Program-made: the position numbers and the translations under genes
In this document: piece by piece, positions 1 through 64,000 of the stretch
How positions within the stretch are numbered: the stretch's first letter is position 1
Layout: every line of letters begins with the position of its first letter
Notes under the pieces: generated by a model
What the model was told of the DNA's origin: nothing
What the model saw: the letters and a program-made list of their open reading frames with translations, nothing else
Databases searched by the model: none
Assembly (NCBI GenBank): GCA_947624785.1
Contig: CANQLV010000003.1
Coordinates: 186,001-250,000 of the forward strand
From: Akkermansia muciniphila
GTDB taxonomy: Bacteria > Verrucomicrobiota > Verrucomicrobiia > Verrucomicrobiales > Akkermansiaceae
DNA length: 64,000 nt
Direction: 5' to 3'

Positions 1-1
1 A

Positions 2-685
2 ATAAAAAAAGCTGATTCCCTTGGTTTCCATGTCGTAGCGTCGTTATTGAACGCAGCAAACTACGGAGTTCCTCAAACAAGGATTCGAACTCTGATAATT
101 GGATGGAAAAAGCATCTTGCAGCTTCTATTTCTTATCCACCTGCTCCAACAAATACACAAAATCCGGATGATTTGACACTGCCTCCTTGGAAAACTGTCA
201 GAGATGCCATAGGAGATTTACCTATTCCGCAAGGAACTGAAATTCGTAATATAGAGCCACCTTTAAATCTTCATTTTGGAAGATCTCCAACAGAGAAAAG
301 TATTTTGCGTTATAAGTCGGTGCCGCCGGGCGGTAATAGATTTGATCTCCAGAAAAATGCTCCTCACCTGACTCCGAACTGTTGGATTCATAAAACGAAG
401 GGAGGAACAGATTTATTTGGTCGTTTGTGGTGGGATCGTCCATCCGTCACGATTAGAACTGAGTTTTTTAAACCGGAAAAAGGGCGTTATCTACATCCTG
501 ATCAGCACAGACCAATCACTCATAGGGAAGCCGCACGGCTGATGGGATTCCCTGATGATTTTCTGTTCTCGGGCTCAAAAATTGACATAGCCCGCCAAAT
601 TGGAAATGCTGTCCCTCCTCCTTTAGCAGGGGCAGTAGCGCGCTACATACGATCCTTATTTGATGAATGGTTTCACGTAGAATAG
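2..685 (+). CDS. C5-cytosine DNA methyltransferase, C-terminal part (cut by window edge)
   Basis: The reading frame is open from the first bases, so the gene begins outside the window. What remains is the C-terminal half of a DNA (cytosine-5) methyltransferase. Seen: motif VIII (NAANYGVPQTRIR), then the target-recognition stretch, motif IX (RPITHREAARLMGFPDDF) and motif X (QIGNAVPPPLA). A TTG at 47 could be mistaken for a start but lies inside motif VIII. The gene converges on the HNH nuclease gene, their 3' ends overlapping by 13 nt, with vsr beyond. A Dcm-type methylase, a nuclease and Vsr is the classic content of a type II restriction-modification locus. Specificity cannot be read from the fragment. 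Confidence 0.93.
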   Translation: MKKADSLGFHVVASLLNAANYGVPQTRIRTLIIGWKKHLAASISYPPAPTNTQNPDDLTLPPWKTVRDAIGDLPIPQGTEIRNIEPPLNLHFGRSPTEKSILRYKSVPPGGNRFDLQKNAPHLTPNCWIHKTKGGTDLFGRLWWDRPSVTIRTEFFKPEKGRYLHPDQHRPITHREAARLMGFPDDFLFSGSKIDIARQIGNAVPPPLAGAVARYIRSLFDEWFHVE

Positions 686-1611
686 TGACTATGCCTGATA
701 TCATGACAAATTGTACAGAGAGTGATAAGATTATCGGCAGTATTCGCTCCCTTATCAACATGCCGTCGAACATGATGAACTTCAAGGTGACGAGGATCGG
801 ATCTATTCCACTTTTTATGGGTCCATCCGCAATCTTGGCATGTATATTGATCCCGTAAAAGTACTTTCCTGTATTCTCCTTCTGGAATCCTCCGATCATG
901 CTCAGGAGATTGTCTATCCTCTTCCAAAACATAAATACCTACAAGCAGATCTGGACGTCCCGTAAATTTAGTAAGAATAGGCCAACCATATTCCGTTCGA
1001 AGCTCCCTAGTTCTACGAGCCCACTCTGTTTTATTACCAGCAACATAAGAAAGTTCCTCTCCAGAAATTTCTTTTCCTACAAATGTTCTAAAATATTTTA
1101 GAATCTTGTTCCTCACACTAATCGGTTCCTTACGTATGTCGTTCGCAACATGCCAACGATAAGCTGCTTCCATATCTTGTTTATCACCAAGCAATATATA
1201 TTGATCAGGTCGGAGCTTTAAATCAACAGGTATATTCAAAGCCTCAAGCTCTTCCATTTCCATGCTTTTTAAGGCGACTCCTGTTAGAATTGGCCATCCA
1301 TGTTCAACACGTAATTCACGTACTCTACGAGCATACTCCGAAATCCCGGCAACGACGGACAGTTCTTCTCCAGAAATTACGATCCCAACATATTTTCTCA
1401 TATATGCGAGAATACGAAACCGTGCACTATGCTCATTTGATGGATCAATCAAGGACACACCGAGTTTTTGAAACAAATGAACAGCAGGAACCAACTCCAA
1501 TACTTTTATACGTAACTCACTATTTTCCAAATGATTTTCAAAATCATCAAGCAATTCTATAAGTTTACGTCGATACATCTCCGGGTTACTAATTCTCGAC
1601 TGTTTTGTCAT
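673..1611 (-). CDS. HNH endonuclease, probable restriction partner of the C5 methylase
   Basis: The C-terminal ~70 residues form an HNH nuclease domain: CQDCG zinc knuckle, LEVHHVRRH, then DNLITLCTICHDIRH. Upstream are two tandem copies of a ~45-residue winged-helix-like unit (shared pattern ISGEELS.VAG....ARR.RELR.E.GWPILT), suggesting internal duplication of a DNA-binding module. I chose the ATG at 1611 (MTKQSRIS) over one 11 codons upstream because it leaves normal spacing from vsr (stop at 1672). Same strand and probably same transcript as vsr; tail-to-tail with the methylase. The role as cognate restriction enzyme is inferred from context. Confidence 0.8.
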   Translation of the reverse strand: MTKQSRISNPEMYRRKLIELLDDFENHLENSELRIKVLELVPAVHLFQKLGVSLIDPSNEHSARFRILAYMRKYVGIVISGEELSVVAGISEYARRVRELRVEHGWPILTGVALKSMEMEELEALNIPVDLKLRPDQYILLGDKQDMEAAYRWHVANDIRKEPISVRNKILKYFRTFVGKEISGEELSYVAGNKTEWARRTRELRTEYGWPILTKFTGRPDLLVGIYVLEEDRQSPEHDRRIPEGEYRKVLLRDQYTCQDCGWTHKKWNRSDPRHLEVHHVRRHVDKGANTADNLITLCTICHDIRHSHYST

Positions 1612-1671
1612 AGCGTTTTTCTTATGCCTTATTAGGATGATCAATAATTTCTCATATCAAGCAAAGTATGC

Positions 1672-2103
1672 TCATTCGTCAACCCGCTTTTTTATATATT
1701 GTGAATGAAAAAAACCAGGAATTACTCCAGTCTCAATTATCTTCTTCATTTCACAACCCCAAATAATTAGTACATTCCATCCCAGAGTCTTTAATTTTTC
1801 ATAATTTACTGTGTCTCGTTTCACATTGGCCTCAAATTTCTTCTTCCAAAATGTTACATTGCTCGAAGGAGTTGTTGCATATCTACAGTTTTCATGACGA
1901 TGCCAGAAACAGCCATTTACAAAAATCACCGTTCTGTACTTAGGTAAAACAATATCTGGAGTCCCCGGCAAATCTTTACGCTGAATACGAAAACGATAAC
2001 CTTGAGCAAATAATAGTTTACGCAAGGCTAATTCCGGTTGCGTATTCTTACTCTTAACTGCTGCCATATTATGACTTCGTTGTTCAGGAGTTAAAGAATC
2101 CAT
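1672..2103 (-). CDS. vsr: Very short patch repair endonuclease
   Basis: Full-length Vsr-family protein (143 aa). Seen: N-terminal MDSLTPEQRSHNMAAVKSKN, the catalytic stretch PGTPDIVLPKYRTVIFVNGCFWH with the metal-binding aspartate, and the zinc-site residues H and C in HRHENCRY. Vsr nicks 5' of T:G mismatches that arise when 5-methylcytosine deaminates, so it protects sites modified by a C5 methylase such as the one encoded at 2-685. First gene of a minus-strand pair with the HNH nuclease. Confidence 0.95.
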   Translation of the reverse strand: MDSLTPEQRSHNMAAVKSKNTQPELALRKLLFAQGYRFRIQRKDLPGTPDIVLPKYRTVIFVNGCFWHRHENCRYATTPSSNVTFWKKKFEANVKRDTVNYEKLKTLGWNVLIIWGCEMKKIIETGVIPGFFHSQYIKKRVDE

Positions 2104-2255
2104 ATGCTATAACAAGCTTTTAATATTAGGTTAAAATTTATCAATCACAGCATGAAAATCATTGGTTATTGCAGTTTTGTCAATCACATCTCCCTCATGT
2201 TCTTACAAAAAAACCACAATATACTCATAACGAATACGTTGTGGCTTAAAATTAA

Positions 2256-2274
2256 TGGCGGACAGGGAGGGATT
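2256..2274. repeat. Left prophage attachment repeat (attL)
   Basis: TGGCGGACAGGGAGGGATT, 19 bp identical to 34461-34479. There the sequence is the 3' end of tRNA-Ser(GGA) including its encoded CCA. Here it stands alone with no tRNA around it, the footprint of site-specific integration into a tRNA 3' end. The flanking bases differ on both sides, so the exact match ends at 19 bp. Confidence 0.92.
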
Positions 2275-2312
2275 ACATTTATTGATTATAAATATACTTA
2301 TGAATATAATGT

Positions 2313-3059
2313 TCAGTTTTTTGTACAGTTCCCTTCTTCCACTGCGGAGCCAAACCGATAACGGAACAACGAATCCATGACGCGAGCCCGGTTTGCTTTT
2401 GGAATATGGGGAGGACGAGGGCTTCCCACGGTTACGACGTCAAACCCAACATATTTTTCCGGAGCGACCGAGATGCTGAACCAGTTCCATGCCGACCAGC
2501 GGCCGGCCCTGTTTTGGGGCGTCCACGGGGGGATGATTTTCCCCTTGTCGATCCCAAAAAGGTCAATGACCGTGTGTCCGATGGTAAGGTCCTCCGGGGC
2601 GTTGTCCGGCATATCTGCTTGCATCAGCACTTCCGCGGCTCGTTTGGCGGCCAGTCCGGTCATGGCATAACACAAACCGTAGAATCGCCGGCTATCTGCT
2701 CCCGAGGCGCACCAGTGCGCCCCCGTTTCAGGCATGTCCCTGATCCATGCTCCGTTGAGCAGCGCCGTATCCGAGTCGATTTTGACGACGATGTCGTCGT
2801 CCGCTGCTTCGCCGGCCAGCATGGAGATAATGCCACGGACGCATTCCGGGCCGTTGAGATTACCATTTCGGGGAAAGTCCGTCCGCTTATACCGCACTCC
2901 AGTCGCCAGAAGCGCCTTTCTGGCGCGTTCCGGTACTGGGTCGGCTTCATCGTCTGCCACGGTAATGACGGCTTCAGGGAGGGCCGCCGCAGCGCATTGG
3001 ACGCAGGCTAGCGCTTCGTCCGCGTCTCCGGCGTAGGTGAAGAGATAGATTCGGATCAT
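2313..3059 (-). CDS. Phage-encoded GT-A-like glycosyltransferase
   Basis: 248 aa. The pattern IVVKIDSDTALLN contains a DxD metal/nucleotide-sugar motif near residue 97, and the N-terminal IYLFTYAGDADEAL stretch resembles the start of a Rossmann-like GT-A fold. Start overlaps the stop of the upstream tail gene by 4 nt (ATGA), so it is translationally coupled to the tail module and is the last gene before attL. Such genes in phages can modify virion proteins, DNA or host surface sugars; which applies here cannot be told. No signal peptide or membrane segment seen. Confidence 0.55.
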   Translation of the reverse strand: MIRIYLFTYAGDADEALACVQCAAAALPEAVITVADDEADPVPERARKALLATGVRYKRTDFPRNGNLNGPECVRGIISMLAGEAADDDIVVKIDSDTALLNGAWIRDMPETGAHWCASGADSRRFYGLCYAMTGLAAKRAAEVLMQADMPDNAPEDLTIGHTVIDLFGIDKGKIIPPWTPQNRAGRWSAWNWFSISVAPEKYVGFDVVTVGSPRPPHIPKANRARVMDSLFRYRFGSAVEEGNCTKN

Positions 3060-5233
3060 GACGGGCCGTAGGGGTAGAAGGTTCCGCCGGCAACCGGGAT
3101 TTGCACGGAGCCCAGCAGGTATTGCGTAACTTGGTCTTCGTCGATGTCGGCAATCTGGAAGGTATAGTCAAAGTTGACACCGGGTTTTTCCGTAGCGAGG
3201 ATGATAGGGTAAACCGTTCCTGGGATGCCTGACATTTCCACGCCAGTTAGCTTGGCGTCCTGGTCGAAGTGCACGTTCATCCAGACCTCGCCGCTGGTCA
3301 TCGGGAGTTTTACCCAGGAGGAACCGGATCCGGTTCCTCCGGTCGGGTAGAGTCCCAAGAAGGAGCCGTTGATGTAGAGGGCGCCGGGCTTGATGCGGGC
3401 ATCCGTTATGTTGCCATTCGTGTCTTTGGTCAGGCGCACCTGGAAGCCGTATTCCGGCGCAGGAGCTTCAGACCCGGTGGCGGTGGTGATCTGCTGGCTA
3501 ATGGTCGGAGATTCCGGCTTGGGGTCGTAGGTCAGTTCGACGGGTTCCGGCGCTCCCTGCATGTTTTCGAGCGTGGAGGAAATGTTAGAAACGGAATTAA
3601 TTTCATTGAGCGAAAGCAAATCTTCAACCCCAAGTTGATTTGGCGCACCGTAGGACAGGGAAATCACGTTGGTCTGCAGGTCGCGGCTCACTGTTTGAAT
3701 CATGGTGTTGATGTTCTGCCAAGCGGGGTTGCCTCCCAGCAGCGAGACGCGCCGGCCCATGTATTGGCGCGTCTGCGCTTCTCCAAGCGCGACAAAGGAA
3801 ATAGACCCGTCATAGGGGAGTTCCTGCATGGATTCCCATACCGTCATTGCCACGTCCGAATAAGGTATGCCATCATTGGGCGCTTCAGATGGGCCGTCCT
3901 CGTCATTGGACGGCTGCTCGCCGTTGTAAATGCCGTCGATTGGGTAGCTGGTATTGGGGCGGTCAATCGTCACCAGGTCCACAGAAAATTCCTGCCAGAA
4001 GCATGGAGTGTTGCCGCTCCCTATTTCCCCGATGTTCTTGAATTTTTCTCTCCACTTGGCCGGGGCGTTTTCCGGAATGGCCAGCCGCTGCTTGATAGTG
4101 GTATTGCACCATTTAGGCCGCAAGGATTTCGTATGGATCTGTCCATCCGTGAGTTCATACCCGGTGGCCGTAGTGTCGTAGCCCTTGGGCTTTTCCTCTT
4201 CCGCCCCTTCCCATTCCTTGGGAGTGACGACCCGGTCGGAATAGGGGACAAGCTGCCCCGCCGGGATGTCTTTCATCCACGGGAAATGGTGCGCCCAAAA
4301 GCTGTTGATCATGTCGCTGGCGTCAATTCTGCGTCCTTTGACAATCATCTTCTGGTAGGCCAGACTTCCGGAGCTGGGAGTCTTTACGGGCTGAGGCTCG
4401 GAAGCGGAACCACCGGATTCGTTGTAGTCCGAATAGTAAAAATCGGAAGAAACGCGGTAGATAATCGAATGAGGTAGCGTGGGATCGCCGTCCGCCGGAT
4501 ACTTGGAAAGGTAGGAGACTCGATAGCCATAGCTTCCGGTTGACTCTGCCACAATCGCAACACAGGGGGGGACAAGGTCGCCTCGCGCCACCAGTGAAAC
4601 TTCCATGCTTTTAACGGTGGCGGAGGGCTGCAGCGGCAAGGAAATAGGCTCAAGGGAATCGTAGTCCGTAATAATGAGTTTCGGTTTCTCCCCCGTATAG
4701 TCATAATAACTGACCATGCGCGGAGACCAGCGCCGGATGGACTGCAACAGGCTTTCCAGTGTGTCGCAGGATGCGTTCCAAGGTATCAGCTGCTTGTCAT
4801 TGCTGATGCGCAGCTCATAAGTGGCTGGATGGTGGTTTGCCATGGAGAGCACGGTGGACAAAGCGCCGCTCAATCTGACCTTAGGGATGATGCCATCACC
4901 ACCCAGTCGCGGAAGGAGCCTGAATGTCGGCTGCCATCCGTTGTTCAGGGCGTAGCAATTGGCGAGGTAATACCAAGGGTCTGAAAAGACGATTCTCCAA
5001 GACCGCTGACTGCCGCTGTATACTTTTTCAATGTTTGATACCAACCCCACTAGGAGGACTTGCCCGTTTTGGGATATGGTGACGGTGTCAAATTGCTTGT
5101 ACGGTAAAGTTTCTCCAAGCGTCCTGACGGGGTAAATGGCTGTGATGGTGGACGTAGAAAAACTTTGCTGGTCGTGTGTGAGGCTCGAAGGTTTGAGAGC
5201 CAGTAAGTCGTCTATGGTGATGTTGTGATTCCT
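3056..5233 (-). CDS. Large tail structural protein, AGG start
   Basis: 725 aa from AGG at 5233-5231. The frame has an in-frame TAA at 5242-5240 and no ATG, GTG or TTG until a GTG at 5050, which would remove 61 residues of convincing coding sequence (NHNITIDDLLALKPSS...). The AGG lies one base after the stop of the preceding gene. It reads as tail tip or baseplate protein: downstream of the tape measure, with a glycine/serine hinge (GGTGSGSSWVKL) near the end. Transcribed with the tail genes and coupled to the following glycosyltransferase gene. One of eight late genes of this phage with AGG at the expected start. Confidence 0.78.
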   Translation of the reverse strand, partial: RNHNITIDDLLALKPSSLTHDQQSFSTSTITAIYPVRTLGETLPYKQFDTVTISQNGQVLLVGLVSNIEKVYSGSQRSWRIVFSDPWYYLANCYALNNGWQPTFRLLPRLGGDGIIPKVRLSGALSTVLSMANHHPATYELRISNDKQLIPWNASCDTLESLLQSIRRWSPRMVSYYDYTGEKPKLIITDYDSLEPISLPLQPSATVKSMEVSLVARGDLVPPCVAIVAESTGSYGYRVSYLSKYPADGDPTLPHSIIYRVSSDFYYSDYNESGGSASEPQPVKTPSSGSLAYQKMIVKGRRIDASDMINSFWAHHFPWMKDIPAGQLVPYSDRVVTPKEWEGAEEEKPKGYDTTATGYELTDGQIHTKSLRPKWCNTTIKQRLAIPENAPAKWREKFKNIGEIGSGNTPCFWQEFSVDLVTIDRPNTSYPIDGIYNGEQPSNDEDGPSEAPNDGIPYSDVAMTVWESMQELPYDGSISFVALGEAQTRQYMGRRVSLLGGNPAWQNINTMIQTVSRDLQTNVISLSYGAPNQLGVEDLLSLNEINSVSNISSTLENMQGAPEPVELTYDPKPESPTISQQITTATGSEAPAPEYGFQVRLTKDTNGNITDARIKPGALYINGSFLGLYPTGGTGSGSSWVKLPMTSGEVWMNVHFDQDAKLTGVEMSGIPGTVYPIILATEKPGVNFDYTFQIADIDEDQVTQYLLGSVQIPVAGGTFYPYGPS

Positions 5234-5234
5234 G

Positions 5235-5687
5235 CTACTTTATAGTTTGGTTGTTGGCTATATCGGAAAGGAGTTCCACTACACGAACCATCCAGAAACA
5301 AGAGACAGCCGCCAAAATGCCAGAGGCTAAAAAGATGGACCCTGAAATTATTTCTTGTTCCTTGATGCTTAAAATAAAAAGAATGGTACCTCCTATCAAA
5401 GCAAACATGCCAATAATCTTGAGAACGACAGATATTCCTCCTGGAGGTTTGCTTTCTTGGTCTTGAATGGCCATAGGAGAGTTAGGTAGTTCAGTTTTGC
5501 GAAACTGAGATTGCAATGATGCCAAAGAAAAAAGAAGTTCGCTGTATGGCGCCCACTGAACTGTCCCTTCCTTGCAAACGAGGGTTTCTCCTGTAATTTT
5601 TTTCTGATTGCGAAGAATTTCTAAGGCATCCAATGAATAAGGCCCTTTTGTTTCTCCTTCTGGCGAAGAAATATAATACTGTTCCAT
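5235..5687 (-). CDS. GYF_2 (DUF4339)-like membrane protein A
   Basis: 150 aa from ATG 5687. N-terminal ~60 residues match the GYF_2/DUF4339 pattern (YYISSPEGETKGPYSLDALEIL...GTVQWAPYSELLFS), followed by two hydrophobic segments at about residues 85-105 and 112-132. Same architecture as its upstream neighbour, so the two are paralogues. Base composition is clearly more AT-rich than the late genes around it. Its stop is one base before the AGG start of the next tail gene. Probably accessory cargo expressed from the prophage; function unknown. Confidence 0.7.
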   Translation of the reverse strand: MEQYYISSPEGETKGPYSLDALEILRNQKKITGETLVCKEGTVQWAPYSELLFSLASLQSQFRKTELPNSPMAIQDQESKPPGGISVVLKIIGMFALIGGTILFILSIKEQEIISGSIFLASGILAAVSCFWMVRVVELLSDIANNQTIK

Positions 5688-5704
5688 GATTTGTATGTTT
5701 TTAT

Positions 5705-6109
5705 TTATTTTTTGGCAAGTAAAATATAAAGCGTGTACCAAAGTACAGCCACTACGGCACCTCCCAGAATATAACCCATTCCAATACCAATTAATCCTGC
5801 TCCAAAACTTACAATCCCCATAATGAAGCCCCCTCCTATCGATAGGGTTGCGAGAAATATAAGGACTGCGGAAAGAAAAGAATTACTTTCTTTGCGATTT
5901 GGAAGTTTCTTAATAGAATAAGTTGTAGAATTGCTTTCCCTTGGCAATTCTACAGAAAATAGTAATTCATCAACCTTGAACCATTTCTTTGTTCCTTCTA
6001 CGCAAATTAATGTTTCAGGTTCTATGACATGATTTTTAATTAAAATTTGTAGTTGCCTGAATGATATGGGGCCTTTGACAAGATTCCCGCAGAAGTAGAA
6101 ATATTTCAT
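5705..6109 (-). CDS. GYF_2 (DUF4339)-like membrane protein B
   Basis: 134 aa from ATG 6109 (MKYFYFCGNLVKGP). N-terminal GYF_2-like domain (GPISFRQLQILIKN...GTKKWFKVDELLFS) and two C-terminal membrane segments, paralogous to the next gene downstream. AT-rich like that gene and like most of the tape measure gene beside it, so the pair probably arrived together with that segment. Membrane localisation is inferred from the hydrophobic stretches; function unknown. Confidence 0.68.
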   Translation of the reverse strand: MKYFYFCGNLVKGPISFRQLQILIKNHVIEPETLICVEGTKKWFKVDELLFSVELPRESNSTTYSIKKLPNRKESNSFLSAVLIFLATLSIGGGFIMGIVSFGAGLIGIGMGYILGGAVVAVLWYTLYILLAKK

Positions 6110-6139
6110 GGCAACATCATATATCATGATAATTTTTCT

Positions 6140-7990
6140 TCAATGTTTTCTGCGCCGTAATCCTTCGATATTATTCTGAGCTTGTTTTAGATCGCGGGTC
6201 AACTGGTCAATTCGCGCCTGCTGATCTCTTAATTCTGCCGCTTGCTGATTAACAAGGGAAAGAGATTGTTTCATATTTGTGCTCAGTCCGTTCAGAATTG
6301 CATTGTTTCGAATTCCTTGCTGTCTCAAAGCGTCTCTAAAGGCAACTCCGATTTGCTCATATTCTCTTGAGTCAATTACTCCATCTGCCGAGGCATTTTT
6401 AACCTGATCCCTAATCGCTTCCGAGGCAGCTCTAACCATTGCTTTTTGTTGTTCACTAGCAGACTCCCCAGCAGCAACAACTAAGCGCTCCAATTCAGCA
6501 GAAAAATTATCCTTCTTCTTCTTTAGAGCATCTTTTTTGGTTTCTATTTCTTTTTTTCTACCTTCGATTTCATTCTCCGTATCCTCTTTTTCTGTCTCTT
6601 CACGGATTTGTCTTCTCTCCTGAGCTTGAGACGTCCTACCGCGTTGTATATCAACAGCCGCTTCCGAGGCATTTTTTCTCTTTACATCAGCTAGCTTTCG
6701 CGTTGCTATTTCTTCATCATTTTTTGCTGATATTAAAGACTTTTCCGATTCTTCATATTCTTTTTCAAGAGTTTCTACGGTTTCAGTATAAGATTTATAG
6801 GCATTCAAATAACCTCCATCTCCAAAAGTCATATCACCCAAATTAAAGCCTTTATCCTGAAGAGCAATGTCACTTCTCTCTATATTTTCTTGAATATCAA
6901 ATATTTTTGTTCTTCTAGATTCTGCGTCGATAGGTCGGTATTTATCGAGCAACGCATACACCAATTTATTTGAAATTTCTTCCCCCTGCGCAAACTCATT
7001 AGCTGCATCATAAATAGATTTATCACTTACATTCCTATATCGTAATGCTCCAGAATCTCTTTCTTTATCTCTATATACTTTTAAAGCTTCGTATAAATCA
7101 TTTGTTAAAGATTTTCTCATTTCACTTAAAGAAACCTCTGATGCTCTCCTTTCTTCAAGAGACATTATATCATCAGAATTAGATTTTGCATTTTGGAATG
7201 ACGCTTGAGCTTCTCTTGCACCTCGAGCTGCATCAATTCTCTTATTGACCGCATCAGCCACGTCTATTTTTGCTAATTCTTCTCTCTCATTTCTCCTTCT
7301 AGCACGGCTATCTAATTCAACGCCTTCTAACAAGCGGGCTCTTCGACGCTCCGCCTCAGAGCCTTTTCCTAATTTCCCATTAGCAAAATCTTCTTCTACT
7401 TTCAGACGGGCAATCTCTGCTTCATCGTCATTAATTCCAGATTCTAAAGCAATCAACTCTTTACGATAATCCAAAGAGTATTTTAATGCGTCAGCTTCTT
7501 CTTTACGATAATCAGCTATTTTTTTTGCATTATCTATTGCTTCCCGCAATATTTGTTCATTGTCGTTTTGCCGAGAAATTTCATTAACTTCTTCTTTTAA
7601 TTTTTTGAATGCTTCTCTTTCTTCTTCAATGGCTTTAGCGAGCTCTTTGGATTTCGCCTCCGTGTTTCCCATCCACTCGTACAGCTTCGCCCCTGCGAGG
7701 ACTGCAAGAGACATCGCTCCGGCCAGGCCCGCCCCGCCGCCGAAGCCTATTACAAGGCCCGGAATATTGTTCAGGATGCCCTTGATGCCGTATTGCACGT
7801 CATCCATGAAATAGGCAACCTGAAGCATTCCCTGCCCCATGTTCTTGATGCTTTTGGTGGCGTTTTGGCTCCCTTTGCCCAATTGCTCCGTGGACTTGTT
7901 CAGGGAGTCAATTTTCTGCTTGGCTTCTTCTACTCCTTTTCCGTCCAGCGTGGACTTGAGCTTGATTTCGATTTCTTTCTTGGTGGCCAT
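6140..7990 (-). CDS. Tail tape measure protein (mosaic)
   Basis: 616 aa. N-terminal MATKKEIEIKLKSTLDGKGV is a typical tape-measure opening, followed by a hydrophobic glycine/alanine segment (about residues 70-105: GLVIGFGGGAGLAGAMSLAV) and ~480 residues of charged, heptad-rich coiled coil. It follows a small tail-assembly gene, the usual position. Base composition changes abruptly: the first ~110 codons (to about 7650) are GC-rich like the phage, the rest is AT-rich. Coiled-coil length would set tail length; this is short for a siphovirus. Confidence 0.85.
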   Translation of the reverse strand: MATKKEIEIKLKSTLDGKGVEEAKQKIDSLNKSTEQLGKGSQNATKSIKNMGQGMLQVAYFMDDVQYGIKGILNNIPGLVIGFGGGAGLAGAMSLAVLAGAKLYEWMGNTEAKSKELAKAIEEEREAFKKLKEEVNEISRQNDNEQILREAIDNAKKIADYRKEEADALKYSLDYRKELIALESGINDDEAEIARLKVEEDFANGKLGKGSEAERRRARLLEGVELDSRARRRNEREELAKIDVADAVNKRIDAARGAREAQASFQNAKSNSDDIMSLEERRASEVSLSEMRKSLTNDLYEALKVYRDKERDSGALRYRNVSDKSIYDAANEFAQGEEISNKLVYALLDKYRPIDAESRRTKIFDIQENIERSDIALQDKGFNLGDMTFGDGGYLNAYKSYTETVETLEKEYEESEKSLISAKNDEEIATRKLADVKRKNASEAAVDIQRGRTSQAQERRQIREETEKEDTENEIEGRKKEIETKKDALKKKKDNFSAELERLVVAAGESASEQQKAMVRAASEAIRDQVKNASADGVIDSREYEQIGVAFRDALRQQGIRNNAILNGLSTNMKQSLSLVNQQAAELRDQQARIDQLTRDLKQAQNNIEGLRRRKH

Positions 7991-8007
7991 GGTGGGATTG
8001 GTAAGGG

Positions 8008-8298
8008 TTATCGTTGAGTGTTGGCTTCTCCGAGGACGAAAGCGGGCAGTTTCCCATCCGCGAGGCTGGCGCGGGCGTCGTCCGCGCGTTTTTGGAAGTA
8101 TTCAAGCATCATCATATCGCGGAAGATGATGCTGAAGGCCGCGGAGGGATTGACGCCGGCTTCTCCGGCGGCGGCAAAGACGCTTTCCCGCAAGGCTCGC
8201 GTCGCCTGGTCCAGAGAGGGGTTCTTGAGGCAGGCTTCAGCGAATTCCGCAAAAAGCCGTTCCATTCCGTTTTCGGATTGATTGGATTGGTCAGTCAT
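8008..8298 (-). CDS. Small tail assembly protein (chaperone position)
   Basis: 96 aa, acidic and helical (MERLFAEFAEACLKN, AAFSIIFRDMMMLEYF). Sits directly upstream of the tape measure gene with a 17-nt gap, the conserved place for tail assembly chaperones. No recognisable motif; no slippery sequence for a frameshifted second product was found. Assignment rests on position and size. Confidence 0.5.
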   Translation of the reverse strand: MTDQSNQSENGMERLFAEFAEACLKNPSLDQATRALRESVFAAAGEAGVNPSAAFSIIFRDMMMLEYFQKRADDARASLADGKLPAFVLGEANTQR

Positions 8299-8325
8299 GA
8301 TTGGTGGTGTGTTAAAAAGGTGTTG

Positions 8326-9549
8326 TTATCCGATGTATTCGATGTCCAGCGACATGGCCGGCATCACGGCAGGCGTGCTGATTGCTGCCGGGTAAGGCTG
8401 GTAGGCAACGCCGCCCCATTCGTACGCAGTGATATTCTCAATTTTGGTGTACACAACGGCGCCGGGCTGGAAGATGAGCTGCATCCCGGCTTCTACCTTG
8501 GGCGGCGTCGGGAAGGTGAACGTCGCCTGCTGGCTGGCGGCGTCATTAACCGCGGCGTTGCTGGTAGCCAACAGCGTTGTGGTGGAACCATCCTCATTGA
8601 GGACGTACAAGGAGAGGACGGTATTGATGTTGTTGGCGCTCCCGCGGGCGACGGTAACAGATTTGACGGAGGCGGCGGCAGGCGGATCGCCATCCACCTG
8701 TTCTCCCCATTTCATACGGTATTGCCGCCAATTAAACGTTCCCAACGCGGCAATCTTGGAAGCGTCTCCTTCCAGGAAGACGGGAGAGCCTACCGTTTTC
8801 TCCTGGGGCGTGCCTGCCGCCTGGGTGATCTCAATAAGAGGAGCGATTCCGGTTCCATCCTGGGAAACTGTCAGATAAATGCTCTTTTCCTCCGTGGTTT
8901 CATTGGGAGGTACTGTAGCTCGGAAGGAGCCATTGTTGCCGTTGACGACATTGGAGATGATGACGCCGTCGTTTCCAAATGCTTTCCAGCCCTGTCCGAT
9001 TTCGCCAGGGTTGAAGTAGGAAACGACAGAAAACGTATACTGTCCGCCGGCGGAAGGAGCAGAAACCGAGGAAGGAGTCACGGAGAACACCCAGGCTGAA
9101 TTGTCGGCGGTCCTATCGGTGACGGTCATGTTCAGGGAAACAAGCAGGCACAAATATCCGTTCTGCGGCGCGGGGGGAGGAATAAAATTCTCCGTCTCGA
9201 ACTGGTATCCGGTAATGACGGCCGAAAACCGCCATTGAGGCTGGTCCGCGAATTGCAGGTACAGATACCCGTTCTGGTTGCTGGCCAGCCACAACGCCAT
9301 ATTCTCCTGATAGGTGGCCATGTCCTGGTAATCGACAAACCATTTGTAGAAAGCAATGGTGCGCTGCTCTACGGCGCTCCCAAGCCCCTGAGCAAACGCT
9401 CTGGGCCCATCCACCAGAGACGTTTCAAACGCCTCCATGGAGCCGCCGAAGCGAGGCGGCTCCGGCGTATCGTCCCAGAGGTTGAGCATCTGGAGAGTGT
9501 TGCCGGTTTCGGACACGTACCGGGCGGCGTAAGGGGCTTGGTGGGTCAT
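8326..9549 (-). CDS. Tail-associated protein with BACON-like Ig domain
   Basis: 407 aa. Residues ~1-150 look like phage tail structure (AFYKWFVDYQDMATYQENMALWLAS). Residues ~155-250 resemble a BACON-type Ig-like fold (WVFSVTPSSVSAPSAGGQYTF ... IYLTVSQDGTG). A C-terminal beta-rich part follows. BACON domains are common in gut bacteria and their phages and are thought to bind mucin or carbohydrate. ATG start, 6 nt after the amidase stop. Probably a minor tail or adhesion protein. Confidence 0.6.
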   Translation of the reverse strand: MTHQAPYAARYVSETGNTLQMLNLWDDTPEPPRFGGSMEAFETSLVDGPRAFAQGLGSAVEQRTIAFYKWFVDYQDMATYQENMALWLASNQNGYLYLQFADQPQWRFSAVITGYQFETENFIPPPAPQNGYLCLLVSLNMTVTDRTADNSAWVFSVTPSSVSAPSAGGQYTFSVVSYFNPGEIGQGWKAFGNDGVIISNVVNGNNGSFRATVPPNETTEEKSIYLTVSQDGTGIAPLIEITQAAGTPQEKTVGSPVFLEGDASKIAALGTFNWRQYRMKWGEQVDGDPPAAASVKSVTVARGSANNINTVLSLYVLNEDGSTTTLLATSNAAVNDAASQQATFTFPTPPKVEAGMQLIFQPGAVVYTKIENITAYEWGGVAYQPYPAAISTPAVMPAMSLDIEYIG

Positions 9550-9555
9550 GAGCGC

Positions 9556-10137
9556 TTACTGGTTGAGGTAATCCTTCACACCCTCTGCGATAGCTTCGGC
9601 GATGCGCCCCGGATGGTCCTTCATCAGAGCAGCATCCGCCGGGTTGGTGATGAATCCGCACTCGCACAGAACCCACGGGCAACGCGTTCTTTTCAGGACG
9701 GCGAGGCCTGGACGGGACTGAACGGTGTTCGCCCTGCCCGGAAGCAGACGAGCAAGAGGTCCGGCAATACAGACGGCAAGGCGGCTCCCCTTGGCGCTGC
9801 CGGGATAAAAACACACGTGAGCTCCGTGAGGTCTTGGATCTGGGGCAAAAATGAGTTCAGGACCGTCCTCTCCTTCAATCCTTTCTTCTTTGCTGGCACT
9901 GTCGCAATGCAGGGAAATCCCGAAGTCGTAGCCGCCCTCGTTGGCGGCGCGGATGGTAGCGTTCAGGTCGTCCGTGTTGCTCCGGGTTGGAAAGTCAATC
10001 ACATCCACCTGGGCGCCCAGCTTCCTGAGCATTGGCGCGAGGCATTCCGCGATCGTCACGGCGACGGCGTGTTCTTCAAGCCCGTTTCCACGGGCTCCTG
10101 TGTTGTTGGCATGTCCTATGTCGATGGCTATTTTCCT
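9556..10137 (-). CDS. N-acetylmuramoyl-L-alanine amidase (endolysin), AGG start
   Basis: 193 aa from AGG 10137-10135. Amidase_3 fold: AIDIGHANNTGARGNGLEEH supplies the first zinc-ligand His and Glu, later ISLHCDSAS and the catalytic Glu in VLCECGFITN. The first canonical codon in frame is a GTG at 10059, which would delete the first His and Glu and so an inactive enzyme. AGG lies 7 nt after a strong Shine-Dalgarno (AAGGAG, 10145-10150), exactly where an ATG belongs, and gives the normal opening of the family. This is the clearest proof that translation starts at AGG in this phage. Follows a holin-like gene in the lysis cassette. Confidence 0.9.
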   Translation of the reverse strand, partial: RKIAIDIGHANNTGARGNGLEEHAVAVTIAECLAPMLRKLGAQVDVIDFPTRSNTDDLNATIRAANEGGYDFGISLHCDSASKEERIEGEDGPELIFAPDPRPHGAHVCFYPGSAKGSRLAVCIAGPLARLLPGRANTVQSRPGLAVLKRTRCPWVLCECGFITNPADAALMKDHPGRIAEAIAEGVKDYLNQ

Positions 10138-10150
10138 GGGTATTCTCCTT
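10135..10150 (-). promoter_or_regulatory. Shine-Dalgarno plus AGG start codon of the endolysin
   Basis: Minus strand reads AAGGAG, 7 nt (AATACCC), AGG. The spacing is ideal and there is no alternative start at that distance, so this site decides the start. An in-frame TAA lies just upstream of the Shine-Dalgarno. Confidence 0.85.
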
Positions 10151-10203
10151 TAATTGATTGGTTATTAATATATATGAACTTGTAAGAAAAACTTTACAGC
10201 TGG

Positions 10204-10356
10204 TCAGCGTTCCGCGCATCGGAGGAATACAAGGCACGCAATGGGGAAACAGAACGCGGCAATGCCTGCCTCCGTGTCTCCGCACGCGGCAAAAACGCCG
10301 GCCATCACGCACCCCGTCAGCGGCAAAAGAACGGAAGGATTCAGCAGCTTATTCAC
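10204..10356 (-). CDS. Holin-like small membrane protein
   Basis: 50 aa. GTG start overlaps the stop of the upstream gene (GTGA, 10353-10356). Two hydrophobic segments (VLLPLTGCVMAGVFAAC and AGIAAFCFPIACLVFL) separated by a short acidic turn, ending RCAER. Located directly before the amidase gene, the usual holin place. Too short for standard ORF cut-offs. Holin identity is inferred from size, topology and context. Confidence 0.6.
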   Translation of the reverse strand: MNKLLNPSVLLPLTGCVMAGVFAACGDTEAGIAAFCFPIACLVFLRCAER

Positions 10357-10604
10357 TTTTCCAGCTTCCTTTCTATGTTTTCAATGCGAACGGCAAGCAG
10401 TTGAATCGCTTTGGCCGTCTCCACCTGGGCCTGCGTCTGCATGGTCATCAGATCACAAAGGCGGTCATTGTGATGTCCCATAACATAGCCGATGTACCAG
10501 CACGCCCCGCCGCAAATGACCAGCGACAGCATGACGCAGGCAAGCATGGGGGAAGCCTTGGCAAAATCCAGGAAACGTGCCGGTATTTCGGAGAGTTTGC
10601 GCAT
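10353..10604 (-). CDS. Lysis-cassette membrane protein with coiled coil
   Basis: 83 aa. One membrane segment (about residues 20-42, MLACVMLSLVICGGACWYIGYV) then a C-terminal helical coiled coil (TAKAIQLLAVRIENIERKLEK). Such an architecture fits an inner-membrane spanin or holin accessory. Overlaps the holin-like gene by 4 nt and follows another lysis-region gene by 2 nt. Exact role uncertain. Confidence 0.55.
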   Translation of the reverse strand: MRKLSEIPARFLDFAKASPMLACVMLSLVICGGACWYIGYVMGHHNDRLCDLMTMQTQAQVETAKAIQLLAVRIENIERKLEK

Positions 10605-10606
10605 GG

Positions 10607-11074
10607 TTATTTCTTGGTGGGAATTACCTGCACGACGGGCGGCACGTCCGTTTCCGGCTGGGCCTGGGAATAGGACAGGTGTCCCTGCTCAATGACGAGG
10701 CAGGAGCCGTCCTTGCAGACCTCGGTGCGGCCTGGGGTAACGTCCACGTTATGCCCGCAGCCGGACACAGTGAAAACCCCGCCGCCAATGATGCCTGCAA
10801 TGATGATGCCCCCGGCCCAGTACAGGGCCTTCTTCCAGCCGGATGCCGTGGATGCCTGCCCGGTCAGGTAGTACCGGATGTCCCCCAGCGCGTGCTTGCC
10901 GATGATGGGGAGTGCCTGTTCAGCGACATTCAGCCATCCGGCCTTGTCGTCGTCCGGCAAGTCGGCATATTTCGCCATCGGCTGGCGTGTATAGCGGTCT
11001 TTGCCGTCAGCATAGGAGTTGTACATATCCTCGGCAATTTCCAAGGCGTGATTGCATTGATTGTTAGTAGTCAT
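10607..11074 (-). CDS. Lysis-region protein with central membrane segment
   Basis: 155 aa. Soluble helical N-terminus (~residues 1-80), a glycine-rich membrane segment (ALYWAGGIIIAGIIGGGVF) ending VSGCG, which could be a lipobox-like cysteine, then a polar proline-rich tail (SQAQPETDVPPVVQVIPTKK). Pro-rich tails after a lipidated Cys are seen in outer-membrane spanins, but the long N-terminal part is atypical. ATG start. Confidence 0.45.
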   Translation of the reverse strand: MTTNNQCNHALEIAEDMYNSYADGKDRYTRQPMAKYADLPDDDKAGWLNVAEQALPIIGKHALGDIRYYLTGQASTASGWKKALYWAGGIIIAGIIGGGVFTVSGCGHNVDVTPGRTEVCKDGSCLVIEQGHLSYSQAQPETDVPPVVQVIPTKK

Positions 11075-11086
11075 TTGATTATGTTG

Positions 11087-11491
11087 TTATTGGTTAGAGG
11101 TAGTGAAGTACTTGAAAAACGCCACGGCGGCGGGGTCCGTGATGACGAATTCCGGGTAGTCCGCAGCCGTGAATGTTCGGCGCCCCCCGTCCGCATTGAC
11201 GGCCTCAACCGTAAGGACCACCGCCTCTGTGGGATGGTAATCGTCTGCATCTCCAGTCGGCGCCTGGAATACCCAGTTGCGCCGCACCCAAACCTGCACC
11301 GCTTGCCAGTCCTCGTCCATGCCGGCGATCGCAGCCACCGCCGCATCCAGAGCAGGAGCTTGGCCGGCGGGTATATCCGCTTGCGTATAGCAGAAGGAGC
11401 GCACAAAGCCGTTATTGTCCGGGAATCTGGCGGTCATGACAAATTCGTTCCACTGTCCGGGCTTAGGAAACTGTAAATGTATCTCTTGCAT
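11087..11491 (-). CDS. Fibre-associated protein of unknown function
   Basis: 134 aa. No recognised motif. Mixed alpha/beta, Trp-rich middle (DEDWQAVQVWVRRNWVF). ATG start 4 nt after the stop of the collagen-like fibre gene, so it may act in fibre assembly or be a fibre accessory. Assignment is positional only. Confidence 0.45.
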   Translation of the reverse strand: MQEIHLQFPKPGQWNEFVMTARFPDNNGFVRSFCYTQADIPAGQAPALDAAVAAIAGMDEDWQAVQVWVRRNWVFQAPTGDADDYHPTEAVVLTVEAVNADGGRRTFTAADYPEFVITDPAAVAFFKYFTTSNQ

Positions 11492-11495
11492 GGCG

Positions 11496-13613
11496 TTATT
11501 GCGCTAATTGGTTGATTTCTACAACGGCGGCCGCGGCGTAATGGTGGCCGACAAACGCCCACACCTGCCGGGGTTGTCCAGTCGTATTGGCTGCCAGCGT
11601 CAGGACAACCTGGCCGCCGGACTCCATTTCTTCAGAGGATTGCGTGCACCACACGGCAGAGGGATCATGTCCGCACATGGTATCGTTCAGCACATAGATA
11701 GTTTCGGAGAGAGCGGAAGACGCCGTCAATGTCACGTCGCCGCCCGAGGCCGGCACTTCCTGCGCAGAAGCCGTTACTTCCGGAACCGGCTTAGGCGTCA
11801 CACCCTTCATTACCGTATCCTTCATGATGCCCCATGAATTGTTCATGCCCAGTGAGGGCGCGTTGTCTATCCTCATGCCTCCCATCCGAAGGCCCGCCTG
11901 ATAAGTCCCGCTGACTTCATGCGCCTTGAATTTGGTTGTAAGGCATGCTGTGTTGCCGGATCCCAAAAAGGAAGATCCCATATCCATTACATATTGCTTG
12001 TCCACAAATAACGCCCAGCGATTGTAAATCTCCTGATCATTGGGGGCGGGTGGCGTTATGGCTGCGGAGATGTAGGTAAAAGCCGGAGTCAGTGCCCAAA
12101 CATAATGAGAGTCTGCCTTGAGAGGTCCATAAAAAGTTCCCCTTATCAAGGCTGACTTATTGCTCCCAAGATACCCCATGGGGTAAGTAGTGACCTGATA
12201 CGCCGGTACATTGTCACCCCCTCTTGCTCCATTGATTGTATTGTTTTGCGGGTATCTGTAATTGGCATTATCCCAGGCATAATCCACCCAGTGCACAGGA
12301 TGTACATAGCAGGACGCCATCGGATCGGTCGTCGTAGCGTACCCCTGAGAAGTGCTGCCCAAAAGGACCGACACCTTGTCAGAGCCAAGTATCCGCCAGA
12401 CGCAAGCGGCGGCATAATCGTTATTTCTGTTGTTGCCCATGTAATTGGCAAATTTCCATGATCCCGTGGATTCGCCGATAATAGAAACACCCGCCGCCGA
12501 CGTCATGGTTAACACCATATCGCACAAGTCGTTATTAAATACCCCCTTCTTTAAGGAGGCGTTAGCGGTAGCAATTTTGTAGCTTGTGCTCAATGCCTGG
12601 GAGTCCGTCAAGGCAGTCACCCAGGACGGAACGACGGTTTCCAGGAAATAGTTGGTGCGGTCCCATTGGTCCGCAGCCGTCGCCCTTACCACCCCCTCAT
12701 AGGAAATAGCATCCTGCCCTGTAACGGGCAACGGTACACGGACTCCTGCGGTTGCGGTGATCGTGGCCTCATAGGTCTGTGGTTGCGTCCAGTTATAAGA
12801 CCCGTCCGGATTCACATCCCCGGTATCTCCTTTCTCGCCCTGGGGGCCTTGGGGCCCCTCTGGCCCCTCGGGTCCTTGTGGGCCGACAGGCCCCTGCGGT
12901 CCGATTTCTCCAATGTCGCCTTTTGGTCCCTGCTCTCCGGTGGCTCCCTGGGGTCCTTGAGGGCCTGCGTCGCCCCTGGGCCCCTGGGGGCCTTGCGGGC
13001 CGGTTTCGCCTGGTTCCCCCTGCGGGCCTTCCGGGCCTTCGGGGCCGACGTCTCCTTTGGGAATGGTAAACGACAACAGATAAGAGCCCGCTTCCGAACC
13101 TTTCACAGCTTCCGCTGCAGCAGGAGTGCCAGGCTCGCCGGTAGTGACCCGGTCCACCGAAAGATTGAAATTCTCGGCGTACTTCTTGGCCTGCTCCGCG
13201 TACCAGGCGGCGCTTGACGTGTTATCAAGAACGACCTGAACGCATCCGCTTCCTTCCGGCAGTTGCACGACGACCGCACCCGCCACGGCCTGCTGTTCGT
13301 CCGGTAAGTCAGGCGTCACCCGGCCTGAAGAAACAAAGCATCCGTAGAGCAGCGGGCTTTCCTCGGTCCCATCGTCCATGAAGACGTCATAGGACCACAT
13401 TCCCGCGGGTACTGAGGCCCACGAAATCACGCAGTTGCCCTCGTCGTCATGGGAGAATCCGAACTCAGTCACGCCCGTCTTAAGGCGCACGGCTCCGCGC
13501 AGAGTGATTCCGCTCATATCGACGGGATCTCCCTGGAAATCCACCACGCGCACCACCAAAGACTGGTTCAGTCCCGTGACCGTCCGGATGTCATATTTGC
13601 CTGCCTGTTGCCT
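11496..13613 (-). CDS. Collagen-like tail fibre / receptor-binding protein, AGG start
   Basis: 705 aa from AGG 13613-13611. The first canonical codon is a TTG at 13559; 18 well-behaved codons precede it ([18 protein letters not shown]). N-terminus resembles phage baseplate upper proteins ([21 protein letters not shown]). About residues 187-266 are Gly-X-Y collagen repeats (~26 triplets), then a Trp-rich globular head, then a C-terminal Ig-like ~90-residue domain ([20 protein letters not shown]...). The head and C-terminus are strongly similar to an orphan host-side gene at 45851-47419. Preceded by a terminator-like hairpin. Confidence 0.85.
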
Positions 13614-13623
13614 GCAGCGGAAG

Positions 13624-13653
13624 AAAAAGGGTTGCGGGGCGCTTTTGCGCCCC
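13624..13653 (-). terminator. Terminator-like hairpin before the fibre gene
   Basis: Minus strand: GGGGCGC, loop AAAA, GCGCCCC, then a T5 run (13628-13624) after a 7-nt gap. Lies between the tail tube candidate stop (13667) and the fibre AGG start (13613). The gap before the U tract makes it weak; it may attenuate fibre expression. Confidence 0.5.
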
Positions 13654-13666
13654 TTGGGTTGGTATG

Positions 13667-14314
13667 TCAGGAAACGGTCGTCGTCACATCCTGAATATTG
13701 GACGGTGTGGCCTGGTACTGACCCTTATAATCCATCTCAAATTCAAACTGCGCGGACGCCACCGCGGTTGTGTGTTCCGGGTCCTGCAGGAGACGCAAGG
13801 CGCCATGCCCGATGTAGGTGAGGAATATCTCGCCAATATCGTTCTGGTACCACAGTTGCAGGTATCCCTCTATTTTATTGTCTCCGCCGTGCCCGATGGC
13901 GACGGCCTCCTTGCCGTTGGCCGGAGCGCCTCCCAGCGCAAAGGAGAGCTGGAAGTATTCCGGGGACATATCCGGCGTCGTGAAGGTCATGCGCTTGCCG
14001 GTAGTGGTGTTCTTGCGCTGGACGCGGTAGCCCAGAGCTCCACCGTAGAAGCGGGTGACTTCTCCTTCGACCTGCGTGGCGACGGACTGGAACGCTCCCA
14101 GCAAGCCAAAGCTCACCCAGGGGAATGCCGGGCCGGCCGTCGGATCAACGGGGGGCGCGGCAGGAGGTTCCGGGAACTGATAGGGTCCGGTAACGTAGGA
14201 GGCGCCGCCTTCCTCGGTCACCTTGATACCGTCAGGGAGGAAAATCGCCAGGACACCCGTAATCTGCGGAGTCACATTGCGATTGCTGTAAGTGGGGTCG
14301 TAAGTATTAGGCCT
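13667..14314 (-). CDS. Tail tube / major tail protein candidate, AGG start
   Basis: 215 aa from AGG 14314-14312, 15 nt after the upstream stop. In-frame TAA six codons upstream of AGG; the first canonical codon is a GTG at 14275 inside the conserved-looking run NTYDPTYSNRNVTPQITG. Mid-size, single-domain, beta-rich, at the position between connector genes and fibre where the tube protein is expected. No signature motif, so the function is inferred from order. Confidence 0.6.
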   Translation of the reverse strand, partial: RPNTYDPTYSNRNVTPQITGVLAIFLPDGIKVTEEGGASYVTGPYQFPEPPAAPPVDPTAGPAFPWVSFGLLGAFQSVATQVEGEVTRFYGGALGYRVQRKNTTTGKRMTFTTPDMSPEYFQLSFALGGAPANGKEAVAIGHGGDNKIEGYLQLWYQNDIGEIFLTYIGHGALRLLQDPEHTTAVASAQFEFEMDYKGQYQATPSNIQDVTTTVS

Positions 14315-14329
14315 GATGCTTGAACGGGT

Positions 14330-14518
14330 TTAATAAACGATGGTTGCCTTGCCGTCGGCTTCCAGCTTTTCAGCCAGAGCCTTCGTAACAGATATTCTGG
14401 CTTTTGGCAAGAATATAGAGTTTCCTACCCTGGTTTTCTTCAGGATAATGACATTGGTGTCGATGACGGCGCCCTGCTCCGTCTTCTTGTCGGCTTCGGT
14501 GGTGGTTGCTTTGCTCAT
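14330..14518 (-). CDS. Small phage protein between connectors and tail
   Basis: 62 aa. ATG start overlaps the previous stop by 4 nt. N-terminal Lys/Thr/Glu-rich tail then a short structured part (VIDTNVIILKKTRVGNSIFLPKA). No recognised domain; probably a structural accessory of the head-tail region. Confidence 0.45.
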   Translation of the reverse strand: MSKATTTEADKKTEQGAVIDTNVIILKKTRVGNSIFLPKARISVTKALAEKLEADGKATIVY

Positions 14519-14712
14519 TTGATTTCAACTAGGTTGAGGGTTTTCAACGCCTCTGCTACGGGCGCAGAAAGTTCGGGAGTATCGGTTTTCATGGAGAGGC
14601 TGACGACCAGCCCCTCGCCCAGTTCCGTTTTTGTGCTGACGACGCGGACGGTCACCTTGTCCGGGCGATCCTCCTGGTCTTTTTGCTGTTTATTTTTTGG
14701 TGTTCTGCTCAT
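14515..14712 (-). CDS. Small phage protein, function unknown
   Basis: 65 aa, very polar N-terminus (MSRTPKNKQQKDQEDRPDK) followed by beta-like sequence. ATG start lies inside the end of the upstream gene (23-nt overlap) and its stop overlaps the next start by 4 nt, so it is part of a coupled cluster. No motif recognised. Confidence 0.45.
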   Translation of the reverse strand: MSRTPKNKQQKDQEDRPDKVTVRVVSTKTELGEGLVVSLSMKTDTPELSAPVAEALKTLNLVEIK

Positions 14713-15220
14713 AGAATTCCGGTTTGGTTCGTATGTTGATGTTGACCGGGACGCGGTAGTCCACGGTCAAGACGTTCATTTGCCTCTTCTCTCCATCGAT
14801 GATTCCGGAAGAAGCGAAGCGCCCCTTTATTTTGGGCTTCATCATGGCGGGCGCGGGGAACGGAAGTGGATTCCAATTCCACAGGACATGCTCAATCGCG
14901 TCGCCCGCGGCGCGCAAATAGTAAGCTGGCGTCAGGCATTCCGCCGGGAACAGGGCGGCGTTGTGGTAGATGGCCACAATGATGAAATATTGCCTCCACA
15001 TGGTAGGTTCCGCCGTCTGCCCGTGTCCGTCCTGGTATTCTTCTGCATCCCCCGGACACACAAGCACCACGCCGTTGTTGCCCATCGCCGACATGATAAT
15101 GTCGTTGGCGGCATACTCCGGATCAAAGGGGGCGTCAAAGATGTGGCAGCTCAATTCCTTGCTGCTTTTGAGCCGCTCAATGATGCGACAGCTCATGGTC
15201 TGGTCAATGGAGGGGATCAT
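14690..15220 (-). CDS. Head-tail junction / tail terminator-position protein
   Basis: 176 aa from ATG 15220 (MIPSIDQTMSCRIIERL), 4-nt ATGA overlap with the upstream gene. Alpha/beta single domain with a repeated pattern of tail-completion proteins (YFIIVAIYHNAAL, DYRVPVNINIR). Follows the gpG-like gene in the usual connector order. Function by position. Confidence 0.5.
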   Translation of the reverse strand: MIPSIDQTMSCRIIERLKSSKELSCHIFDAPFDPEYAANDIIMSAMGNNGVVLVCPGDAEEYQDGHGQTAEPTMWRQYFIIVAIYHNAALFPAECLTPAYYLRAAGDAIEHVLWNWNPLPFPAPAMMKPKIKGRFASSGIIDGEKRQMNVLTVDYRVPVNINIRTKPEFYEQNTKK

Positions 15221-15882
15221 GATTCGTTTCCGATTTGGGTAAGGTATGTTTCCGCGACGCGCTGCGCCATTTGGTCCATCGTCGGCAGGATGCCAGGAGT
15301 AGGCGCAATCGTCACTTCCCGGCACAGGATATAGAGGACGTCTCCTGTTTTCGTTCCTTTGCTGAAAAGCTTGCGGGCCGCTTTCTTTCCGGTAGATGAT
15401 TGTGCTGTCTTGAGGATCAGGACGCCGGTCACATTGCCGTTGCGTCCTCCGTTTTTGGAGGGGATGAATTGTAAATCGTCTTTGCGGAAGCCGGCGCTGT
15501 AAATGCTCCGGGCCCCTCCATGCCCTCGTGGCGCGTTGATGGTGGGAATGGCCAGGTTCTGGATCGGCTTGCCAGTGATTTCCGAGGTGCGGCCGGTGGG
15601 ACGCAGCGGGCCGCCCAAATAGCCTTGTGTACCTATCCAGTGGAGGCCGATTCCGCGCCAGGCAATGGAAACGCTGACTCCTTCGGCAGTTTCTTCCATG
15701 CTGGTGGCGTCCGCCGCGGCGTCGTAGTAATCCTTGCCCTGCTGGCGCAGGGTTTGCTGAATCATCAGGCTGAGGGCGACTCCCGCCTTGCGGATGGCGG
15801 TCTTGTGCCGGGCGGCGGACGGCGCCATGTCGGCAAACGCACGGTCAATCGCGGATTGGTCGATATGTACGGTTACAGCCAT
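15217..15882 (-). CDS. Virion morphogenesis protein (gpG / HK97 gp10-like)
   Basis: 221 aa. N-terminal helices (AIDRAFADMAPSAARHKTAI) then a basic beta region with IGTQGYLGGPLRPTGR, the pattern of Mu gpG-type tail completion proteins. Overlaps the gpF-like gene by 10 nt and the next gene by 4 nt. ATG start. Confidence 0.6.
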   Translation of the reverse strand: MAVTVHIDQSAIDRAFADMAPSAARHKTAIRKAGVALSLMIQQTLRQQGKDYYDAAADATSMEETAEGVSVSIAWRGIGLHWIGTQGYLGGPLRPTGRTSEITGKPIQNLAIPTINAPRGHGGARSIYSAGFRKDDLQFIPSKNGGRNGNVTGVLILKTAQSSTGKKAARKLFSKGTKTGDVLYILCREVTIAPTPGILPTMDQMAQRVAETYLTQIGNES

Positions 15883-17009
15883 TTGACGGGTAAAACATAA
15901 GGGGTTGGCACTTCCACGCTGAGAGCTCCGGCGACGTCTTCCACTTTCCTGACGTACCCGGAGGTAATGGGATAGGTAAATTCTCCCTCTTCCTTTTGCG
16001 AAACGGGGATGTACTGGCGGGAGGAAGCGGAGGCCACATCTGAGGGGCGCCCGTACCAGACGCCTTCCGGCTCGGAAACCAGGCGGTTCAGCATGCGGTC
16101 GAGGTAAAGGGATGCCAGCGTTCCGGCCACGGCGCCGCCGGCTGCCGCCATCCGGAAAGCCTGGGCCTGACGCAAGGGGATCTCTTCCGGGAAATCCCCG
16201 GTCAGGAGCTCCGCCAGTTCCGCGTCCGTATAAGGGCGGGTGCCGTTTGGGTCGGTATAGGTAAAAGTGGTATTGCCGTCATTCTCTTCCTCGATGCGCA
16301 CAGCATCTTTCAGGACGCGGCGGATCTTCTTCTCATTGGCGTCCGTCACACCGACGGCGTTGCTTTCCAGTGTAGCGTTGAAGCTGGCGGGAGCGGGACG
16401 AACGCGGGAAACGTCCAGGCCGGCCGCGCGGGCTTCCTCGGATCCCACGGGGGCAATGTTCATTCCGGACAGGTAGTCAAAAGGAGGATAAGGCGTTCCG
16501 AAGCGCGAGAGGCGGATCCAGACGTCGGACGACGCCAGGGCATAACCGACGGTCTCGCCACGGATGAAACCGGAGGATACCGCCTCGGTAGCTTCGTCTT
16601 CCAGTCCGGCTCTGGCCCGGTTCCATCGTTCAGCCCAGTATCGCGGGTCTTCTCGGCCTTGGGAGCGGTAAAATTTGAAAGCGGCCGTGTCTTCGTCCTG
16701 CGTCCAGTTATACCAGTTCCTGTAACCGTGGGCCATGGCCGCGTTGGTTTCTATGACGACCTGGATGCGGAGCCAGGATGACAAATCCTGAATGCCGCCC
16801 TGCCCCGTCGCCGGGGGGCGGTAGCCCTGCTGGCGCAGAGTTTCGCGGATGGCTTGCTGTGCTTCCTCGTAGCTTAAGGCGCCAGCAGCGACTTTGCCGG
16901 CCTTGCCCTCAAAGTCGGACAGGATGACGCCGGGTTCTACGCCGGAGACGAAAAAGGCGCGCTCGGCGTAGTCGTTGGCGATCATTTCTCTCTGGGCAGC
17001 GGTCATCAT
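15873..17009 (-). CDS. Minor head protein (Mu gpF-like)
   Basis: 378 aa. Central pattern IETNAAMAHGYRNWYNWTQ followed by YWAERWNRARAG is typical of gpF/SPP1 gp7 head morphogenesis proteins. Starts with ATG ATG overlapping the gp36-like gene by 4 nt. Likely a few copies inside the capsid near the portal. Confidence 0.65.
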   Translation of the reverse strand: MMTAAQREMIANDYAERAFFVSGVEPGVILSDFEGKAGKVAAGALSYEEAQQAIRETLRQQGYRPPATGQGGIQDLSSWLRIQVVIETNAAMAHGYRNWYNWTQDEDTAAFKFYRSQGREDPRYWAERWNRARAGLEDEATEAVSSGFIRGETVGYALASSDVWIRLSRFGTPYPPFDYLSGMNIAPVGSEEARAAGLDVSRVRPAPASFNATLESNAVGVTDANEKKIRRVLKDAVRIEEENDGNTTFTYTDPNGTRPYTDAELAELLTGDFPEEIPLRQAQAFRMAAAGGAVAGTLASLYLDRMLNRLVSEPEGVWYGRPSDVASASSRQYIPVSQKEEGEFTYPITSGYVRKVEDVAGALSVEVPTPYVLPVKWL

Positions 17010-17482
17010 CGGTAGGTGCTTCGCATGGGGTTAAACCAGGGACGCCGCGTATAGCGCGGCATCATGTAGGCGGGATCCGCTGGGGCGGAGCCGTCTACGC
17101 TTTCCGGCAGCATTTCCCCGTGTGCATAGTGAGCCAACATCTCATCAGCCGATTCGGCGGCCTTCTGGCGCGTCTCAGTCAGGTTGATTTGATAGCGCAG
17201 GTAAAGCTGCCGGATGATCAGCGGCCACGCCAGGGAGCGCATGCTCTGCGGGATGTCGTACATGCCGCTGTTCTGGAGCGATTGCCGCAGGGCGAGGTTG
17301 TTGGCCAGTGCCCCGCGGATGGTCATGCAGACATCATTGACGGCCTCCACCATGACGTCCCGGTAGTCCAGGCTGCGCTGCTCCCCGGCTGTCACCAGGG
17401 CGTTACGTTCCGCTGTGTTGAGGCCGAGCAGTCGGTCGGCCTCATCCGTGGTAATCGTGGACCATGCGGGAAAGGCAGGCAT
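17006..17482 (-). CDS. Head-tail connector protein (DUF1320 / Mu gp36-like)
   Basis: 158 aa. MPAFPAWSTITTDEADRLLG start, then helical bundle (RDVMVEAVNDVCMTIRGAL, SLAWPLIIRQLYLRYQINLT), as in DUF1320 connector proteins. 22 nt after the capsid stop, ATG start. Binds under the portal in related phages. Confidence 0.6.
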   Translation of the reverse strand: MPAFPAWSTITTDEADRLLGLNTAERNALVTAGEQRSLDYRDVMVEAVNDVCMTIRGALANNLALRQSLQNSGMYDIPQSMRSLAWPLIIRQLYLRYQINLTETRQKAAESADEMLAHYAHGEMLPESVDGSAPADPAYMMPRYTRRPWFNPMRSTYR

Positions 17483-17504
17483 GATGGAGGCGGGTTGGTG
17501 TGGG

Positions 17505-18428
17505 TTAGGCGGAAGCCGTCGCGTCGATACGGACGATGGCGGACGGGTTGGTCAGCTTGGTCAGCGAGTAGACGCGGTTGGTTACCAACGTCAGAGCGGG
17601 CGTCGGCTTGTATTCCGTAATGACCTCGCGACGGAGCTTGCCGGATAAGCCAAACGTTTTGATGGCAGAGGCGTCGAACTGCGTCGGGGAGTCTTCTTTG
17701 TACAGGACATAGACTTCGTTTTCCATGATGGTCTTGGCGTCGCCGGAAGCGTCGCGGTAGGGCATGGAGGCGATGTAGATGTCCCTGATGGGGCGAATCA
17801 AAGCATTGCGGAGCAAATCTTCGTTGAAGAGGCCGACGCTGTTGAACGACACCACCTGACGGGCGATGGGGTTGGCTCGTAGAAGCTGCCAGGCGTTGAT
17901 GCCGAAGACGATGGTGTTCGGCATATGTCCGGTAGCTGCGTTGATGGACAGGATGGCCTTGTCCAAGTCTGCCAGCGGGTTTTTCTGTTCGTTGGCCCAA
18001 TCGCCCATTCCGGAAGCTGCCGGAAGCTGGCTCATGATCATCTTGGCTCGTTCATACTCATAAGAGGTTACAAACTGGGATTCGATGAGTTTGTATTCCG
18101 CCAGGGTGATGGCCTGCGCCTTTTCCCGGTTGACGCCCAGCAACGCGTCCGGGATGGGCAGCGTCAGTCCGTAGCCCCGGAGGGTATCGGTTTCGTTTCT
18201 GCCGTTCAGGACAGTCTGGCGGGGAGGTTCGCCCGCTCCAACTTCAATGGGCTGGACGGTGAAGGCCGATTCGGTGTCCCAGACCTTGTACTGGAAATTC
18301 AAGTCGTAAACCGGGACGATCGGCGCGATGCGGCTGATGATGGAGTTCTCTTCGGTGTTCCCGGAGCCCGCTGAATAGGCGGTCAGGACATCGGTGAACT
18401 GAACGGCGGAGCAAAATGGAGTAGCCCT
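17505..18428 (-). CDS. Major capsid protein, AGG start
   Basis: 307 aa from AGG 18428-18426 (then ATPFCSAVQFTDVLTAYSAG). An in-frame TAA lies at 18452-18450 and the first canonical codon is a TTG at 18302, 42 codons into the protein; no ATG, GTG, TTG or ATN codon is available near the N-terminus. AGG is the only start consistent with the fold. Body reads as a HK97-like capsid: E-loop-like N-terminus, KVWDTESAFTVQP, long central helix region, C-terminal TNRVYSLTKLTNPSA. Placed after protease and decoration genes as expected. Confidence 0.85.
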   Translation of the reverse strand, partial: RATPFCSAVQFTDVLTAYSAGSGNTEENSIISRIAPIVPVYDLNFQYKVWDTESAFTVQPIEVGAGEPPRQTVLNGRNETDTLRGYGLTLPIPDALLGVNREKAQAITLAEYKLIESQFVTSYEYERAKMIMSQLPAASGMGDWANEQKNPLADLDKAILSINAATGHMPNTIVFGINAWQLLRANPIARQVVSFNSVGLFNEDLLRNALIRPIRDIYIASMPYRDASGDAKTIMENEVYVLYKEDSPTQFDASAIKTFGLSGKLRREVITEYKPTPALTLVTNRVYSLTKLTNPSAIVRIDATASA

Positions 18429-18465
18429 TGTTCTTGGTCTTTCTGTTGGTTATTAAGGGTTGATA

Positions 18466-18894
18466 TTATGCGGTAGCCTGGTAGGAGGGCACGAAGCCGA
18501 TTTCCACGAGGCCCTGTTCCCACTGGGCGTGAATTACGCGGGCATAGACGGTTTCACCGCTGGCGGCGGCCTTCCATGCCCCGTTGGCCGTAATGGTGAG
18601 GGGCGTTCCGGCATTGATGGTGCCGGGCGTGTCGGACAGCGCCGCCTTGATCAGGCCGGAATACATTCCGACGAGGGCGGCGACGCAGGTTCCCTGGTTG
18701 GGCTGCCCTTGCAGGACCACGCCGAGCAGCTGCGTCTGCGTGGGGATAGCGGACAACGGCGTCCCGATAAACTCGGGAATGTCCGGGTTGGCGGTCAGCG
18801 CCACGACGGTTCCTTCCTGTCCGCACAGGTCAACTCCCTCTGGGGTGTTGAAATAGACGATGGCGCTTTTCTGGGTTACATTGAGTGATGGCAT
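18466..18894 (-). CDS. Capsid decoration / head stabilisation protein
   Basis: 142 aa, beta-rich, glycine/threonine-rich (ALTANPDIPEFIGTPL, GTPLTITANGAWKAAASGETV), the pattern of gpD-like decoration proteins, and sits between protease and major capsid. ATG start 20 nt after the protease stop. Confidence 0.65.
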   Translation of the reverse strand: MPSLNVTQKSAIVYFNTPEGVDLCGQEGTVVALTANPDIPEFIGTPLSAIPTQTQLLGVVLQGQPNQGTCVAALVGMYSGLIKAALSDTPGTINAGTPLTITANGAWKAAASGETVYARVIHAQWEQGLVEIGFVPSYQATA

Positions 18895-18914
18895 TGGTTT
18901 GTATCAGGTTGGGA

Positions 18915-20036
18915 TTATTGTGCAGAGGTTACAATGAAGCCTTCTTCAGTGGCTTTCTGGAAGGCGTCGTAGCGCTTCATACCTCCTTTGATCAGTTCGT
19001 CTACGCGATTCTGGAATCCGTCGATGGATTCCTTCTTGCGGAACGGATTGGGCGGCGCCTGGGTAGCGCGGCGGTTCAAGGACGTTCTTCCGGCTGGGTT
19101 TCGGCGGCTTTCGTCAATAACGTCATGCGGCGGCTTTGACTTCGCGGACCGATTGAGAGCCTTAACAAAGGCGTTCAGCGCGGCGGGGCTTTCCCGGAGT
19201 GAGTTTTTCAGCTCTTCCCGGCGTTCTTCCGTGAATTCCTTGCGTTCTTCCTCGTCGAGCGCGTTTTCGTACGTGCTGACGGCGTCGTCCACTTCGGCGT
19301 TCACGTGGTCTTTCTCACGCTTTTCCAGCGAGAGCAGTTCGTCAAGTCGTCCGAGGATCTCCCTGCTCATGTCGTCGGTGCCGTCAAATTCGACATCCAG
19401 CTTATCAAGCAGGGAATCGAACAGGGCCCGCTGGGCCTTGTCCATTTCCTTGGACGGATATTCTCTATCGTCGTTTTCCATATTGGTTTCTGGGTTGGGT
19501 TCCCCCTGTTCGGGGCTTTGTGGTTCGCCCCCGGCCTCGTTGGAGGCGGGGGAAGTCTGTCGGTTGACCAGCGGCCGCTTGCCCTTGATGCGGGGCCGGT
19601 TGGTCAGGGCAAAGCCTGTCAGCTTGCCGGGGTGGTAAATGCCGTCCTCGAATGTCATGCCTTCGCCGTATTCGGTCGAAGATTGCGTGTATTCTTTGTC
19701 CTTCAGCATCTGCTGGCCGCGCGGCGTCCACTCGATGAAGCCGTACAGCTCTAACGCGCCGGAAGGATCGCGGTAGGTGTCCAGCCGCTTGAGCCATCCG
19801 AGAGCGCGAGTGTCGCGTGAAAGGTCATGGCTCAAGTGGTCGCCGTCAATGAGCATGCCGGGCCCGTCAAAGGTGCGGGAGTTGAATTCGTCCACCATGG
19901 ACTTGATCGCCTGCTCGTCGATGCGGAGCACCGCGGGTCCCTCACCGTAGTCTACCTCATGATCCCCGCTTTTCTCGACGTGGAACCATCCGTTGGCGGG
20001 ATTGGACAAGTCATTGATTTGTTTGGTACTGATCAT
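18915..20036 (-). CDS. Prohead protease fused to scaffold (Mu gpI-like)
   Basis: 373 aa. N-terminal ~160 residues resemble gpI-type prohead proteases: PGMLIDGDHLSHD (histidine region) and YTQSSTEYGEG (serine region). Residues ~165-330 are acidic, glutamate-rich and helical as in a scaffold, ending with a basic C-terminus that may anchor to capsid. ATG start overlaps the portal stop by 26 nt, so it can be reached by coupled translation without its own AGG. Confidence 0.75.
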   Translation of the reverse strand: MISTKQINDLSNPANGWFHVEKSGDHEVDYGEGPAVLRIDEQAIKSMVDEFNSRTFDGPGMLIDGDHLSHDLSRDTRALGWLKRLDTYRDPSGALELYGFIEWTPRGQQMLKDKEYTQSSTEYGEGMTFEDGIYHPGKLTGFALTNRPRIKGKRPLVNRQTSPASNEAGGEPQSPEQGEPNPETNMENDDREYPSKEMDKAQRALFDSLLDKLDVEFDGTDDMSREILGRLDELLSLEKREKDHVNAEVDDAVSTYENALDEEERKEFTEERREELKNSLRESPAALNAFVKALNRSAKSKPPHDVIDESRRNPAGRTSLNRRATQAPPNPFRKKESIDGFQNRVDELIKGGMKRYDAFQKATEEGFIVTSAQ

Positions 20037-21375
20037 CGCTAAATCCTTTCATGAGCCCGGTATAAATGAGCTGCTGCAGCTGTTCGTAGGCGTCGGGCGG
20101 GATGCGCGAGCCTTCCGTTTCCCGGTTGACGGCAGCCGCCGCGGGAGCGGCTGCCGTCGCATCCTCGATGGACATGCCTATCTTTTCTTCGATTTCGGTC
20201 TTCTCGGGGCGGACGCCTCCGTCCGCGAGGGCGGCGATTTCCTCGGCCTTCTGTAGCGGTGTTTGGACGGTGTCAAAGGTGATGTGGAGCCGGGCCAGCG
20301 GCTCTCCGTCTCCCAGCACCAGTGGACTGATGGAGGCGTTAAAGGCTTCCGCCACCTTGGAGCAGACGGCGGAGACCACCGAGTTCCAGCTGTCCGTATG
20401 GGCGGACCCCGCCAGCGTGCCGGAGCCCGATTCGTTCAGGACGGTCAAGGTTCCCGCCATCACAAACCGCACCTGGTCCTTGTCAGCCATATTGATGCGG
20501 GAGAGGAAGTAGTTTTCGTTGATGGATGAGGCTTTGAGAGGTTCGGCCGTACATTCGGGAGGCAGGACGACGGAAGCGCCAGACTTGAGCTCCTCGCAGG
20601 CGCGTTCAAGGGCGTCCATGATAGCAGCGCTTGCTTTTGGCGGGGCTGTGATGATGGCCGGGGCGCTCCCGTAGCGGTCCATATGATTGTCCCAGGTTAT
20701 TTTCGCATGATTCCGCTCAAAACTCGCGCGAGCTGCCGGGAACAGGATGGGATAACGGTGCTCCATCACGACGAGCGTTTCGCCTTCCACGCTTTCGCCT
20801 GTGTCAACGCCAATGTAGCACTGGGGATTGAACTGCCATTCGTTCAGTTCTCCGGGCCGTACCCAGTAACGCTGCGGGATGAATTCAAACCTCCGACCCC
20901 AGGCGTCCTCAATGTATTGGAGGTGGGCATAGCCGTAAAACAGGGCGGAGGCCAGATGCCCGAAAGCCTGTTGTAGCCCGTTGACGGAATTGTAGAATTC
21001 CTCCAAGGCGTTTTTTTGACGCTGCGCTTCCTGGCTGTCGTTGGCGGCGTCAATCTTCCAGCCCTGCATGGAGACGCTTTCAACCATGCGTGAATAGAGC
21101 ATGCCCAGGAGGCCGTCAGAATAAATGATTTCATCCCAGATGAGCATCTGACGGGCAAAGGCTCCACGCCGTGCTTCGTTTCTAGCTTCAACGAGTGTTT
21201 GCAGGTCGGCACCCTGTAACGGATCCCAGTATTCGTACCATTGAGGCTGGTTAGGCTTCCGGCTTTGTTCCGTCAAGACTCGCCGGGCGAGATCCGTTTC
21301 AAGCTCCTTGATTCTGGTCTCCTGTTGGGCGACCAGCTTCGGGGCGTTGAGGATATTTTTGACGGCGTTAAACCT
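20011..21375 (-). CDS. Portal protein (DUF935-like), AGG start
   Basis: 454 aa from AGG 21375-21373, just 23 nt after the 3' end of the initiator tRNA. Residues 2-34 (FNAVKNILNAPKLVAQQETR...) form a typical portal N-terminus; the first canonical codon, a TTG at 21276, would lose them. Body matches gp29-like portals: YEYWDPLQGADLQ, AFARQMLIWDEIIYSD, LLGMLYSRMVESVSMQGWKI. The tRNA and portal probably share a transcript from the promoter at 21489-21517. Confidence 0.85.
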   Translation of the reverse strand, partial: RFNAVKNILNAPKLVAQQETRIKELETDLARRVLTEQSRKPNQPQWYEYWDPLQGADLQTLVEARNEARRGAFARQMLIWDEIIYSDGLLGMLYSRMVESVSMQGWKIDAANDSQEAQRQKNALEEFYNSVNGLQQAFGHLASALFYGYAHLQYIEDAWGRRFEFIPQRYWVRPGELNEWQFNPQCYIGVDTGESVEGETLVVMEHRYPILFPAARASFERNHAKITWDNHMDRYGSAPAIITAPPKASAAIMDALERACEELKSGASVVLPPECTAEPLKASSINENYFLSRINMADKDQVRFVMAGTLTVLNESGSGTLAGSAHTDSWNSVVSAVCSKVAEAFNASISPLVLGDGEPLARLHITFDTVQTPLQKAEEIAALADGGVRPEKTEIEEKIGMSIEDATAAAPAAAAVNRETEGSRIPPDAYEQLQQLIYTGLMKGFSDDQYQTNQ

Positions 21376-21398
21376 GCGGAGAGGAGATAGGAAAATTT

Positions 21399-21472
21399 TG
21401 GTTGCAGGGGGAGGAGTTGGACCTCCGACATGAGGACAGGAACCTCATATGATACCGTTTCACCACCCTGCG
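21399..21472 (-). tRNA. Phage initiator-type tRNA with anticodon CCU (reads AGG)
   Basis: 74 nt with encoded CCA. Seen: acceptor CGCAGGG / CCCTGCA with a mismatched C1 x A72 and six good pairs; discriminator A; TG; D stem GTGA/TCAT, loop AACGGTA; anticodon stem TGAGG/CCTCA; loop TTCCTGT giving anticodon CCT (21440-21438); 4-nt variable loop; T stem GGAGG/CCTCC, loop TCCAACT. The C1 x A72 mismatch and ACCA end are hallmarks of bacterial initiators, and the start and end closely resemble E. coli tRNA-fMet. The foot of the anticodon stem is A-U, G-C, G-C (usual: three G-C). Departures: 11:24 is U-A (initiators R-Y) and T-loop position 55 is C. Its anticodon matches the AGG found at eight late-gene starts. 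Charging enzyme unknown; the CCU anticodon argues against MetRS and could attract ArgRS. Confidence 0.9.
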
Positions 21473-21480
21473 GTTGAATA

Positions 21481-21517
21481 TACATCAACACATATAGATA
21501 TGTTGATGTATTGTCAA
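21481..21517 (-). promoter_or_regulatory. Promoter and palindromic operator of the initiator tRNA
   Basis: Minus strand: -35 TTGACA (21517-21512), 17-nt spacer, -10 TATGTG (21494-21489), tRNA 5' end at 21472. A perfect inverted repeat, TACATCAACA (21481-21490) and TGTTGATGTA (21501-21510), covers spacer and -10, so a dimeric repressor bound there would shut the tRNA off. The -35 begins 3 nt after the large terminase stop. Control by a repressor is inferred; its identity is unknown. Confidence 0.7.
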
Positions 21518-21519
21518 TC

Positions 21520-22893
21520 CTAATATCTGCCGATGGCGCGTTTTTGTGCTGGGCGTCTGGCATACCACGCTCCAAGCTCCTTGGACAATCCGCTGTGCCG
21601 GCGCGCGTGCCAGGCCATGACGAGTGCATCGGCACGGTCTGGAGAACGGACGCCGCGCTTCGCCATGTCTTCCTTGCTTTCTATTCTGACGCGGCCAATC
21701 GCGTCTGTCTGGAGGCGGGGAGCAACCAGCTGCTCAATGGTGTCCTCGTCGATGTCAAGGATGAGTTCTTTTTCTTCAATGGCGCGGGCCAGGGCCCGCC
21801 ATGCCTGGGCGCGGAGGTTGACAAAGGCTTGTGTGTCATCCGCTGGGAATCCTCCCCGGTAGGAGTGTACCGGAAAGCCCTCGGCGCGGAAATCGTCAAT
21901 GATGGGGAGTCCAAGTCCGTCGCCGTCGGCAAAGATGCGGTCGGCGGAGATGCCAAGCTCGGTAGCCTTGCGGCGGAACCTTCCGCGCGCTCCTACGGTG
22001 TCCGGGTCGGCCCAGTGGTCGGCGATGAAAAAACGGTTGCCCTGCCCGGCCGCGAAGACGTTCTCATCACCCCCGGCGGCAAAGTCGAAGCCGCCGCAGG
22101 TCTCCCCGGTGTCCAGGAAGGGGGGCGGGTTGTTGACCAACTCCATGAGGGAGCGCCGGGAAATGACGGATTGTCCGTCAAGGTCGGTGAATTCCCCGAG
22201 GATTGCGGAACGATAAAAGGAGGATTGCTCGCCGTATTCTTTTTTCAGTCGTTCGGCCTTCCCCGGGTCGTTAATCTCGATATGCGGGCAATCCTCGTAT
22301 TTGACGCGGATTTTGTAGTAGAGGGATGAATTTTTGTGAAAGCAGTCGTAAAAGGTGCCTGAATCGGCCCCAGGCGACGAGGTGATGAACGCATGGAAAA
22401 GCGTGCAGCGGGAAACAGAGGTGAAGATGGAGTCGGGAATGGTCTTGGCCTCGTCCAGGACGTAAAAAACAGGATCCACGTCGGGCGAGATTTTCGGGTG
22501 CCATCCTTCCGCGCGTCCGGCGTTGTCGGTCGAGAATCCCACGGCAAAGCCTCCCTCCGGCGTGCGGATTTCGGTTTTGTTGAACGTCCAACCCGAAAAG
22601 AATGGATTGTCCATGTAGCGGCGAAGCGCCGGGAAGAGCTGCTTTTCCACCTGCATCCACGACGAGGACGTAACCGGAACCTGTCCCCGTGGAAAGCATG
22701 TGAGAAAGTACAGGATGGCTGGCGCAATACAGTTGCTTGTCTTGCCCGATCCGTTGGGAGCCACGAGGGCGACGCTTTTCCCTCCCAGGGTCAGCTTGCC
22801 CAGGGATAACGCCTTGATGGCCTCCACCTGCCAGGGATAGGGATCGAGGCGGAGGACATGGCGGAGGAAGAAGCTGACGGGAAGTCGTGTCCT
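21520..22893 (-). CDS. Large terminase subunit, AGG start
   Basis: 457 aa from AGG 22893-22891 (then TRLPVSFFLRHVLRLDPYPW). The frame contains the small terminase TAA three codons upstream; the first canonical codon, a GTG at 22827, falls after the DPYPWQ adenine-binding Q-motif. Walker A VALVAPNGSGKTS at ~residues 41-53, Walker B PVFYVLDEAK, C-terminal RNase H-like nuclease beginning CGGFDFAAGGDEN with further acidic residues (IFADGDGLG, SPDRADALVMA). ATP-driven DNA packaging motor. Confidence 0.9.
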   Translation of the reverse strand, partial: RTRLPVSFFLRHVLRLDPYPWQVEAIKALSLGKLTLGGKSVALVAPNGSGKTSNCIAPAILYFLTCFPRGQVPVTSSSWMQVEKQLFPALRRYMDNPFFSGWTFNKTEIRTPEGGFAVGFSTDNAGRAEGWHPKISPDVDPVFYVLDEAKTIPDSIFTSVSRCTLFHAFITSSPGADSGTFYDCFHKNSSLYYKIRVKYEDCPHIEINDPGKAERLKKEYGEQSSFYRSAILGEFTDLDGQSVISRRSLMELVNNPPPFLDTGETCGGFDFAAGGDENVFAAGQGNRFFIADHWADPDTVGARGRFRRKATELGISADRIFADGDGLGLPIIDDFRAEGFPVHSYRGGFPADDTQAFVNLRAQAWRALARAIEEKELILDIDEDTIEQLVAPRLQTDAIGRVRIESKEDMAKRGVRSPDRADALVMAWHARRHSGLSKELGAWYARRPAQKRAIGRY

Positions 22894-22899
22894 GACGGG

Positions 22900-23415
22900 T
22901 TAGGGATGGAGTTTGCCGGCGATAGTCTCTAGCGCAGTTTTCTCGTCTTCCTGCAGCTGGGCCATCTGCTCGGGGTCAAGAGTGATCTTGCGTTCCAGGG
23001 GAGCGCCGGGAACGCCCGCTACATCCTGCCGGACTCGGTCGCCGAATTTCTCCGGGGCGAAGCGGGCGGCCACTTTCAGCCGCGTTTCAATGGCGAGCTT
23101 CTTGGCTGCGACGGAGGCGGAGCCACATTCGGGGTCGAGGGCAACCTGGGCAGCGGCATCTGACAAAGACTGACACTCTTCTAGCATTGCTTCCGACTGC
23201 GCTTCCCTCGCGCGTTGAATGAGTTTACAAAACTCTTCCCGTTCGTGTCTCCATCTCCAGACAGTTAAAACCTCCGGCATGTGATCGTCCGAGCAAATGG
23301 ACTTCATCGTTTCCCCCGCGGCCAGCCTGGACGCTATCTCGGCAGCTAATGCCTCCGTATAGAGGCTGGGCCGTCCTATTTTCTTTTTGGTGGTAGGTGA
23401 TTGTTTCTTTTTCCT
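22900..23415 (-). CDS. Small terminase subunit, AGG start
   Basis: 171 aa from AGG 23415-23413. An in-frame TAA lies at 23424-23422 and the first canonical codon is an ATG at 23307. The 36 codons between encode a basic leader and the first helices of the DNA-binding domain (GRPSLYTEALAAEIASRLAA), continuing SICSDDHMPEVLTVWRW, a typical terminase small-subunit helix-turn-helix. C-terminal helical oligomerisation region, acidic end. First gene of the late operon; the large terminase start is 6 nt after its stop. Confidence 0.85.
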   Translation of the reverse strand, partial: RKKKQSPTTKKKIGRPSLYTEALAAEIASRLAAGETMKSICSDDHMPEVLTVWRWRHEREEFCKLIQRAREAQSEAMLEECQSLSDAAAQVALDPECGSASVAAKKLAIETRLKVAARFAPEKFGDRVRQDVAGVPGAPLERKITLDPEQMAQLQEDEKTALETIAGKLHP

Positions 23416-23485
23416 GCGGGTTTACTCTAGAGGACAAGTGGCAAATAAATCAAGCATTCTGTTTGTTTATTCCCTTTTGGGCCCA

Positions 23486-23519
23486 TTGACAAATCTGATC
23501 CTCCCACATATACAGATTT
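23486..23519 (+). promoter_or_regulatory. Rightward promoter with inverted repeat, leaderless
   Basis: TTGACA (23486-23491), 17-nt spacer, TATACA (23509-23514). Transcription would begin about 6-7 nt later, at the GTG start of the next gene (23521), giving a leaderless mRNA. AAATCTG (23491-23497) and CAGATTT (23513-23519) form an inverted repeat overlapping both boxes, a likely operator. It faces away from the late genes, whose small terminase start is 71 nt to the left. Confidence 0.65.
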
Positions 23520-23520
23520 T

Positions 23521-24039
23521 GTGAAAAAGTGTCCTATATGCGGCAAGGATGTTCCGCCACGCTACGGAGCGCGCGAAAGCGTGTACTGCTCCCGCGCATG
23601 CCTCAAGGCACACTATGCCACTGCCTGGGAAACTCTCACCTGCCCGGTGTGCGGAAAGGAATTCCGTGCTAAAAAACTCTGGCATCAAAAATGCTGCTCT
23701 TATCCTTGTTCACATGCCGCCCAAAAGGGGAGAAAAATCACGTCAGAAGCCTTCCGGGAGGCGTGCCGGCACCGGGGAGTTCCCGGCCCCAGGAAGCACC
23801 CTAGAACCGGGAAATTTGAAACGAATTGCCATGCTAAAATCTGGCGTGTGGAGTCTCCGGAGGGAGAAGAAGTCACGGCAAGAAATCTCAAGCTTTACAT
23901 GATAGGGCGATACGGCGAAGAAGAGGGAAAAAAGGTGTATAAACTCCTGGTTTGCGCTGCGCGGCGCTTCCGCAAAAGCGGGCATGGCAGCGGCGCCGGA
24001 TGGCAGGTGCTTTCCGTTCCAAAATATCCAGAGGAATAA
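23521..24039 (+). CDS. Double zinc-ribbon phage protein, rightward
   Basis: 172 aa, GTG start at the predicted transcription start. Two Cys clusters: CPICGK...CSRAC (residues ~4-29) and CPVCGKEF...CCSYPCS (~42-64), then a basic region (RKITSEAFREACRHRG, RRFRKSGHG). Likely DNA- or RNA-binding. No HNH signature found. Opposite in strand to the late genes and driven by its own promoter, so it may be expressed in the lysogen; a regulator is possible but unproved. Confidence 0.6.
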   Translation: MKKCPICGKDVPPRYGARESVYCSRACLKAHYATAWETLTCPVCGKEFRAKKLWHQKCCSYPCSHAAQKGRKITSEAFREACRHRGVPGPRKHPRTGKFETNCHAKIWRVESPEGEEVTARNLKLYMIGRYGEEEGKKVYKLLVCAARRFRKSGHGSGAGWQVLSVPKYPEE

Positions 24040-24070
24040 AAAATGGCAGCCCCGAAGGACCGCCATTTTC
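24040..24070. terminator. Hairpin terminator after the zinc-ribbon gene
   Basis: AAAATGGC (24040-24047) pairs with GCCATTTT (24062-24069), with further GC pairing inside (CCCCGAAGG). A-run on one side and T-run on the other, so it could work in both directions; one base after the gene's stop. Confidence 0.65.
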
Positions 24071-24243
24071 TTAGGGAATGAGCATTTCTGCTCACTTTTG
24101 ATCTTACGATCGTTTTAATCCACAGCCCCGCAGGGCTGACGTGTTCCTAGAAAGAACAGGGTTCTTTTCGCACATTTTGCGCCAGACCACAAGAAAAAAC
24201 GGAGTGATAATTTTTTCTTCTTTTTTTCATTTTTCCTCTTGCA

Positions 24244-24264
24244 TTACTATAAATTTTATAGTAA
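24244..24264. promoter_or_regulatory. 21-bp AT-rich palindrome upstream of a rightward gene
   Basis: TTACTATAAA, T, TTTATAGTAA: perfect 10-bp arms. It lies ~75 nt before the ATG at 24340 in an AT-rich stretch (24110-24340) with no gene. Probably an operator; the arms also contain -10-like sequences (TATAAA, TATAGT), so the promoter may be inside it. Confidence 0.5.
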
Positions 24265-24339
24265 CTTAATTTTGTTGACGGGAGGTAAGGGACCGAACGA
24301 AGACATAATCCAAACACTAAAACTAGAAAGAACAAGACA

Positions 24340-24663
24340 ATGAACGAAAACAAAATCATCATCACGGAAGACGGAGAAGAAATCAACCTGACCGCTCTTG
24401 AACGTGAATTTGGCAGCTACGAGTTTGAAGGCAAGACCTACTATGCAGCGCGCCAGATGGAATACACCAACAGGGTTTTCCCTGGCTCCTATGCGGACAA
24501 ATACGAGGACGGCAGCTATATGGAAGAATGGTCTGCTCCCGGCTATGATGCAGAAGGGAACAAGGTTGAAATCTTCATGACCTTTGAACAAATGACGGGT
24601 GAAGAAGTAGAAGGAGAAAACCTCAACTGGACGCAGGACGCTTCCCGCGTTGAGGTCCGTTAA
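24340..24663 (+). CDS. Acidic phage protein, function unknown
   Basis: 107 aa, strongly acidic (ITEDGEEINLTALEREFG, GEEVEGENLNWTQDA) with aromatic residues spaced through the middle. ATG start with an A-rich leader. Strong terminator 14 nt after its stop, so it is a single-gene unit. Acidic small phage proteins often act as DNA mimics or inhibitors, but nothing here proves it. Confidence 0.6.
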   Translation: MNENKIIITEDGEEINLTALEREFGSYEFEGKTYYAARQMEYTNRVFPGSYADKYEDGSYMEEWSAPGYDAEGNKVEIFMTFEQMTGEEVEGENLNWTQDASRVEVR

Positions 24664-24676
24664 GTAAACAACTTAC

Positions 24677-24702
24677 AAGGGGCGGCAAAGACCGCCCCTT
24701 TT
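24677..24702 (+). terminator. Rho-independent terminator
   Basis: AAGGGGCGG, loop CAAAGA, CCGCCCCTT followed by TT: 9-bp stem, immediately after the acidic protein gene (stop at 24663) and just before the next ATG at 24709. Confidence 0.85.
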
Positions 24703-24708
24703 CCTGCT

Positions 24709-24909
24709 ATGACTGCGCAAGTATTCCTTGACTGGGTTCAATCTCGCCACAGTCTGCCATCCAAAACATCTGCGGTTCGAAAGGCGGCACAGATTTTGCG
24801 CGTTTCCGAGATTACCATTTGGAAATGGCTCAAGGGAGAGCCGCAGGTTTCCCCGTCCATGCTTTTGCTTATGGAGATGGTCATGCGTCATGGGGTACCA
24901 GATGAATAG
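24709..24909 (+). CDS. Small helix-turn-helix regulator (Cro-like)
   Basis: 66 aa. TSAVRKAAQILRVSEITIWKWLKGEPQ is a helix-turn-helix with a recognition-helix pattern (SEITIWKWLKG), followed by a short dimerisation helix (SMLLLMEMVMRHG). Reads rightward, convergent with the DnaC-type gene; separated from it by a repeat that folds as a terminator. Candidate for the repressor of one of the palindromic operators in this phage. Confidence 0.6.
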   Translation: MTAQVFLDWVQSRHSLPSKTSAVRKAAQILRVSEITIWKWLKGEPQVSPSMLLLMEMVMRHGVPDE

Positions 24910-24911
24910 CC

Positions 24912-24949
24912 CTATACGAGATTCCAGGGGCTATACGAGATTCCAAGGG
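24912..24949. repeat. Tandem 19-bp repeat forming a convergent terminator
   Basis: CTATACGAGATTCCA occurs at 24912-24926 and 24931-24945, each followed by GGGG or AGGG (period 19), ending CTATTT. Together with AATAGCCC at 24905-24912 the sequence can fold into alternative hairpins. It lies exactly between the converging regulator and DnaC-type genes. Confidence 0.65.
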
Positions 24950-25663
24950 CTATTTCCTGGGATGGTAGTTGATCTCGCGGTAGGACTGCCAATCACACGT
25001 GATGATGGTGCCGCATAGATGGATGCGGGAAACAACGGCAGGGCCTAAATGATCTTCCAGGGCGGCGGGGCTGTAGTTGGCAATGATGATCGTCGGCTTG
25101 CCGTTCTGGTGCCGGTAGTCAATCAGGCGTTCCAGGGCCGGGCCCGTGAAGTCCGTGTCCTTAACCTCGTGATACTCGTCCAGGACAAGCAGGTAAGGCG
25201 CCTTGTAGCGGGCCATGACGGAGGATTCCGAGCCACCGCCGTTGAACGTCTCCCGCAAGGCCATGGTGTAGTCATACGCCTTGGAGTAGAGGACGCGCTT
25301 CTTGCGTCGGTACATGATGCGGGCAAGAAACGTGCTTAAAACCGTTTTCCCGGTGCCGTAGCGTCCGTTAAGTACAATGATGCTTCCAGGAGTCAAAACA
25401 AGGCGGTAGGCCTCACGGAGGGCCTTCTTCCATGGTTCCCCGGTCACTTCGTCGAGGCAATCAAGAGCGCGGCGGGGAAAGCCGCGGTCAATCAGGCCCA
25501 GGCGTTCGTGTGTCGCCCGGCGTTCTTCCTCCCGCTGCTTTTCGGCAGCGAGTGCTTCCGCTTCCAGTTCTTCAATGCTTCTTCCGTCATCCGCGGCAAG
25601 CGTCTCCATGGTGGAAATCAGGTTTTCAATGTCGGAGATTTTCAGGGCTTTCCGAGCGTCCAT
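24950..25663 (-). CDS. DnaC-type helicase loader / AAA+ replication protein
   Basis: 237 aa from ATG 25663 (MDARKALKISDIENLIS), 7 nt after the upstream stop; a longer frame upstream overlaps that gene and is not needed. Walker A SIIVLNGRYGTGKTVLS, Walker B APYLLVLDEYHEV, sensor TIIIANYSPAAL, as in DnaC/IstB-type loaders. Works with the adjacent initiator protein to load host DnaB at the phage origin. Confidence 0.85.
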   Translation of the reverse strand: MDARKALKISDIENLISTMETLAADDGRSIEELEAEALAAEKQREEERRATHERLGLIDRGFPRRALDCLDEVTGEPWKKALREAYRLVLTPGSIIVLNGRYGTGKTVLSTFLARIMYRRKKRVLYSKAYDYTMALRETFNGGGSESSVMARYKAPYLLVLDEYHEVKDTDFTGPALERLIDYRHQNGKPTIIIANYSPAALEDHLGPAVVSRIHLCGTIITCDWQSYREINYHPRK

Positions 25664-25670
25664 AGTGTTT

Positions 25671-26426
25671 TCAGTCTTTCCAGAGTTCATCTCTTCGTGA
25701 GGGTTTAGGTGTTGATTTTGGTGTAGTTCCAGCGGCATTGGCGGGCTTTAAGCCAGCTTCGGCCGCATTGTTCCGGGCCCAGGTGGCGGCGTATTGGCGG
25801 GCCAGAGGCCGCCAGTCTGTCAGGGGGACGCCGTGCTTGTTTTTCCAGCCAACGGCGGATTGCTCGTTGAAAAACCGCTCCGCGCACCGGGTAAGCTCGT
25901 CTCCGAGCGGGTGCAATGCTTGAGCGGCCATGAAGCGATCAATTTCGGACACGTCCCGCGGAAATTGGCAGACTTCGCGCCCGGTTGTAGTTGTAGTAGT
26001 ATTATTATCTTCTCTTCTCTTCTCTGGTAACGGTTTTTGTAACGGTTCGGGCGTTACATCTGTAACGGTTTCATCGTTACGCCCTTTTCGGTGATTCGCA
26101 ACTCGGCGGTTCGTATTGGCCCTATTCTTAGCGGTTTGGCCGTTGTGGCGGTCAAAATTAGGGATCGAAAGGAGGCCATTGCGTCCATTCAACCAGCCGA
26201 CTTTGACAAGCCCAACAGCGAAGCCGGGGCAGAATACAAGACGATCGAGAAACGAATTTGTAACGGTGATAGCGTTACCAGAGACGGATTGTTGATCCGC
26301 CCAAATCCAGAGGCGAAGAAGCTTGCCGACCACGGCATCTTGATCAATGCCGAGCATGTCGGCCAACTTCACCACTTCCGGCTTGTCGGGCGTCGTGTGT
26401 TCAACTTTTATCCAGTCTCCAGCCAT
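25671..26426 (-). CDS. Phage replication initiator-like protein
   Basis: 252 aa. N-terminal winged-helix-like domain (GDWIKVEHTTPDKPEVVKLA, LLRLWIWADQQSVSG), a linker of Thr/Pro/Gln with a run of six Thr (NNTTTTTTGREV), then a C-terminal helical domain. Typical of phage DnaT/GpO-like initiators that act with a DnaC loader. ATG at 26426 after overlapping the methyltransferase stop by a few bases; an origin may lie within the low-complexity linker. Confidence 0.65.
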   Translation of the reverse strand: MAGDWIKVEHTTPDKPEVVKLADMLGIDQDAVVGKLLRLWIWADQQSVSGNAITVTNSFLDRLVFCPGFAVGLVKVGWLNGRNGLLSIPNFDRHNGQTAKNRANTNRRVANHRKGRNDETVTDVTPEPLQKPLPEKRREDNNTTTTTTGREVCQFPRDVSEIDRFMAAQALHPLGDELTRCAERFFNEQSAVGWKNKHGVPLTDWRPLARQYAATWARNNAAEAGLKPANAAGTTPKSTPKPSRRDELWKD

Positions 26427-26428
26427 AA

Positions 26429-27208
26429 TCAAAAAAGCGTCAGTTGGGGGTTGTAGTTAATCAATCTTCCGAGCAAAACCCGGAATGCAGTTGCCGCCAC
26501 TGACGGAACTTGTCCGTTGCCAAGGGATATAAGCTCGTCCACTTCTGCGGCCACCCCATCAGCAGGGCGACGAAAGACGCTGACACGCACATCCCCCTGA
26601 CTCGCTTCCCACCGCTCCTGACATAGAGATATGCCAGGTAGTCTTCCAGGTTGCATTTGTGGTTGCCCTGTTCCGCGCGGCTCCAGGCTATTCCATGCGT
26701 CCCGATGCAGGCCCGCGGTGTGGGCAAGAATCCATAATCTGGCACGGTGATGGGGTAGTCCAACGGCGTCAGCTCCCAGCACACACCACGCAGCATCATA
26801 CCCGATGCGGGCAAGGTCACCGAGGACTCTGGCAAGTCCTCTTCCCACAAGCAACGGTGAGTTTTCCAGGAATGCGTAGAGAGGTCGTACTTCATTGATA
26901 ATTCGGTGCATTTCCCGCCAGAGGCCGGACCGTTCACCATCAATGCCGGCACCTTTTCCTGCGGCGCTGATGTCCTGGCACGGGAAGCCTCCAGATACCA
27001 CGTCAACAATGCCACGCCATGGTCGTCCGTCAAAGGTGCGTACGTCATCCCAAACCGGGAAAGGCGGGAGTAGTCCGTCATTCTGCCTGGCGAGCAGTAC
27101 GCTTGCGGGGTAGGGTTCAAGCTCGACGGCGCAAACGGTGCGGATTCCGAGCAATTCGCTTCCAAGTATGCCTCCACCAGCACCCGCGAAAAGATGTAGC
27201 TCATTCAT
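26429..27208 (-). CDS. Phage C5-cytosine DNA methyltransferase
   Basis: 259 aa. Motif I LFAGAGGGILGSELLG, motif IV GGFPCQDIS with catalytic Cys, motif VI ENSPLLVGRG, motif VIII GLPHHRARLWILA and motif X LGNGQVPSVAATAF are all present, with a very short recognition region. Probably protects phage DNA from host restriction, such as the type II locus at 1-2103. Unusually, nearly the entire gene overlaps a second same-strand frame (26461-27204). Confidence 0.9.
   Translation of the reverse strand: MNELHLFAGAGGGILGSELLGIRTVCAVELEPYPASVLLARQNDGLLPPFPVWDDVRTFDGRPWRGIVDVVSGGFPCQDISAAGKGAGIDGERSGLWREMHRIINEVRPLYAFLENSPLLVGRGLARVLGDLARIGYDAAWCVLGADAVGLPHHRARLWILAHTAGLHRDAWNSLEPRGTGQPQMQPGRLPGISLCQERWEASQGDVRVSVFRRPADGVAAEVDELISLGNGQVPSVAATAFRVLLGRLINYNPQLTLF
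26461..27204 (-). CDS. Overlapping gene inside the methyltransferase gene
   Basis: 247 aa in the frame shifted relative to the methyltransferase; the two ATGs are 4 nt apart (ATGAATG at 27208-27202). The product has coherent composition and a distinctive end (MGWPQKWTSLYPLATDKFRQ) that I recall as a recurring pattern in phage proteins found with C5 methyltransferases; also GVCWELTPLDYPI and NLEDYLAYLYVRSGGKRVRGM. Two long same-strand frames both resembling real protein families suggest a true overlapping gene. The recollection of the family is from memory and needs a search. Confidence 0.5.
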   Translation of the reverse strand: MSYIFSRVLVEAYLEANCSESAPFAPSSLNPTPQAYCSPGRMTDYSRLSRFGMTYAPLTDDHGVALLTWYLEASRARTSAPQEKVPALMVNGPASGGKCTELSMKYDLSTHSWKTHRCLWEEDLPESSVTLPASGMMLRGVCWELTPLDYPITVPDYGFLPTPRACIGTHGIAWSRAEQGNHKCNLEDYLAYLYVRSGGKRVRGMCVSASFVALLMGWPQKWTSLYPLATDKFRQWRQLHSGFCSED

Positions 27209-27467
27209 TTTCCTCCTTTATCGGCTCCCAGTTGTCACTAAACCCCTCATAAGCCTGTGCAAAGGGACAGCGGAAACACTCGCTGCATGGCGTAGCGTAC
27301 GGATGCGTGCCTTCATGGGCACAGTTCTCACAGATTCGCTCTGCTGATGGGATGGTCCACGCCCTGCACACGGCTCGCTTCTTCCAAGATTCAGTAATAG
27401 CTTCTTTAAGCATGTACTTATCACAAGCTATTACATTTTGGGCGCTCTCCATCCTTGCCGGACTCAT
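27201..27467 (-). CDS. Cys-rich phage protein (possible C-terminal part of an ASCH gene)
   Basis: 88 aa. Middle VIACDKYMLKEAI looks like the strand that follows the ASCH core encoded just upstream in another frame; the rest carries a Cys cluster (CENCAH...CSECFRCPF). ATG at 27467 lies inside the ASCH frame (47-nt overlap). Either a separate small zinc-binding protein or the tail of a frameshifted ASCH protein. Its stop overlaps the methyltransferase start. Confidence 0.45.
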   Translation of the reverse strand: MSPARMESAQNVIACDKYMLKEAITESWKKRAVCRAWTIPSAERICENCAHEGTHPYATPCSECFRCPFAQAYEGFSDNWEPIKEENE

Positions 27468-27594
27468 AGAGCCACAGCGTGACGTGTTCTCCGCGGGGGA
27501 TGCGCGGCGCGTTTTTACGCAATTCCCACGTTTTTTCTCCGGACAAAATTTGCTCGGACCAAGGCCGCCTGACGGATAAGAGGATGTGTATCAT
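27421..27594 (-). CDS. ASCH-domain fragment, possibly frameshifted
   Basis: 57 aa from ATG 27594, which overlaps the preceding stop (ATGA). MIHILLSVRRPWSEQILSGEKTWELRKNAPR is a good match to the ASCH/PUA-like core (ILSGEKTWELRK), but the domain usually runs >100 residues and here meets TGA after LYESGKDGERPKCNSL. A one-base shift near 27440 would join it to the next frame. Either a real mini-ASCH or a broken gene. Confidence 0.5.
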   Translation of the reverse strand: MIHILLSVRRPWSEQILSGEKTWELRKNAPRIPRGEHVTLWLYESGKDGERPKCNSL

Positions 27595-27842
27595 TGCTGT
27601 CCTCCTTCTATATCAATCAACTTCTTCAGGTATTTAATACGGGCAATCAAGAGGTGCGGATGTTTGCAAAGCGTGTGTTGTTCACGACGGGCCCGCTTTT
27701 TTGTCCGATAGCACGCTGATAAACAGGCATTCAGACCTTTGTGAAACACATACGTGCAAACTTTCCACGGGTGCGTTCCTCCGTCTTTGTTCTTTTCTAT
27801 CGGGCAAACCTGCTGGACGATGATATGAGGGTTCCTTTTCAT
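27591..27842 (-). CDS. Small basic phage protein, unknown
   Basis: 83 aa, basic and Cys/His-containing (ACLSACYRTKKRARREQHTLCKHPH), coupled by 4-nt overlaps to both neighbours. The Cys/His spacing could hold zinc. No recognised family. Confidence 0.45.
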   Translation of the reverse strand: MKRNPHIIVQQVCPIEKNKDGGTHPWKVCTYVFHKGLNACLSACYRTKKRARREQHTLCKHPHLLIARIKYLKKLIDIEGGQQ

Positions 27843-28165
27843 TGTTCCTCCCCTCCCTTCTGTTCAAGCTCCCACGGATATGTATCAATTTTACCGTCAA
27901 CCAAAGTTCGGAATATTAAGTTCCCTTGTTCTTCGCAGAATCTATCATCTGCCGCCGCAAGATCGCCTGTTATCCCATATTCGTTTTCAACAGGATCACC
28001 GCCCCCATTATGAAGCAAATAATCCAATGGTTCACCGTTTTTATCTTCTGTAATAACATGTAGACCATTATTCCAACCAACGATCGGATAAATGCATCCT
28101 GCAACAAAACCTCCTGATGATACTAAGCAAAGGCATTCTCTATATGTTTTCTTAAATCTATTCAT
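27839..28165 (-). CDS. Phage protein, unknown (SH3-like)
   Basis: 108 aa. N-terminal KKTYRECLCLVSSGGFVAGCIYPIVG pattern resembles small SH3-like phage proteins of early regions; second half acidic. Overlaps the next gene by 4 nt and follows the upstream one by 1 nt. Confidence 0.5.
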   Translation of the reverse strand: MNRFKKTYRECLCLVSSGGFVAGCIYPIVGWNNGLHVITEDKNGEPLDYLLHNGGGDPVENEYGITGDLAAADDRFCEEQGNLIFRTLVDGKIDTYPWELEQKGGEEQ

Positions 28166-28166
28166 T

Positions 28167-28622
28167 TTAATTTCCTTTCTTTAATTTAAGTTTTCCGCTT
28201 GGACTAATTGTCCAATCATCAAAAGTGATGGTGCCGGACAGATTGATCACGGGGTAGGCGTCATAGGGACGGCAACCAAACTTGCCTTTATCGTTCTTCA
28301 CCCGTAGCCATGCGCCCCATTTTGCACCGATAACGGTATATCTATGTCCTCTAACTATGACTTGTTGTCCGTACCGGAAGCGGGTGCCGTGAATGGCGTT
28401 GAGGGCGTCAAGATCGACTTGCGCGGCGTGCCTCTCCGCCTTTTCCTTCTCCTGTCTCCTCTTCTCGCGGGCGGCCTCTTCGCGGGCTCTGCGTGCCTCG
28501 TTGGCCTGGTTGACGCGGAAGATCTCCATATACTTGCGCTCGGCTTGTTCCTGCATCTCCTTCCTGCGGAGGTTGTAGGCGATCATGAACTGCCGTTTTC
28601 TCTCTCTTTCTTCGGGGCTCAT
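28167..28622 (-). CDS. Coiled-coil phage protein with C-terminal beta domain
   Basis: 151 aa from ATG 28622, which overlaps the preceding stop by 4 nt (ATGA). Residues 1-75 form a highly charged helix (RREEAAREKRRQEKEKAE-like), residues 80-151 a small beta domain (RYGQQVIVRGHRYTVIGAKWG). Unknown role. Confidence 0.5.
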   Translation of the reverse strand: MSPEERERKRQFMIAYNLRRKEMQEQAERKYMEIFRVNQANEARRAREEAAREKRRQEKEKAERHAAQVDLDALNAIHGTRFRYGQQVIVRGHRYTVIGAKWGAWLRVKNDKGKFGCRPYDAYPVINLSGTITFDDWTISPSGKLKLKKGN

Positions 28623-28966
28623 TGCATCGGTTCTCCTTCCTGGATTACTTCGGTTTCCCACCCCTTTTTTGTCTGCTTGGCAGCGATAAAAACAAAGGGG
28701 AACTTGTCAGCGGCTGTCTTGATTTTCACTCTGGCATCATCTCTCCAAAAGCCTTTTACCTCGTGGAATTCAAGGGTGCCGTCCGGGCGGACAACCATGA
28801 AATCGGGTGTGTATGAGCAGCGGTTCCCCAGGATCAGTTTGACGGCTTCAAACTTGAATTCCCGGATTTCCCCCTGGGATTGGAGATTGGAGAGATGAAA
28901 GCCATAGGCGGCTTCCGTCTTGTTCATCACGCCGGGCCGGTGGATAGCTCTTGCCCTAGTCCTCAT
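28619..28966 (-). CDS. DUF1064-like phage nuclease
   Basis: 115 aa. LILGNRCSYTPDFMV...GTLEFHEVKGFWRDDARVKIK is the D...ExK nuclease core of DUF1064/VRR-like phage endonucleases (possible Holliday-junction or recombination nuclease). Lies next to the RecT and exonuclease genes; ATG overlaps the exonuclease stop by 4 nt. Confidence 0.7.
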   Translation of the reverse strand: MRTRARAIHRPGVMNKTEAAYGFHLSNLQSQGEIREFKFEAVKLILGNRCSYTPDFMVVRPDGTLEFHEVKGFWRDDARVKIKTAADKFPFVFIAAKQTKKGWETEVIQEGEPMQ

Positions 28967-29631
28967 GCTGCCCTCCCTTCTACTACCGGGCGGATCTCCG
29001 GCATGATGCGTGTATAAGCATCAAGGTACTTGGGGCCGAATTCATCCAGAGCCGCCTTGATTTTGTCGGTGTATTCATCCCACTCCACCTTGACCAAAAA
29101 GGGACGGAGGCCGGGGCAGTAGGAGAGAAAATACCACATTTTAAGCCCAGTCACGGCCATAGAGCCATGCACCTGCGGCTTGTACTTGTCCGGCAAAACG
29201 CCATCCAGCAGATACCGGGCATGATGCTTGGAGAGAGGGCACTTGATTTCAAGCCCCGCTTCCACGGCGTTCAGAGTTTCCCCTACCAGGCCGTCCGGGC
29301 TGCACCCGATAGGAGCCTTCTTGCAGCGGATGAAACCAACTTCCAGCACCTTTTTCCCTGTCAAAGTCGCGAAAAGCTCGCGGGCTTCCGGTTCCAGGGC
29401 TTCCCCGCGATCCGTATGAAAGTTTCCTTCAAAGGTGATTTCATCCGGACGGAGGCAGGAGCAGCACAATTCGATAATCAAGTCCTCCTGCTGGGCTGAC
29501 GGCTTCCCGGTTTTGGGAGTAATCAGTCGGTCAAAATTGCTGGCGGTCAGGTGCCCGGAACGTAATTTAAACCATAGGTCGCTCCGTTGTGGAACGTCCT
29601 CGTAAATAACTATATTTTCAAGGTTTAACAT
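28963..29631 (-). CDS. YqaJ-family phage exonuclease
   Basis: 222 aa from ATG 29631 (MLNLENIVIYEDVPQRSDLW), 4 nt after recT. RSDLWFKLRSGHLTASNF, GIDRGEALEPEARE-type motif (FHTDRGEALEPEAR), SPDGLVGE and LEIKCPLSKHHA are the catalytic pattern of YqaJ/lambda-exonuclease enzymes. Resects DNA ends for RecT-mediated annealing. Confidence 0.88.
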   Translation of the reverse strand: MLNLENIVIYEDVPQRSDLWFKLRSGHLTASNFDRLITPKTGKPSAQQEDLIIELCCSCLRPDEITFEGNFHTDRGEALEPEARELFATLTGKKVLEVGFIRCKKAPIGCSPDGLVGETLNAVEAGLEIKCPLSKHHARYLLDGVLPDKYKPQVHGSMAVTGLKMWYFLSYCPGLRPFLVKVEWDEYTDKIKAALDEFGPKYLDAYTRIMPEIRPVVEGRAA

Positions 29632-29635
29632 AACT

Positions 29636-30568
29636 TTAGTAGTCCTCTCTATTGGCTGGCACATACTCACGTTCCTGCTCCTTCAGACTTCCAAAAAAAT
29701 CATCGGTATCATCATTTGGAGGCGGTAATGCCTCCGATGCCGGAGGCTGTTTTTCCTCCGGTTTTGGCGGATTAAAGGGGTCTATTTCCTCGTTTTCATC
29801 CTTGGACGGGGTTACATTCCGCATTTCGCTTCCAAATTCCTGCTCGTCGGCGACGTTCATGGCCTGCTGGATACGCAAGGGCAAATCCCATTGCTTGGAG
29901 GCTCGTTTGATGACCGTTTTCAGGCCCATCTGATCAAAATCGGTTTTCCAAGGCCCTACTATTTCCCCCTTCTTGTTCCGGGAGTTGGTGCGGCTCATGA
30001 TTTCCTCCACGGCGTGCAGGCTCATGCGTTCTCCGTGCAAGTAGAGATCCTTGTCTGTCCAGGTGCAGTAAAATCCCCTGATGGATGCCTCGCTGTCATC
30101 CCATTCCGGGATATGTCCCATCGTGAATTTCCCGTTATGCAGCCGCCATGAAAACGGCTCCCCCTCCCGGACGATGCCAATGTTGAGGTTGGTGACGCCA
30201 TTGGAGCGGGCCATACGCATCAGGCCGCGGGCGGAGGGGACAGCAACGCAGGTCAACACAGACTGACCGCTTGCCTTATCATTGCTCCAAAAAGGAACAA
30301 GATAGCCGTGGATGCCGTCAGGCTCACACCGCATCATCAGCAGATTTTTCAGGGCGGTAATCAGCGTCACCGGGGCGCAACGTTGAAGGAGTGGGGTTTT
30401 CTGGCAGCAGTGCCAGAAGATGCTGATACAGCGTTCCGGCGTCATCATGCCCTCTACAAGCTGGGTAATGTTTCTCTTCACGTCCTCCGACATCACAATT
30501 TCATAGAGTGTCTTTTTCGGGACTGGTGCCTGGGGCAAATCTAGTTTATCTGTACTTTCGTTACTCAT
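29636..30568 (-). CDS. recT: RecT single-strand annealing protein
   Basis: 310 aa. Core pattern RCISIFWHCCQKTPLLQRCAP, GYLVPFWSNDKASGQSVLTC, RGLMRMARSNGVTNLN and the C-terminal acidic tail (NDDTDDFFGSLKEQE) fit RecT/Bet annealing proteins. Immediately upstream of the exonuclease, forming the usual recombination pair. Confidence 0.88.
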   Translation of the reverse strand: MSNESTDKLDLPQAPVPKKTLYEIVMSEDVKRNITQLVEGMMTPERCISIFWHCCQKTPLLQRCAPVTLITALKNLLMMRCEPDGIHGYLVPFWSNDKASGQSVLTCVAVPSARGLMRMARSNGVTNLNIGIVREGEPFSWRLHNGKFTMGHIPEWDDSEASIRGFYCTWTDKDLYLHGERMSLHAVEEIMSRTNSRNKKGEIVGPWKTDFDQMGLKTVIKRASKQWDLPLRIQQAMNVADEQEFGSEMRNVTPSKDENEEIDPFNPPKPEEKQPPASEALPPPNDDTDDFFGSLKEQEREYVPANREDY

Positions 30569-30632
30569 AATCTTTGCATGGTTCGGGGTAACAGGCCGGG
30601 TTCAGTTGCCGCTGACCCCGGCCAACTGCCTT

Positions 30633-31241
30633 TTAGGCATTCAAGGATTCACGATGTTTGCGCTTCAGCTCGTCGCAAAGCTCCTGCGCTTTCCTCCGGG
30701 CTTCTGTCTTGCTGTAGGGAGATGTGCGACAAGCGTCTGATTTCCACCATATAGTATGTATATAGGAGTCACCTCTCGTGACCCGGAAACTATAATACGC
30801 CTCTTTGACCTCATAAGGCTGTTCTGCCTCAATTTCCTCAATGGGCTTGACAAGTTCTATACAGGCGACGGAGAGGTGAAGGATACCATCCAATAAAACA
30901 CCGTACGGAAGTTCAACATCTCCCCCGGAATCCTCGTCTCTACAAAGTGTCACTTGGATTCCCATTGCGTTATTTTTGGAAAACATCGCGATACCTCCGC
31001 CCCCGAAAAGCCTCCCGTGAAATCCAGTGATTCGGACTAAATCCCCCTTGCGGTATTTCCGCGCCGGGTCATATTTCGGCTGGGCGGCCTTGAGAGCAGA
31101 AGGTTCAAAAAAGTCATATGCCGTTTTGTCGTCATCATGGTGGATAGTGACTTTGATAGGGAGAAAACTATATCCGTCATCTTCCTTGATCGTTCCCCGG
31201 ATGATGACTTCGGTTCCGGGCTTACATTCGTTTCTTTGCAT
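30633..31241 (-). CDS. Phage protein with SH3-like segment, unknown
   Basis: 202 aa. Two beta-rich segments (GTEVIIRGTIKEDDGYSFLP; YRKGDLVRITGFHGRLFGGGG) look SH3- or KOW-like, then a C-terminal helix (SKTEARRKAQELCDELKRKH). Upstream of recT in the early operon. No family recognised. Confidence 0.5.
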   Translation of the reverse strand: MQRNECKPGTEVIIRGTIKEDDGYSFLPIKVTIHHDDDKTAYDFFEPSALKAAQPKYDPARKYRKGDLVRITGFHGRLFGGGGIAMFSKNNAMGIQVTLCRDEDSGGDVELPYGVLLDGILHLSVACIELVKPIEEIEAEQPYEVKEAYYSFRVTRGDSYIHTIWWKSDACRTSPYSKTEARRKAQELCDELKRKHRESLNA

Positions 31242-31262
31242 GGTGTTTTTGTTCTATGGGAT

Positions 31263-31646
31263 TTAACTAAAAAGGGTTTTAAGCAGGAGGAAAATTAAGA
31301 ATAAAAATCCCCCTCCTGCAGTAATTACTCCGCACCACAAAATCAGGTAAGCGAGGATGTTGGAGAGCCAGCCTTTTGACTGTGCGGCCTGGGTGTAGTT
31401 CCAGCAGCGTTCCGCTTCGTCCGGAATGCCGTTGAGACGCTCATAGGCGCACAGGCGGCACAGATAGCGGGTGCAGAAGACGCCGCCCTGATGGTCCCCT
31501 ACCAGCGACATCCATGAAGACGAGGCTTTCAGCGGTTCGGCGCACATGTAGCAGCGCGCCGTTTTGGCGGGGTGCGGGTTGTTGGTGAGTGTTTCCACCA
31601 TGCCCTTGTAAGGGCCCCGGTTGATGATGTGTTGATGTGTGGTCAT
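31263..31646 (-). CDS. Zinc-ribbon membrane protein
   Basis: 127 aa. CYMCAEPLKA...CRLCAYERL is a CxxC...CxxC ribbon (residues ~32-70); the C-terminus is hydrophobic (LAYLILWCGVITAGGGFLFLIFLLLKTL), one or two membrane passes. ATG overlaps the upstream stop by one base. Unknown role. Confidence 0.5.
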   Translation of the reverse strand: MTTHQHIINRGPYKGMVETLTNNPHPAKTARCYMCAEPLKASSSWMSLVGDHQGGVFCTRYLCRLCAYERLNGIPDEAERCWNYTQAAQSKGWLSNILAYLILWCGVITAGGGFLFLIFLLLKTLFS

Positions 31647-31984
31647 TATTTTGATTGGCTGGAGAGAAAATCTCTGACTTCGCGCATGTTGAAGCGCGCT
31701 TCACCCTTCCTTCCTCGTTGACTGTTCATAGGTGTCATCTTGGTAATTTTCCCAAGCCTCACCCCTTCCACCAAATAAGGAGTAATGCCGCTGACAGAGT
31801 AATGGAACCGTTCGGCGCAGTCTTTCGCGCTTCCGAATTCATCCACCGGAACAAAATTATTCATTCCGACGCTCGCTGCCTCCGCAGAGGGAGGAATGGG
31901 AGTGGTCGCCAATTCCCTCAGCACTCCGGACAGCACTTCCAAGGCATCCGCAAGGCTGGCTATCGTTTTTCCGTTCCCGTTCAT
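31646..31984 (-). CDS. Excisionase/AlpA-like DNA-binding protein
   Basis: 112 aa from ATG 31984 (MNGNGKTIASLADALEVL). C-terminal half has a MerR/Xis-like winged helix: SAKDCAERFHYSVSGITPYLVEG then a basic wing (NSQRGRKGEARFNMREVRDFL). Could be the excisionase matching the tyrosine integrase or an early regulator. Excisionase role is inferred. Confidence 0.5.
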   Translation of the reverse strand: MNGNGKTIASLADALEVLSGVLRELATTPIPPSAEAASVGMNNFVPVDEFGSAKDCAERFHYSVSGITPYLVEGVRLGKITKMTPMNSQRGRKGEARFNMREVRDFLSSQSK

Positions 31985-31992
31985 GGCTTTCG

Positions 31993-32181
31993 TCAAAATT
32001 CGTCGTTGTGTCCGTCAGGATTGTCCGTCGTGGCGTGATCGCGTTCATACTGCACCAAGGCGTTTTCGAGGTCTGCCGCTGCGGTTTCATGCTCGTTCAT
32101 GAGCCGTTCAGCTTCTGCGTGGCTCACGGCCACGTCGTCCACCCGGATGCACCGGTCTTCGTCGTCGTATTCGATGATCAT
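31993..32181 (-). CDS. Small acidic phage protein
   Basis: 62 aa, 8 nt before the next gene. Acidic, beta start (MIIEYDDEDRCIRVDDVAVSH) then a helix (AEAERLMNEHETAAADLENALVQY). No motif. Confidence 0.45.
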   Translation of the reverse strand: MIIEYDDEDRCIRVDDVAVSHAEAERLMNEHETAAADLENALVQYERDHATTDNPDGHNDEF

Positions 32182-32202
32182 TTGCTTGGCCTGTTGACGG
32201 GT

Positions 32203-32424
32203 TCAGTTTTCTTTAAAAGGTGGTTCACCACCTACGGGTAAAAAAACTCGATTCTTCCTAATGCGCTTTTTCGCAGGTGGTTCACCACCTGCAAGCAAAA
32301 AAACTACTTGTCCGGAAATAGACCTTTGTTCTTTCCGTGCGATCAGTTTTATCTGCTCAAATAAGTCAATAGGGAGATTAATTGTTATTTGTTTTTTCTC
32401 GTATTTCTCTAGCGATGTTTTCAT
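32203..32424 (-). CDS. Second ribbon-helix-helix protein
   Basis: 73 aa. KKQITINLPIDLFEQIKLIARKEQRSISGQV is an Arc/MetJ-type ribbon-helix-helix. Overlaps the end of the first RHH gene by 47 nt in another frame. Its C-terminus encodes two GGEPP repeats from palindromic DNA (GGTGGTTCACCACC), which may also be operator-like. Probably a co-regulator with the first RHH protein. Confidence 0.6.
   Translation of the reverse strand: MKTSLEKYEKKQITINLPIDLFEQIKLIARKEQRSISGQVVFLLAGGEPPAKKRIRKNRVFLPVGGEPPFKEN
32218..32292. repeat. Two palindromes within the RHH2 gene
   Basis: AGGTGGTTCACCACCT at 32218-32233 and GCAGGTGGTTCACCACCTGC at 32273-32292. Both share the GGTGGTT.ACCACC core with the operator at 32609-32622 but lie inside coding sequence. 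They may be binding sites of the RHH proteins or attenuator hairpins at the gene's 3' end. Confidence 0.7.
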
Positions 32425-32593
32425 AATCTTCGGGGGTAAGAGTAACGTTTTGGGTTTGCTGAACTAAATAAGCGGTAATGATTTCCGTCATAGTCATATT
32501 TAGCTCTTTTGCTCTCTTTTGAAATTTGCGGAAGAGAACGATCGGAATCCATACCGAAATCTGTTTTTTGTCTATCTTCCGTTGGCTTGGCAT
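32378..32593 (-). CDS. Ribbon-helix-helix repressor, first early gene
   Basis: 71 aa from ATG 32593 (MPSQRKIDKKQISVWIPIVLF). IDKKQISVWIPIVLFRKFQKRAKELNMTMTEIITAYLV is an Arc/CopG-like ribbon-helix-helix. A longer frame reaches to 32809 but the promoter at 32600-32628 places the transcription start right at this ATG, so the short form is chosen. Probably autoregulated through the palindrome in its own promoter. Confidence 0.65.
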   Translation of the reverse strand: MPSQRKIDKKQISVWIPIVLFRKFQKRAKELNMTMTEIITAYLVQQTQNVTLTPEDYENIAREIREKTNNN

Positions 32594-32599
32594 GGGGTC

Positions 32600-32628
32600 A
32601 CCATAATCGGTGGTTAACCACCAGTCAA
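32600..32628 (-). promoter_or_regulatory. Early promoter with operator in the spacer
   Basis: Minus strand TTGACT (32628-32623), 17-nt spacer, TATGGT (32605-32600). The spacer contains a perfect 14-bp palindrome GGTGGTTAACCACC (32609-32622), the classic place for a repressor. +1 would fall about at the ATG 32593, giving a leaderless transcript. Confidence 0.7.
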
Positions 32629-32811
32629 TACCATTTTTCAATTTTCCTACATTTTTTTCATCTAAAAATATGTCACATTTCTTTCCGTGGTCTTTTCCAT
32701 CATTGGCACTAAAAGCATAATGCAGATAGATAGGCACGAACACATTGACATGGGCAAAGCTGGAAATTTCGATTCCAGAATGAGTAAGGAACGGAGTGGG
32801 CAATTTCATTT

Positions 32812-32952
32812 CTATTTCTCATCCCCTTTGGTGATATTGCGCAAAACGCGTTTTACTGTTCTTCTCATCCCTTCCACTATGCCGAGGCCGAAACAAGTGG
32901 CCCCGAAAAGAACGGCCAGCAAGAAAAACACAAGCATCACGTTACCCGACAT
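32812..32952 (-). CDS. Small membrane protein
   Basis: 46 aa from ATG 32952 (or 41 from ATG 32937). MLVFFLLAVLFGATCFGLGIVEG is a membrane helix, followed by a basic tail (MRRTVKRVLRNITKGDEK). Between integrase and the RHH gene, minus strand. No homolog recognised. Confidence 0.45.
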   Translation of the reverse strand: MSGNVMLVFFLLAVLFGATCFGLGIVEGMRRTVKRVLRNITKGDEK

Positions 32953-33017
32953 GGACGTAACCCTTTCTTGCTGATATTTTTTCTCCTAACACGCTAGCAT
33001 TTAAAGCGTTATAATGC

Positions 33018-33028
33018 GGGGGGGGGGG
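33018..33028. repeat. Homopolymer tract of 11 G
   Basis: Eleven consecutive G, then A and GGGG. Lies in the non-coding stretch 32953-33136 between the integrase stop (33137) and the early genes. Long G tracts slip in replication, so length may vary between cells. Confidence 0.75.
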
Positions 33029-33136
33029 AGGGGTAGGAATTCCTGTTTTTTCATGAGATTTGATGTCTTGTGACTCCGGTAAGACGTTGTGTCATCAATT
33101 ATCCGTTCACGTGATGACAAATTCCTTCCGTGAGGA

Positions 33137-34324
33137 TTACAAAACAATCTTGCTGGATATTTCCTCCATTGCGTGAACGACATCCTGCGAATCGGGCCGG
33201 AAATACACCCGTTCAATTTCTTCAGAATCATGCCCTACGATGAAACGGCACAAGTCCGCCGGCACGCCTGCCAACCGCAAAATTGTTACTGCGGTCGCCC
33301 TCAAGCTGTGAAAGCTTTTTTCAGACAGCACGCGCTTGTCTCCCTTCCCTTTCTTTTCTCCGGAAGAAATCATGCCATGTTTTTTCAGCAGTCCGGTAAA
33401 CTCAAGAGAAAGCTTGCTGGACTTCCCTCCGCCCTGCGCATGTTTCATGGCGGCCAGAGGGAACACAAATTCATTGATGGAATACTTCTCCCTCTCTTTC
33501 AATATCTCCTTCAGCGGCCCGATGATTGGCTTGTTCATGCGCCGCTTGGTCTTTTGTGAGGTCATGGCAATCAGGCCGCCGTCAAGGTTGATCTGCTCCC
33601 ATCTGAGGGTAGCAATATCGCCCAAACGCTGGCCACCCGTATAAAGGCATACCCGTATCATGTCCGGCCATTCCCCCGGCAACACCTCTACAAGCCTTTT
33701 CACTTCTTCCACGGTGAACGCGCTGCGCTCCTGTTTGTCGTCCTGCTTTTTTTTCTTGTCCAGCCTGGCTCCCCTGAAAGGATTGGAGATGATCAATTCT
33801 TTTTCCACCGCCTGGTTGAATGCGCAGGAAAGAGATTCAAGGTACCTGGATACTGTGCCGGATGACACGCGCTCCATTTCTGTCTCCGCAAACCGTCTCA
33901 CGGTGTCTTTGTTGATCGAAGCTATTGCTTGCCCCCCATCGTTCCCCAGAAATAAAATAAACTGCTTGATAGCTTTTCCGTCTCTTTCGTAAGCCTGAAT
34001 CTTGCCGGATCGTGATTGCAGCCATTCATGGAGATACGCTCCAACGCTCACGGCCTTTCTGCCAAGGCTGGCCGCCTGAACATCTCCGCCAGCGATAGCT
34101 TTGAGCCGCTGCGAGTCAACAAAGCCGGTCTTGTGTCCATGCTCAAGCTCTTCGGCAATAAGACGAGCCCTAGCCTCGTTTTGGGCTATGAGCGCTCTTT
34201 TGTTTGCCCCAGGTGGAATAACCTTTGGGACCACGTCGATACGGGTGGTTTTCCTGATCTCTTTACCATCGAGCGTTTTGAAGACGGCCACCCACTTATT
34301 ACTTCTTTTGATAATCCCTGCCAT
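33137..34324 (-). CDS. int: Tyrosine integrase
   Basis: 395 aa from ATG 34324 (MAGIIKRSNKWVAVFK); the open frame upstream runs into the tRNA and is discarded. N-terminal Arm-binding domain, SAM-like core-binding domain around residues 110-200, catalytic domain with Arg (YTGGQRLGDIATLRW), HxxR (SFHSLRATAV), HD (IVGHDSEE) and Tyr (RVYFRPD). Lies against attR, and would recombine tRNA-Ser 3' end sequences. Confidence 0.92.
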   Translation of the reverse strand: MAGIIKRSNKWVAVFKTLDGKEIRKTTRIDVVPKVIPPGANKRALIAQNEARARLIAEELEHGHKTGFVDSQRLKAIAGGDVQAASLGRKAVSVGAYLHEWLQSRSGKIQAYERDGKAIKQFILFLGNDGGQAIASINKDTVRRFAETEMERVSSGTVSRYLESLSCAFNQAVEKELIISNPFRGARLDKKKKQDDKQERSAFTVEEVKRLVEVLPGEWPDMIRVCLYTGGQRLGDIATLRWEQINLDGGLIAMTSQKTKRRMNKPIIGPLKEILKEREKYSINEFVFPLAAMKHAQGGGKSSKLSLEFTGLLKKHGMISSGEKKGKGDKRVLSEKSFHSLRATAVTILRLAGVPADLCRFIVGHDSEEIERVYFRPDSQDVVHAMEEISSKIVL

Positions 34325-34330
34325 GCGAAC

Positions 34331-34366
34331 TGTACAATTTTTAAAACTTGTACAGCCACTTGTACA
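34331..34366. promoter_or_regulatory. Triple TGTACA operator upstream of integrase
   Basis: TGTACA at 34331-34336, 34349-34354 and 34361-34366, within 45 nt of the integrase ATG. The last two are part of direct repeats ACTTGTACAGC. Palindromic hexamers at helical spacing (18 and 12 nt) suggest a regulator binding site or integrase arm sites. Confidence 0.5.
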
Positions 34367-34460
34367 GCAAGCATTCCGTTTTCTGGCGTAATATGGCGCA
34401 AAGAAAAAGCACGGAACCCTTATAAAATCAGGCTTTCCGTGCTCTAGCGAAATAAAAAGC

Positions 34461-34479
34461 TGGCGGACAGGGAGGGATT
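34461..34479. repeat. Right prophage attachment repeat (attR)
   Basis: 19 bp identical to 2256-2274, here forming the CCA end, acceptor and part of the T arm of the intact tRNA-Ser. Integration therefore preserved the tRNA gene. Confidence 0.92.
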
Positions 34480-34550
34480 CGAACCCTCGGTACTGTTGCC
34501 AGTACACACACTTTCCAGGCGTGCTCATTCGACCACTCTGACACCTGCCC
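34461..34550 (-). tRNA. tRNA-Ser(GGA), prophage integration target
   Basis: 90 nt with encoded CCA. Acceptor GGGCAGG/CCTGTCC with discriminator G; anticodon loop CTGGAAA gives anticodon GGA; long variable arm (GTACTGGCAACAGTAC) as in class II serine tRNAs; T arm GAGGGTTCGAATCCCTC. The 3' 19 nt are the att core. Confidence 0.95.
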
Positions 34551-34906
34551 GTTGATAGATTGTGTTAGATAGGAAAGCGGGGGTAATGTAACGGCAGAAG
34601 AGAAGGTTGGCAATCTTTTTTTCACTTGGGAGGCGTTTTCCTGTTTTTCCCAGGCTCTTCTCGCCTCTTCCCCGTTGCCTGAAAAGGATGGAAAGCACAG
34701 AGGTATTGCCTAGGACTCTTCAAAGAGAATAGGAAAGGAATCATGCATACCATGCAAAAACAGGCTTCTGTTATCCACAGAAGCCTGTCATTGAACAAGG
34801 TTGAGTTCTTCGTGCCCGATGCCTCTCTTCTCTAAAAAGGCAAAGAACGTTCTTCCTATTTTTCCAACGTTGCGTTTTTCAGGAAGGGACTCTTGCTGTT
34901 CGGTCC
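34551..34906. other. Intergenic region between tRNA-Ser and GH20 gene
   Basis: No gene seen. Contains the GH20 terminator (34756-34788) and the upstream region of tRNA-Ser. A short hydrophobic-coding frame that crosses the tRNA is not a gene. Confidence 0.7.
34756..34788 (-). terminator. Terminator of the GH20 gene
   Basis: ACAGGCTTCTGT (34760-34771), 5-nt loop, ACAGAAGCCTGT (34777-34788): 12-bp perfect stem, with T5 on the minus strand (34760-34756). Located ~120 nt beyond the GH20 stop. Confidence 0.85.
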
Positions 34907-36388
34907 TTATTTCTTTTCCGGGCGTTCGAGGCTAATGCCCCATTTTTCCTGCATGAATTTTTTGTGGAATTCCAATTTGTCCTTGAAGCGGTTCAGGTTT
35001 TTCACCTCCTTGGGGGACCACGCGGTTTCCACCAGAGCCAGCGCCCGTGGGTAAGCCTGGTAGAAGACGCGTTCAATGTTCGGCAGGCGTTCCGCCCACA
35101 GGCAGCAGTCCACGCCGCGCACACGTTCCATTTCCTTGGCGGAGAGGCCGTGGCCCGGTTCCAGGGAGTACACGTTTTCCAGCGTGTTGACGGGCATCCA
35201 GCCCGTGTCCGGCTGGCCGGAGGGCCAGTCGCCGGGAAGCTGGGGATAGTCAAAGTAGCATTTGCCGTTGGGGGCGCAGATGACGTCCACCTTGTCGCCC
35301 GTGGTGTTGGCTACCGTTTTAGGCGTGTGGCCGCCTCTCCACGTGGTGACGATCACGCCATCCGGGTATTTGCCCATGGGCTCGTACCAGAAGACGGCCG
35401 TTTTCCCGCGGCTTTTCAGCATTTTGGCGCACCGGGTGAAGAATTCCACCATTTCCTTTTGCGCGGCGGCCTTTTTGTTTTCCTCACGGATGCCGGCTTT
35501 TTCACGGAAGTCGGCGCATTTGGGGCATTTCATCCAGTTGTCTTCCGGCGCTTCGTCTCCGCCCAGATGCACGTATTGGGACGGGAAGATGTCCTTGAGT
35601 TCATTGAAGACGGCGTTGTAGAATTTCCACACGTCCGGGTTGCCGGGGCACACCAGCGTGTAGGAGATGCCCGCATTCGTGCGCACTTCCAGTTTGGGGT
35701 CCGGGAAGCAGAGGAATTCCGGATAGGCGGTGCAAAGAGCCTGGTTGTGGCCGGGCACGTCTATTTCCGGGATGATTTCAATGTTCCGGGCGGCGGCGTA
35801 TTTCACCAGGTCCTTGAGCTGTTCCTTGGTGTACATGCCTCCATGAGGGGTTTTGTTGCCAAAGGTTTCCTTACGCCTGGAGGCCACGCTTTCCAGCTTG
35901 GGGTATCCGGGCACCGGAAGGCGCCAGCCCTGGTCATCCGTGAGGTGGAAATGGAGTTTGTTGAATTTGTAGAAGGACATCACATCAATGAATTTTTTGA
36001 CGTCCTCCACCGGCACGAAGTGGCGCGCCGTGTCCATCATCATGCTGCGCCAGCCAAACCGGGGCTTGTCTTCAATGACACCGCAGGGAATGCCGCCGTC
36101 CCTGTATTGGGCCTGGAGCTGTTCCAGCGTGTTTTTGGCATAGAAGAGGCCCGCGCGGTCACCCGCCTGGATTTCCACGCCCTGCGGCTTGATGGTGATT
36201 TTGTATCCCTCCGGCCCCAGGGCCTTGTTGGCGGCCTGCTTGAGGATTTTGGGGGATTTACATACGCCTGAGGAAGTGCTGACTTCAACCGGCTCCGGGA
36301 TGATTTGATAGGGACGGGATTCCACGTCGCCGGCGGCAAAAACGCTGCCGCCCATCGCCAGCAGAAGAGGTAGGATACACCATTTCAT
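34907..36388 (-). CDS. Secreted beta-N-acetylhexosaminidase (GH20)
   Basis: 493 aa from ATG 36388, chosen because [20 protein letters not shown] is a signal peptide; upstream codons are not coding. GH20 fold: N-terminal domain ([10 protein letters not shown]), then TIM barrel with [43 protein letters not shown] and the catalytic pair in HLGGDEAPE (Asp278-Glu279). Removes terminal GlcNAc/GalNAc, for instance from mucin glycans. Transcribed divergently from ruvB. Confidence 0.93.
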
Positions 36389-36527
36389 TGCTTGCGATTC
36401 TGACGGAACGGCATTCCCGGCGCAATCAAAAAAGCCCAGAGGCTTACGGCATGTCCCGGAAAAGGCTCTTCCCGCCCGCACTTCCATCTTGACGGATGCC
36501 CCAAAGACAGGTTTGCTAGTCCTGCGC

Positions 36528-37547
36528 ATGGGAGAGTCCTTTTACACACGCACTACGGAGACGCCCCCCTCCGCCTTTGATTTGTCCCTAAGACCTCCTG
36601 CCTTCAGCGAGTTCCGCGGGCAGGAGAAGATCAAGGACCGCCTGATGCTGATGGTGGAAGCCGCCAAACAGCGCGACGACGTGCTGGACCACATTCTGCT
36701 GAGCGGCCCCCCGGGCCTGGGGAAGACGACGCTTGCCAATATTATCGCGAATGCCGTCGGCTGCCGCATCCATACGACGTCCGGCCCCCAGATCGAGAAG
36801 GCGGGGGACCTGGCCGGCGTGCTGACCAATCTGGAGAAGGGGGACATCCTGTTTATTGACGAGATCCACCGCCTTCACCCGGCCATTGAGGAGTACCTGT
36901 ACCCCGCCATGGAGGATTTCCGGCTGGATATCATTATCGACCAGGGCCCGAACGCCCGCTCCATCCAGTTGAATCTGCCCAAGTTCACCCTGGTGGGGGC
37001 CACCACGCGCGCCGGCATGCTGACCAGCCCGCTGCGTTCCCGCTTCGGCCTGGTGAACCGGCTGGATTATTACACGCAGGAGGATTTGTGCGCGATCATC
37101 GAACGGTCCGCCGGGCTGCTGAACGTTCCCGTGGAACCGGCAGGCGCGCTTCAAATCGCCCTGCGCTCCCGCGGCACGCCGCGCGTGGCCAATTCCCTGC
37201 TGCGCTGGGTGCGGGATTACGCCCAGGTGCGCGGCGACGGCGTGATTACGGAACAGCTGGCGCACGACGCCCTGACCATGATCGAGATTGACGACGACGG
37301 CCTGGACGAGATGGACAAGCGCCTGCTGGAAGCCATGATTTACAAGTTCAACGGCGGACCCGTGGGCCTGTCCTCCCTGGCCGTGGCCGTGGGGGAAGAC
37401 GCCTCCACGCTGGAGGACGTGCACGAACCCTTCCTGATCATGCAGGGGTACATCAACCGCACCCCCAGGGGACGCGTGGCGATGCCCTCCGCCTATCTCA
37501 AGATGGGCGCCACGCCGCCCGCCAACGGACAGGGATGGCTGTTGTAA
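36528..37547 (+). CDS. ruvB: Holliday junction branch migration helicase RuvB
   Basis: 339 aa from ATG 36528 ([17 protein letters not shown]). Walker [12 protein letters not shown], Walker B FIDEIHRL, sensor ATTRAGML, arginine-finger region [10 protein letters not shown]-terminal winged helix ending [16 protein letters not shown]+ motor of the RuvABC complex. Host housekeeping gene. Confidence 0.96.
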
Positions 37548-37668
37548 GCCATCCGTTTACGGCATGGCAGGAGTCCTGCGTTTTGTGCTGGTCATCAGGG
37601 CGCCTTTCTTTTAGACTGTTCCCACATAAAACGTCAGGACGTTTTCTGTTCATCATACGCCCAAAGCT

Positions 37669-38688
37669 ATGGCTGCCAATTCTGATATCGCCTTTAAAAG
37701 ACTGCCCGTCAAGATCATCGGTACGGGTTCCTATGTTCCGGAACGCCGCCTGACCAATGCGGACCTGGAGAAGATGGTGGACACTTCCCACGAATGGATC
37801 ATCGAACGCACGGGCATCGTGGAACGCCGCATCGCCGCCCCTGACGAGTATACTTCCCACATGGGGACGAAGGCTGCCCAGCGGGCGCTGGAATCCTGCG
37901 GATTGCAACCGGAGGATATCGACCTGATCATCGTCTCCACCATCACGCCGGATACGTTCACTCCTTCCACTTCCTGCTATATCCAGGATGCCCTGGGCGC
38001 CAAGAATGCCGCCGCCTTTGACATTTCCGCCGCCTGCTCCGGCTTCCTGTTCGCCATGAAGACGGCCGTCCAGTTCATCGGCACGGGCCAGATGAAGACG
38101 GCCCTCATCATCGCCGCGGAAAAACTTTCCACCGTCGTCAACTGGGAGGACCGCACCACCTGCGTCCTGTTCGGGGACGGCGCCGGAGCCGCCGTGCTCC
38201 AGGCTTCCACAGGAGAGGAAGGGGAAGGTTCCATCCTCGCCACGGACATCGGCACGGACGGCGCCCTGCATGACCTGCTCCAGATCCCGGGCGGCGGCTC
38301 CCGCTGCCCCACCACGGCGGAAAATGCCCATGAACGCCTGGCCACCCTCGCCATGCGCGGCAAGGAGACCTTCCGCCAGGCGGTTCCCCGCATGAAGGAT
38401 TCCGCCGCCAGCGTGATTGAACGCGCCGGCCTCACGGCGGAGGAGATCAAGCTGATCATCCCCCACCAGGCCAACCTCCGCATCATCAATGCCGTGGCCC
38501 AGCGCCTCTCCATCCCGGAAGACAAGGTGTTCATCAATATTGAGAAATACGGCAATACTTCCGCCGCCGCCGTGGCCATCGCCTTTGACGAAGCGCGCCG
38601 CACCGGCAGATTCGGCAAGGGAGACAATGTCGTCCTGGTCACCTTCGGCGCAGGCCTCACGTGGGGCGCCGCAGCCATCCGCTGGTAA
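37669..38688 (+). CDS. fabH: Beta-ketoacyl-ACP synthase III
   Basis: 339 aa. Catalytic Cys123 in DISAACSGFLFA, His in IIPHQANLRI, Asn in YGNTSAAAVAIA. Condenses acetyl-CoA with malonyl-ACP to start fatty acid synthesis. ATG at 37669; 35 nt before the next gene, so possibly one operon with it. Confidence 0.95.
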   Translation: MAANSDIAFKRLPVKIIGTGSYVPERRLTNADLEKMVDTSHEWIIERTGIVERRIAAPDEYTSHMGTKAAQRALESCGLQPEDIDLIIVSTITPDTFTPSTSCYIQDALGAKNAAAFDISAACSGFLFAMKTAVQFIGTGQMKTALIIAAEKLSTVVNWEDRTTCVLFGDGAGAAVLQASTGEEGEGSILATDIGTDGALHDLLQIPGGGSRCPTTAENAHERLATLAMRGKETFRQAVPRMKDSAASVIERAGLTAEEIKLIIPHQANLRIINAVAQRLSIPEDKVFINIEKYGNTSAAAVAIAFDEARRTGRFGKGDNVVLVTFGAGLTWGAAAIRW

Positions 38689-38723
38689 TTTCCGTTATTC
38701 CATTCCAGAACTTACATTATCAC

Positions 38724-39854
38724 ATGACAACCGAACCGTACGGCAAAAAGAATCCGTTCCCCGCACCCGTTCTTTCCGTCAAGCACCTCACCGGGGAAGG
38801 CAGCCCGAAAGAAACGATCCATATTGAATACAGCCTGGACGGCGCCGGAATGGTGTACGTTGCCGGAGACGCCCTGGCCGTCATTCCCGCCAATGATTCT
38901 TCCCTGGCGGACGCCCTGGTTGAAAAGCTCGGCCTCAACCCGGATTCCCAGGTTCCCACACCGGAAGGGGGAACCGCCAGCCTGCGGGACGCCCTGATCA
39001 ACTGCTATGACATCACCAATGTCAACAAGGCCCTGCTGACCAAATGGGCGGCCGCCTCCGGCAGCCAGGAGCTGGAAAACCTGCTGGCAGGGGACAAGGA
39101 CGCGCTCAGCGATTTCCTGTGGGGCCGCGACGTGCTGGACCTGGCAACGGAGTACCCGGCCTCCTTTGAATCTGCGGAGGCTTTTGCAGGCATCCTTAAA
39201 AAGATCATGCCGCGCCTTTATTCCATCGCCTCCAGCCCGAACGCCCACCCTGAAGAAGTGCATCTGTGCGTGGGCGCGGTGCGCTACACGGCCCGGGACC
39301 GCAAGCGCGGCGGCGTGTGCTCCACTTACATGGCGGACCGCCTCCAGCCGGGTCATACGGCCAGGGTGTTCGTGCATACCAACAAGAATTTCCGCCTGCC
39401 GGAAGACGGGGATACCCCCATCATCATGGTTGGCCCCGGCACCGGCATCGCCCCCTTCCGGGCATTCTGGGAGGAACGCATCGCCTCCGGGGACAAGGGA
39501 GGCAATTGGCTGTTCTTCGGCAATCCGTACAAGGCTACCGATTTCTGCTATGAAGACGAGCTGGCCAAATTGACGGCGGACGGCAGATTGAAATTGTCCG
39601 TAGCCTGGTCCCGCGACCAGGAGAAGAAGGTATACGTGCAGCATCTCATGGTCCAGGAAGGCGAAGAGCTCTGGAAGTGGCTGGAAAACGGCGCATGCTT
39701 TTACGTCTGCGGGGACGCCTCCCGCATGGCCAAGGACGTTGACGCCGCCCTTCATGAAGTTATCCAGACCTGGGGCCGCAAGACTCCGGAAGAAGCTGCG
39801 GAGTACGTAGCGGACATGAAACAGCACCGCCGCTACCAGCGGGACGTGTATTAA
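38724..39854 (+). CDS. CysJ-type FAD/NADPH reductase lacking the FMN domain
   Basis: 376 aa from ATG 38724 (MTTEPYGKKNPFPAPV). FAD-binding pattern PRLYSIASSPNAHP and GVCSTYMADRL; NADP-binding GPGTGIAPFRAFWEER, FFGNPYKATDFCYEDEL, YVCGDASRMAKDVD. Matches the C-terminal two domains of sulfite reductase flavoprotein; the flavodoxin-like domain is absent, so it must use a separate carrier. Substrate unknown; sulfite or another acceptor reductase subunit possible. Confidence 0.85.
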   Translation: MTTEPYGKKNPFPAPVLSVKHLTGEGSPKETIHIEYSLDGAGMVYVAGDALAVIPANDSSLADALVEKLGLNPDSQVPTPEGGTASLRDALINCYDITNVNKALLTKWAAASGSQELENLLAGDKDALSDFLWGRDVLDLATEYPASFESAEAFAGILKKIMPRLYSIASSPNAHPEEVHLCVGAVRYTARDRKRGGVCSTYMADRLQPGHTARVFVHTNKNFRLPEDGDTPIIMVGPGTGIAPFRAFWEERIASGDKGGNWLFFGNPYKATDFCYEDELAKLTADGRLKLSVAWSRDQEKKVYVQHLMVQEGEELWKWLENGACFYVCGDASRMAKDVDAALHEVIQTWGRKTPEEAAEYVADMKQHRRYQRDVY

Positions 39855-39881
39855 TCCGGGATACGCTCCTTTCCTTTTACC

Positions 39882-39923
39882 GCGCCTTTCCATCATCCGT
39901 GGAAAGGCGCTTTTTCTTTTTCC
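39882..39923 (+). terminator. Rho-independent terminator
   Basis: GCGCCTTTCCA, 7-nt loop, TGGAAAGGCGC, then TTTTTCTTTTT: 11-bp stem. Ends the fabH-reductase unit. Confidence 0.9.
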
Positions 39924-40062
39924 TACGGAGAAACCGTTACCGGTAAATCCCGGTTGACGCAGGGAAGAGCGGATTGCCTTTTCCCCTTCATTCCTTTTCC
40001 GGGTTTTCCACTCCCCTTGCGGAAAGGGAATTTACTTGCCCCAGAGGAATCCCTTATACAAC

Positions 40063-41100
40063 CTATTTACCTCTGAGGAAGGACCAGGGGCGCATGCCCC
40101 ATCTTTCCACCCTGTCCGCCCAGATGCACCAGCAGTTTATCCGCGCCAGCAGTTTGCCAAACGCCTTTTCCATATCAGCCAACGTCCCCTGTGAGCATGT
40201 CTGCACGTAGGCATTAAAATACGGCCGTTCCAGCCATCCATGCAGCATGGCCCCAATTACCTGCAGAAAGCGCAAACGGGCTTTCCTCTCCATTTCAAGC
40301 AGTCTGTCCGGATGCAATTCCCGCACAATCAAGAAGTGTACGGCAAATTGCCATTGCCTGTGCGGCATTAGTTTCCATTCCTCCAGCAGACGGAACAGGA
40401 GTTTTTCCACAGAGATATTCCGGCAATCCTGCTCCTGCAGGACGGAACCAATCTGCCGTACATGGACTGATCCCACCTTTTTTCCCAGACCAATCCTATC
40501 CGTTTTCCTCATCAAGCGCATCCAGTACAGGATATCATTTCCACGCCTCATGCCTGCTTCCCAACAGGGGAGTGAAGCCGCCAAGGAGGAATTCAGAACA
40601 ACACTGCTCGTATGGATGAAGAGAAGCCCCATTATCCCCAATCTCTGAAGAACAAAGAAACCCGGTGTTCTCTTCCGCCGGGGGATACAACCCTCCCGAC
40701 CTTCTGCATATCCGGCGGCATAAACATGTATGCGGGGATGCTTTCTGAAAAAATGAAATGCCATTTTCAAATGGTCCGGATACCAATAGTCATCCCCATC
40801 CAGAAACGCCACGTACTTTCCTTTCGCCGCGTTCAGCCCTATGTTTCTGGCGCGCGCAGTTCCTCCGTTTTTCCGGGAAATGACGTTAATACGGGAATCC
40901 TGAAAAAATTCCACCACTTGAAGGGAGCCATTCGCAGAGCCATCATCAACGATGATCAGTTCAAAGTTTTTAAATTCCTGATCCAATACGGATTGTATGG
41001 CCTTTCTCAAACAATGTTTCAAATTACAGGCAACTAAAATCACGCTGAACTCTATCCAGTTATTTCGTCCAGCCCGCATGCGCCTGTTCTTTTCTTCCAT
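40063..41100 (-). CDS. GT2 glycosyltransferase (surface polysaccharide)
   Basis: 345 aa. IEFSVILVACNLKHCLRKAI, LIIVDDGSANGS and FLDGDDYWYPDHL carry the nucleotide-sugar and DxD motifs of family GT2. Similar throughout to the GT2 protein encoded at 43261-44253 on the other strand, so a duplicated pair. No signal peptide; cytoplasmic or membrane-associated. Confidence 0.85.
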   Translation of the reverse strand: MEEKNRRMRAGRNNWIEFSVILVACNLKHCLRKAIQSVLDQEFKNFELIIVDDGSANGSLQVVEFFQDSRINVISRKNGGTARARNIGLNAAKGKYVAFLDGDDYWYPDHLKMAFHFFRKHPRIHVYAAGYAEGREGCIPRRKRTPGFFVLQRLGIMGLLFIHTSSVVLNSSLAASLPCWEAGMRRGNDILYWMRLMRKTDRIGLGKKVGSVHVRQIGSVLQEQDCRNISVEKLLFRLLEEWKLMPHRQWQFAVHFLIVRELHPDRLLEMERKARLRFLQVIGAMLHGWLERPYFNAYVQTCSQGTLADMEKAFGKLLARINCWCIWADRVERWGMRPWSFLRGK

Positions 41101-41786
41101 TTTCCACAGTTAAAACCTGATGGAGAAATACAGGATTTCTAAATCCGGTTTTTTTAGCCGGATACGTGAAATCCTGTTAACATGCAGGTCATGAGATTTT
41201 TATGCGTCTCCATGCTATTAAACGGCTGGAGAGTTATTTCTTTCCAGACTTTCATGCCCCCAACCGTCGCCATTCATATTAAGCATTTTTTATTGAACCC
41301 GGATTAGAAATTCGCGGTTAATTCATCAGTTTTCATTTTTAACAACAAAATATAAAATACCTTCCGCTCTTCTATTCTGACGCCCGGTTTTTCCAGGGAA
41401 GCAAAGAACGGCCTTCCCCTGAACCATGCCATTCCCCCCATTTTTTCCCTGAATCCTGAGATATATTCCCCCAGCCTTGAAAGAGATTTCACCCATCGTC
41501 AACGTTATGTTCCTTCCGCCCTCTTCCCTGCATGCACTTTTCCCCCTGCATCCATGCCTGCCAAACTACCGGCAACAAGGGTTCTCCTCTTCTTTGACGC
41601 CTAAATCCGCATCATCACCATTTTCCCATTCCTCCGTATTCAAACCCGCATATATTTTTTCACATGCAGCAGCAGTAGAAAATCACGCAGGCCATGGTTC
41701 GAGGAAGACTTCACGAAGAATTTCTCCAGGAGTTTCCTTTCCCGCCTGGGCGCCCTCCTTCCATCCGGATGGAGTTCAGGCCGCTT
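41101..41786. other. Intergenic region, no gene seen
   Basis: About 690 bp between two glycosyltransferase genes. AT-richer than neighbours. Short open frames lack coding character. No convincing RNA or repeat found. Confidence 0.6.
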
Positions 41787-42839
41787 TTATCTTGCGCCGC
41801 AAACGGTCCTTTTCACTTTTCTGAGTTTGAAAAAAAAGACCATGCAGAATAGATACAGTTTTTGCGGCAAGGAATGGGCCATTCCCATCCATCCCGGTCC
41901 TCTTAACGCCCACCTCCGGCGGAAAGAATAGTTCCACCAGTTGTGCAGCTGATCAATGTGGCTTATCGCCTTTCTTCTTTCCTCCATTTCAGCAAGCAAT
42001 TCTTCCCGCGAGCGGAAAACCGGAGTGCGTCCTTTCAACAAGTCCTCACACAGTTCCAGGCCTGCCTCCTTGCTTTTCCTCAACTGGTTGCGCATCACCT
42101 GATCCTTTTTTTCAAAAGCCGCGGCCGTTTTCATGCTGGCAAACCGGGCTGCGCTGTTGACGGCACAAATGTTTTTGACGGCAAACCTGTAATAGTACAG
42201 GGAGATATCCGGCAATTCATAGATGTTTCCTTGCAGCCATGCATGAAATCCCATCAAATCGTCTTCAAAACTGGTCGTCATCGGCAGGGAACTCCCCCAT
42301 TGATAGGCGCTTTTCCTGATCATCATGCTTCCTCCGTAATGGGAGACGGAGGAGAAAGCCCCCTGCTGAAGCCTGACAGCCAATTCACCCTCCGGAGGAG
42401 CCGGAAACGCCGGAAAGTCAAACGTAACGTCTTTCTCTTCATACACATGAGTCATCTGGCTGACGACAGCCACGGCATCCGGATGCTCCGTCACCACTCC
42501 GGCAAAAATCCTGCACCTCCAGGGGAAGGAACAGTCATCTCCGTCCTGACGGAGAATCCATTCATGGGAGGCCAGCTCCACGGCCTGCCGTATATGCGGC
42601 CCGCGCCCCAGAGGGGTTTCATTCCGGTTCAATACCACACGGTGCGGTCCCCGATACTGCGCCGCCATTTCCTGCATGACTGCAAAAGTACCGTCGGAAG
42701 AACCGTCATCAGACAGGATGATTTCAACCGGCCCTTCATAATCCTGTCCAAATACGCTCCGGATGGCATCTCCAATGCAATATTCCTCATTATGTCCGGT
42801 CAGAATGATACTGATAGAGGGGAGTTCCGGAGGATTCAT
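41787..42839 (-). CDS. GT2 glycosyltransferase, second family member
   Basis: 350 aa from ATG 42839 (MNPPELPSISIILTGHNEEYC). VEIILSDDGSSDGT and WILRQDGDDCSFPWR supply the GT2 motifs; C-terminal helices with basic patch (SFRRRWALRGPGW). Distinct subfamily from the 40063/43261 pair. Probably adds a sugar in O-antigen or capsule synthesis. Confidence 0.85.
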   Translation of the reverse strand: MNPPELPSISIILTGHNEEYCIGDAIRSVFGQDYEGPVEIILSDDGSSDGTFAVMQEMAAQYRGPHRVVLNRNETPLGRGPHIRQAVELASHEWILRQDGDDCSFPWRCRIFAGVVTEHPDAVAVVSQMTHVYEEKDVTFDFPAFPAPPEGELAVRLQQGAFSSVSHYGGSMMIRKSAYQWGSSLPMTTSFEDDLMGFHAWLQGNIYELPDISLYYYRFAVKNICAVNSAARFASMKTAAAFEKKDQVMRNQLRKSKEAGLELCEDLLKGRTPVFRSREELLAEMEERRKAISHIDQLHNWWNYSFRRRWALRGPGWMGMAHSLPQKLYLFCMVFFFKLRKVKRTVCGAR

Positions 42840-42925
42840 GAAGAAAAGCGGCACGGAAAAGGAAATGTGAATCCCGAGATGGACTATGATCCACAGTACT
42901 TATAGATAAGGCGTCATGTTTGTAC

Positions 42926-43099
42926 CGGATTAAGAATCCGGCGTCAACGGAAAAATCTGGGAAAAAGTTTGTTAGGGGTAATGGGGAATATAAGGATGAC
43001 GGGGATAACAGGGATTAAAAAGATTCTCCTATCATCCTGATGTTCCCTATCATGCGCATTTTTTATGGCGGCGTTGATTAATCACGGATTCTTAATCCG
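42926..43099. repeat. 15-bp inverted repeats in a gene-free spacer
   Basis: CGGATTAAGAATCCG at 42926-42940 and CGGATTCTTAATCCG at 43085-43099 are exact reverse complements and each is itself nearly palindromic. They flank a ~145-bp gap in the 420-bp gene-free stretch 42840-43260. Could be a transposon relic or a regulatory pair. Confidence 0.6.
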
Positions 43100-43260
43100 C
43101 TATGGTTGGTTCATCAATGCGTTGATGAATAATGAAGGCGTCACGATGGATTTTTCCCCTTTTCCATTCACCGATTGTTATTACTCCAGAACCAGCGCGA
43201 AGCCTTTCCTCCACATCCGGATTCCCGTCCAGCTCCAAAAGCGTTCCATCTCCTTCCTAA

Positions 43261-44253
43261 ATGCAGAAGCCATTTTTCAGCGTTATTATTCCAGCCTATA
43301 ACCTGGAAAAATATATTGCTGCCACCATTCAGTCGGTACTGGCTCAAATATTCCAGGATTTTGAAATTATTATCGTTGACGATGGTTCTACAGACGGAAC
43401 CGTTTCTATCATCCAATCTTTTCACGACCAAAGAATTCATCTTATTTCCCAGCGCAACGGCGGCGTTTCGCGAGCACGAAATGCAGGGATGAAGAAAGCC
43501 CAAGGCCTTTATATCGCTTTTCTGGACGGAGACGATTACTGGTACCCCGAACATTTGGCGCTGGCGGCTAATTTTTTCAATCTTCATCCTGAGATATTGG
43601 TTTATTCCAACCGCCACATCCTGGACGAGCTGGACAACATAGCGCCACGCCCCCCATCCCACCCTGTATTCATCCGGAAATTAGGGTTAAGGGGATTGCT
43701 ATTCATGCACCCAAGCAATGTTATCCTGAGTTCATCCCTTGCGTCTCAACTTCCGCCCTGGGAGGAAAATATGTCCTATGGAGAAGACGGCCTGTACTGG
43801 ACGCGGTGCATGCGGCAGACATCCCTGATCGGGCTGGGAGGAACCGTCACCTCAATTTACCGGCAAAGGGCTTCATCCGCCATGCATGCCGTGAATTACC
43901 AGCATGTCTCCATTCATACGCTCCTTGCGCCCTTGCTGGATGAACTTGAAGCCATGAAAAAACCCACATGGCAGTTTGCCGTTCATTTCCTGCTCATCAG
44001 GGAATTGCATTCCAACAGGTTGCTGGCTCTTGACGAAGAGGAAAGGATTTCCTTACTGGGCAGAATCAGGAAGGTTACGCATCCCTACCTGAACCGGACC
44101 TATTTTGACGCCTATGCGAGGGCATGTTTTGCAAAGGAAGGAATGGAACAATCATTTACCGCACTCATGAGTAGAACCGTTTTCTTATGCATCTGGTTGG
44201 ACCGCCTGGAGAGAATGGGAAGATCCATGTTTTTTTTCCATAGAAACCAGTAA
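43261..44253 (+). CDS. GT2 glycosyltransferase, paralogue of 40063-41100
   Basis: 330 aa. FSVIIPAYNLEKYIAATIQSV, IIIVDDGSTDGT and AFLDGDDYWYPEHL are GT2 signatures and match the protein at 40063 in order and spacing. Starts with ATG 43261. Followed 60 nt later by a GT8 gene. Confidence 0.87.
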   Translation: MQKPFFSVIIPAYNLEKYIAATIQSVLAQIFQDFEIIIVDDGSTDGTVSIIQSFHDQRIHLISQRNGGVSRARNAGMKKAQGLYIAFLDGDDYWYPEHLALAANFFNLHPEILVYSNRHILDELDNIAPRPPSHPVFIRKLGLRGLLFMHPSNVILSSSLASQLPPWEENMSYGEDGLYWTRCMRQTSLIGLGGTVTSIYRQRASSAMHAVNYQHVSIHTLLAPLLDELEAMKKPTWQFAVHFLLIRELHSNRLLALDEEERISLLGRIRKVTHPYLNRTYFDAYARACFAKEGMEQSFTALMSRTVFLCIWLDRLERMGRSMFFFHRNQ

Positions 44254-44313
44254 CCCGGATGGGAAACGCAGATCCATTTCTTCACCTGCAATAGTCCATG
44301 CCGGACCTTTACC

Positions 44314-45261
44314 ATGAACATCGTATACGCTACAGACGATAAGGGCGCGCTGGGAACGGGGGTAAGCATCGTTTCCCTCATGGAGAATTTACCAGCCGAC
44401 GTTCACGCCGATATTTACATCATGACAGACGGTTTGAGCGAGGATAATACGGCTCGTTTAAATGCTCTGCAACGGTCCTACCGCTTGAATTTACATTTCA
44501 TTGATATGAAGGATAAATACAAGGATTTTCCCGTTGGTTCCAAGTGGTCGGCAGCGACGTATTACCGTCTTGGCCTCGCAGGGGAACTTCCCGCCACGGT
44601 GGAACGCGCCCTGTATGTAGATATTGATACCATTTTCAACCGGGATATCAGTTCCATGTATGAAACCGAGTTCGGGGATTGCCTCATCGCCGGCGTTTTC
44701 ACTACGGAACATTTGACTGAGGAGTTTTTCTCACGCTGGAAACAGGAAATGAATCTGGGCAGGGATTCCATTTACATCAATGCAGGCGTTGTTCTTTATC
44801 ATGTTAAGAAAATTCGTGAAGAACGCTTTGAAGACCAAGTTTTATCTTATGCGAAAAGCAACATCCATCATCTCTCCTGGCAGGATCAGGATATTTTGAA
44901 CGCATGTTATCAAGAACGTATTTTCTTGCTCCATCCCATGTGGAACATCTGTGACGGAGCCATTTGGTCGATCCGCTGGGAAGGAGTAAAAAGCTTCGAG
45001 AATAATCCCCTAGAGCCGAAGGATTTGTTGGAAGCCGCCACCAGCCCCGGCATCATCCATTACTGGGGGCATCCCAAGCCCTGGCAGCCCAATAGCCTAC
45101 GTCAGGATAACGGGCTGTTCTACAAGTATTGGAAAAAATCTCCGTGGAAAGATAAGATCCGGGTTTTCCGAAAGCAAAATGATTCTGTCCGAATGTTTGT
45201 TTCCAGAATGAGATGCCTCCTGGGAAAGGGCAAACGGCTTTTGCAGGGCAAATACCAGTAG
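44314..45261 (+). CDS. GT8 glycosyltransferase
   Basis: 315 aa. MNIVYATDDKGALGTGVSIVS opening, RALYVDIDTIFNRDIS (DxD) and YINAGVVLYHV, WQDQDILNACYQER, IIHYWGHPKPW are diagnostic for GT8 (LPS galactosyl-/glucosyltransferase group). ATG start 60 nt after the GT2 stop. Confidence 0.9.
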   Translation: MNIVYATDDKGALGTGVSIVSLMENLPADVHADIYIMTDGLSEDNTARLNALQRSYRLNLHFIDMKDKYKDFPVGSKWSAATYYRLGLAGELPATVERALYVDIDTIFNRDISSMYETEFGDCLIAGVFTTEHLTEEFFSRWKQEMNLGRDSIYINAGVVLYHVKKIREERFEDQVLSYAKSNIHHLSWQDQDILNACYQERIFLLHPMWNICDGAIWSIRWEGVKSFENNPLEPKDLLEAATSPGIIHYWGHPKPWQPNSLRQDNGLFYKYWKKSPWKDKIRVFRKQNDSVRMFVSRMRCLLGKGKRLLQGKYQ

Positions 45262-45850
45262 GATTGCGCCAGCTTTTCCTGCCTTTCCCGATGACCAGGA
45301 AGCAACCGTTTTACAGAGCGCCTTTTTATTAAGAAACGCCTGTACCAGCCATTTTTCTTTCGGGATGCCATCCGTATTCCTTTTTTCCTGGTTTTCCCCC
45401 GAGCCGGAAAATTGTCCCCACGGGATTTCCATGGCCGCAGATGCTTCAAAGGCACGAAGCTCATGTCTTTTTCATCCCCGTCCAATGACGATCCGAAGCC
45501 CCAGTTTCAGAACTTGCCTGTCTTTCCCTCACATAAACGTTATTACGAAAGTAGAATAAGCCCCTTTTCTCCTTTTGATTTTTAGCTTTGCGTACAAAGG
45601 GTTTTCCATGGGAGCCCTTTTCACGCCCAGATTCCGGTATAGTGATTTTCCGGCTTGTCCAAAAAGATCATTTTACGAATGCCTCCATTAGTTTTCTCCA
45701 ACCGGGTTCTACGGTGGCTATTTCCGCCAGGCAGTTCTGGCTGGACACGCATTTAAAGCAGGCCAGAAAGGCGTGTGCAAGAATGCGTCAACGTTTTATA
45801 CCTGATGATCGTATCGGCAAGTCGGGAGTATTTTAAAAATTAGTTTATTC
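45262..45850. other. Intergenic region before the orphan fibre gene
   Basis: About 590 bp with no convincing gene. The AT content rises toward the fibre start. May carry the promoter of that gene; no clear -35/-10 found. Confidence 0.6.
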
Positions 45851-47419
45851 ATGAAAGTTGACACTATCAAAGGAAGCTCCTATGTAATGACTTGTACAAA
45901 AGCTTGTACAGTACATGCCGTTTTAAGTTCCAGCGCGGATCCCATGCTTGTTCTGGAAGCAGGAAAAGCGGGCCAATACGGTTTTGTGGCCCCCACGGAT
46001 GCGGTAGAAATATCCGATGAAGACGCTTTTGTCATACAGATTTTTAAAACGCCCGTCCCGAGATTGTTTGTCCAGGACGGCGTTCAACCCGGAGAGGATG
46101 CCATTTTAAAAAATGTGACGGCCGAGTCCGGAACATTTGCCGGCACCGTCAACGCCAACGGCGGCGTACGCGTGCCGCTGCCTGCCACGGCCCGGGAGGC
46201 CCTGTCCTGGGACTCCATGCTGGAAGAGCAGGCCAGGCGGGAATGGCTCCTGGCGCGCAGCGCCTCCTATGCCGCCGTTCCGCCATGGGTGGCAGCGGCG
46301 GTGCGCATGCAATCCCTCAGCGTTTACAAGTATTCCAGCGCCAACGCATCCGTCAAGGAGGGCATCATTGAAAATGAACTATATGACCATGTCATTAGAA
46401 TGACTCCCGCCTCCGGTATCTCCGTTCTGGGGGTGGGCACCAAGCCCTGGAAATTTGCCCATTTGCTGGGAACCTACAAAGACTCCAGTTTTGCGGCGGC
46501 GGCGGCATGGCACATTACGGGGGCGGACAAGGCGTCCATCATGCTGGGGAGCACCACACACGGCTATGGATGCACTACAAACCTGTCCTCGCCATGCTAT
46601 GCGCATCCCATTCACTGGTGCAATTATGACCATGCCGGAGCAGGGCAGGATTACAGGTTTCCTTTGCTCAATGCCGTTAATAATTATAACGGTTATGATA
46701 TGACGCCCGCCTGGCAGGCGACTTTATACGGCAAGTCTTACCTGGGCAGTTCCGCGTCCTGCTTGATTCGCGGCACGGATTACGGGCGCGGCAACGGGGA
46801 AGCCCGGTATGTATGGGCGCTGGTCCCAGACGCCACCTATCTTGCCGTAGCAATGGCGCCCCGGCATGCGGCAGACCATCCCTACGTTGAAAACAGGTGG
46901 GAGTTGTTCGTCGACGGGCAATACGTCATGCCCATGACAGCGCGGTTCTGCGGCGGCGGCCATACGGCTGTATTGTCAGCAACGGTAAAGGCCCATGAAG
47001 TCGCCAGCGCGCAGGAGGCAGGGTTGAGAATGGCCGGGATGCGGGTGAACACGGGCAGCCTGCCCGGCAGCACGGCGGCCAGGGAGATCCTGGGGAGGGT
47101 GGTCATGGACGGAGTGACGGTCAATCCCGTGCCGGAGGTGGCGGCTTCCGCGCTGGAGGTGGGAGCGGAAGGCGGTGAAGTAACGCTGACGGTATCCTCC
47201 ACGCTGGCGGAGGCTGTGTACGTCATTAACGACACGATGCGCGGGCATGACCCCGCCGCCGTGTGGTGCAGCCAGTCTACCGAGCAGATACCAGCCGGAG
47301 GCGGCCAAGTTGTCCTGACGCTGGCTGCCAACACGACCGGGCAACCCCGGCAAGTGTGGGTTTTTGTCGGCCACCACTATGCCCAGACCGCTGTCGTGGA
47401 AATCAACCAGTTACCCTGA
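45851..47419 (+). CDS. Orphan phage-fibre-like protein in the polysaccharide locus
   Basis: 522 aa. From ~residue 95 (TVNANGGVRVPLPATAREAL) to the end it follows the prophage fibre head and C-terminal Ig-like domain: shared [37 protein letters not shown] and VFVGHHYA runs. The first ~95 residues (MKVDTIKGSSYVMTCTKACT...) differ, and there are no collagen repeats. ATG start; no phage genes beside it. Probably a relic of another prophage or a domesticated surface protein. Confidence 0.8.
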   Translation: MKVDTIKGSSYVMTCTKACTVHAVLSSSADPMLVLEAGKAGQYGFVAPTDAVEISDEDAFVIQIFKTPVPRLFVQDGVQPGEDAILKNVTAESGTFAGTVNANGGVRVPLPATAREALSWDSMLEEQARREWLLARSASYAAVPPWVAAAVRMQSLSVYKYSSANASVKEGIIENELYDHVIRMTPASGISVLGVGTKPWKFAHLLGTYKDSSFAAAAAWHITGADKASIMLGSTTHGYGCTTNLSSPCYAHPIHWCNYDHAGAGQDYRFPLLNAVNNYNGYDMTPAWQATLYGKSYLGSSASCLIRGTDYGRGNGEARYVWALVPDATYLAVAMAPRHAADHPYVENRWELFVDGQYVMPMTARFCGGGHTAVLSATVKAHEVASAQEAGLRMAGMRVNTGSLPGSTAAREILGRVVMDGVTVNPVPEVAASALEVGAEGGEVTLTVSSTLAEAVYVINDTMRGHDPAAVWCSQSTEQIPAGGGQVVLTLAANTTGQPRQVWVFVGHHYAQTAVVEINQLP

Positions 47420-47499
47420 ATACAGGAATAAAAAAGAGTTGCATTTATTTTTCCTGCCAAGGGAGTAAAAAAGTCCTTATAATGACCCATAGGGAACAT

Positions 47500-49059
47500 T
47501 TACTTTTTCCTCTTCCAGAGCAGCCGCGTCCCCGCTATTGCCAGTCCACGATGTACCATGCCACGCATGCCTTTCGTACCGCAATACATTAAAAGAATCG
47601 TCACGACGCCATAGGAAACAACCATCAGGAAGGCGCAGGCAAACCAATTCAGGAAAGATCCGGAGGGTTGCAGGGGGGAATATTTCCAAATCCAGTTCAT
47701 CAGCACCATAGGTATCAGAACCAGCGCCAGCTGGTAACCGAATTGGAGCCAGTAATTCATCACGTTCTTTCTGAATCCCCAAGTGTACAGCATGAAGGGT
47801 TTCCAAATGCCAACAATAAGCACCAGGCTGGAAATACCCCCCAGAAGAATGCCGGGCAATCCCCATAGGTAACCTCCGATAATTGCTACGGAAATGTTGA
47901 TCACGCTCTCTACAATGGGCGCCCAGACATCCCAGAACAGGCCGTAGCCGTATAAAAATTGATCCACTGCACCCCGCGTGACAGTGATGAACAGGTTGAT
48001 GATGACCAGGATCATGATTTCCCGGGGGAGGATATAGCCCGCTCCCAGCCAAAGCGTGATGAATGGCTCCAGAAGCTGGTAAAGGGTAAAGCAGATTGTC
48101 CCGGCTATCAGCATGCGCAGGGAGAATAATTCATTGAACACCTCGCGGATTTTTTCCGCGTTCCCCTCCGCGATCAGATTTCCCACGCTGGCTTCCGTGC
48201 TGCCCAGCAGGTTGTTGACCAGGAGGAACAGTTTATCCATGATGGTGGAATAGTTGCCATAGTAGGCCACCATCTGCAGGGAAACAAATGCATAAACCAG
48301 AAACGGCGTGACCTGGAACTGGAAAAAATAACCCAGCCGATGTACAAAGAGCTGCCTGGTATATTTAATAACCTCAGGGTATTTCCTGAACAGTTCCTTT
48401 CCCAGAGCCACATTGCTTTTCAACCAGGGATATACCTGATTAATTTTCCAGTTAAGGATGAAGGAGTAAATAATGCCGAACAGCAATTCTATCACTATCC
48501 ATAGATAATAGCTGCCCGTATACCACGCAGATAATATCTGGCATAAAATTTTGATTATGGAGGCCGTCTGGAAATAGAAGGCCACCACGTAATTCCTCTG
48601 GTCCGCCCCCAGGAGGGTCTGCCTGTAGTTGGCGAAGTACCCAATCAGGGAAGAGGCGAGAAAGGAATAATAAGCAAAATAGATGACTCCATAGGAAAAC
48701 CCCGTTGAAGGGAAGATCAGCGGCAGAAAACAGGAAAGCAGCAATCCGGCGGCAATAATGATGCGCCCTATCCACCGGTACATGTAACCCAGAACAGAAA
48801 TGATTTCATTAATTCTGGACTCATCATGTTCAAAAATAGGTTTATAAAGCACATATCCGATAGCCGTGCTTATGCCAAGCTCCGCCAAATTGAGAAAATT
48901 CAGCAGATTCATTAAAGTTCCCGTCAAACCGACGAAATCAGCGCCCAGGCAATTCAGGAAAACTTTTCTTGAAAAAAATGAAATGATGAGAATCAGAACA
49001 TAAAAAATGAGGTTCACCCGGGCATTCAACAGGCTTTTTTTTACGCGAGACTCCTTCAT
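47500..49059 (-). CDS. Wzx-like polysaccharide flippase
   Basis: 519 aa with about 12-14 hydrophobic segments spread over the whole length (first: LIFYVLILIISFFSRKVFL; others AELGISTAIGYVLY, YSFLASSLIGYF, MILVIINLFITVTRG). Pattern fits MATE/MOP flippases that move lipid-linked oligosaccharide across the inner membrane. ATG at 49059. Central gene of the surface-polysaccharide locus. Confidence 0.88.
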   Translation of the reverse strand: MKESRVKKSLLNARVNLIFYVLILIISFFSRKVFLNCLGADFVGLTGTLMNLLNFLNLAELGISTAIGYVLYKPIFEHDESRINEIISVLGYMYRWIGRIIIAAGLLLSCFLPLIFPSTGFSYGVIYFAYYSFLASSLIGYFANYRQTLLGADQRNYVVAFYFQTASIIKILCQILSAWYTGSYYLWIVIELLFGIIYSFILNWKINQVYPWLKSNVALGKELFRKYPEVIKYTRQLFVHRLGYFFQFQVTPFLVYAFVSLQMVAYYGNYSTIMDKLFLLVNNLLGSTEASVGNLIAEGNAEKIREVFNELFSLRMLIAGTICFTLYQLLEPFITLWLGAGYILPREIMILVIINLFITVTRGAVDQFLYGYGLFWDVWAPIVESVINISVAIIGGYLWGLPGILLGGISSLVLIVGIWKPFMLYTWGFRKNVMNYWLQFGYQLALVLIPMVLMNWIWKYSPLQPSGSFLNWFACAFLMVVSYGVVTILLMYCGTKGMRGMVHRGLAIAGTRLLWKRKK

Positions 49060-49329
49060 ACCATTTATTTCATGGATTTATCCTCTCTTCACGAGAAAAC
49101 AAAAAATACAGAAATCATTCATACCCGGTTTCATTTATCCGGCTGGCAAAATACAAACAGGATATTCTGCCAGTCATACGGCCATGAAAAGCGGCATTAA
49201 TCTAGCACAACATTCCACTGCATCAACATCTTTTTACCCATAAGCCCCAACCTGCTCCATACCAGTTATCCAATACCGTTCCATAAAGCATTCTTGTTTT
49301 ATTTCCCTCTTCCATCTATATTGCCGCCC

Positions 49330-50517
49330 GTGAGCAAAGGAAGGATTCTGATTGCCGCCTACGCCTTCCCTCCCGGGGAAGGGGGCGTGAGTATGGCGGC
49401 CTATGAAATGGCGCACAGCCTGGGCTCCAGAGGCTGGGACATTCACGTTCTCACCCGCCAGCAGGATTTGCCGGAGGATCCTTCCCGCACAAGGTGCTGC
49501 CCCATCACGGCCCTGCCGGATTCCCTGACGGACGACACCAACCGCTTGAAGGAGTACCTGGACGCTTTTTTAAAAGATATCCAGCCGGATTTTATCGTTT
49601 ACCATTCCTGGTCGGACTGGTGCCGGAAGGAATTGCTGGCATGCGCACGGGAAGCGCGCCTTCCCTTTTTTCTGCGTTCCCACGGCATGCCCACCAACCT
49701 CCGTTCCTATTTCCGCGTGGACTACCCTCCTTTTTTCGGCATGAAAAAATGGCTCTGCTCCTTTTTCCAAATACGCAGGGGCATTCTGAACGTACACCGG
49801 GAATCCCCGTTAAACCGCCTTGTTTTCCTCGACTCCTATGGAACGCCCTTCAAAGGGTTCGATTATTATTACAGCTCCAAACTGAATCTTTCCCGTTACG
49901 TCTGCATTCCCAACACGTTTCCGGCGCTGAAACAAGCCATTCCTTTCTTCCGGGAAAAATACGGATTGTCCCACGCGCCCGTTTTCACGTGCCCCGCCAG
50001 CGCCTGCAACACGAAGCGGCAGCTTCTGTTTATTCGCCATGTAAAGCAAACCAAGCTGGACAACATCGTTTTCCTTTTCCTTGTTCCGCAACGCAATTCC
50101 TACGCTGAGCAAATGGAGCAGGCTATTGGGGACGATCCCAGATTCAGGATTCTTTACAATCTTCCCCGTCCGGAGGTGGAAGCCGCCATTATGGAGAGCT
50201 CCGCCGTTTTCCTTTATTCCTATCAGGAGCAGCAGCCGCTTTGCATTCTGGAGGCCATGTCGTGCGGCATCCCATGGTTTGCTCCCGATGTAGGAGCCGT
50301 TTCCACCCTGAAGGGAGGCATCATCCTGAAAAAAACATCCTCCGCCATCTTGGAAAAAACCGTGGGGGCTCTGACGGACGAAAAATTCCGGAAGCACCTG
50401 GGGCAGGAGGGGCTGCGGCAATGGCAGGAATATTATGACCCTTCAGTCGTATATCAACAATGGGAAGACCTGCTCCGCTCCATTGCCTCCTCCCGCACCC
50501 CAAAGCAGAAGGACTGA
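49330..50517 (+). CDS. GT4 glycosyltransferase
   Basis: 395 aa from GTG 49330 (SKGRILIAAYAFPPGEGGVS). GT-B fold: N-terminal GEGGVSMAAYEMAHSLGSRGW, C-terminal EQQPLCILEAMSCGIPWFAPDVG with the nucleotide-binding E..S..E pattern. Cytoplasmic, transfers sugars to lipid-linked glycan. A TTG 12 codons upstream is in frame but the GTG gives the better start. Confidence 0.85.
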   Translation: MSKGRILIAAYAFPPGEGGVSMAAYEMAHSLGSRGWDIHVLTRQQDLPEDPSRTRCCPITALPDSLTDDTNRLKEYLDAFLKDIQPDFIVYHSWSDWCRKELLACAREARLPFFLRSHGMPTNLRSYFRVDYPPFFGMKKWLCSFFQIRRGILNVHRESPLNRLVFLDSYGTPFKGFDYYYSSKLNLSRYVCIPNTFPALKQAIPFFREKYGLSHAPVFTCPASACNTKRQLLFIRHVKQTKLDNIVFLFLVPQRNSYAEQMEQAIGDDPRFRILYNLPRPEVEAAIMESSAVFLYSYQEQQPLCILEAMSCGIPWFAPDVGAVSTLKGGIILKKTSSAILEKTVGALTDEKFRKHLGQEGLRQWQEYYDPSVVYQQWEDLLRSIASSRTPKQKD

Positions 50518-50861
50518 GTTGATTCCATGGGATGAACTCAGCCCCGGCTATTTTTTTCACAAACATTATCCCATGGTAAAATGCCTTTCCGCTCTTTCCA
50601 TCATTACATTTTCCGGAGCGGCCCAGTTTCTCAATTATGAGGATTTTCGCGTTAAAATTTTTCAATAGGAGATTGCGGAGGCCAAGTCTGCCGTTTTAAA
50701 GAAAGACCCTTATTGCATCAGTTTAAAAAAGGGATTCCAGATAGAAAATAGACACAATCTTTTTTTCATCTTGCTCGCAACCAAGGCACTCATCATCATA
50801 CTTGCGCATTTTCTGGACTTTTCAATTCGTCCGCGTTATTAATAATCCTTGCTGTTTTTAT
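50518..50861. other. Gap between two GT4 genes
   Basis: About 340 bp. Only a short incoherent frame; possible eroded coding remnant. No RNA or strong promoter seen. Confidence 0.5.
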
Positions 50862-52031
50862 ATGGAAAATCGGTCATCTCTTCCTGTTATCGCCATTTTG
50901 GCAAACATGCCTTTGGGACGCTTGCTTCCTGAAGAGTTTCAAGATCAAGACCACACCTTGATTCCATGGATTTATGCTCTTTTCTGTGATCTGGGTCACC
51001 AAAACCGCTATGAAATTCATTGGATTACTCTCAAAAAATATGTAAAGGCCCATACCGTCCGGCAACTGAAAGGCCAGACCATTCACATTCTGCCTGATCC
51101 AAGTTTGGCTCTGGGACTTTTAAGCGGGCATTTTCTTGCCTCCAAAAGAATACGCCTTCTTCTCCATTCCCTGAAGCCAGCCCTGGTCCATGCATGGGGC
51201 ATTGAATTTCCATATGCCAAGGCATGCATGAACCAGCCGTATTCCCGATTATTATCATACCAGGGGGCCCTGCATGCCTATTGCCGGGAAAGTAAAATGC
51301 CCTTTCTGGCGCACCTTCAAGCATTCTGGGAGAAACGAACAACTCCGGCGTACCAGCATATTACATGTGAATCACCATGGGCTGCGGAATGTGTCCGGAA
51401 ACTCAACCCGGCAGCCTCCATTCATCTTATCGACTACGGCATTGAGTCCGAGTTCCAGGAAAAGAAACGCGCTCCCAGTACACGGCCATCCTGCCTGTTC
51501 GCAGGATCACTGAATGAACGCAAAGGTCTTCCCTTCCTGATTAAAGCCTTTAAAGATCCCTCCCTGGCGCATATAGACCTTTATATTGCAGGAAACGGGA
51601 AATTACGCACCAAGCTAAATTCCGGATGCCCTCCCAATATCCATTGGCTTGGGGAACTATCCCGGACGCAACTCAGGCAGCAGATGGAAACGGCCTGGTG
51701 CTTGTTACTTCCAACTCTGGCCGATACAGGACCCACCATTGTCAAGGAAGCCCGCTGTATGGAATTACCGGTTATCACTACGGTCAATGCCGGGAGCAAA
51801 CAATACGTCGAAGACGGCAAATCGGGCTACATCCTCCCTGTCAAAGACAGCGAAGCCATTCGCCAAGCCGTCCTTGCCGTGACGGAATCCCTGGATAAAT
51901 CCATTGCCATGGGAAAATACGGAATAGAGGAAATAAAAAGGAAGCTCAGTATTCAAACTACTTCCCAAGACTTTATGGACGTCTATGGCTCGTTGCTGGA
52001 GATGAAAGAGGAAAAAGACACGGCTTCCTGA
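50862..52031 (+). CDS. GT4 glycosyltransferase, second
   Basis: 389 aa from ATG 50862 ([19 protein letters not shown]). [62 protein letters not shown] and [12 protein letters not shown] are GT4 motifs. Upstream codons from 50802 are open but unlike coding. Continues the locus toward the acyltransferase. Confidence 0.85.
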
Positions 52032-52093
52032 CAGGCAGGTTTTTCTTTTACCTCCGGAGCTTCCAAAGAAAACCTGTTTTCGCCTTTCTTCCC

Positions 52094-52696
52094 ATGATAA
52101 AAAAGCTCATTATTCGGTTCCTTTCAAAGATAGGCTGCCTGCTGCTCAAGCTCCGGGGAGTGCGTACCGGAACGGGCGTCATCCTGTCCGGCCTGCCCCG
52201 GATTAAAAAATTTCCGGGAGCTTCCATCACCATCGGCAACGGCGTCACCATCCACTCCATGGCGCGGATGAATCCGGTCCTTTCCCACCATGCCTGCCTG
52301 GCGGCCCTTTCCAATGAAGCCCGCATCACCGTGGAGGACGGCTGCGGCATCAGCGGGGCCACCCTGGTTTGCGTCAACGGCATCCACATCGGACGCCACA
52401 CGCTGATAGGCGCAGACACGCTGATTCTGGACAATGACATGCACTATCCCCGGAGCGGCGCCAGCTGGGGCAGCACGTGGGGAAATCCCGGACAGGGAAA
52501 ACCCGTTCACATCGGAGAAGGCTGCTTCATCGGAGCCAGGGCCGTCATTTTGAAAGGTGTCACCATCGGTTCCGGAGCCGTGGTAGCCGCCGGAGCCGTC
52601 GTCACCAGGGATGTGCCTTCCGGCTGTCTCGCCATCGGCAATCCCGCAGAAAACAAGCCTCTGCCCGAACGTCTCAAGCATCCGGAAAAATCCTGA
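52094..52696 (+). CDS. Left-handed beta-helix acyltransferase
   Basis: 200 aa. Hexapeptide repeats ([66 protein letters not shown]) as in WcaF/Maa O-acetyltransferases. Trimeric enzyme, likely acetylates a sugar of the surface glycan. 7 nt before miaA, so possibly one transcript. Confidence 0.87.
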
Positions 52697-52703
52697 CTGC
52701 GCC

Positions 52704-53618
52704 ATGCCCGGCATTTCTACTACAGGCCTTCCCGCCACGCTGTTCCTTGCCGGACCCACCGGGTCGGGAAAATCCGCCGTGGCCGTGGAACTGGCGGAAA
52801 TGCTGGGTGCGGAAATCGTCAGTTCGGACGCCTACCAGGTGTACCGTGAGCTTCCCATTCTAACGGCGGCTCCCTCCCCGGAAGACCGGGCACGCGTTCC
52901 CCACCACATGGTGTCCATCATTCCGGCCCGGATGCCCTGGGACGCCACGGAACACTACCACCGCGCCATGCGGTGCGTGAAGGATATCCATGCCCGCGGA
53001 AAAACGGCCATCGTCACCGGCGGCTCCGGACTGTACTTCAAATTCCTCTCCCACGGCATGTCGGAGGCGCCGCCCGGTGACGCCGCCCTCCGCGCCGCTT
53101 TTGCGGACTGCTCCACGGAAGAATTGCACGCCAGGCTCGCATCCCTGGACCCGGAAGGCGCTGCCGCAACGGATCCCTCCAACCGCCGGTATGTGGAGCG
53201 CAACCTGGAAATCGTCCTTGCCGGAGGAAAACCCCTTTCCTTCTGGAAGCGGAACTGGCTGAAACCACCTCCGGGGCCCGGCTGGGCCATCACCAGGGAT
53301 GTTCCGGAACTGGACGGAAGAATCGCCCTCCGCGCCGCACGCATGATGCAGGAGGGGGCCGTGGAGGAAGCAGCCGCCCTGGGCCCCTGCTCCGCCACGG
53401 CGGAACGCACCCTGGGCCTGGCGTTGATACGCAGCCTGCTGCGCGAGGAAATCACCCGTGAAACCTGCCAGAGCCAGTTGGCGCTCGCCACCCGGCAATA
53501 CGCCAAACGGCAGCGGACCTGGCTGAAACGTGAACAATGGCTCCGGGAACTTCCGGCTTCTCCATCCAATTCCCCGCGGGACCTTGCAGAGTGCATCATG
53601 CGGGAGCTGGAGCGTTAG
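52704..53618 (+). CDS. miaA: tRNA dimethylallyltransferase
   Basis: 304 aa from ATG 52704 (MPGISTTGLPATLFLAGPTG). P-loop GPTGSGKSAVAVELA, SSDAYQVYREL, TGGSGLYFKFL and the C-terminal RQYAKRQRTWLKR basic motif. Adds dimethylallyl to A37 of tRNAs reading U-starting codons. Host housekeeping gene. Confidence 0.95.
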   Translation: MPGISTTGLPATLFLAGPTGSGKSAVAVELAEMLGAEIVSSDAYQVYRELPILTAAPSPEDRARVPHHMVSIIPARMPWDATEHYHRAMRCVKDIHARGKTAIVTGGSGLYFKFLSHGMSEAPPGDAALRAAFADCSTEELHARLASLDPEGAAATDPSNRRYVERNLEIVLAGGKPLSFWKRNWLKPPPGPGWAITRDVPELDGRIALRAARMMQEGAVEEAAALGPCSATAERTLGLALIRSLLREEITRETCQSQLALATRQYAKRQRTWLKREQWLRELPASPSNSPRDLAECIMRELER

Positions 53619-53757
53619 CCCCCCTCCTATGGCGGTAAACATCCGGAAAGCGGCGTCATCCTGTTATTCCGATGGCAACCCGCTTGCCTCCTTCCTTATC
53701 AGGCCACATCTAACATATTTTTGGAGAGATTGACACTTAAATTGATAAAAAGTTATC

Positions 53758-54780
53758 ATGAGTATCGTTCTTCGCAGTTCCTTTCCTGGCATGAACTTTC
53801 CCTCTTTCCGCCTTTCTTCTACCGGCATTTTTCTGCATGCCCTGGCTGTACTGGCCCATGCGGAAGATATTCCCGCCACGGATGACCGCTCCCTGTACAT
53901 CGAATCGGAAACGAAGGTTGTTTCTCCTCAATGCCTCATCGACCAGGGAGACCAGGACGAGGACAGGAAACGCACCAAAGTCGGTATTGGAGAAGTGGTC
54001 ACCTTAACCTTGAACGGCAAGAGGATTAAGGACGTGGACTCAGACTCCCTTGAATGGTCCCTGGAGCCGGAGAATGCGGCCAGCATTGAGAAATCAAATG
54101 ACGATATTAATCAAGCTACGCTGACCATCAGCAGAAATCTTACCCAGGATACCACGCTGAAGGTTAGAGTCAAAACCAGCCTTGACGAAGAATTGCCGGA
54201 AAGGGAACCCTCCGTTTTTAGCATTCTCGTTCCTTCCGACATTAAAGCGGAACATTCCGGGAAACGGGTGGAAAAACATCCCCGGGACAGGGAAAAAGAC
54301 AGACCGGGAGCTTCCTCCAAGCTTGTCGTGACTTTTCTTCCCTTGGCGGTCAGTTTCAGCAACGTTCCCATCATGGAACGGGCGGAAGACCCGGAAGGAT
54401 TCAAACCGGTGCATACCCCGGGAAAACAGTTGATGTGGCCCAATGCCCTGAATGCCCACCATCATGACAACATCGGCTGGAGATGGGACAAGGAGGAGGA
54501 TATTCGCTTGCAGCATTTGCAGAACATGAAACTTCCCGATTCCTTTTCATGGACCTGCGGGTGGTACGTACACGCCGACGGCAAGGACTGCTGCAAGGTC
54601 GGCAATGACACGTACTCCCAGGATTTCAATTTTGAATATGAAGATGAACGGGAAACCAATGAGAACTCCCCCACCAGAGGCTTGAAAAATATCAAGGTAA
54701 GCATCACCAAATTCGGATGCACCGTCACGCGTAGCACAGCAGGCGACGCCCTGCATGCCGACTCTACCGCCAATCCATAA
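53758..54780 (+). CDS. Secreted protein of unknown function
   Basis: 340 aa. A signal-like segment around residues 20-35 (TGIFLHALAVLAHAED) is preceded by 20 polar residues, so the true start may be the internal ATG 11 codons in. Mature part polar, with a Trp/Cys-rich C-terminus (FSWTCGWYVHADGKDCCKVG). Pairs with the next secreted gene, 18 nt downstream. No family recognised. Confidence 0.6.
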   Translation: MSIVLRSSFPGMNFPSFRLSSTGIFLHALAVLAHAEDIPATDDRSLYIESETKVVSPQCLIDQGDQDEDRKRTKVGIGEVVTLTLNGKRIKDVDSDSLEWSLEPENAASIEKSNDDINQATLTISRNLTQDTTLKVRVKTSLDEELPEREPSVFSILVPSDIKAEHSGKRVEKHPRDREKDRPGASSKLVVTFLPLAVSFSNVPIMERAEDPEGFKPVHTPGKQLMWPNALNAHHHDNIGWRWDKEEDIRLQHLQNMKLPDSFSWTCGWYVHADGKDCCKVGNDTYSQDFNFEYEDERETNENSPTRGLKNIKVSITKFGCTVTRSTAGDALHADSTANP

Positions 54781-54798
54781 CCTCCTGTTTTTAGCATC

Positions 54799-55626
54799 AT
54801 GAATAAATCTTATCCCTTCCTTCTGTTATTCGTCCTTTACTCGCTGTCTTTTCCCTGTTCAGCCTCTCCGGAGCAGGACCAGCTCCCCCTTCCTTCCGCC
54901 ATCAGGAATCTGAACAGGCAGAACCCGGAACTCCTGCGGCTCAAGAAACTGCTGGACAGTGGCCAGATCATTCCGTTCTACCAGGGGGCGGATAAAATAT
55001 TGAAAGAAGCCAACCGCTACCGGAAAAAAGACGTCACCCCTCAGGAATTGACGGAGGGGCTTTTCCTGTGCTATCTGATTGCCAAGGCCCCGTTCATTGA
55101 CCTCAACGATTACGAAAATGTCGAATGGCTTGCTACCTACACTAGCGTAGATCACCACGCAAAAGAGTTTTTCACGAACAGCATCCCTTTCCTTGCGCTA
55201 ACGGACAAGAATAGCAGCCTCCCGGGCAAGGAAGAGGCCCTTCGATTTTATTTATCCGCAAAAGCTCTGATCATCAAACAATTCCACAGCCAAGTGGATT
55301 ATGCTTTTGAAGCTACGGAAATTTTCGCCCACATGCTTATCGACCATGCCTCCGGAATGCCAGAAGGAAACGATACCAAGCTGTTCAACAAAACAAGCGC
55401 GCTGAGTTCGAGAAGCAACAACGCTCAATTCGCCATCAAAAGCAAAGAACGCGGATTTATCAGGGAACTGATGACCTGCTTCCCGACCAAAGCCCAGGAG
55501 GTCAAAAAATACCTGCGTCTGGCCGGATACAGGGACAAGGATATTCCGGCCCTGCTGGACAGGACCGTCGGCCGGGTGCCGAAGGCCGCGTACCTGTACA
55601 AGGGCTTGACCAAACAGAGAGATTGA
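54799..55626 (+). CDS. Secreted helical protein of unknown function
   Basis: 275 aa. Signal peptide NKSYPFLLLFVLYSLSFPCSA. Mature part all helical, with KKLLDSGQIIPFYQGADKIL and LRLAGYRDKDIPALLDRTVG. ATG 54799, 18 nt after the previous secreted gene, so probably cotranscribed. Function unknown. Confidence 0.6.
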   Translation: MNKSYPFLLLFVLYSLSFPCSASPEQDQLPLPSAIRNLNRQNPELLRLKKLLDSGQIIPFYQGADKILKEANRYRKKDVTPQELTEGLFLCYLIAKAPFIDLNDYENVEWLATYTSVDHHAKEFFTNSIPFLALTDKNSSLPGKEEALRFYLSAKALIIKQFHSQVDYAFEATEIFAHMLIDHASGMPEGNDTKLFNKTSALSSRSNNAQFAIKSKERGFIRELMTCFPTKAQEVKKYLRLAGYRDKDIPALLDRTVGRVPKAAYLYKGLTKQRD

Positions 55627-55855
55627 GACGGTGCAAAAACCGTATTCCAAGTAATAAAAAGCGGTATTGACGCCAGCCCCTTTCTGCAAAAAAGACCGTA
55701 AAACACCGTCCCGTCATTTTCCCCGTTTCCGGCTGGATATCCGTCCTCCTCTCTTTTTGTCTTGGCTTGCGGGGGCATCTTTGATTTACAGGGGCAGGCG
55801 GCAGAACCTTTCCAAAGGCAGGCCGTCCCATCACATCCATATCTTTTTCAGCATC

Positions 55856-56929
55856 GTGGCACGCATTCTTGTAGGCTTATCAGGCGGGGTGGACAGCTCC
55901 GTGGCAGCAGCCCTGCTCGTGGAGCAGGGACATGACGTGGTGGGTGCCTACATGAAAAACTGGGTGAATGACGAGGGCATTCCCGGTGAATGCCCGTGGG
56001 AGCAGGATATTCAGGACGCGCTGGCCGTCGCCAAAAGAATCGGCATTGAATTCCGGGTCATCGACCTGGTGGACGAATACCGCGCCCGCATCGTGAATTA
56101 TCTGATTGAAGGCTACCGCGCCGGATACACGCCCAATCCGGACGTACTGTGCAACCGGGAAATGAAGTTCGGCGTCTTTCTGGATTACGCCCTGGAACAA
56201 GGGTTTGATTGCGTAGCCACCGGCCACTACGCCCGCAGGCTGGATACGCCGCAAGGTTCCTTCATCCTGCGCGGGCGGGACCCGAACAAGGACCAGTCCT
56301 ATTTCCTGTCCCTGATGCGCCCGGACCAGATAGCCCGCGCCGTGTTCCCCCTGGGAGACCTGCTGAAGCCGGAAGTCCGCGTGCTGGCGGACAAATACGC
56401 CCTTCCCACGGCGCGCAAGAAGGACAGCCAGGGCATCTGCTTCATCGGCCAGGTGAAGATGAGCGATTTCCTGCGCCACTACCTGCCGGACAAGCCCGGC
56501 AAAATCGTGGATACGGAGGGGAAGGCGCTCGGCTCCCACAACGGCCTTCACCTGTTCACCATGGGCCAGCGGAAAGGCCACGGAGTCGCCTCCCCGCGGG
56601 AAGGAATCGCCTACGTGGTAGTGGGGAAGGACGTCCAGCGCAACCGCCTGATTCTGGGATACGAAGACACGTCCACGCGGGGACTGTACGCGGCCCATGC
56701 GGTGGTCGGCGGCATTTCCAATACGCTGGAGCCCCTGCCCTCCCGAGTCATGGCGCAGCCCCGCTACCGCGCCAAGGCGGAATGGGCCTCCTGTGAATAT
56801 CTGGAAGAAGGGAAGGTGCGCCTGAGCTTTGACACGCCCCTCCGGGCGCTGGCCGTGGGACAGGTCTGCGCCTTTTACGACGGAGGCAAGTTGCTCGGGG
56901 GCGGTTTTTTTGAATCCATAGAACCATGA
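55856..56929 (+). CDS. mnmA: tRNA 2-thiouridylase
   Basis: 357 aa from GTG 55856 (ARILVGLSGGVDSSVAAALL); the earlier frame from 55667 is not coding-like. PP-loop SGGVDSS, catalytic Cys99 in PNPDVLCNREMKF and second Cys in DSQGICFIGQ. Makes s2U34 in tRNA Lys, Glu and Gln. Stop overlaps the mnmE start (ATGA). Confidence 0.95.
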   Translation: MARILVGLSGGVDSSVAAALLVEQGHDVVGAYMKNWVNDEGIPGECPWEQDIQDALAVAKRIGIEFRVIDLVDEYRARIVNYLIEGYRAGYTPNPDVLCNREMKFGVFLDYALEQGFDCVATGHYARRLDTPQGSFILRGRDPNKDQSYFLSLMRPDQIARAVFPLGDLLKPEVRVLADKYALPTARKKDSQGICFIGQVKMSDFLRHYLPDKPGKIVDTEGKALGSHNGLHLFTMGQRKGHGVASPREGIAYVVVGKDVQRNRLILGYEDTSTRGLYAAHAVVGGISNTLEPLPSRVMAQPRYRAKAEWASCEYLEEGKVRLSFDTPLRALAVGQVCAFYDGGKLLGGGFFESIEP

Positions 56930-58275
56930 TTGACCCGGAACGCACCATCGCCGCGCAGGCCACCGCCGCAGGACAGGGAGCCATCGCCGTCATCCGCATG
57001 AGCGGTCCCGGCTGCATGGCCATCCTGAAACAATGCACTCCCGCGGCCTTCACGGACCGCCTCCAGCCGCGGCGCGCGACGCTGGCCCGCATCCTGGACG
57101 CGGAGGGAACCGCGATTGACCAGGCGCTCATCACCTGGTTTCCGGCTCCGGCCAGTTATACGGGGGAAGATACCGTGGAAGTTTCCTGCCATGGCGGCAT
57201 GCTGGTGACGGACCGCCTGCTGAAACGCCTGTACCAGTGCGGCGCCTTCCCGGCGGAACCGGGAGAGTTTACGAAGAGGGCTTTCCTGAACGGTCGCATG
57301 GACCTGACCCAGGCGGAAGCCGTGATGGATGTGATTTCCGCCGGGAGCGACCTGGCCCTGAAAGCCGCGCAAACCCAGCTGGACGGAGGCATCGGCTCCC
57401 AGGTGGACGAATTGAAGGAGAGCCTGGTCCATGTTCTGGCCCACATTGAGGCCTATATTGATTTTCCGGATGAAGACATTTCTCCGGACACCGCCTCCGG
57501 TTTGCTGGCGCGCCTCCGGAGCATGGAAGAAAAGCTTTCCGCCCTTCTCCGGACTGCCGAGGGCGGCCGTCTTCTGCGTGAAGGCATCCGCACGGCGATC
57601 GCCGGACCGCCCAACGTGGGAAAGTCCAGCCTGCTGAATACCCTGCTGGGGTATGACCGGGCCATTGTCAGCAATATCGCCGGAACCACGCGGGACACGG
57701 TGGAGGAATCCATCCAGCTCTCCGGGCTGGCCCTGCGGCTGATTGATACGGCAGGCGTCCGGGAATCTTCTGACGTCATTGAACAGGCTGGCATCACCCG
57801 CACCAACAGGGCGCTGGAATCCGCGGACCTCGTTCTGGAAGTGGCAGACGCCTCCGCGCCCCGGACAGAGGCGTTCCCCACCGCCGCCCGTACCGCGCCC
57901 CGGCTGCTGATTCTGAACAAGTGCGACCTGGGAATCCACCCGGACTGGGAGGCCGTTCCCGGCATCCGTTTTTCCTGCGCCACCGGAGCAGGCAGAAAGG
58001 AATTGGAAGAAGCCATTATCCAGGCCTTTGCCTCCTCCCTGCCCGGTGAAACGGGCAGTTCCCTAGTAGCCATCAACGCCCGGCACCAGCATGAACTGGG
58101 CCTTTGCCTGGAGCATGTGCGGCTGGCTTCGGAGTCCATCTCCCGGCAGGAAAGTCCGGAATTTACGGCGCTGGAACTCAGGGAAGCCCTGACGCACCTG
58201 GGGGAAATCACCGGAGCCGTGGATACGGAGGACGTACTGGGCGCCATTTTTTCCTCCTTCTGCCTGGGCAAGTAG
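56926..58275 (+). CDS. mnmE: tRNA modification GTPase
   Basis: 449 aa. N-terminal folate-binding domain (TIAAQATAAGQGAIAVIRMSG), GTPase domain G1 GPPNVGKSS, G3 DTAG, G4 NKCD, and the C-terminal CLGK whose Cys is catalytic. With MnmG makes 5-carboxymethylaminomethyluridine at U34. Start overlaps mnmA by 4 nt. Confidence 0.96.
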   Translation: MIDPERTIAAQATAAGQGAIAVIRMSGPGCMAILKQCTPAAFTDRLQPRRATLARILDAEGTAIDQALITWFPAPASYTGEDTVEVSCHGGMLVTDRLLKRLYQCGAFPAEPGEFTKRAFLNGRMDLTQAEAVMDVISAGSDLALKAAQTQLDGGIGSQVDELKESLVHVLAHIEAYIDFPDEDISPDTASGLLARLRSMEEKLSALLRTAEGGRLLREGIRTAIAGPPNVGKSSLLNTLLGYDRAIVSNIAGTTRDTVEESIQLSGLALRLIDTAGVRESSDVIEQAGITRTNRALESADLVLEVADASAPRTEAFPTAARTAPRLLILNKCDLGIHPDWEAVPGIRFSCATGAGRKELEEAIIQAFASSLPGETGSSLVAINARHQHELGLCLEHVRLASESISRQESPEFTALELREALTHLGEITGAVDTEDVLGAIFSSFCLGK

Positions 58276-58852
58276 GGAATAGTTACCAACGATTAACATA
58301 TGTCTGCCCTTATAATATTTCGGAATTATTTCCTTTAGTCTTGTGGAAATCGCTCTTTTTGTTTTACCTTTTTCGAATTCTTGACGAACAACACCAGCCT
58401 TTCATTGTTGCAATTCAAATTCCTTCGATGAGTGATAAAAACGACGTTACAAGATTACTCTATATAGTTCCGTAATATTTTAATTTTATGAGGAATCGGG
58501 AAATAGCACTTATTAAATTAGAAATGATGATTCTAAAAATAGAATACTCAATAAGAATCAACATTTTTTCATAAATAATTGTCGAAAGTTAAAGATATTA
58601 ATTATTTTAAATTAAAAATTCTCTAACATCACACGCTGAATAACAATGACAACATCGAATGCTATCTCCTAATTTTAGAAAAAGGGAGGAATAACATTTA
58701 ATAATCTATTGATTGTTTGATGATATACAAAATAAGGACTGGGAGTTTTACTCAACATCGATTTCCTTGTTTGTAAAAAATTAACATCGATTTTTAGCTG
58801 AAATGTTACGTTCACTATAAACATTTAAAGTTTTATTTTCTCCATCCACTGG
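58276..58852. other. AT-rich junction 3' of mnmE and the RT gene
   Basis: No gene. GC falls sharply here, marking the edge of the imported operon. Direct repeats AACATCGATTT at 58754-58764 and 58783-58793, and a related AACATCGA at 58651-58658. Downstream (3') of the RT on its strand, so it could encode the non-coding RNA template used by many defence RTs; no clear structure could be confirmed by eye. Confidence 0.5.
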
Positions 58853-61800
58853 TTACACTTCCAAATATTCTTGTACATAGTCAAACATATCAGGATCGAG
58901 TCCCATATCACCACGATAATGTATATTAAAATTTATTCTTGTTTTTATGAGGGAATTATTTACAGAAAAAAGATAGTCGTTCAGGGCAATGAGTTCCGGA
59001 ATGAGCCATTCATGTTTCTTCATCATCCATCGGCAGAGAACACTGCACGCGTCCTGGTGGCATTTCTCTCTCGGTTTAGTGCCACTTTTTATTTCTATGC
59101 TGATGCTATCGTCTTTCATACTGCATTGGCAACTTTCACACTTATTATTTTTGGTTGCAGAAGTAAGTTGTTTGACATTCAGATATAAATTAAGGTTTAT
59201 ATCCTCTGAAATTGGTTTTTCGTCTAACTTCTTCTCCTCGTCTTCATCTGCTTTGTAAACGGTCTTCAACTCGATCCTATCTGTCACAAGATGCGAAATC
59301 CAATGGAATTTCGATGTTAAAGACAAGTGTTGGAGATTCTGTCGTAGCAGATGATAATTCACTCTGTCGTTGGCCACATCAAGTAAATCTGCTAATCGGA
59401 CGAGTATCATCAAATATTTCAAGCTAACCGTATCATCTTTTGCTCTCGATTTCAAACCATATACATCATATACGTCATAGCCATGACTTTCAGATACTTT
59501 TGCCACAAATGAAAGCAATGTAGGTTCAAGGTAGCTGAGCAATGTATTAGACCTGTCGCGAATAAATTTCGCACTATCTGTAGCATGATGGTCTCTTACT
59601 TCACTCTCAAAATAACCATATACCTCATTGAAAATAGATACCAAGAATTTACCCGCATTTTTCAACCGAGAATTCTTGCGATCTTCAGGCTTTATAGAAT
59701 TGAAAGCTTTCAATTCATCCTGCATCTTTACCATCAAATCGGATATGATAGCTATATTCTTACCTTCGGCAGAACTCATTCTACCAAGGTCGGGATGAAT
59801 CACCATGCTAATGTCATGTAGATAACAAGCTAAGAATAAGATATAATAATCAATATCTTTCAAGACAAAATAGTCGATTCTATTAGTCAACTCCAACGAC
59901 TTGTCAATTAGAGTCACTGCGTGTTCCTCATTGTGAAGTGTATATGTGTTAAGAAATTTAGAACCGTTATACCACAGACCTTTTGTCAGTCGATGAGTGA
60001 GAATCAATGAATCTACCCATTCTGGCTTACGCACATGACTGATGAATTTGTTCAACACGCCAAGTAGTCCCATATCAATACCCATACAGTTTGATATATC
60101 CTTGTCTTTTACATGTTCAACAAACTCTTCAAACTGCTCTAACTTAAAATCTTTGTTCCTCAGGTATGCTAGTATTCGAAGTTCGGTATAGCGGAACTTG
60201 CGGGAATTAGTCTTCATAAATGTCAAGGCATCTGACGGAACAACACCCACAATTTCTGAAAAATAAACATTCAGAATTCTTCTTTGGTATTCTGAAGATG
60301 ATTTCATCACAAACACCGTAAAACCTTTCCCTCCGTATCCGTTATCCTTCATTCCATACATTTCCATTAAAGATTTTCCGGTCATGAATGCGCGGAATTT
60401 TTCCATCTGCTTTTCGGAATTAATGCTTTTGAGTCCGCTAAAGTTCTCTTTAGACCAACGAATGAGGGATGCGTATACGTCCTGAGAAAATGATTTCATC
60501 ATAACGGCACTACTGGCATCTTTAGCAAAAAAAAGATACTTATATCTTTTTTCATCATCTTTGTTTCCAAGTTTTAATGCCATTTTTTCGAATTCACTAA
60601 TGTGTAAACTTAACTTTTGAGCTTCCTCTTTCGACTCTTTTTGTATAAGTAATCTATATTCAGACTGGAATATGTCCTCATCGTTTTGCTCAAACCAGTC
60701 TGTGAGATTGTTCACCTTTTTTAAAAACCGTTCTTCAAAGCTCTCGAGCAAGGCTACATTGGGACCTCCCTCTTCTCTTATTTTTAATAAACGATTACGA
60801 TAAAGGAAAAATTTCTTAAATCTGCGCAGGAGTTTCAATTTCGAAGACACTTTGTTTTTATGCTCAGCACCAGCATTCTCTTCCGTCTTTTTTTTCTGCT
60901 CTTTTATTTCTCGAGAAATTACCTTATCAAAAGCTTCCAGTTTTCCAAGAGACACTTGATCGTCTATTTCATCCAAACTCCAAGAGAGGTTGGATGAAAT
61001 AGATATTTCTCTAGCTAAATTCAGAATCGAGCCAAATTGATTGTCAATTGTATCTATTGGGGTAAACACACTTTTTCCTTCTTCATGAAATTTAATTTGA
61101 TATTTCAATTTTTCATGAAAATCCAAATATTTCTGTGGAACGAAATCTTCTATATCGCTTTTATCCAACGCTACCCTTTTGCACCATTTAGAAAGATCTT
61201 CATTAAGTTGACTTATTCTTTTTTTAAATAAATTTTCATTTAATTCTGCTTGAATATAAATCACCGAATCATCAACATAGAAATAGGCATCACCGTGGAA
61301 ATATTCATTTTTCATAAGGTAATTCTTGATTTCTATCATACAGAGATTACCGAAAAAATAAGATTGTGGCAAGCCTTGCGGAATACCACAATTCATGAAT
61401 AAATCACCACGCGGCGTTTCGAAATTATCCGGATAGTAGCAGTCTTTCCACGGTTCAATATTATCTTCTTCTAACTTGAAGAATAGCAATTTTGCAACAG
61501 CCATCTTTAAAGCTGGCAAGTCATCTTTATATGTTGAAGAAAGCTTTTCAATAATATAATTATAAAGCAATTTTGGTGAAATAGACGGAAAGAAATTCTT
61601 AATATCCAGACACACTTCCGTCAGATAATTATGATTATTCTGATATGATCGGCAATGTTCAATCACATTTTCAGTATATTCCTTGTACTTCGTCTGCCAT
61701 TTATGGAACAAGTACTGAACATTCGTGCTTGGTATGTTACCATAAAAATTATGTGGAACAAGTTTTGACAAGTCAGACAAATTTCTCTTGCCTTCTTTGT

Positions 61801-62227
61801 AGTTATCTTCATACATCAAACTATTCAGGATGCTAACCATACAAATTAGGTCAATCAAACGAGCTATATGCAGTGGACGAAATTTCAGCACCTCGTCATC
61901 ATAATTCTTTAGTTTGAAATAGACTTTAGCCTCAAACAAATTTTCTTCGCTTGAAAAAATCCACTGAAGTTTCTGTTGACAAACTATTATGACCTTTTCT
62001 ATCAGCTCAATATTATGTTTGTCTGCGAGCGCATAATATAACTCCAAATCATTTTTTGCTATTACATCAATCACCTCGCCAGATTTGTCAAAAAATTCAA
62101 CTGGATTATCAGTATTCAACAAGCCTTTATCAAATATATACGATTCCATGCAGAATATCGCATTGAAAATATTCTGATCATCAAGAATCTTTTTATATAA
62201 TTTATATTGAGTTATATTCAGTATCAT
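58853..62227 (-). CDS. Reverse transcriptase fused to HD domain (putative defence RT)
   Basis: 1124 aa from ATG 62227, which overlaps the upstream stop (ATGA); a GTG/ATG 13 codons earlier is less likely. RT palm at ~residues 200-400: motif A CLDIKNFFPSI, motif B CGIPQGLPQS, motif C YFYVDDSVIY. HD phosphohydrolase at ~760-960: EEHAVTLID, LACYLHDISMVIHPD, MILVRLADLLDVANDRV. C-terminal Cys/His cluster (CESCQC, CHQDACSVLC). Low GC unlike the host. RT plus HD in one chain resembles UG/Abi defence RTs in architecture style. Biochemistry unknown. Confidence 0.8.
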   Translation of the reverse strand: MILNITQYKLYKKILDDQNIFNAIFCMESYIFDKGLLNTDNPVEFFDKSGEVIDVIAKNDLELYYALADKHNIELIEKVIIVCQQKLQWIFSSEENLFEAKVYFKLKNYDDEVLKFRPLHIARLIDLICMVSILNSLMYEDNYKEGKRNLSDLSKLVPHNFYGNIPSTNVQYLFHKWQTKYKEYTENVIEHCRSYQNNHNYLTEVCLDIKNFFPSISPKLLYNYIIEKLSSTYKDDLPALKMAVAKLLFFKLEEDNIEPWKDCYYPDNFETPRGDLFMNCGIPQGLPQSYFFGNLCMIEIKNYLMKNEYFHGDAYFYVDDSVIYIQAELNENLFKKRISQLNEDLSKWCKRVALDKSDIEDFVPQKYLDFHEKLKYQIKFHEEGKSVFTPIDTIDNQFGSILNLAREISISSNLSWSLDEIDDQVSLGKLEAFDKVISREIKEQKKKTEENAGAEHKNKVSSKLKLLRRFKKFFLYRNRLLKIREEGGPNVALLESFEERFLKKVNNLTDWFEQNDEDIFQSEYRLLIQKESKEEAQKLSLHISEFEKMALKLGNKDDEKRYKYLFFAKDASSAVMMKSFSQDVYASLIRWSKENFSGLKSINSEKQMEKFRAFMTGKSLMEMYGMKDNGYGGKGFTVFVMKSSSEYQRRILNVYFSEIVGVVPSDALTFMKTNSRKFRYTELRILAYLRNKDFKLEQFEEFVEHVKDKDISNCMGIDMGLLGVLNKFISHVRKPEWVDSLILTHRLTKGLWYNGSKFLNTYTLHNEEHAVTLIDKSLELTNRIDYFVLKDIDYYILFLACYLHDISMVIHPDLGRMSSAEGKNIAIISDLMVKMQDELKAFNSIKPEDRKNSRLKNAGKFLVSIFNEVYGYFESEVRDHHATDSAKFIRDRSNTLLSYLEPTLLSFVAKVSESHGYDVYDVYGLKSRAKDDTVSLKYLMILVRLADLLDVANDRVNYHLLRQNLQHLSLTSKFHWISHLVTDRIELKTVYKADEDEEKKLDEKPISEDINLNLYLNVKQLTSATKNNKCESCQCSMKDDSISIEIKSGTKPREKCHQDACSVLCRWMMKKHEWLIPELIALNDYLFSVNNSLIKTRINFNIHYRGDMGLDPDMFDYVQEYLEV

Positions 62228-62883
62228 AGCCCAAGTTTGCCCTTTATTTCCGTATGTTCTTTCCATGCGGCTAACACTTGCCTCACTCCATTGATAAATA
62301 AATCTAGATTATCACTATATTTGCGGTAATATGTTAACAAAGTAGTTTTGCCAATTTTGGCGGATATGTAGTAACCATTTTTAACCTTATTGATTCGATT
62401 GAAATTTTCCCAATTAAGAGTCGTTTTTACAAACGGCTTGTCATCAATAAATTCTACATTAAATAATTCATTTAACACAATATACAAATCTTTATTACCG
62501 CTAAATTCTGTTTTCATCTCATCTATGTCTGCAAGAAGATAACTAATAAACTTGTGTACCTCGGAAAAGAAATCTACATATTTGTCCATTTGCTTGCGCA
62601 AGTAGTTCCATGAGTAATCGAAGTCAGCATTTAATGATAAAAAAAACGTATAACCAAACAAAAGTCCATCTCCTTCTATATAGGATTCAATTGCTTCTTT
62701 TATTTTTTCCATGTTATCTTTCTTAAAGACGTACGTAGGAAGTTTCATGTCAAAGATAGCTTGGAGAACCTTTAGCTTATGCCTAAAGTCTCGAGGAGCT
62801 TTCTCTCCTTCAGGAGTATCCTTTACACACTTTTCCGGAATTGTCTGTATGTCCTCAAACAATTCAACTTTTGTATATAACAT
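62224..62883 (-). CDS. Unknown protein of the RT operon
   Basis: 219 aa, charged, no recognised domain (EDIQTIPEKCVKDTPEGEKA; FSEVHKFISYLLADIDEMKT). 21 nt after the primase stop, stop overlapping the RT start by 4 nt. AT-rich. Its fixed place between primase and RT suggests a functional partner. Confidence 0.65.
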   Translation of the reverse strand: MLYTKVELFEDIQTIPEKCVKDTPEGEKAPRDFRHKLKVLQAIFDMKLPTYVFKKDNMEKIKEAIESYIEGDGLLFGYTFFLSLNADFDYSWNYLRKQMDKYVDFFSEVHKFISYLLADIDEMKTEFSGNKDLYIVLNELFNVEFIDDKPFVKTTLNWENFNRINKVKNGYYISAKIGKTTLLTYYRKYSDNLDLFINGVRQVLAAWKEHTEIKGKLGL

Positions 62884-62904
62884 AATTTTTTGTACTTTTA
62901 TTAT

Positions 62905-63957
62905 TCAACCTTCTTGTCTTGCATGCGTCGTTATATAATATTCACTGTAATCTTTTACTTCTTCGGGCAGCTGTTCCTCTTTGAGCATCGCATAGTGATT
63001 AATAAAAAATCTTCTAAGATTAACATACGCTTCCCTTCCTGCCTTGTCTCGGTCTGGATACATGTGCAGTTTGTAAGTTTTCAACTTGATCAAATCAAAT
63101 TGTGGCAATATCCTTGCACCCGGTATTGCCACAGCTTTTTTCCCAGTTGAAAGCAATGCCAAGCAGTCGGTTACACCCTCACTGATGTACAAATCCTCGC
63201 CAAACTTCATCGTATTCAAGACAGGCAAATTAAACAACCTTGTCTTCTGTGCTGATATAAACTGAAAACGCGGAGCGTCCTTCTGTGTACCTAAGTATCG
63301 TGACTGCATTCCTATTAAATCAGTTCTTTCATCGTAGTAAGGGAATATCAAGCAAGGTGTGAATAAACAGAAGTATAACTTTCCGTTGGTGGTAGTTATA
63401 AAGCCACTATCTTGCAAGGTATTTGAATCGAAAACCTCGACTATCTTCTCAACTAACAATTTGGAATCGTCGATAGATACGATATTCAATTGTTTTATTA
63501 CCTCATCATTGAGGAATCGCTTCCCAAACAGAAACTCCTTTCCTTTCTCAGTGAGTGAATTATTATCCAGGATCCACTGAGCTACATTCTTTGAAAATGG
63601 TTTCTCTGTATTTTCTGACTTTAATTTCTTTTTGATACGGACTTCCTTTATGCTGTACTTAGCATGAGAATAATTTTCAATAGGAATTCCGAACTTTTTA
63701 CATAGCCACTGACACGCTTCTACAAAGTTAAATTCCGTGCATTCAGTCACAAAATCTATGGCACTCCCACTTTTGTTGCAGACAAAACAATTCCACCTCT
63801 CCCTATTGTTACCAAAGAACGATAAACTTGGGTGATGGTCTTCGTGCATAAAGCATAAGGCCTTATGCTTTCTCACTTCAATGCCTAACTGCTTTGCCAC
63901 ACTCTCGCAAGAGAGCATACGCAAACGGGATATAGTTTCTTGTGATATTCTTGCCAT
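62905..63957 (-). CDS. DnaG-type primase (CHC2 zinc finger and Toprim)
   Basis: 350 aa. N-terminal CHC2 finger: Cys35-x2-His38 (LCFMHEDHHPSLSF) and Cys57-x2-Cys60 (WNCFVCNKSGSAIDFV). Toprim around residues 245-310: LYISEGVTDCLALLST and LHMYPDRDKAGREAY with the DxD metal site. No helicase domain. First gene of the three-gene operon; would lay primers or make an initiating strand for the RT. AT-rich, foreign to the chromosome. Confidence 0.8.
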   Translation of the reverse strand: MARISQETISRLRMLSCESVAKQLGIEVRKHKALCFMHEDHHPSLSFFGNNRERWNCFVCNKSGSAIDFVTECTEFNFVEACQWLCKKFGIPIENYSHAKYSIKEVRIKKKLKSENTEKPFSKNVAQWILDNNSLTEKGKEFLFGKRFLNDEVIKQLNIVSIDDSKLLVEKIVEVFDSNTLQDSGFITTTNGKLYFCLFTPCLIFPYYDERTDLIGMQSRYLGTQKDAPRFQFISAQKTRLFNLPVLNTMKFGEDLYISEGVTDCLALLSTGKKAVAIPGARILPQFDLIKLKTYKLHMYPDRDKAGREAYVNLRRFFINHYAMLKEEQLPEEVKDYSEYYITTHARQEG

Positions 63958-63969
63958 ATAAAAACTGAA

Positions 63970-63998
63970 ATTTTACATGATTATCTATTTACATTCAA
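63970..63998 (-). promoter_or_regulatory. Promoter of the primase-RT operon
   Basis: Minus strand TTGAAT (63998-63993), 17-nt spacer, TAAAAT (63975-63970), 13 nt before the primase ATG at 63957. Sigma70-like. Confidence 0.5.
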
Positions 63999-64000
63999 TC

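Follow-up and report, generated by a model that had tools for sequence, protein, structure and literature searches.

The accepted bacterial start codons are AUG and its near-cognates, since a single initiator tRNA, with anticodon CAU, reads all of them. Phages often carry elongator tRNAs, and in phage stop-codon recoding, suppressor tRNAs change the reading of late genes, which has been proposed to regulate lysis. The system described here resembles such recoding in that a phage tRNA would alter how late genes are read; however, recoding concerns elongation at stop codons, whereas the AGG system would concern initiation at a sense codon. Orthogonal initiator tRNAs have been engineered for E. 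coli or cell-free translation by combining initiator features with an altered anticodon and a matching non-AUG start, namely UAG, GUC, or CAC (PMC2268962, PMC8576571, and PMC13232202). E. coli initiator tRNAs with altered anticodons start at UAG and GUC. Formylation and binding in the P site require the acceptor mismatch and the three G:C pairs, and activity drops clearly when all three pairs are changed or G30:C40 is flipped (PMC2268962). In uncultivated Bacilli, AGG is reassigned to Met throughout proteins, with a tRNA-CCU that has A73, no A20, G2:C71, and C3:G70, and with AGG/ATG interchange (PMC8629427). Our searches found no natural precedent for orthogonal initiation of the tRNAi(CCU)/AGG kind.

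The window, a 64,000-nt stretch of DNA from the gut bacterium Akkermansia, contains a prophage that extends from about 2256 to 34479. A distal attachment repeat, AATCCCTCCCTGTCCGCCA (2256 to 2274, minus strand), was read directly, and the identical 19 nt recur at 34461 to 34479 inside the integration site, host tRNA-Ser(GGA) (34461 to 34550, minus strand). The integrase, at 33137 to 34528, contains PF00589.

A sequence-only reading of this DNA had proposed that eight late genes begin at AGG. All eight coordinates proved correct, on the minus strand, with open frames and no internal stop. The genes encode the terminase small subunit (TerS; 22900 to 23415, AGG at 23415; PF20901, 9.9e-28), the terminase large subunit (TerL; 21520 to 22893, AGG at 22893; phrog_2, 1e-24), a Mu-type portal protein (20011 to 21375, AGG at 21375; PF06074, 3.1e-31), the major capsid protein (MCP; 17505 to 18428, AGG at 18428; phrog_1005, 5.7e-20), a tail tube candidate, so named by that reading (13667 to 14314, AGG at 14314), a collagen-repeat tail fibre (11496 to 13613, AGG at 13613; Pfam and PHROG searches), an Amidase_3 endolysin (9556 to 10137, AGG at 10137 with aaaggag just upstream; PF01520, 1.2e-26), and a tail protein whose AGG start was compared across the clade (3056 to 5233, AGG at 5233). 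Searches of Pfam and PHROG gave no match for the tail tube candidate or the tail protein.

The first ATG, GTG, or TTG lies 36 (TerS), 22 (TerL), 33 (portal), 42 (MCP), 13 (tube), 18 (fibre), 26 (endolysin), and 61 (tail) codons beyond the AGG, in agreement with the 13 to 61 codons reported earlier. Upstream, in-frame stops lie 3, 3, 24, 8, 6, 38, 5, and 3 codons away, in the same order, so that the stop is close (≤8 codons) in six of the eight genes, as had been said of most. With AGG taken as the start, Amidase_3 matches endolysin residues 3 to 188 from profile position 1, and PF20901 occupies TerS residues 19 to 130; starting at the first canonical codons would truncate both domains, and the earlier reading held that forced canonical starts remove the amidase zinc ligands and the terminase helix-turn-helix. 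The same reading had held that translationally coupled late genes keep ATG. ATG-start late genes are, however, not limited to coupled ones: those beginning at 18894 and 17482 come after gaps of 20 and 22 nt. Seventeen other late genes of the window start with ATG.

Of the codons between the upstream stop and the first canonical start, only AGG is common to all eight intervals; it stands at offset 0 in each, and three intervals hold one additional AGG. Random codon draws placed AGG in all eight intervals in 0 of 20,000 trials and gave some codon or other common to all eight in 13,766 of 20,000; in phage L127, AGG and ACC are both present in all seven tested intervals. Because sharing by chance is frequent, and ACC is also shared in L127, the weight of the case for AGG rests on homology. 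DNA between AGG and the first canonical start shows coding evolution, unlike the 21 nt upstream: differences at codon positions 1, 2, and 3 number 170, 123, and 586 downstream and, by phase, 149, 166, and 136 upstream. A codon-position pattern that follows AGG and is absent before it argues that coding begins there.

Across the clade, the start position is AGG in 60 of 66 gene-by-record cases and ATG in the other 6, with no other codon, these records being close relatives and not independent trials. The expectation that homologues carry Met at the AGG position was borne out where testable, for the endolysin, MCP, and fibre. For the endolysin, ATG occupies the AGG codon in four of eight clade phages and in 9 of 16 more distant Akkermansia loci, and 96 of the 120 database homologues listed begin exactly at the AGG position. 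For MCP, ATG stands at that codon in relative L037, and two of the 48 database proteins share this start, P0005 among them, apparently L037's own. L037 also has ATG for TerL, yet it retains the CCU tRNA described below. Five relatives that yielded no such tRNA (L084, L097, L098, L128, and L129) have ATG at the fibre's AGG codon; phages Chambord (partial genome) and Chantilly, in which ARAGORN detected no tRNA, both have ATG at the same fibre position. These comparisons support AGG as the codon at which translation of the eight late genes would start, at conserved N termini. The endolysin ATG in half of the clade, and the MCP and TerL ATGs in tRNA-keeping L037, suggest that dependence on the tRNA varies by gene.

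The likely cause, a CCU tRNA gene that the sequence-only reading missed, sits in the AGG gene cluster. This 74-nt gene (21399 to 21472, minus strand) lies between the terminase and portal genes, is called tRNA-Arg(CCU) by ARAGORN, matches Rfam RF00005 with 49.9 bits, and has an anticodon complementary to AGG. Comparison with the host and relatives revealed initiator features: like bacterial tRNAfMet (CAU), including the host copy (L030), it has a C1xA72 mismatch, A73, an encoded CCA, U20, and a G-rich anticodon stem (29-31/39-41 = AGG/CCU in the window tRNA). It differs from tRNAfMet in being phage encoded, in having CCU instead of CAU, in U11:A24, which we take to be not initiator-like, and in that all three G:C pairs at 29-31/39-41 occur in only three of the five phage variants, two of the three being kept in the window tRNA (A29:U41) and in the L033 type (U31:G39). 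Since its anticodon is CCU rather than CAU, we call it initiator-like and do not file it as tRNAfMet. Among 42 other distinct host tRNA sequences examined, one has C1xA72, the initiator Met(CAT), which is also by alignment the nearest host tRNA to each of the five phage variants. The gene is present in all seven relatives with a record spanning the site (L031 to L035, L037, and L127). Every variant has the CCU anticodon, all five distinct variants have C1xA72 with no Watson-Crick pair at 1:72, and all 20 stem pairs are kept across the five sequences, with 7 pairs changed on both sides. Pairing of tRNA base 37 with the nucleotide that precedes AGG, mostly C, is not supported, because the L033-type tRNA has A37 and the same C.

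By the rule published for Met-type tRNA-CCU (A73, no A20, G2:C71, and C3:G70; PMC8629427), which describes all five variants, the phage tRNA would be of Met type and not Arg type. It lacks the marks of an Arg elongator, a paired 1:72 and A20, whereas A20 is present in all four host Arg tRNAs examined; the host's own tRNA-Arg(CCT) is normal (G1:C72, A20, and G73), and a host tRNA-Arg(TCT) is also present. At internal positions, AGG accounts for 31 of 6806 non-start late codons, and its alignment partners are mostly Arg or Lys codons (CGC 111, CGG 105, and AAG 40, with ATG 7). Internal AGG is thus not at conserved Met positions, and we rejected a genome-wide AGG = Met code; in contrast to the Bacilli, the phage would read AGG as Met only at starts.

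We consider it very probable that this initiator-like tRNA(CCU) starts the eight late genes at AGG, presumably charged with Met and formylated by the host. Weighing against this are the missing third G:C pair of the window tRNA, U11:A24, C35, and the ATG starts found within the clade. Host methionyl-tRNA synthetase would load Met on a tRNA with A73, G2:C71, and C3:G70 and without A20; host formyltransferase would recognize C1xA72 (two host genes have the formyl-transferase domain PF00551); and IF2 and the 30S P site would accept the product. Internal AGG would remain Arg, presumably via ordinary host Arg tRNAs. The locus likely provides packaging, capsid, tail, and lysis genes with an orthogonal initiation system of natural origin, tRNAi(CCU)/AGG; translation, Met charging, and any switch role are inferred from sequence. 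The engineered initiators cited above are man-made, whereas this tRNA is natural, conserved in the clade, and coupled to a late-gene set.

Production of terminases, portal, capsid, tail, and endolysin would all hinge on this tRNA, making it a single trans-acting licence for virion production. Its candidate promoter contains an imperfect palindrome, a possible operator (21473 to 21530, minus strand); TTGACA was read directly, with the upstream regions of eight phages aligned, and a consensus scan gives a different hexamer pair, TCAACA-18-TATATT. The palindrome occurs in three of four upstream regions tested and is absent in L035. No second site was found elsewhere in the prophage, other hits in L127 being at 6 or 7 mismatches, and a switch thus lacks the support of a second repressor site. 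The licence may be controlled through the palindrome, which is the least certain step. The chances are about even that AGG is a private start for the head, packaging, tail, and lysis genes, readable only by the phage's fMet-type tRNAi(CCU), with the entire virion programme hanging on a single repressible tRNA gene.

In E. coli, ArgRS recognizes C35 and U36, both of which CCU carries. MetRS should recognize an anticodon with C35 less well, which leaves room for Arg or mixed charging, and the phage tRNA might initiate at AGG with formyl-Arg; E. coli initiators engineered with anticodons CUA and GAC are charged with Gln and Val (PMC2268962). Against this stand U20, the Met-rule bases, the AGG/ATG interchange at the endolysin start, and the citation of C35 as the anticodon change least critical for MetRS (PMC8629427). 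Arg charging therefore seems to us unlikely, if plausible. An ordinary supplementary Arg elongator, with AGG starts read some other way, would suit the ARAGORN label and the commonness of elongator tRNAs in phages, but it is very hard to reconcile with C1xA72, the absence of A20, the rarity of AGG, and the host's existing tRNA-Arg(CCT) and (TCT), and we give it little credence. The true starts might instead be downstream GTG, TTG, or ATG codons, or the frame might be entered by frameshift or read-through from upstream, leaving AGG incidental. Downstream starts are frequent in public gene calls (45 of the 48 MCPs, at +29 or +62, and 11 of the 120 listed endolysins, at +35); nevertheless, coding constraint from AGG onward, the relatives' ATG at that codon, and the N-terminal loss to amidase and TerS domains oppose them, in-frame stops oppose upstream entry, and this explanation appears highly improbable.

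Instead of forming a lysis-lysogeny lock, the private initiator may serve as counter-defence, sustaining late translation when the host initiator tRNA is cut by a VapC-type nuclease. Shigella VapC attacks tRNA-fMet, and evasion of host tRNases has been suggested as a function of phage tRNAs (PMC12482277, PMC10264068), but the 17 ATG-start late genes of the window would stay blocked, which makes this role doubtful.

If Met-type initiation at AGG by the phage tRNA is correct, a second dedicated initiator reassigns a sense codon at starts alone, leaving its internal meaning untouched, as a natural counterpart to engineered orthogonal initiation. It would give phage tRNAs a new role and possibly add a layer of late-gene control, and AGG starts would explain truncated database entries for these late proteins. 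AGG initiation is directly testable by plasmid reporter.

An exact-core scan of IMG/VR for further tRNAs of this kind returned six contigs, all from this clade, and two wider pattern scans returned 39 and 17 stretches; such scans detect only tRNAs that fit their patterns. ARAGORN was run on 56 loci (52 from the wider scans and 4 from the exact-core scan), and CCT tRNAs with C1 and A72 appeared only in the four already known. At 0 or 1 mismatch, the tRNA core occurred in none of 259 other genomes in the family. A host CRISPR spacer matches the gene for this tRNA in sibling phages.

AGG occupies the start position of eight late genes of the prophage (those for the small terminase, large terminase, portal, major capsid, candidate tail tube, fibre, Amidase_3 endolysin and tail protein), as the sequence-only reading had proposed, and the distances it gave to the first canonical start were exact. 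It is the sole codon common to all eight intervals between the upstream stop and the first canonical start, lying at offset 0 in each. We read the same positions in 11 further records from this clade, namely 10 IMG/VR contigs (loci L031-L037, L069-L075, and L236), 2 of which share one genome number, and Akkermansia phage DTMo-2021a (L127). With the window included and each record entered once per gene, apart from a tail gene duplicated on one contig, AGG was found at 60 of 66 positions, ATG at 6, and any other codon at none; since these are close relatives, some near-identical, the counts are not independent events. AGG was invariant for the portal (8/8), tube (7/7), fibre (7/7), and tail (9/9) genes and for the small terminase (9/9), where, relative to the ungapped position, it is displaced inward by two codons in L031-L035 and by one in L037. 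L037 accounts for the single ATG at the large terminase (AGG 8/9; ATG one codon further in) and at the major capsid gene (AGG 8/9). The endolysin is evenly divided (AGG 4/8, ATG 4/8), and the upstream sequence aaaggagaat is retained in both variants.

The AGG position was also expected to coincide with the starts of homologous proteins, and for the fibre and most endolysins it does. Fibre relatives L084, L097, L098, L128 (Chambord), and L129 (Chantilly) have ATG exactly there. Among 16 endolysin loci of other Akkermansia genomes, ATG lies at the AGG position in 9, 1 to 6 codons upstream in 6, and at neither in 1; none has AGG there. In Chambord and Chantilly the small terminase ATG falls one codon inside the AGG position and the tail gene starts one codon ahead of it (ATG, GTG). 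ATG lies three codons inside the start in six of seven distant major capsid loci (23 to 28% identity) and one codon before it in the seventh, and distant large terminases start at various canonical codons. The 120 database endolysins listed of 361 matches start at the AGG position in 96 cases and at +35 in 11; for 48 database capsid proteins, the start coincides with that position in 2, falls at +1 in 1, and is at +29 or +62 in 45. From these distributions, proteins with AGG starts appear to be shortened by gene callers, which apparently fail to recognize the start. Most public capsid entries of this phage family (P0002-P0046) are apparently short by 29 or 62 residues.

The stretch from AGG to the first canonical start varies as coding sequence would: differences at codon positions 1, 2, and 3 number 170, 123, and 586 (4,785 nt, 55 gene-by-locus comparisons, excluding the small terminase because of indels and with overlapping loci bringing some contigs in twice), against 149, 166, and 136 by phase in the 21 nt before AGG. 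Across 5,271 columns of the codon alignments (three or more sequences each, from matches with at least 55% identity), AGG is present in 84, where it mixes with ATG in only 4: the capsid start, the endolysin start, and two variable internal sites. Internal AGG codons are aligned mostly with Arg and Lys codons.

A tRNA gene with anticodon CCU lies between the large terminase and portal genes (21399-21472, minus strand), and very likely its product reads the AGG starts. Every relative with a record spanning this site carries the gene, seven in all (L031-L035, L037, and L127; L036 stops short of the site), and ARAGORN found no tRNA of this kind in Chantilly, in the partial genome of Chambord, or in loci L077-L105, most of which span only ~4 kb. 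The five distinct sequences, including that of the window (one is common to L031, L032, and L035, another to L033 and L034), retain 20 of 20 stem pairs, 7 of which changed on both sides. All five have C at position 1 and A at 72, a combination found in only 1 of the 42 other distinct tRNA sequences examined from the host, the initiator (L030); one Leu sequence among the 42 was read without CCA and starts with G. The three initiator G:C pairs are complete in the L031 type, L037, and L127, and the window and L033-type sequences have two of the three.

In Escherichia coli, according to PMC2268962 and PMC8576571, formylation is linked to the acceptor mismatch and P-site binding to the G:C pairs, and initiators with altered anticodons begin translation at matching codons; by extension, the CCU tRNA would begin translation at AGG. 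As to which amino acid it carries, the host's own Arg-CCT tRNA has G1:C72, A20, and G73, unlike the C1, A72, U20, and A73 of the phage tRNA. By the rule in PMC8629427, A73, U20, G2:C71, and C3:G70 make the phage tRNA Met-type, as judged from sequence, and we consider methionine, not arginine, the fairly probable charge. Because no synthetase or formyltransferase was seen by Pfam in the 27 window proteins scanned (part of the prophage's proteins), charging and formylation would probably fall to host enzymes; two host genes encode a formyl-transferase domain. Among the matches listed, the parts of the open-access literature covered held no recognized report of a phage carrying a natural initiator tRNA with an anticodon other than CAU, or of AGG starts in bacteria.

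The tRNA gene also appears to be a CRISPR target. Spacer 5 of the seven in the array on contig C11 of the host's own genome (L150) aligns without mismatch over 34 of 34 nt with the gene in L031, L032, L035, and L127; the flanking motif is TTC in all of these except L127, which has CTC. The copy in the window has five mismatches to this spacer and CAT at the flanking motif, and its anticodon stem keeps pairing via double changes; together, these features suggest selection acting on the tRNA gene.

The candidate tRNA promoter contains the hexamer TTGACA in seven of eight phages compared and TTTACA in L037. An imperfect palindrome within it (21473-21517) occurs in three of four regions tested, being absent from L035, and no second copy was found elsewhere in the prophage; we infer a repressor acting here as a candidate only. 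That the tRNA is used as a switch strikes us as an even call.

The source genome, of 3.08 Mb in 24 contigs, belongs to Akkermansia: two loci, L085 and L088, from two genomes assigned to its genus have three of three tested 200-mers in common with the named Akkermansia contigs L067 and L066. The prophage spans ~32.2 kb between a 19-nt repeat at 2256-2274 and an identical copy at 34461-34479 inside tRNA-Ser(GGA), which the integrase adjoins; this size is consistent with that of DTMo-2021a (CP084202.1; 31,946 bp). Beyond the prophage, beside the attachment site, a low-GC stretch (47-2103) encodes a cytosine methylase, an HNH nuclease, and a Vsr mismatch endonuclease. A long gene at 6140-7990, in a low-GC stretch that differs from its flanks, is a tape-measure candidate from position alone and lacks a Pfam match. 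Ahead of the tail gene, two adjacent small membrane-type proteins (5235-6127) look similar by eye and are poorly conserved among relatives. The tail gene region is present twice (L069 and L070) on a single 55-kb contig, IMGVR_UViG_2850266918_000004, perhaps reflecting two related prophages in tandem.
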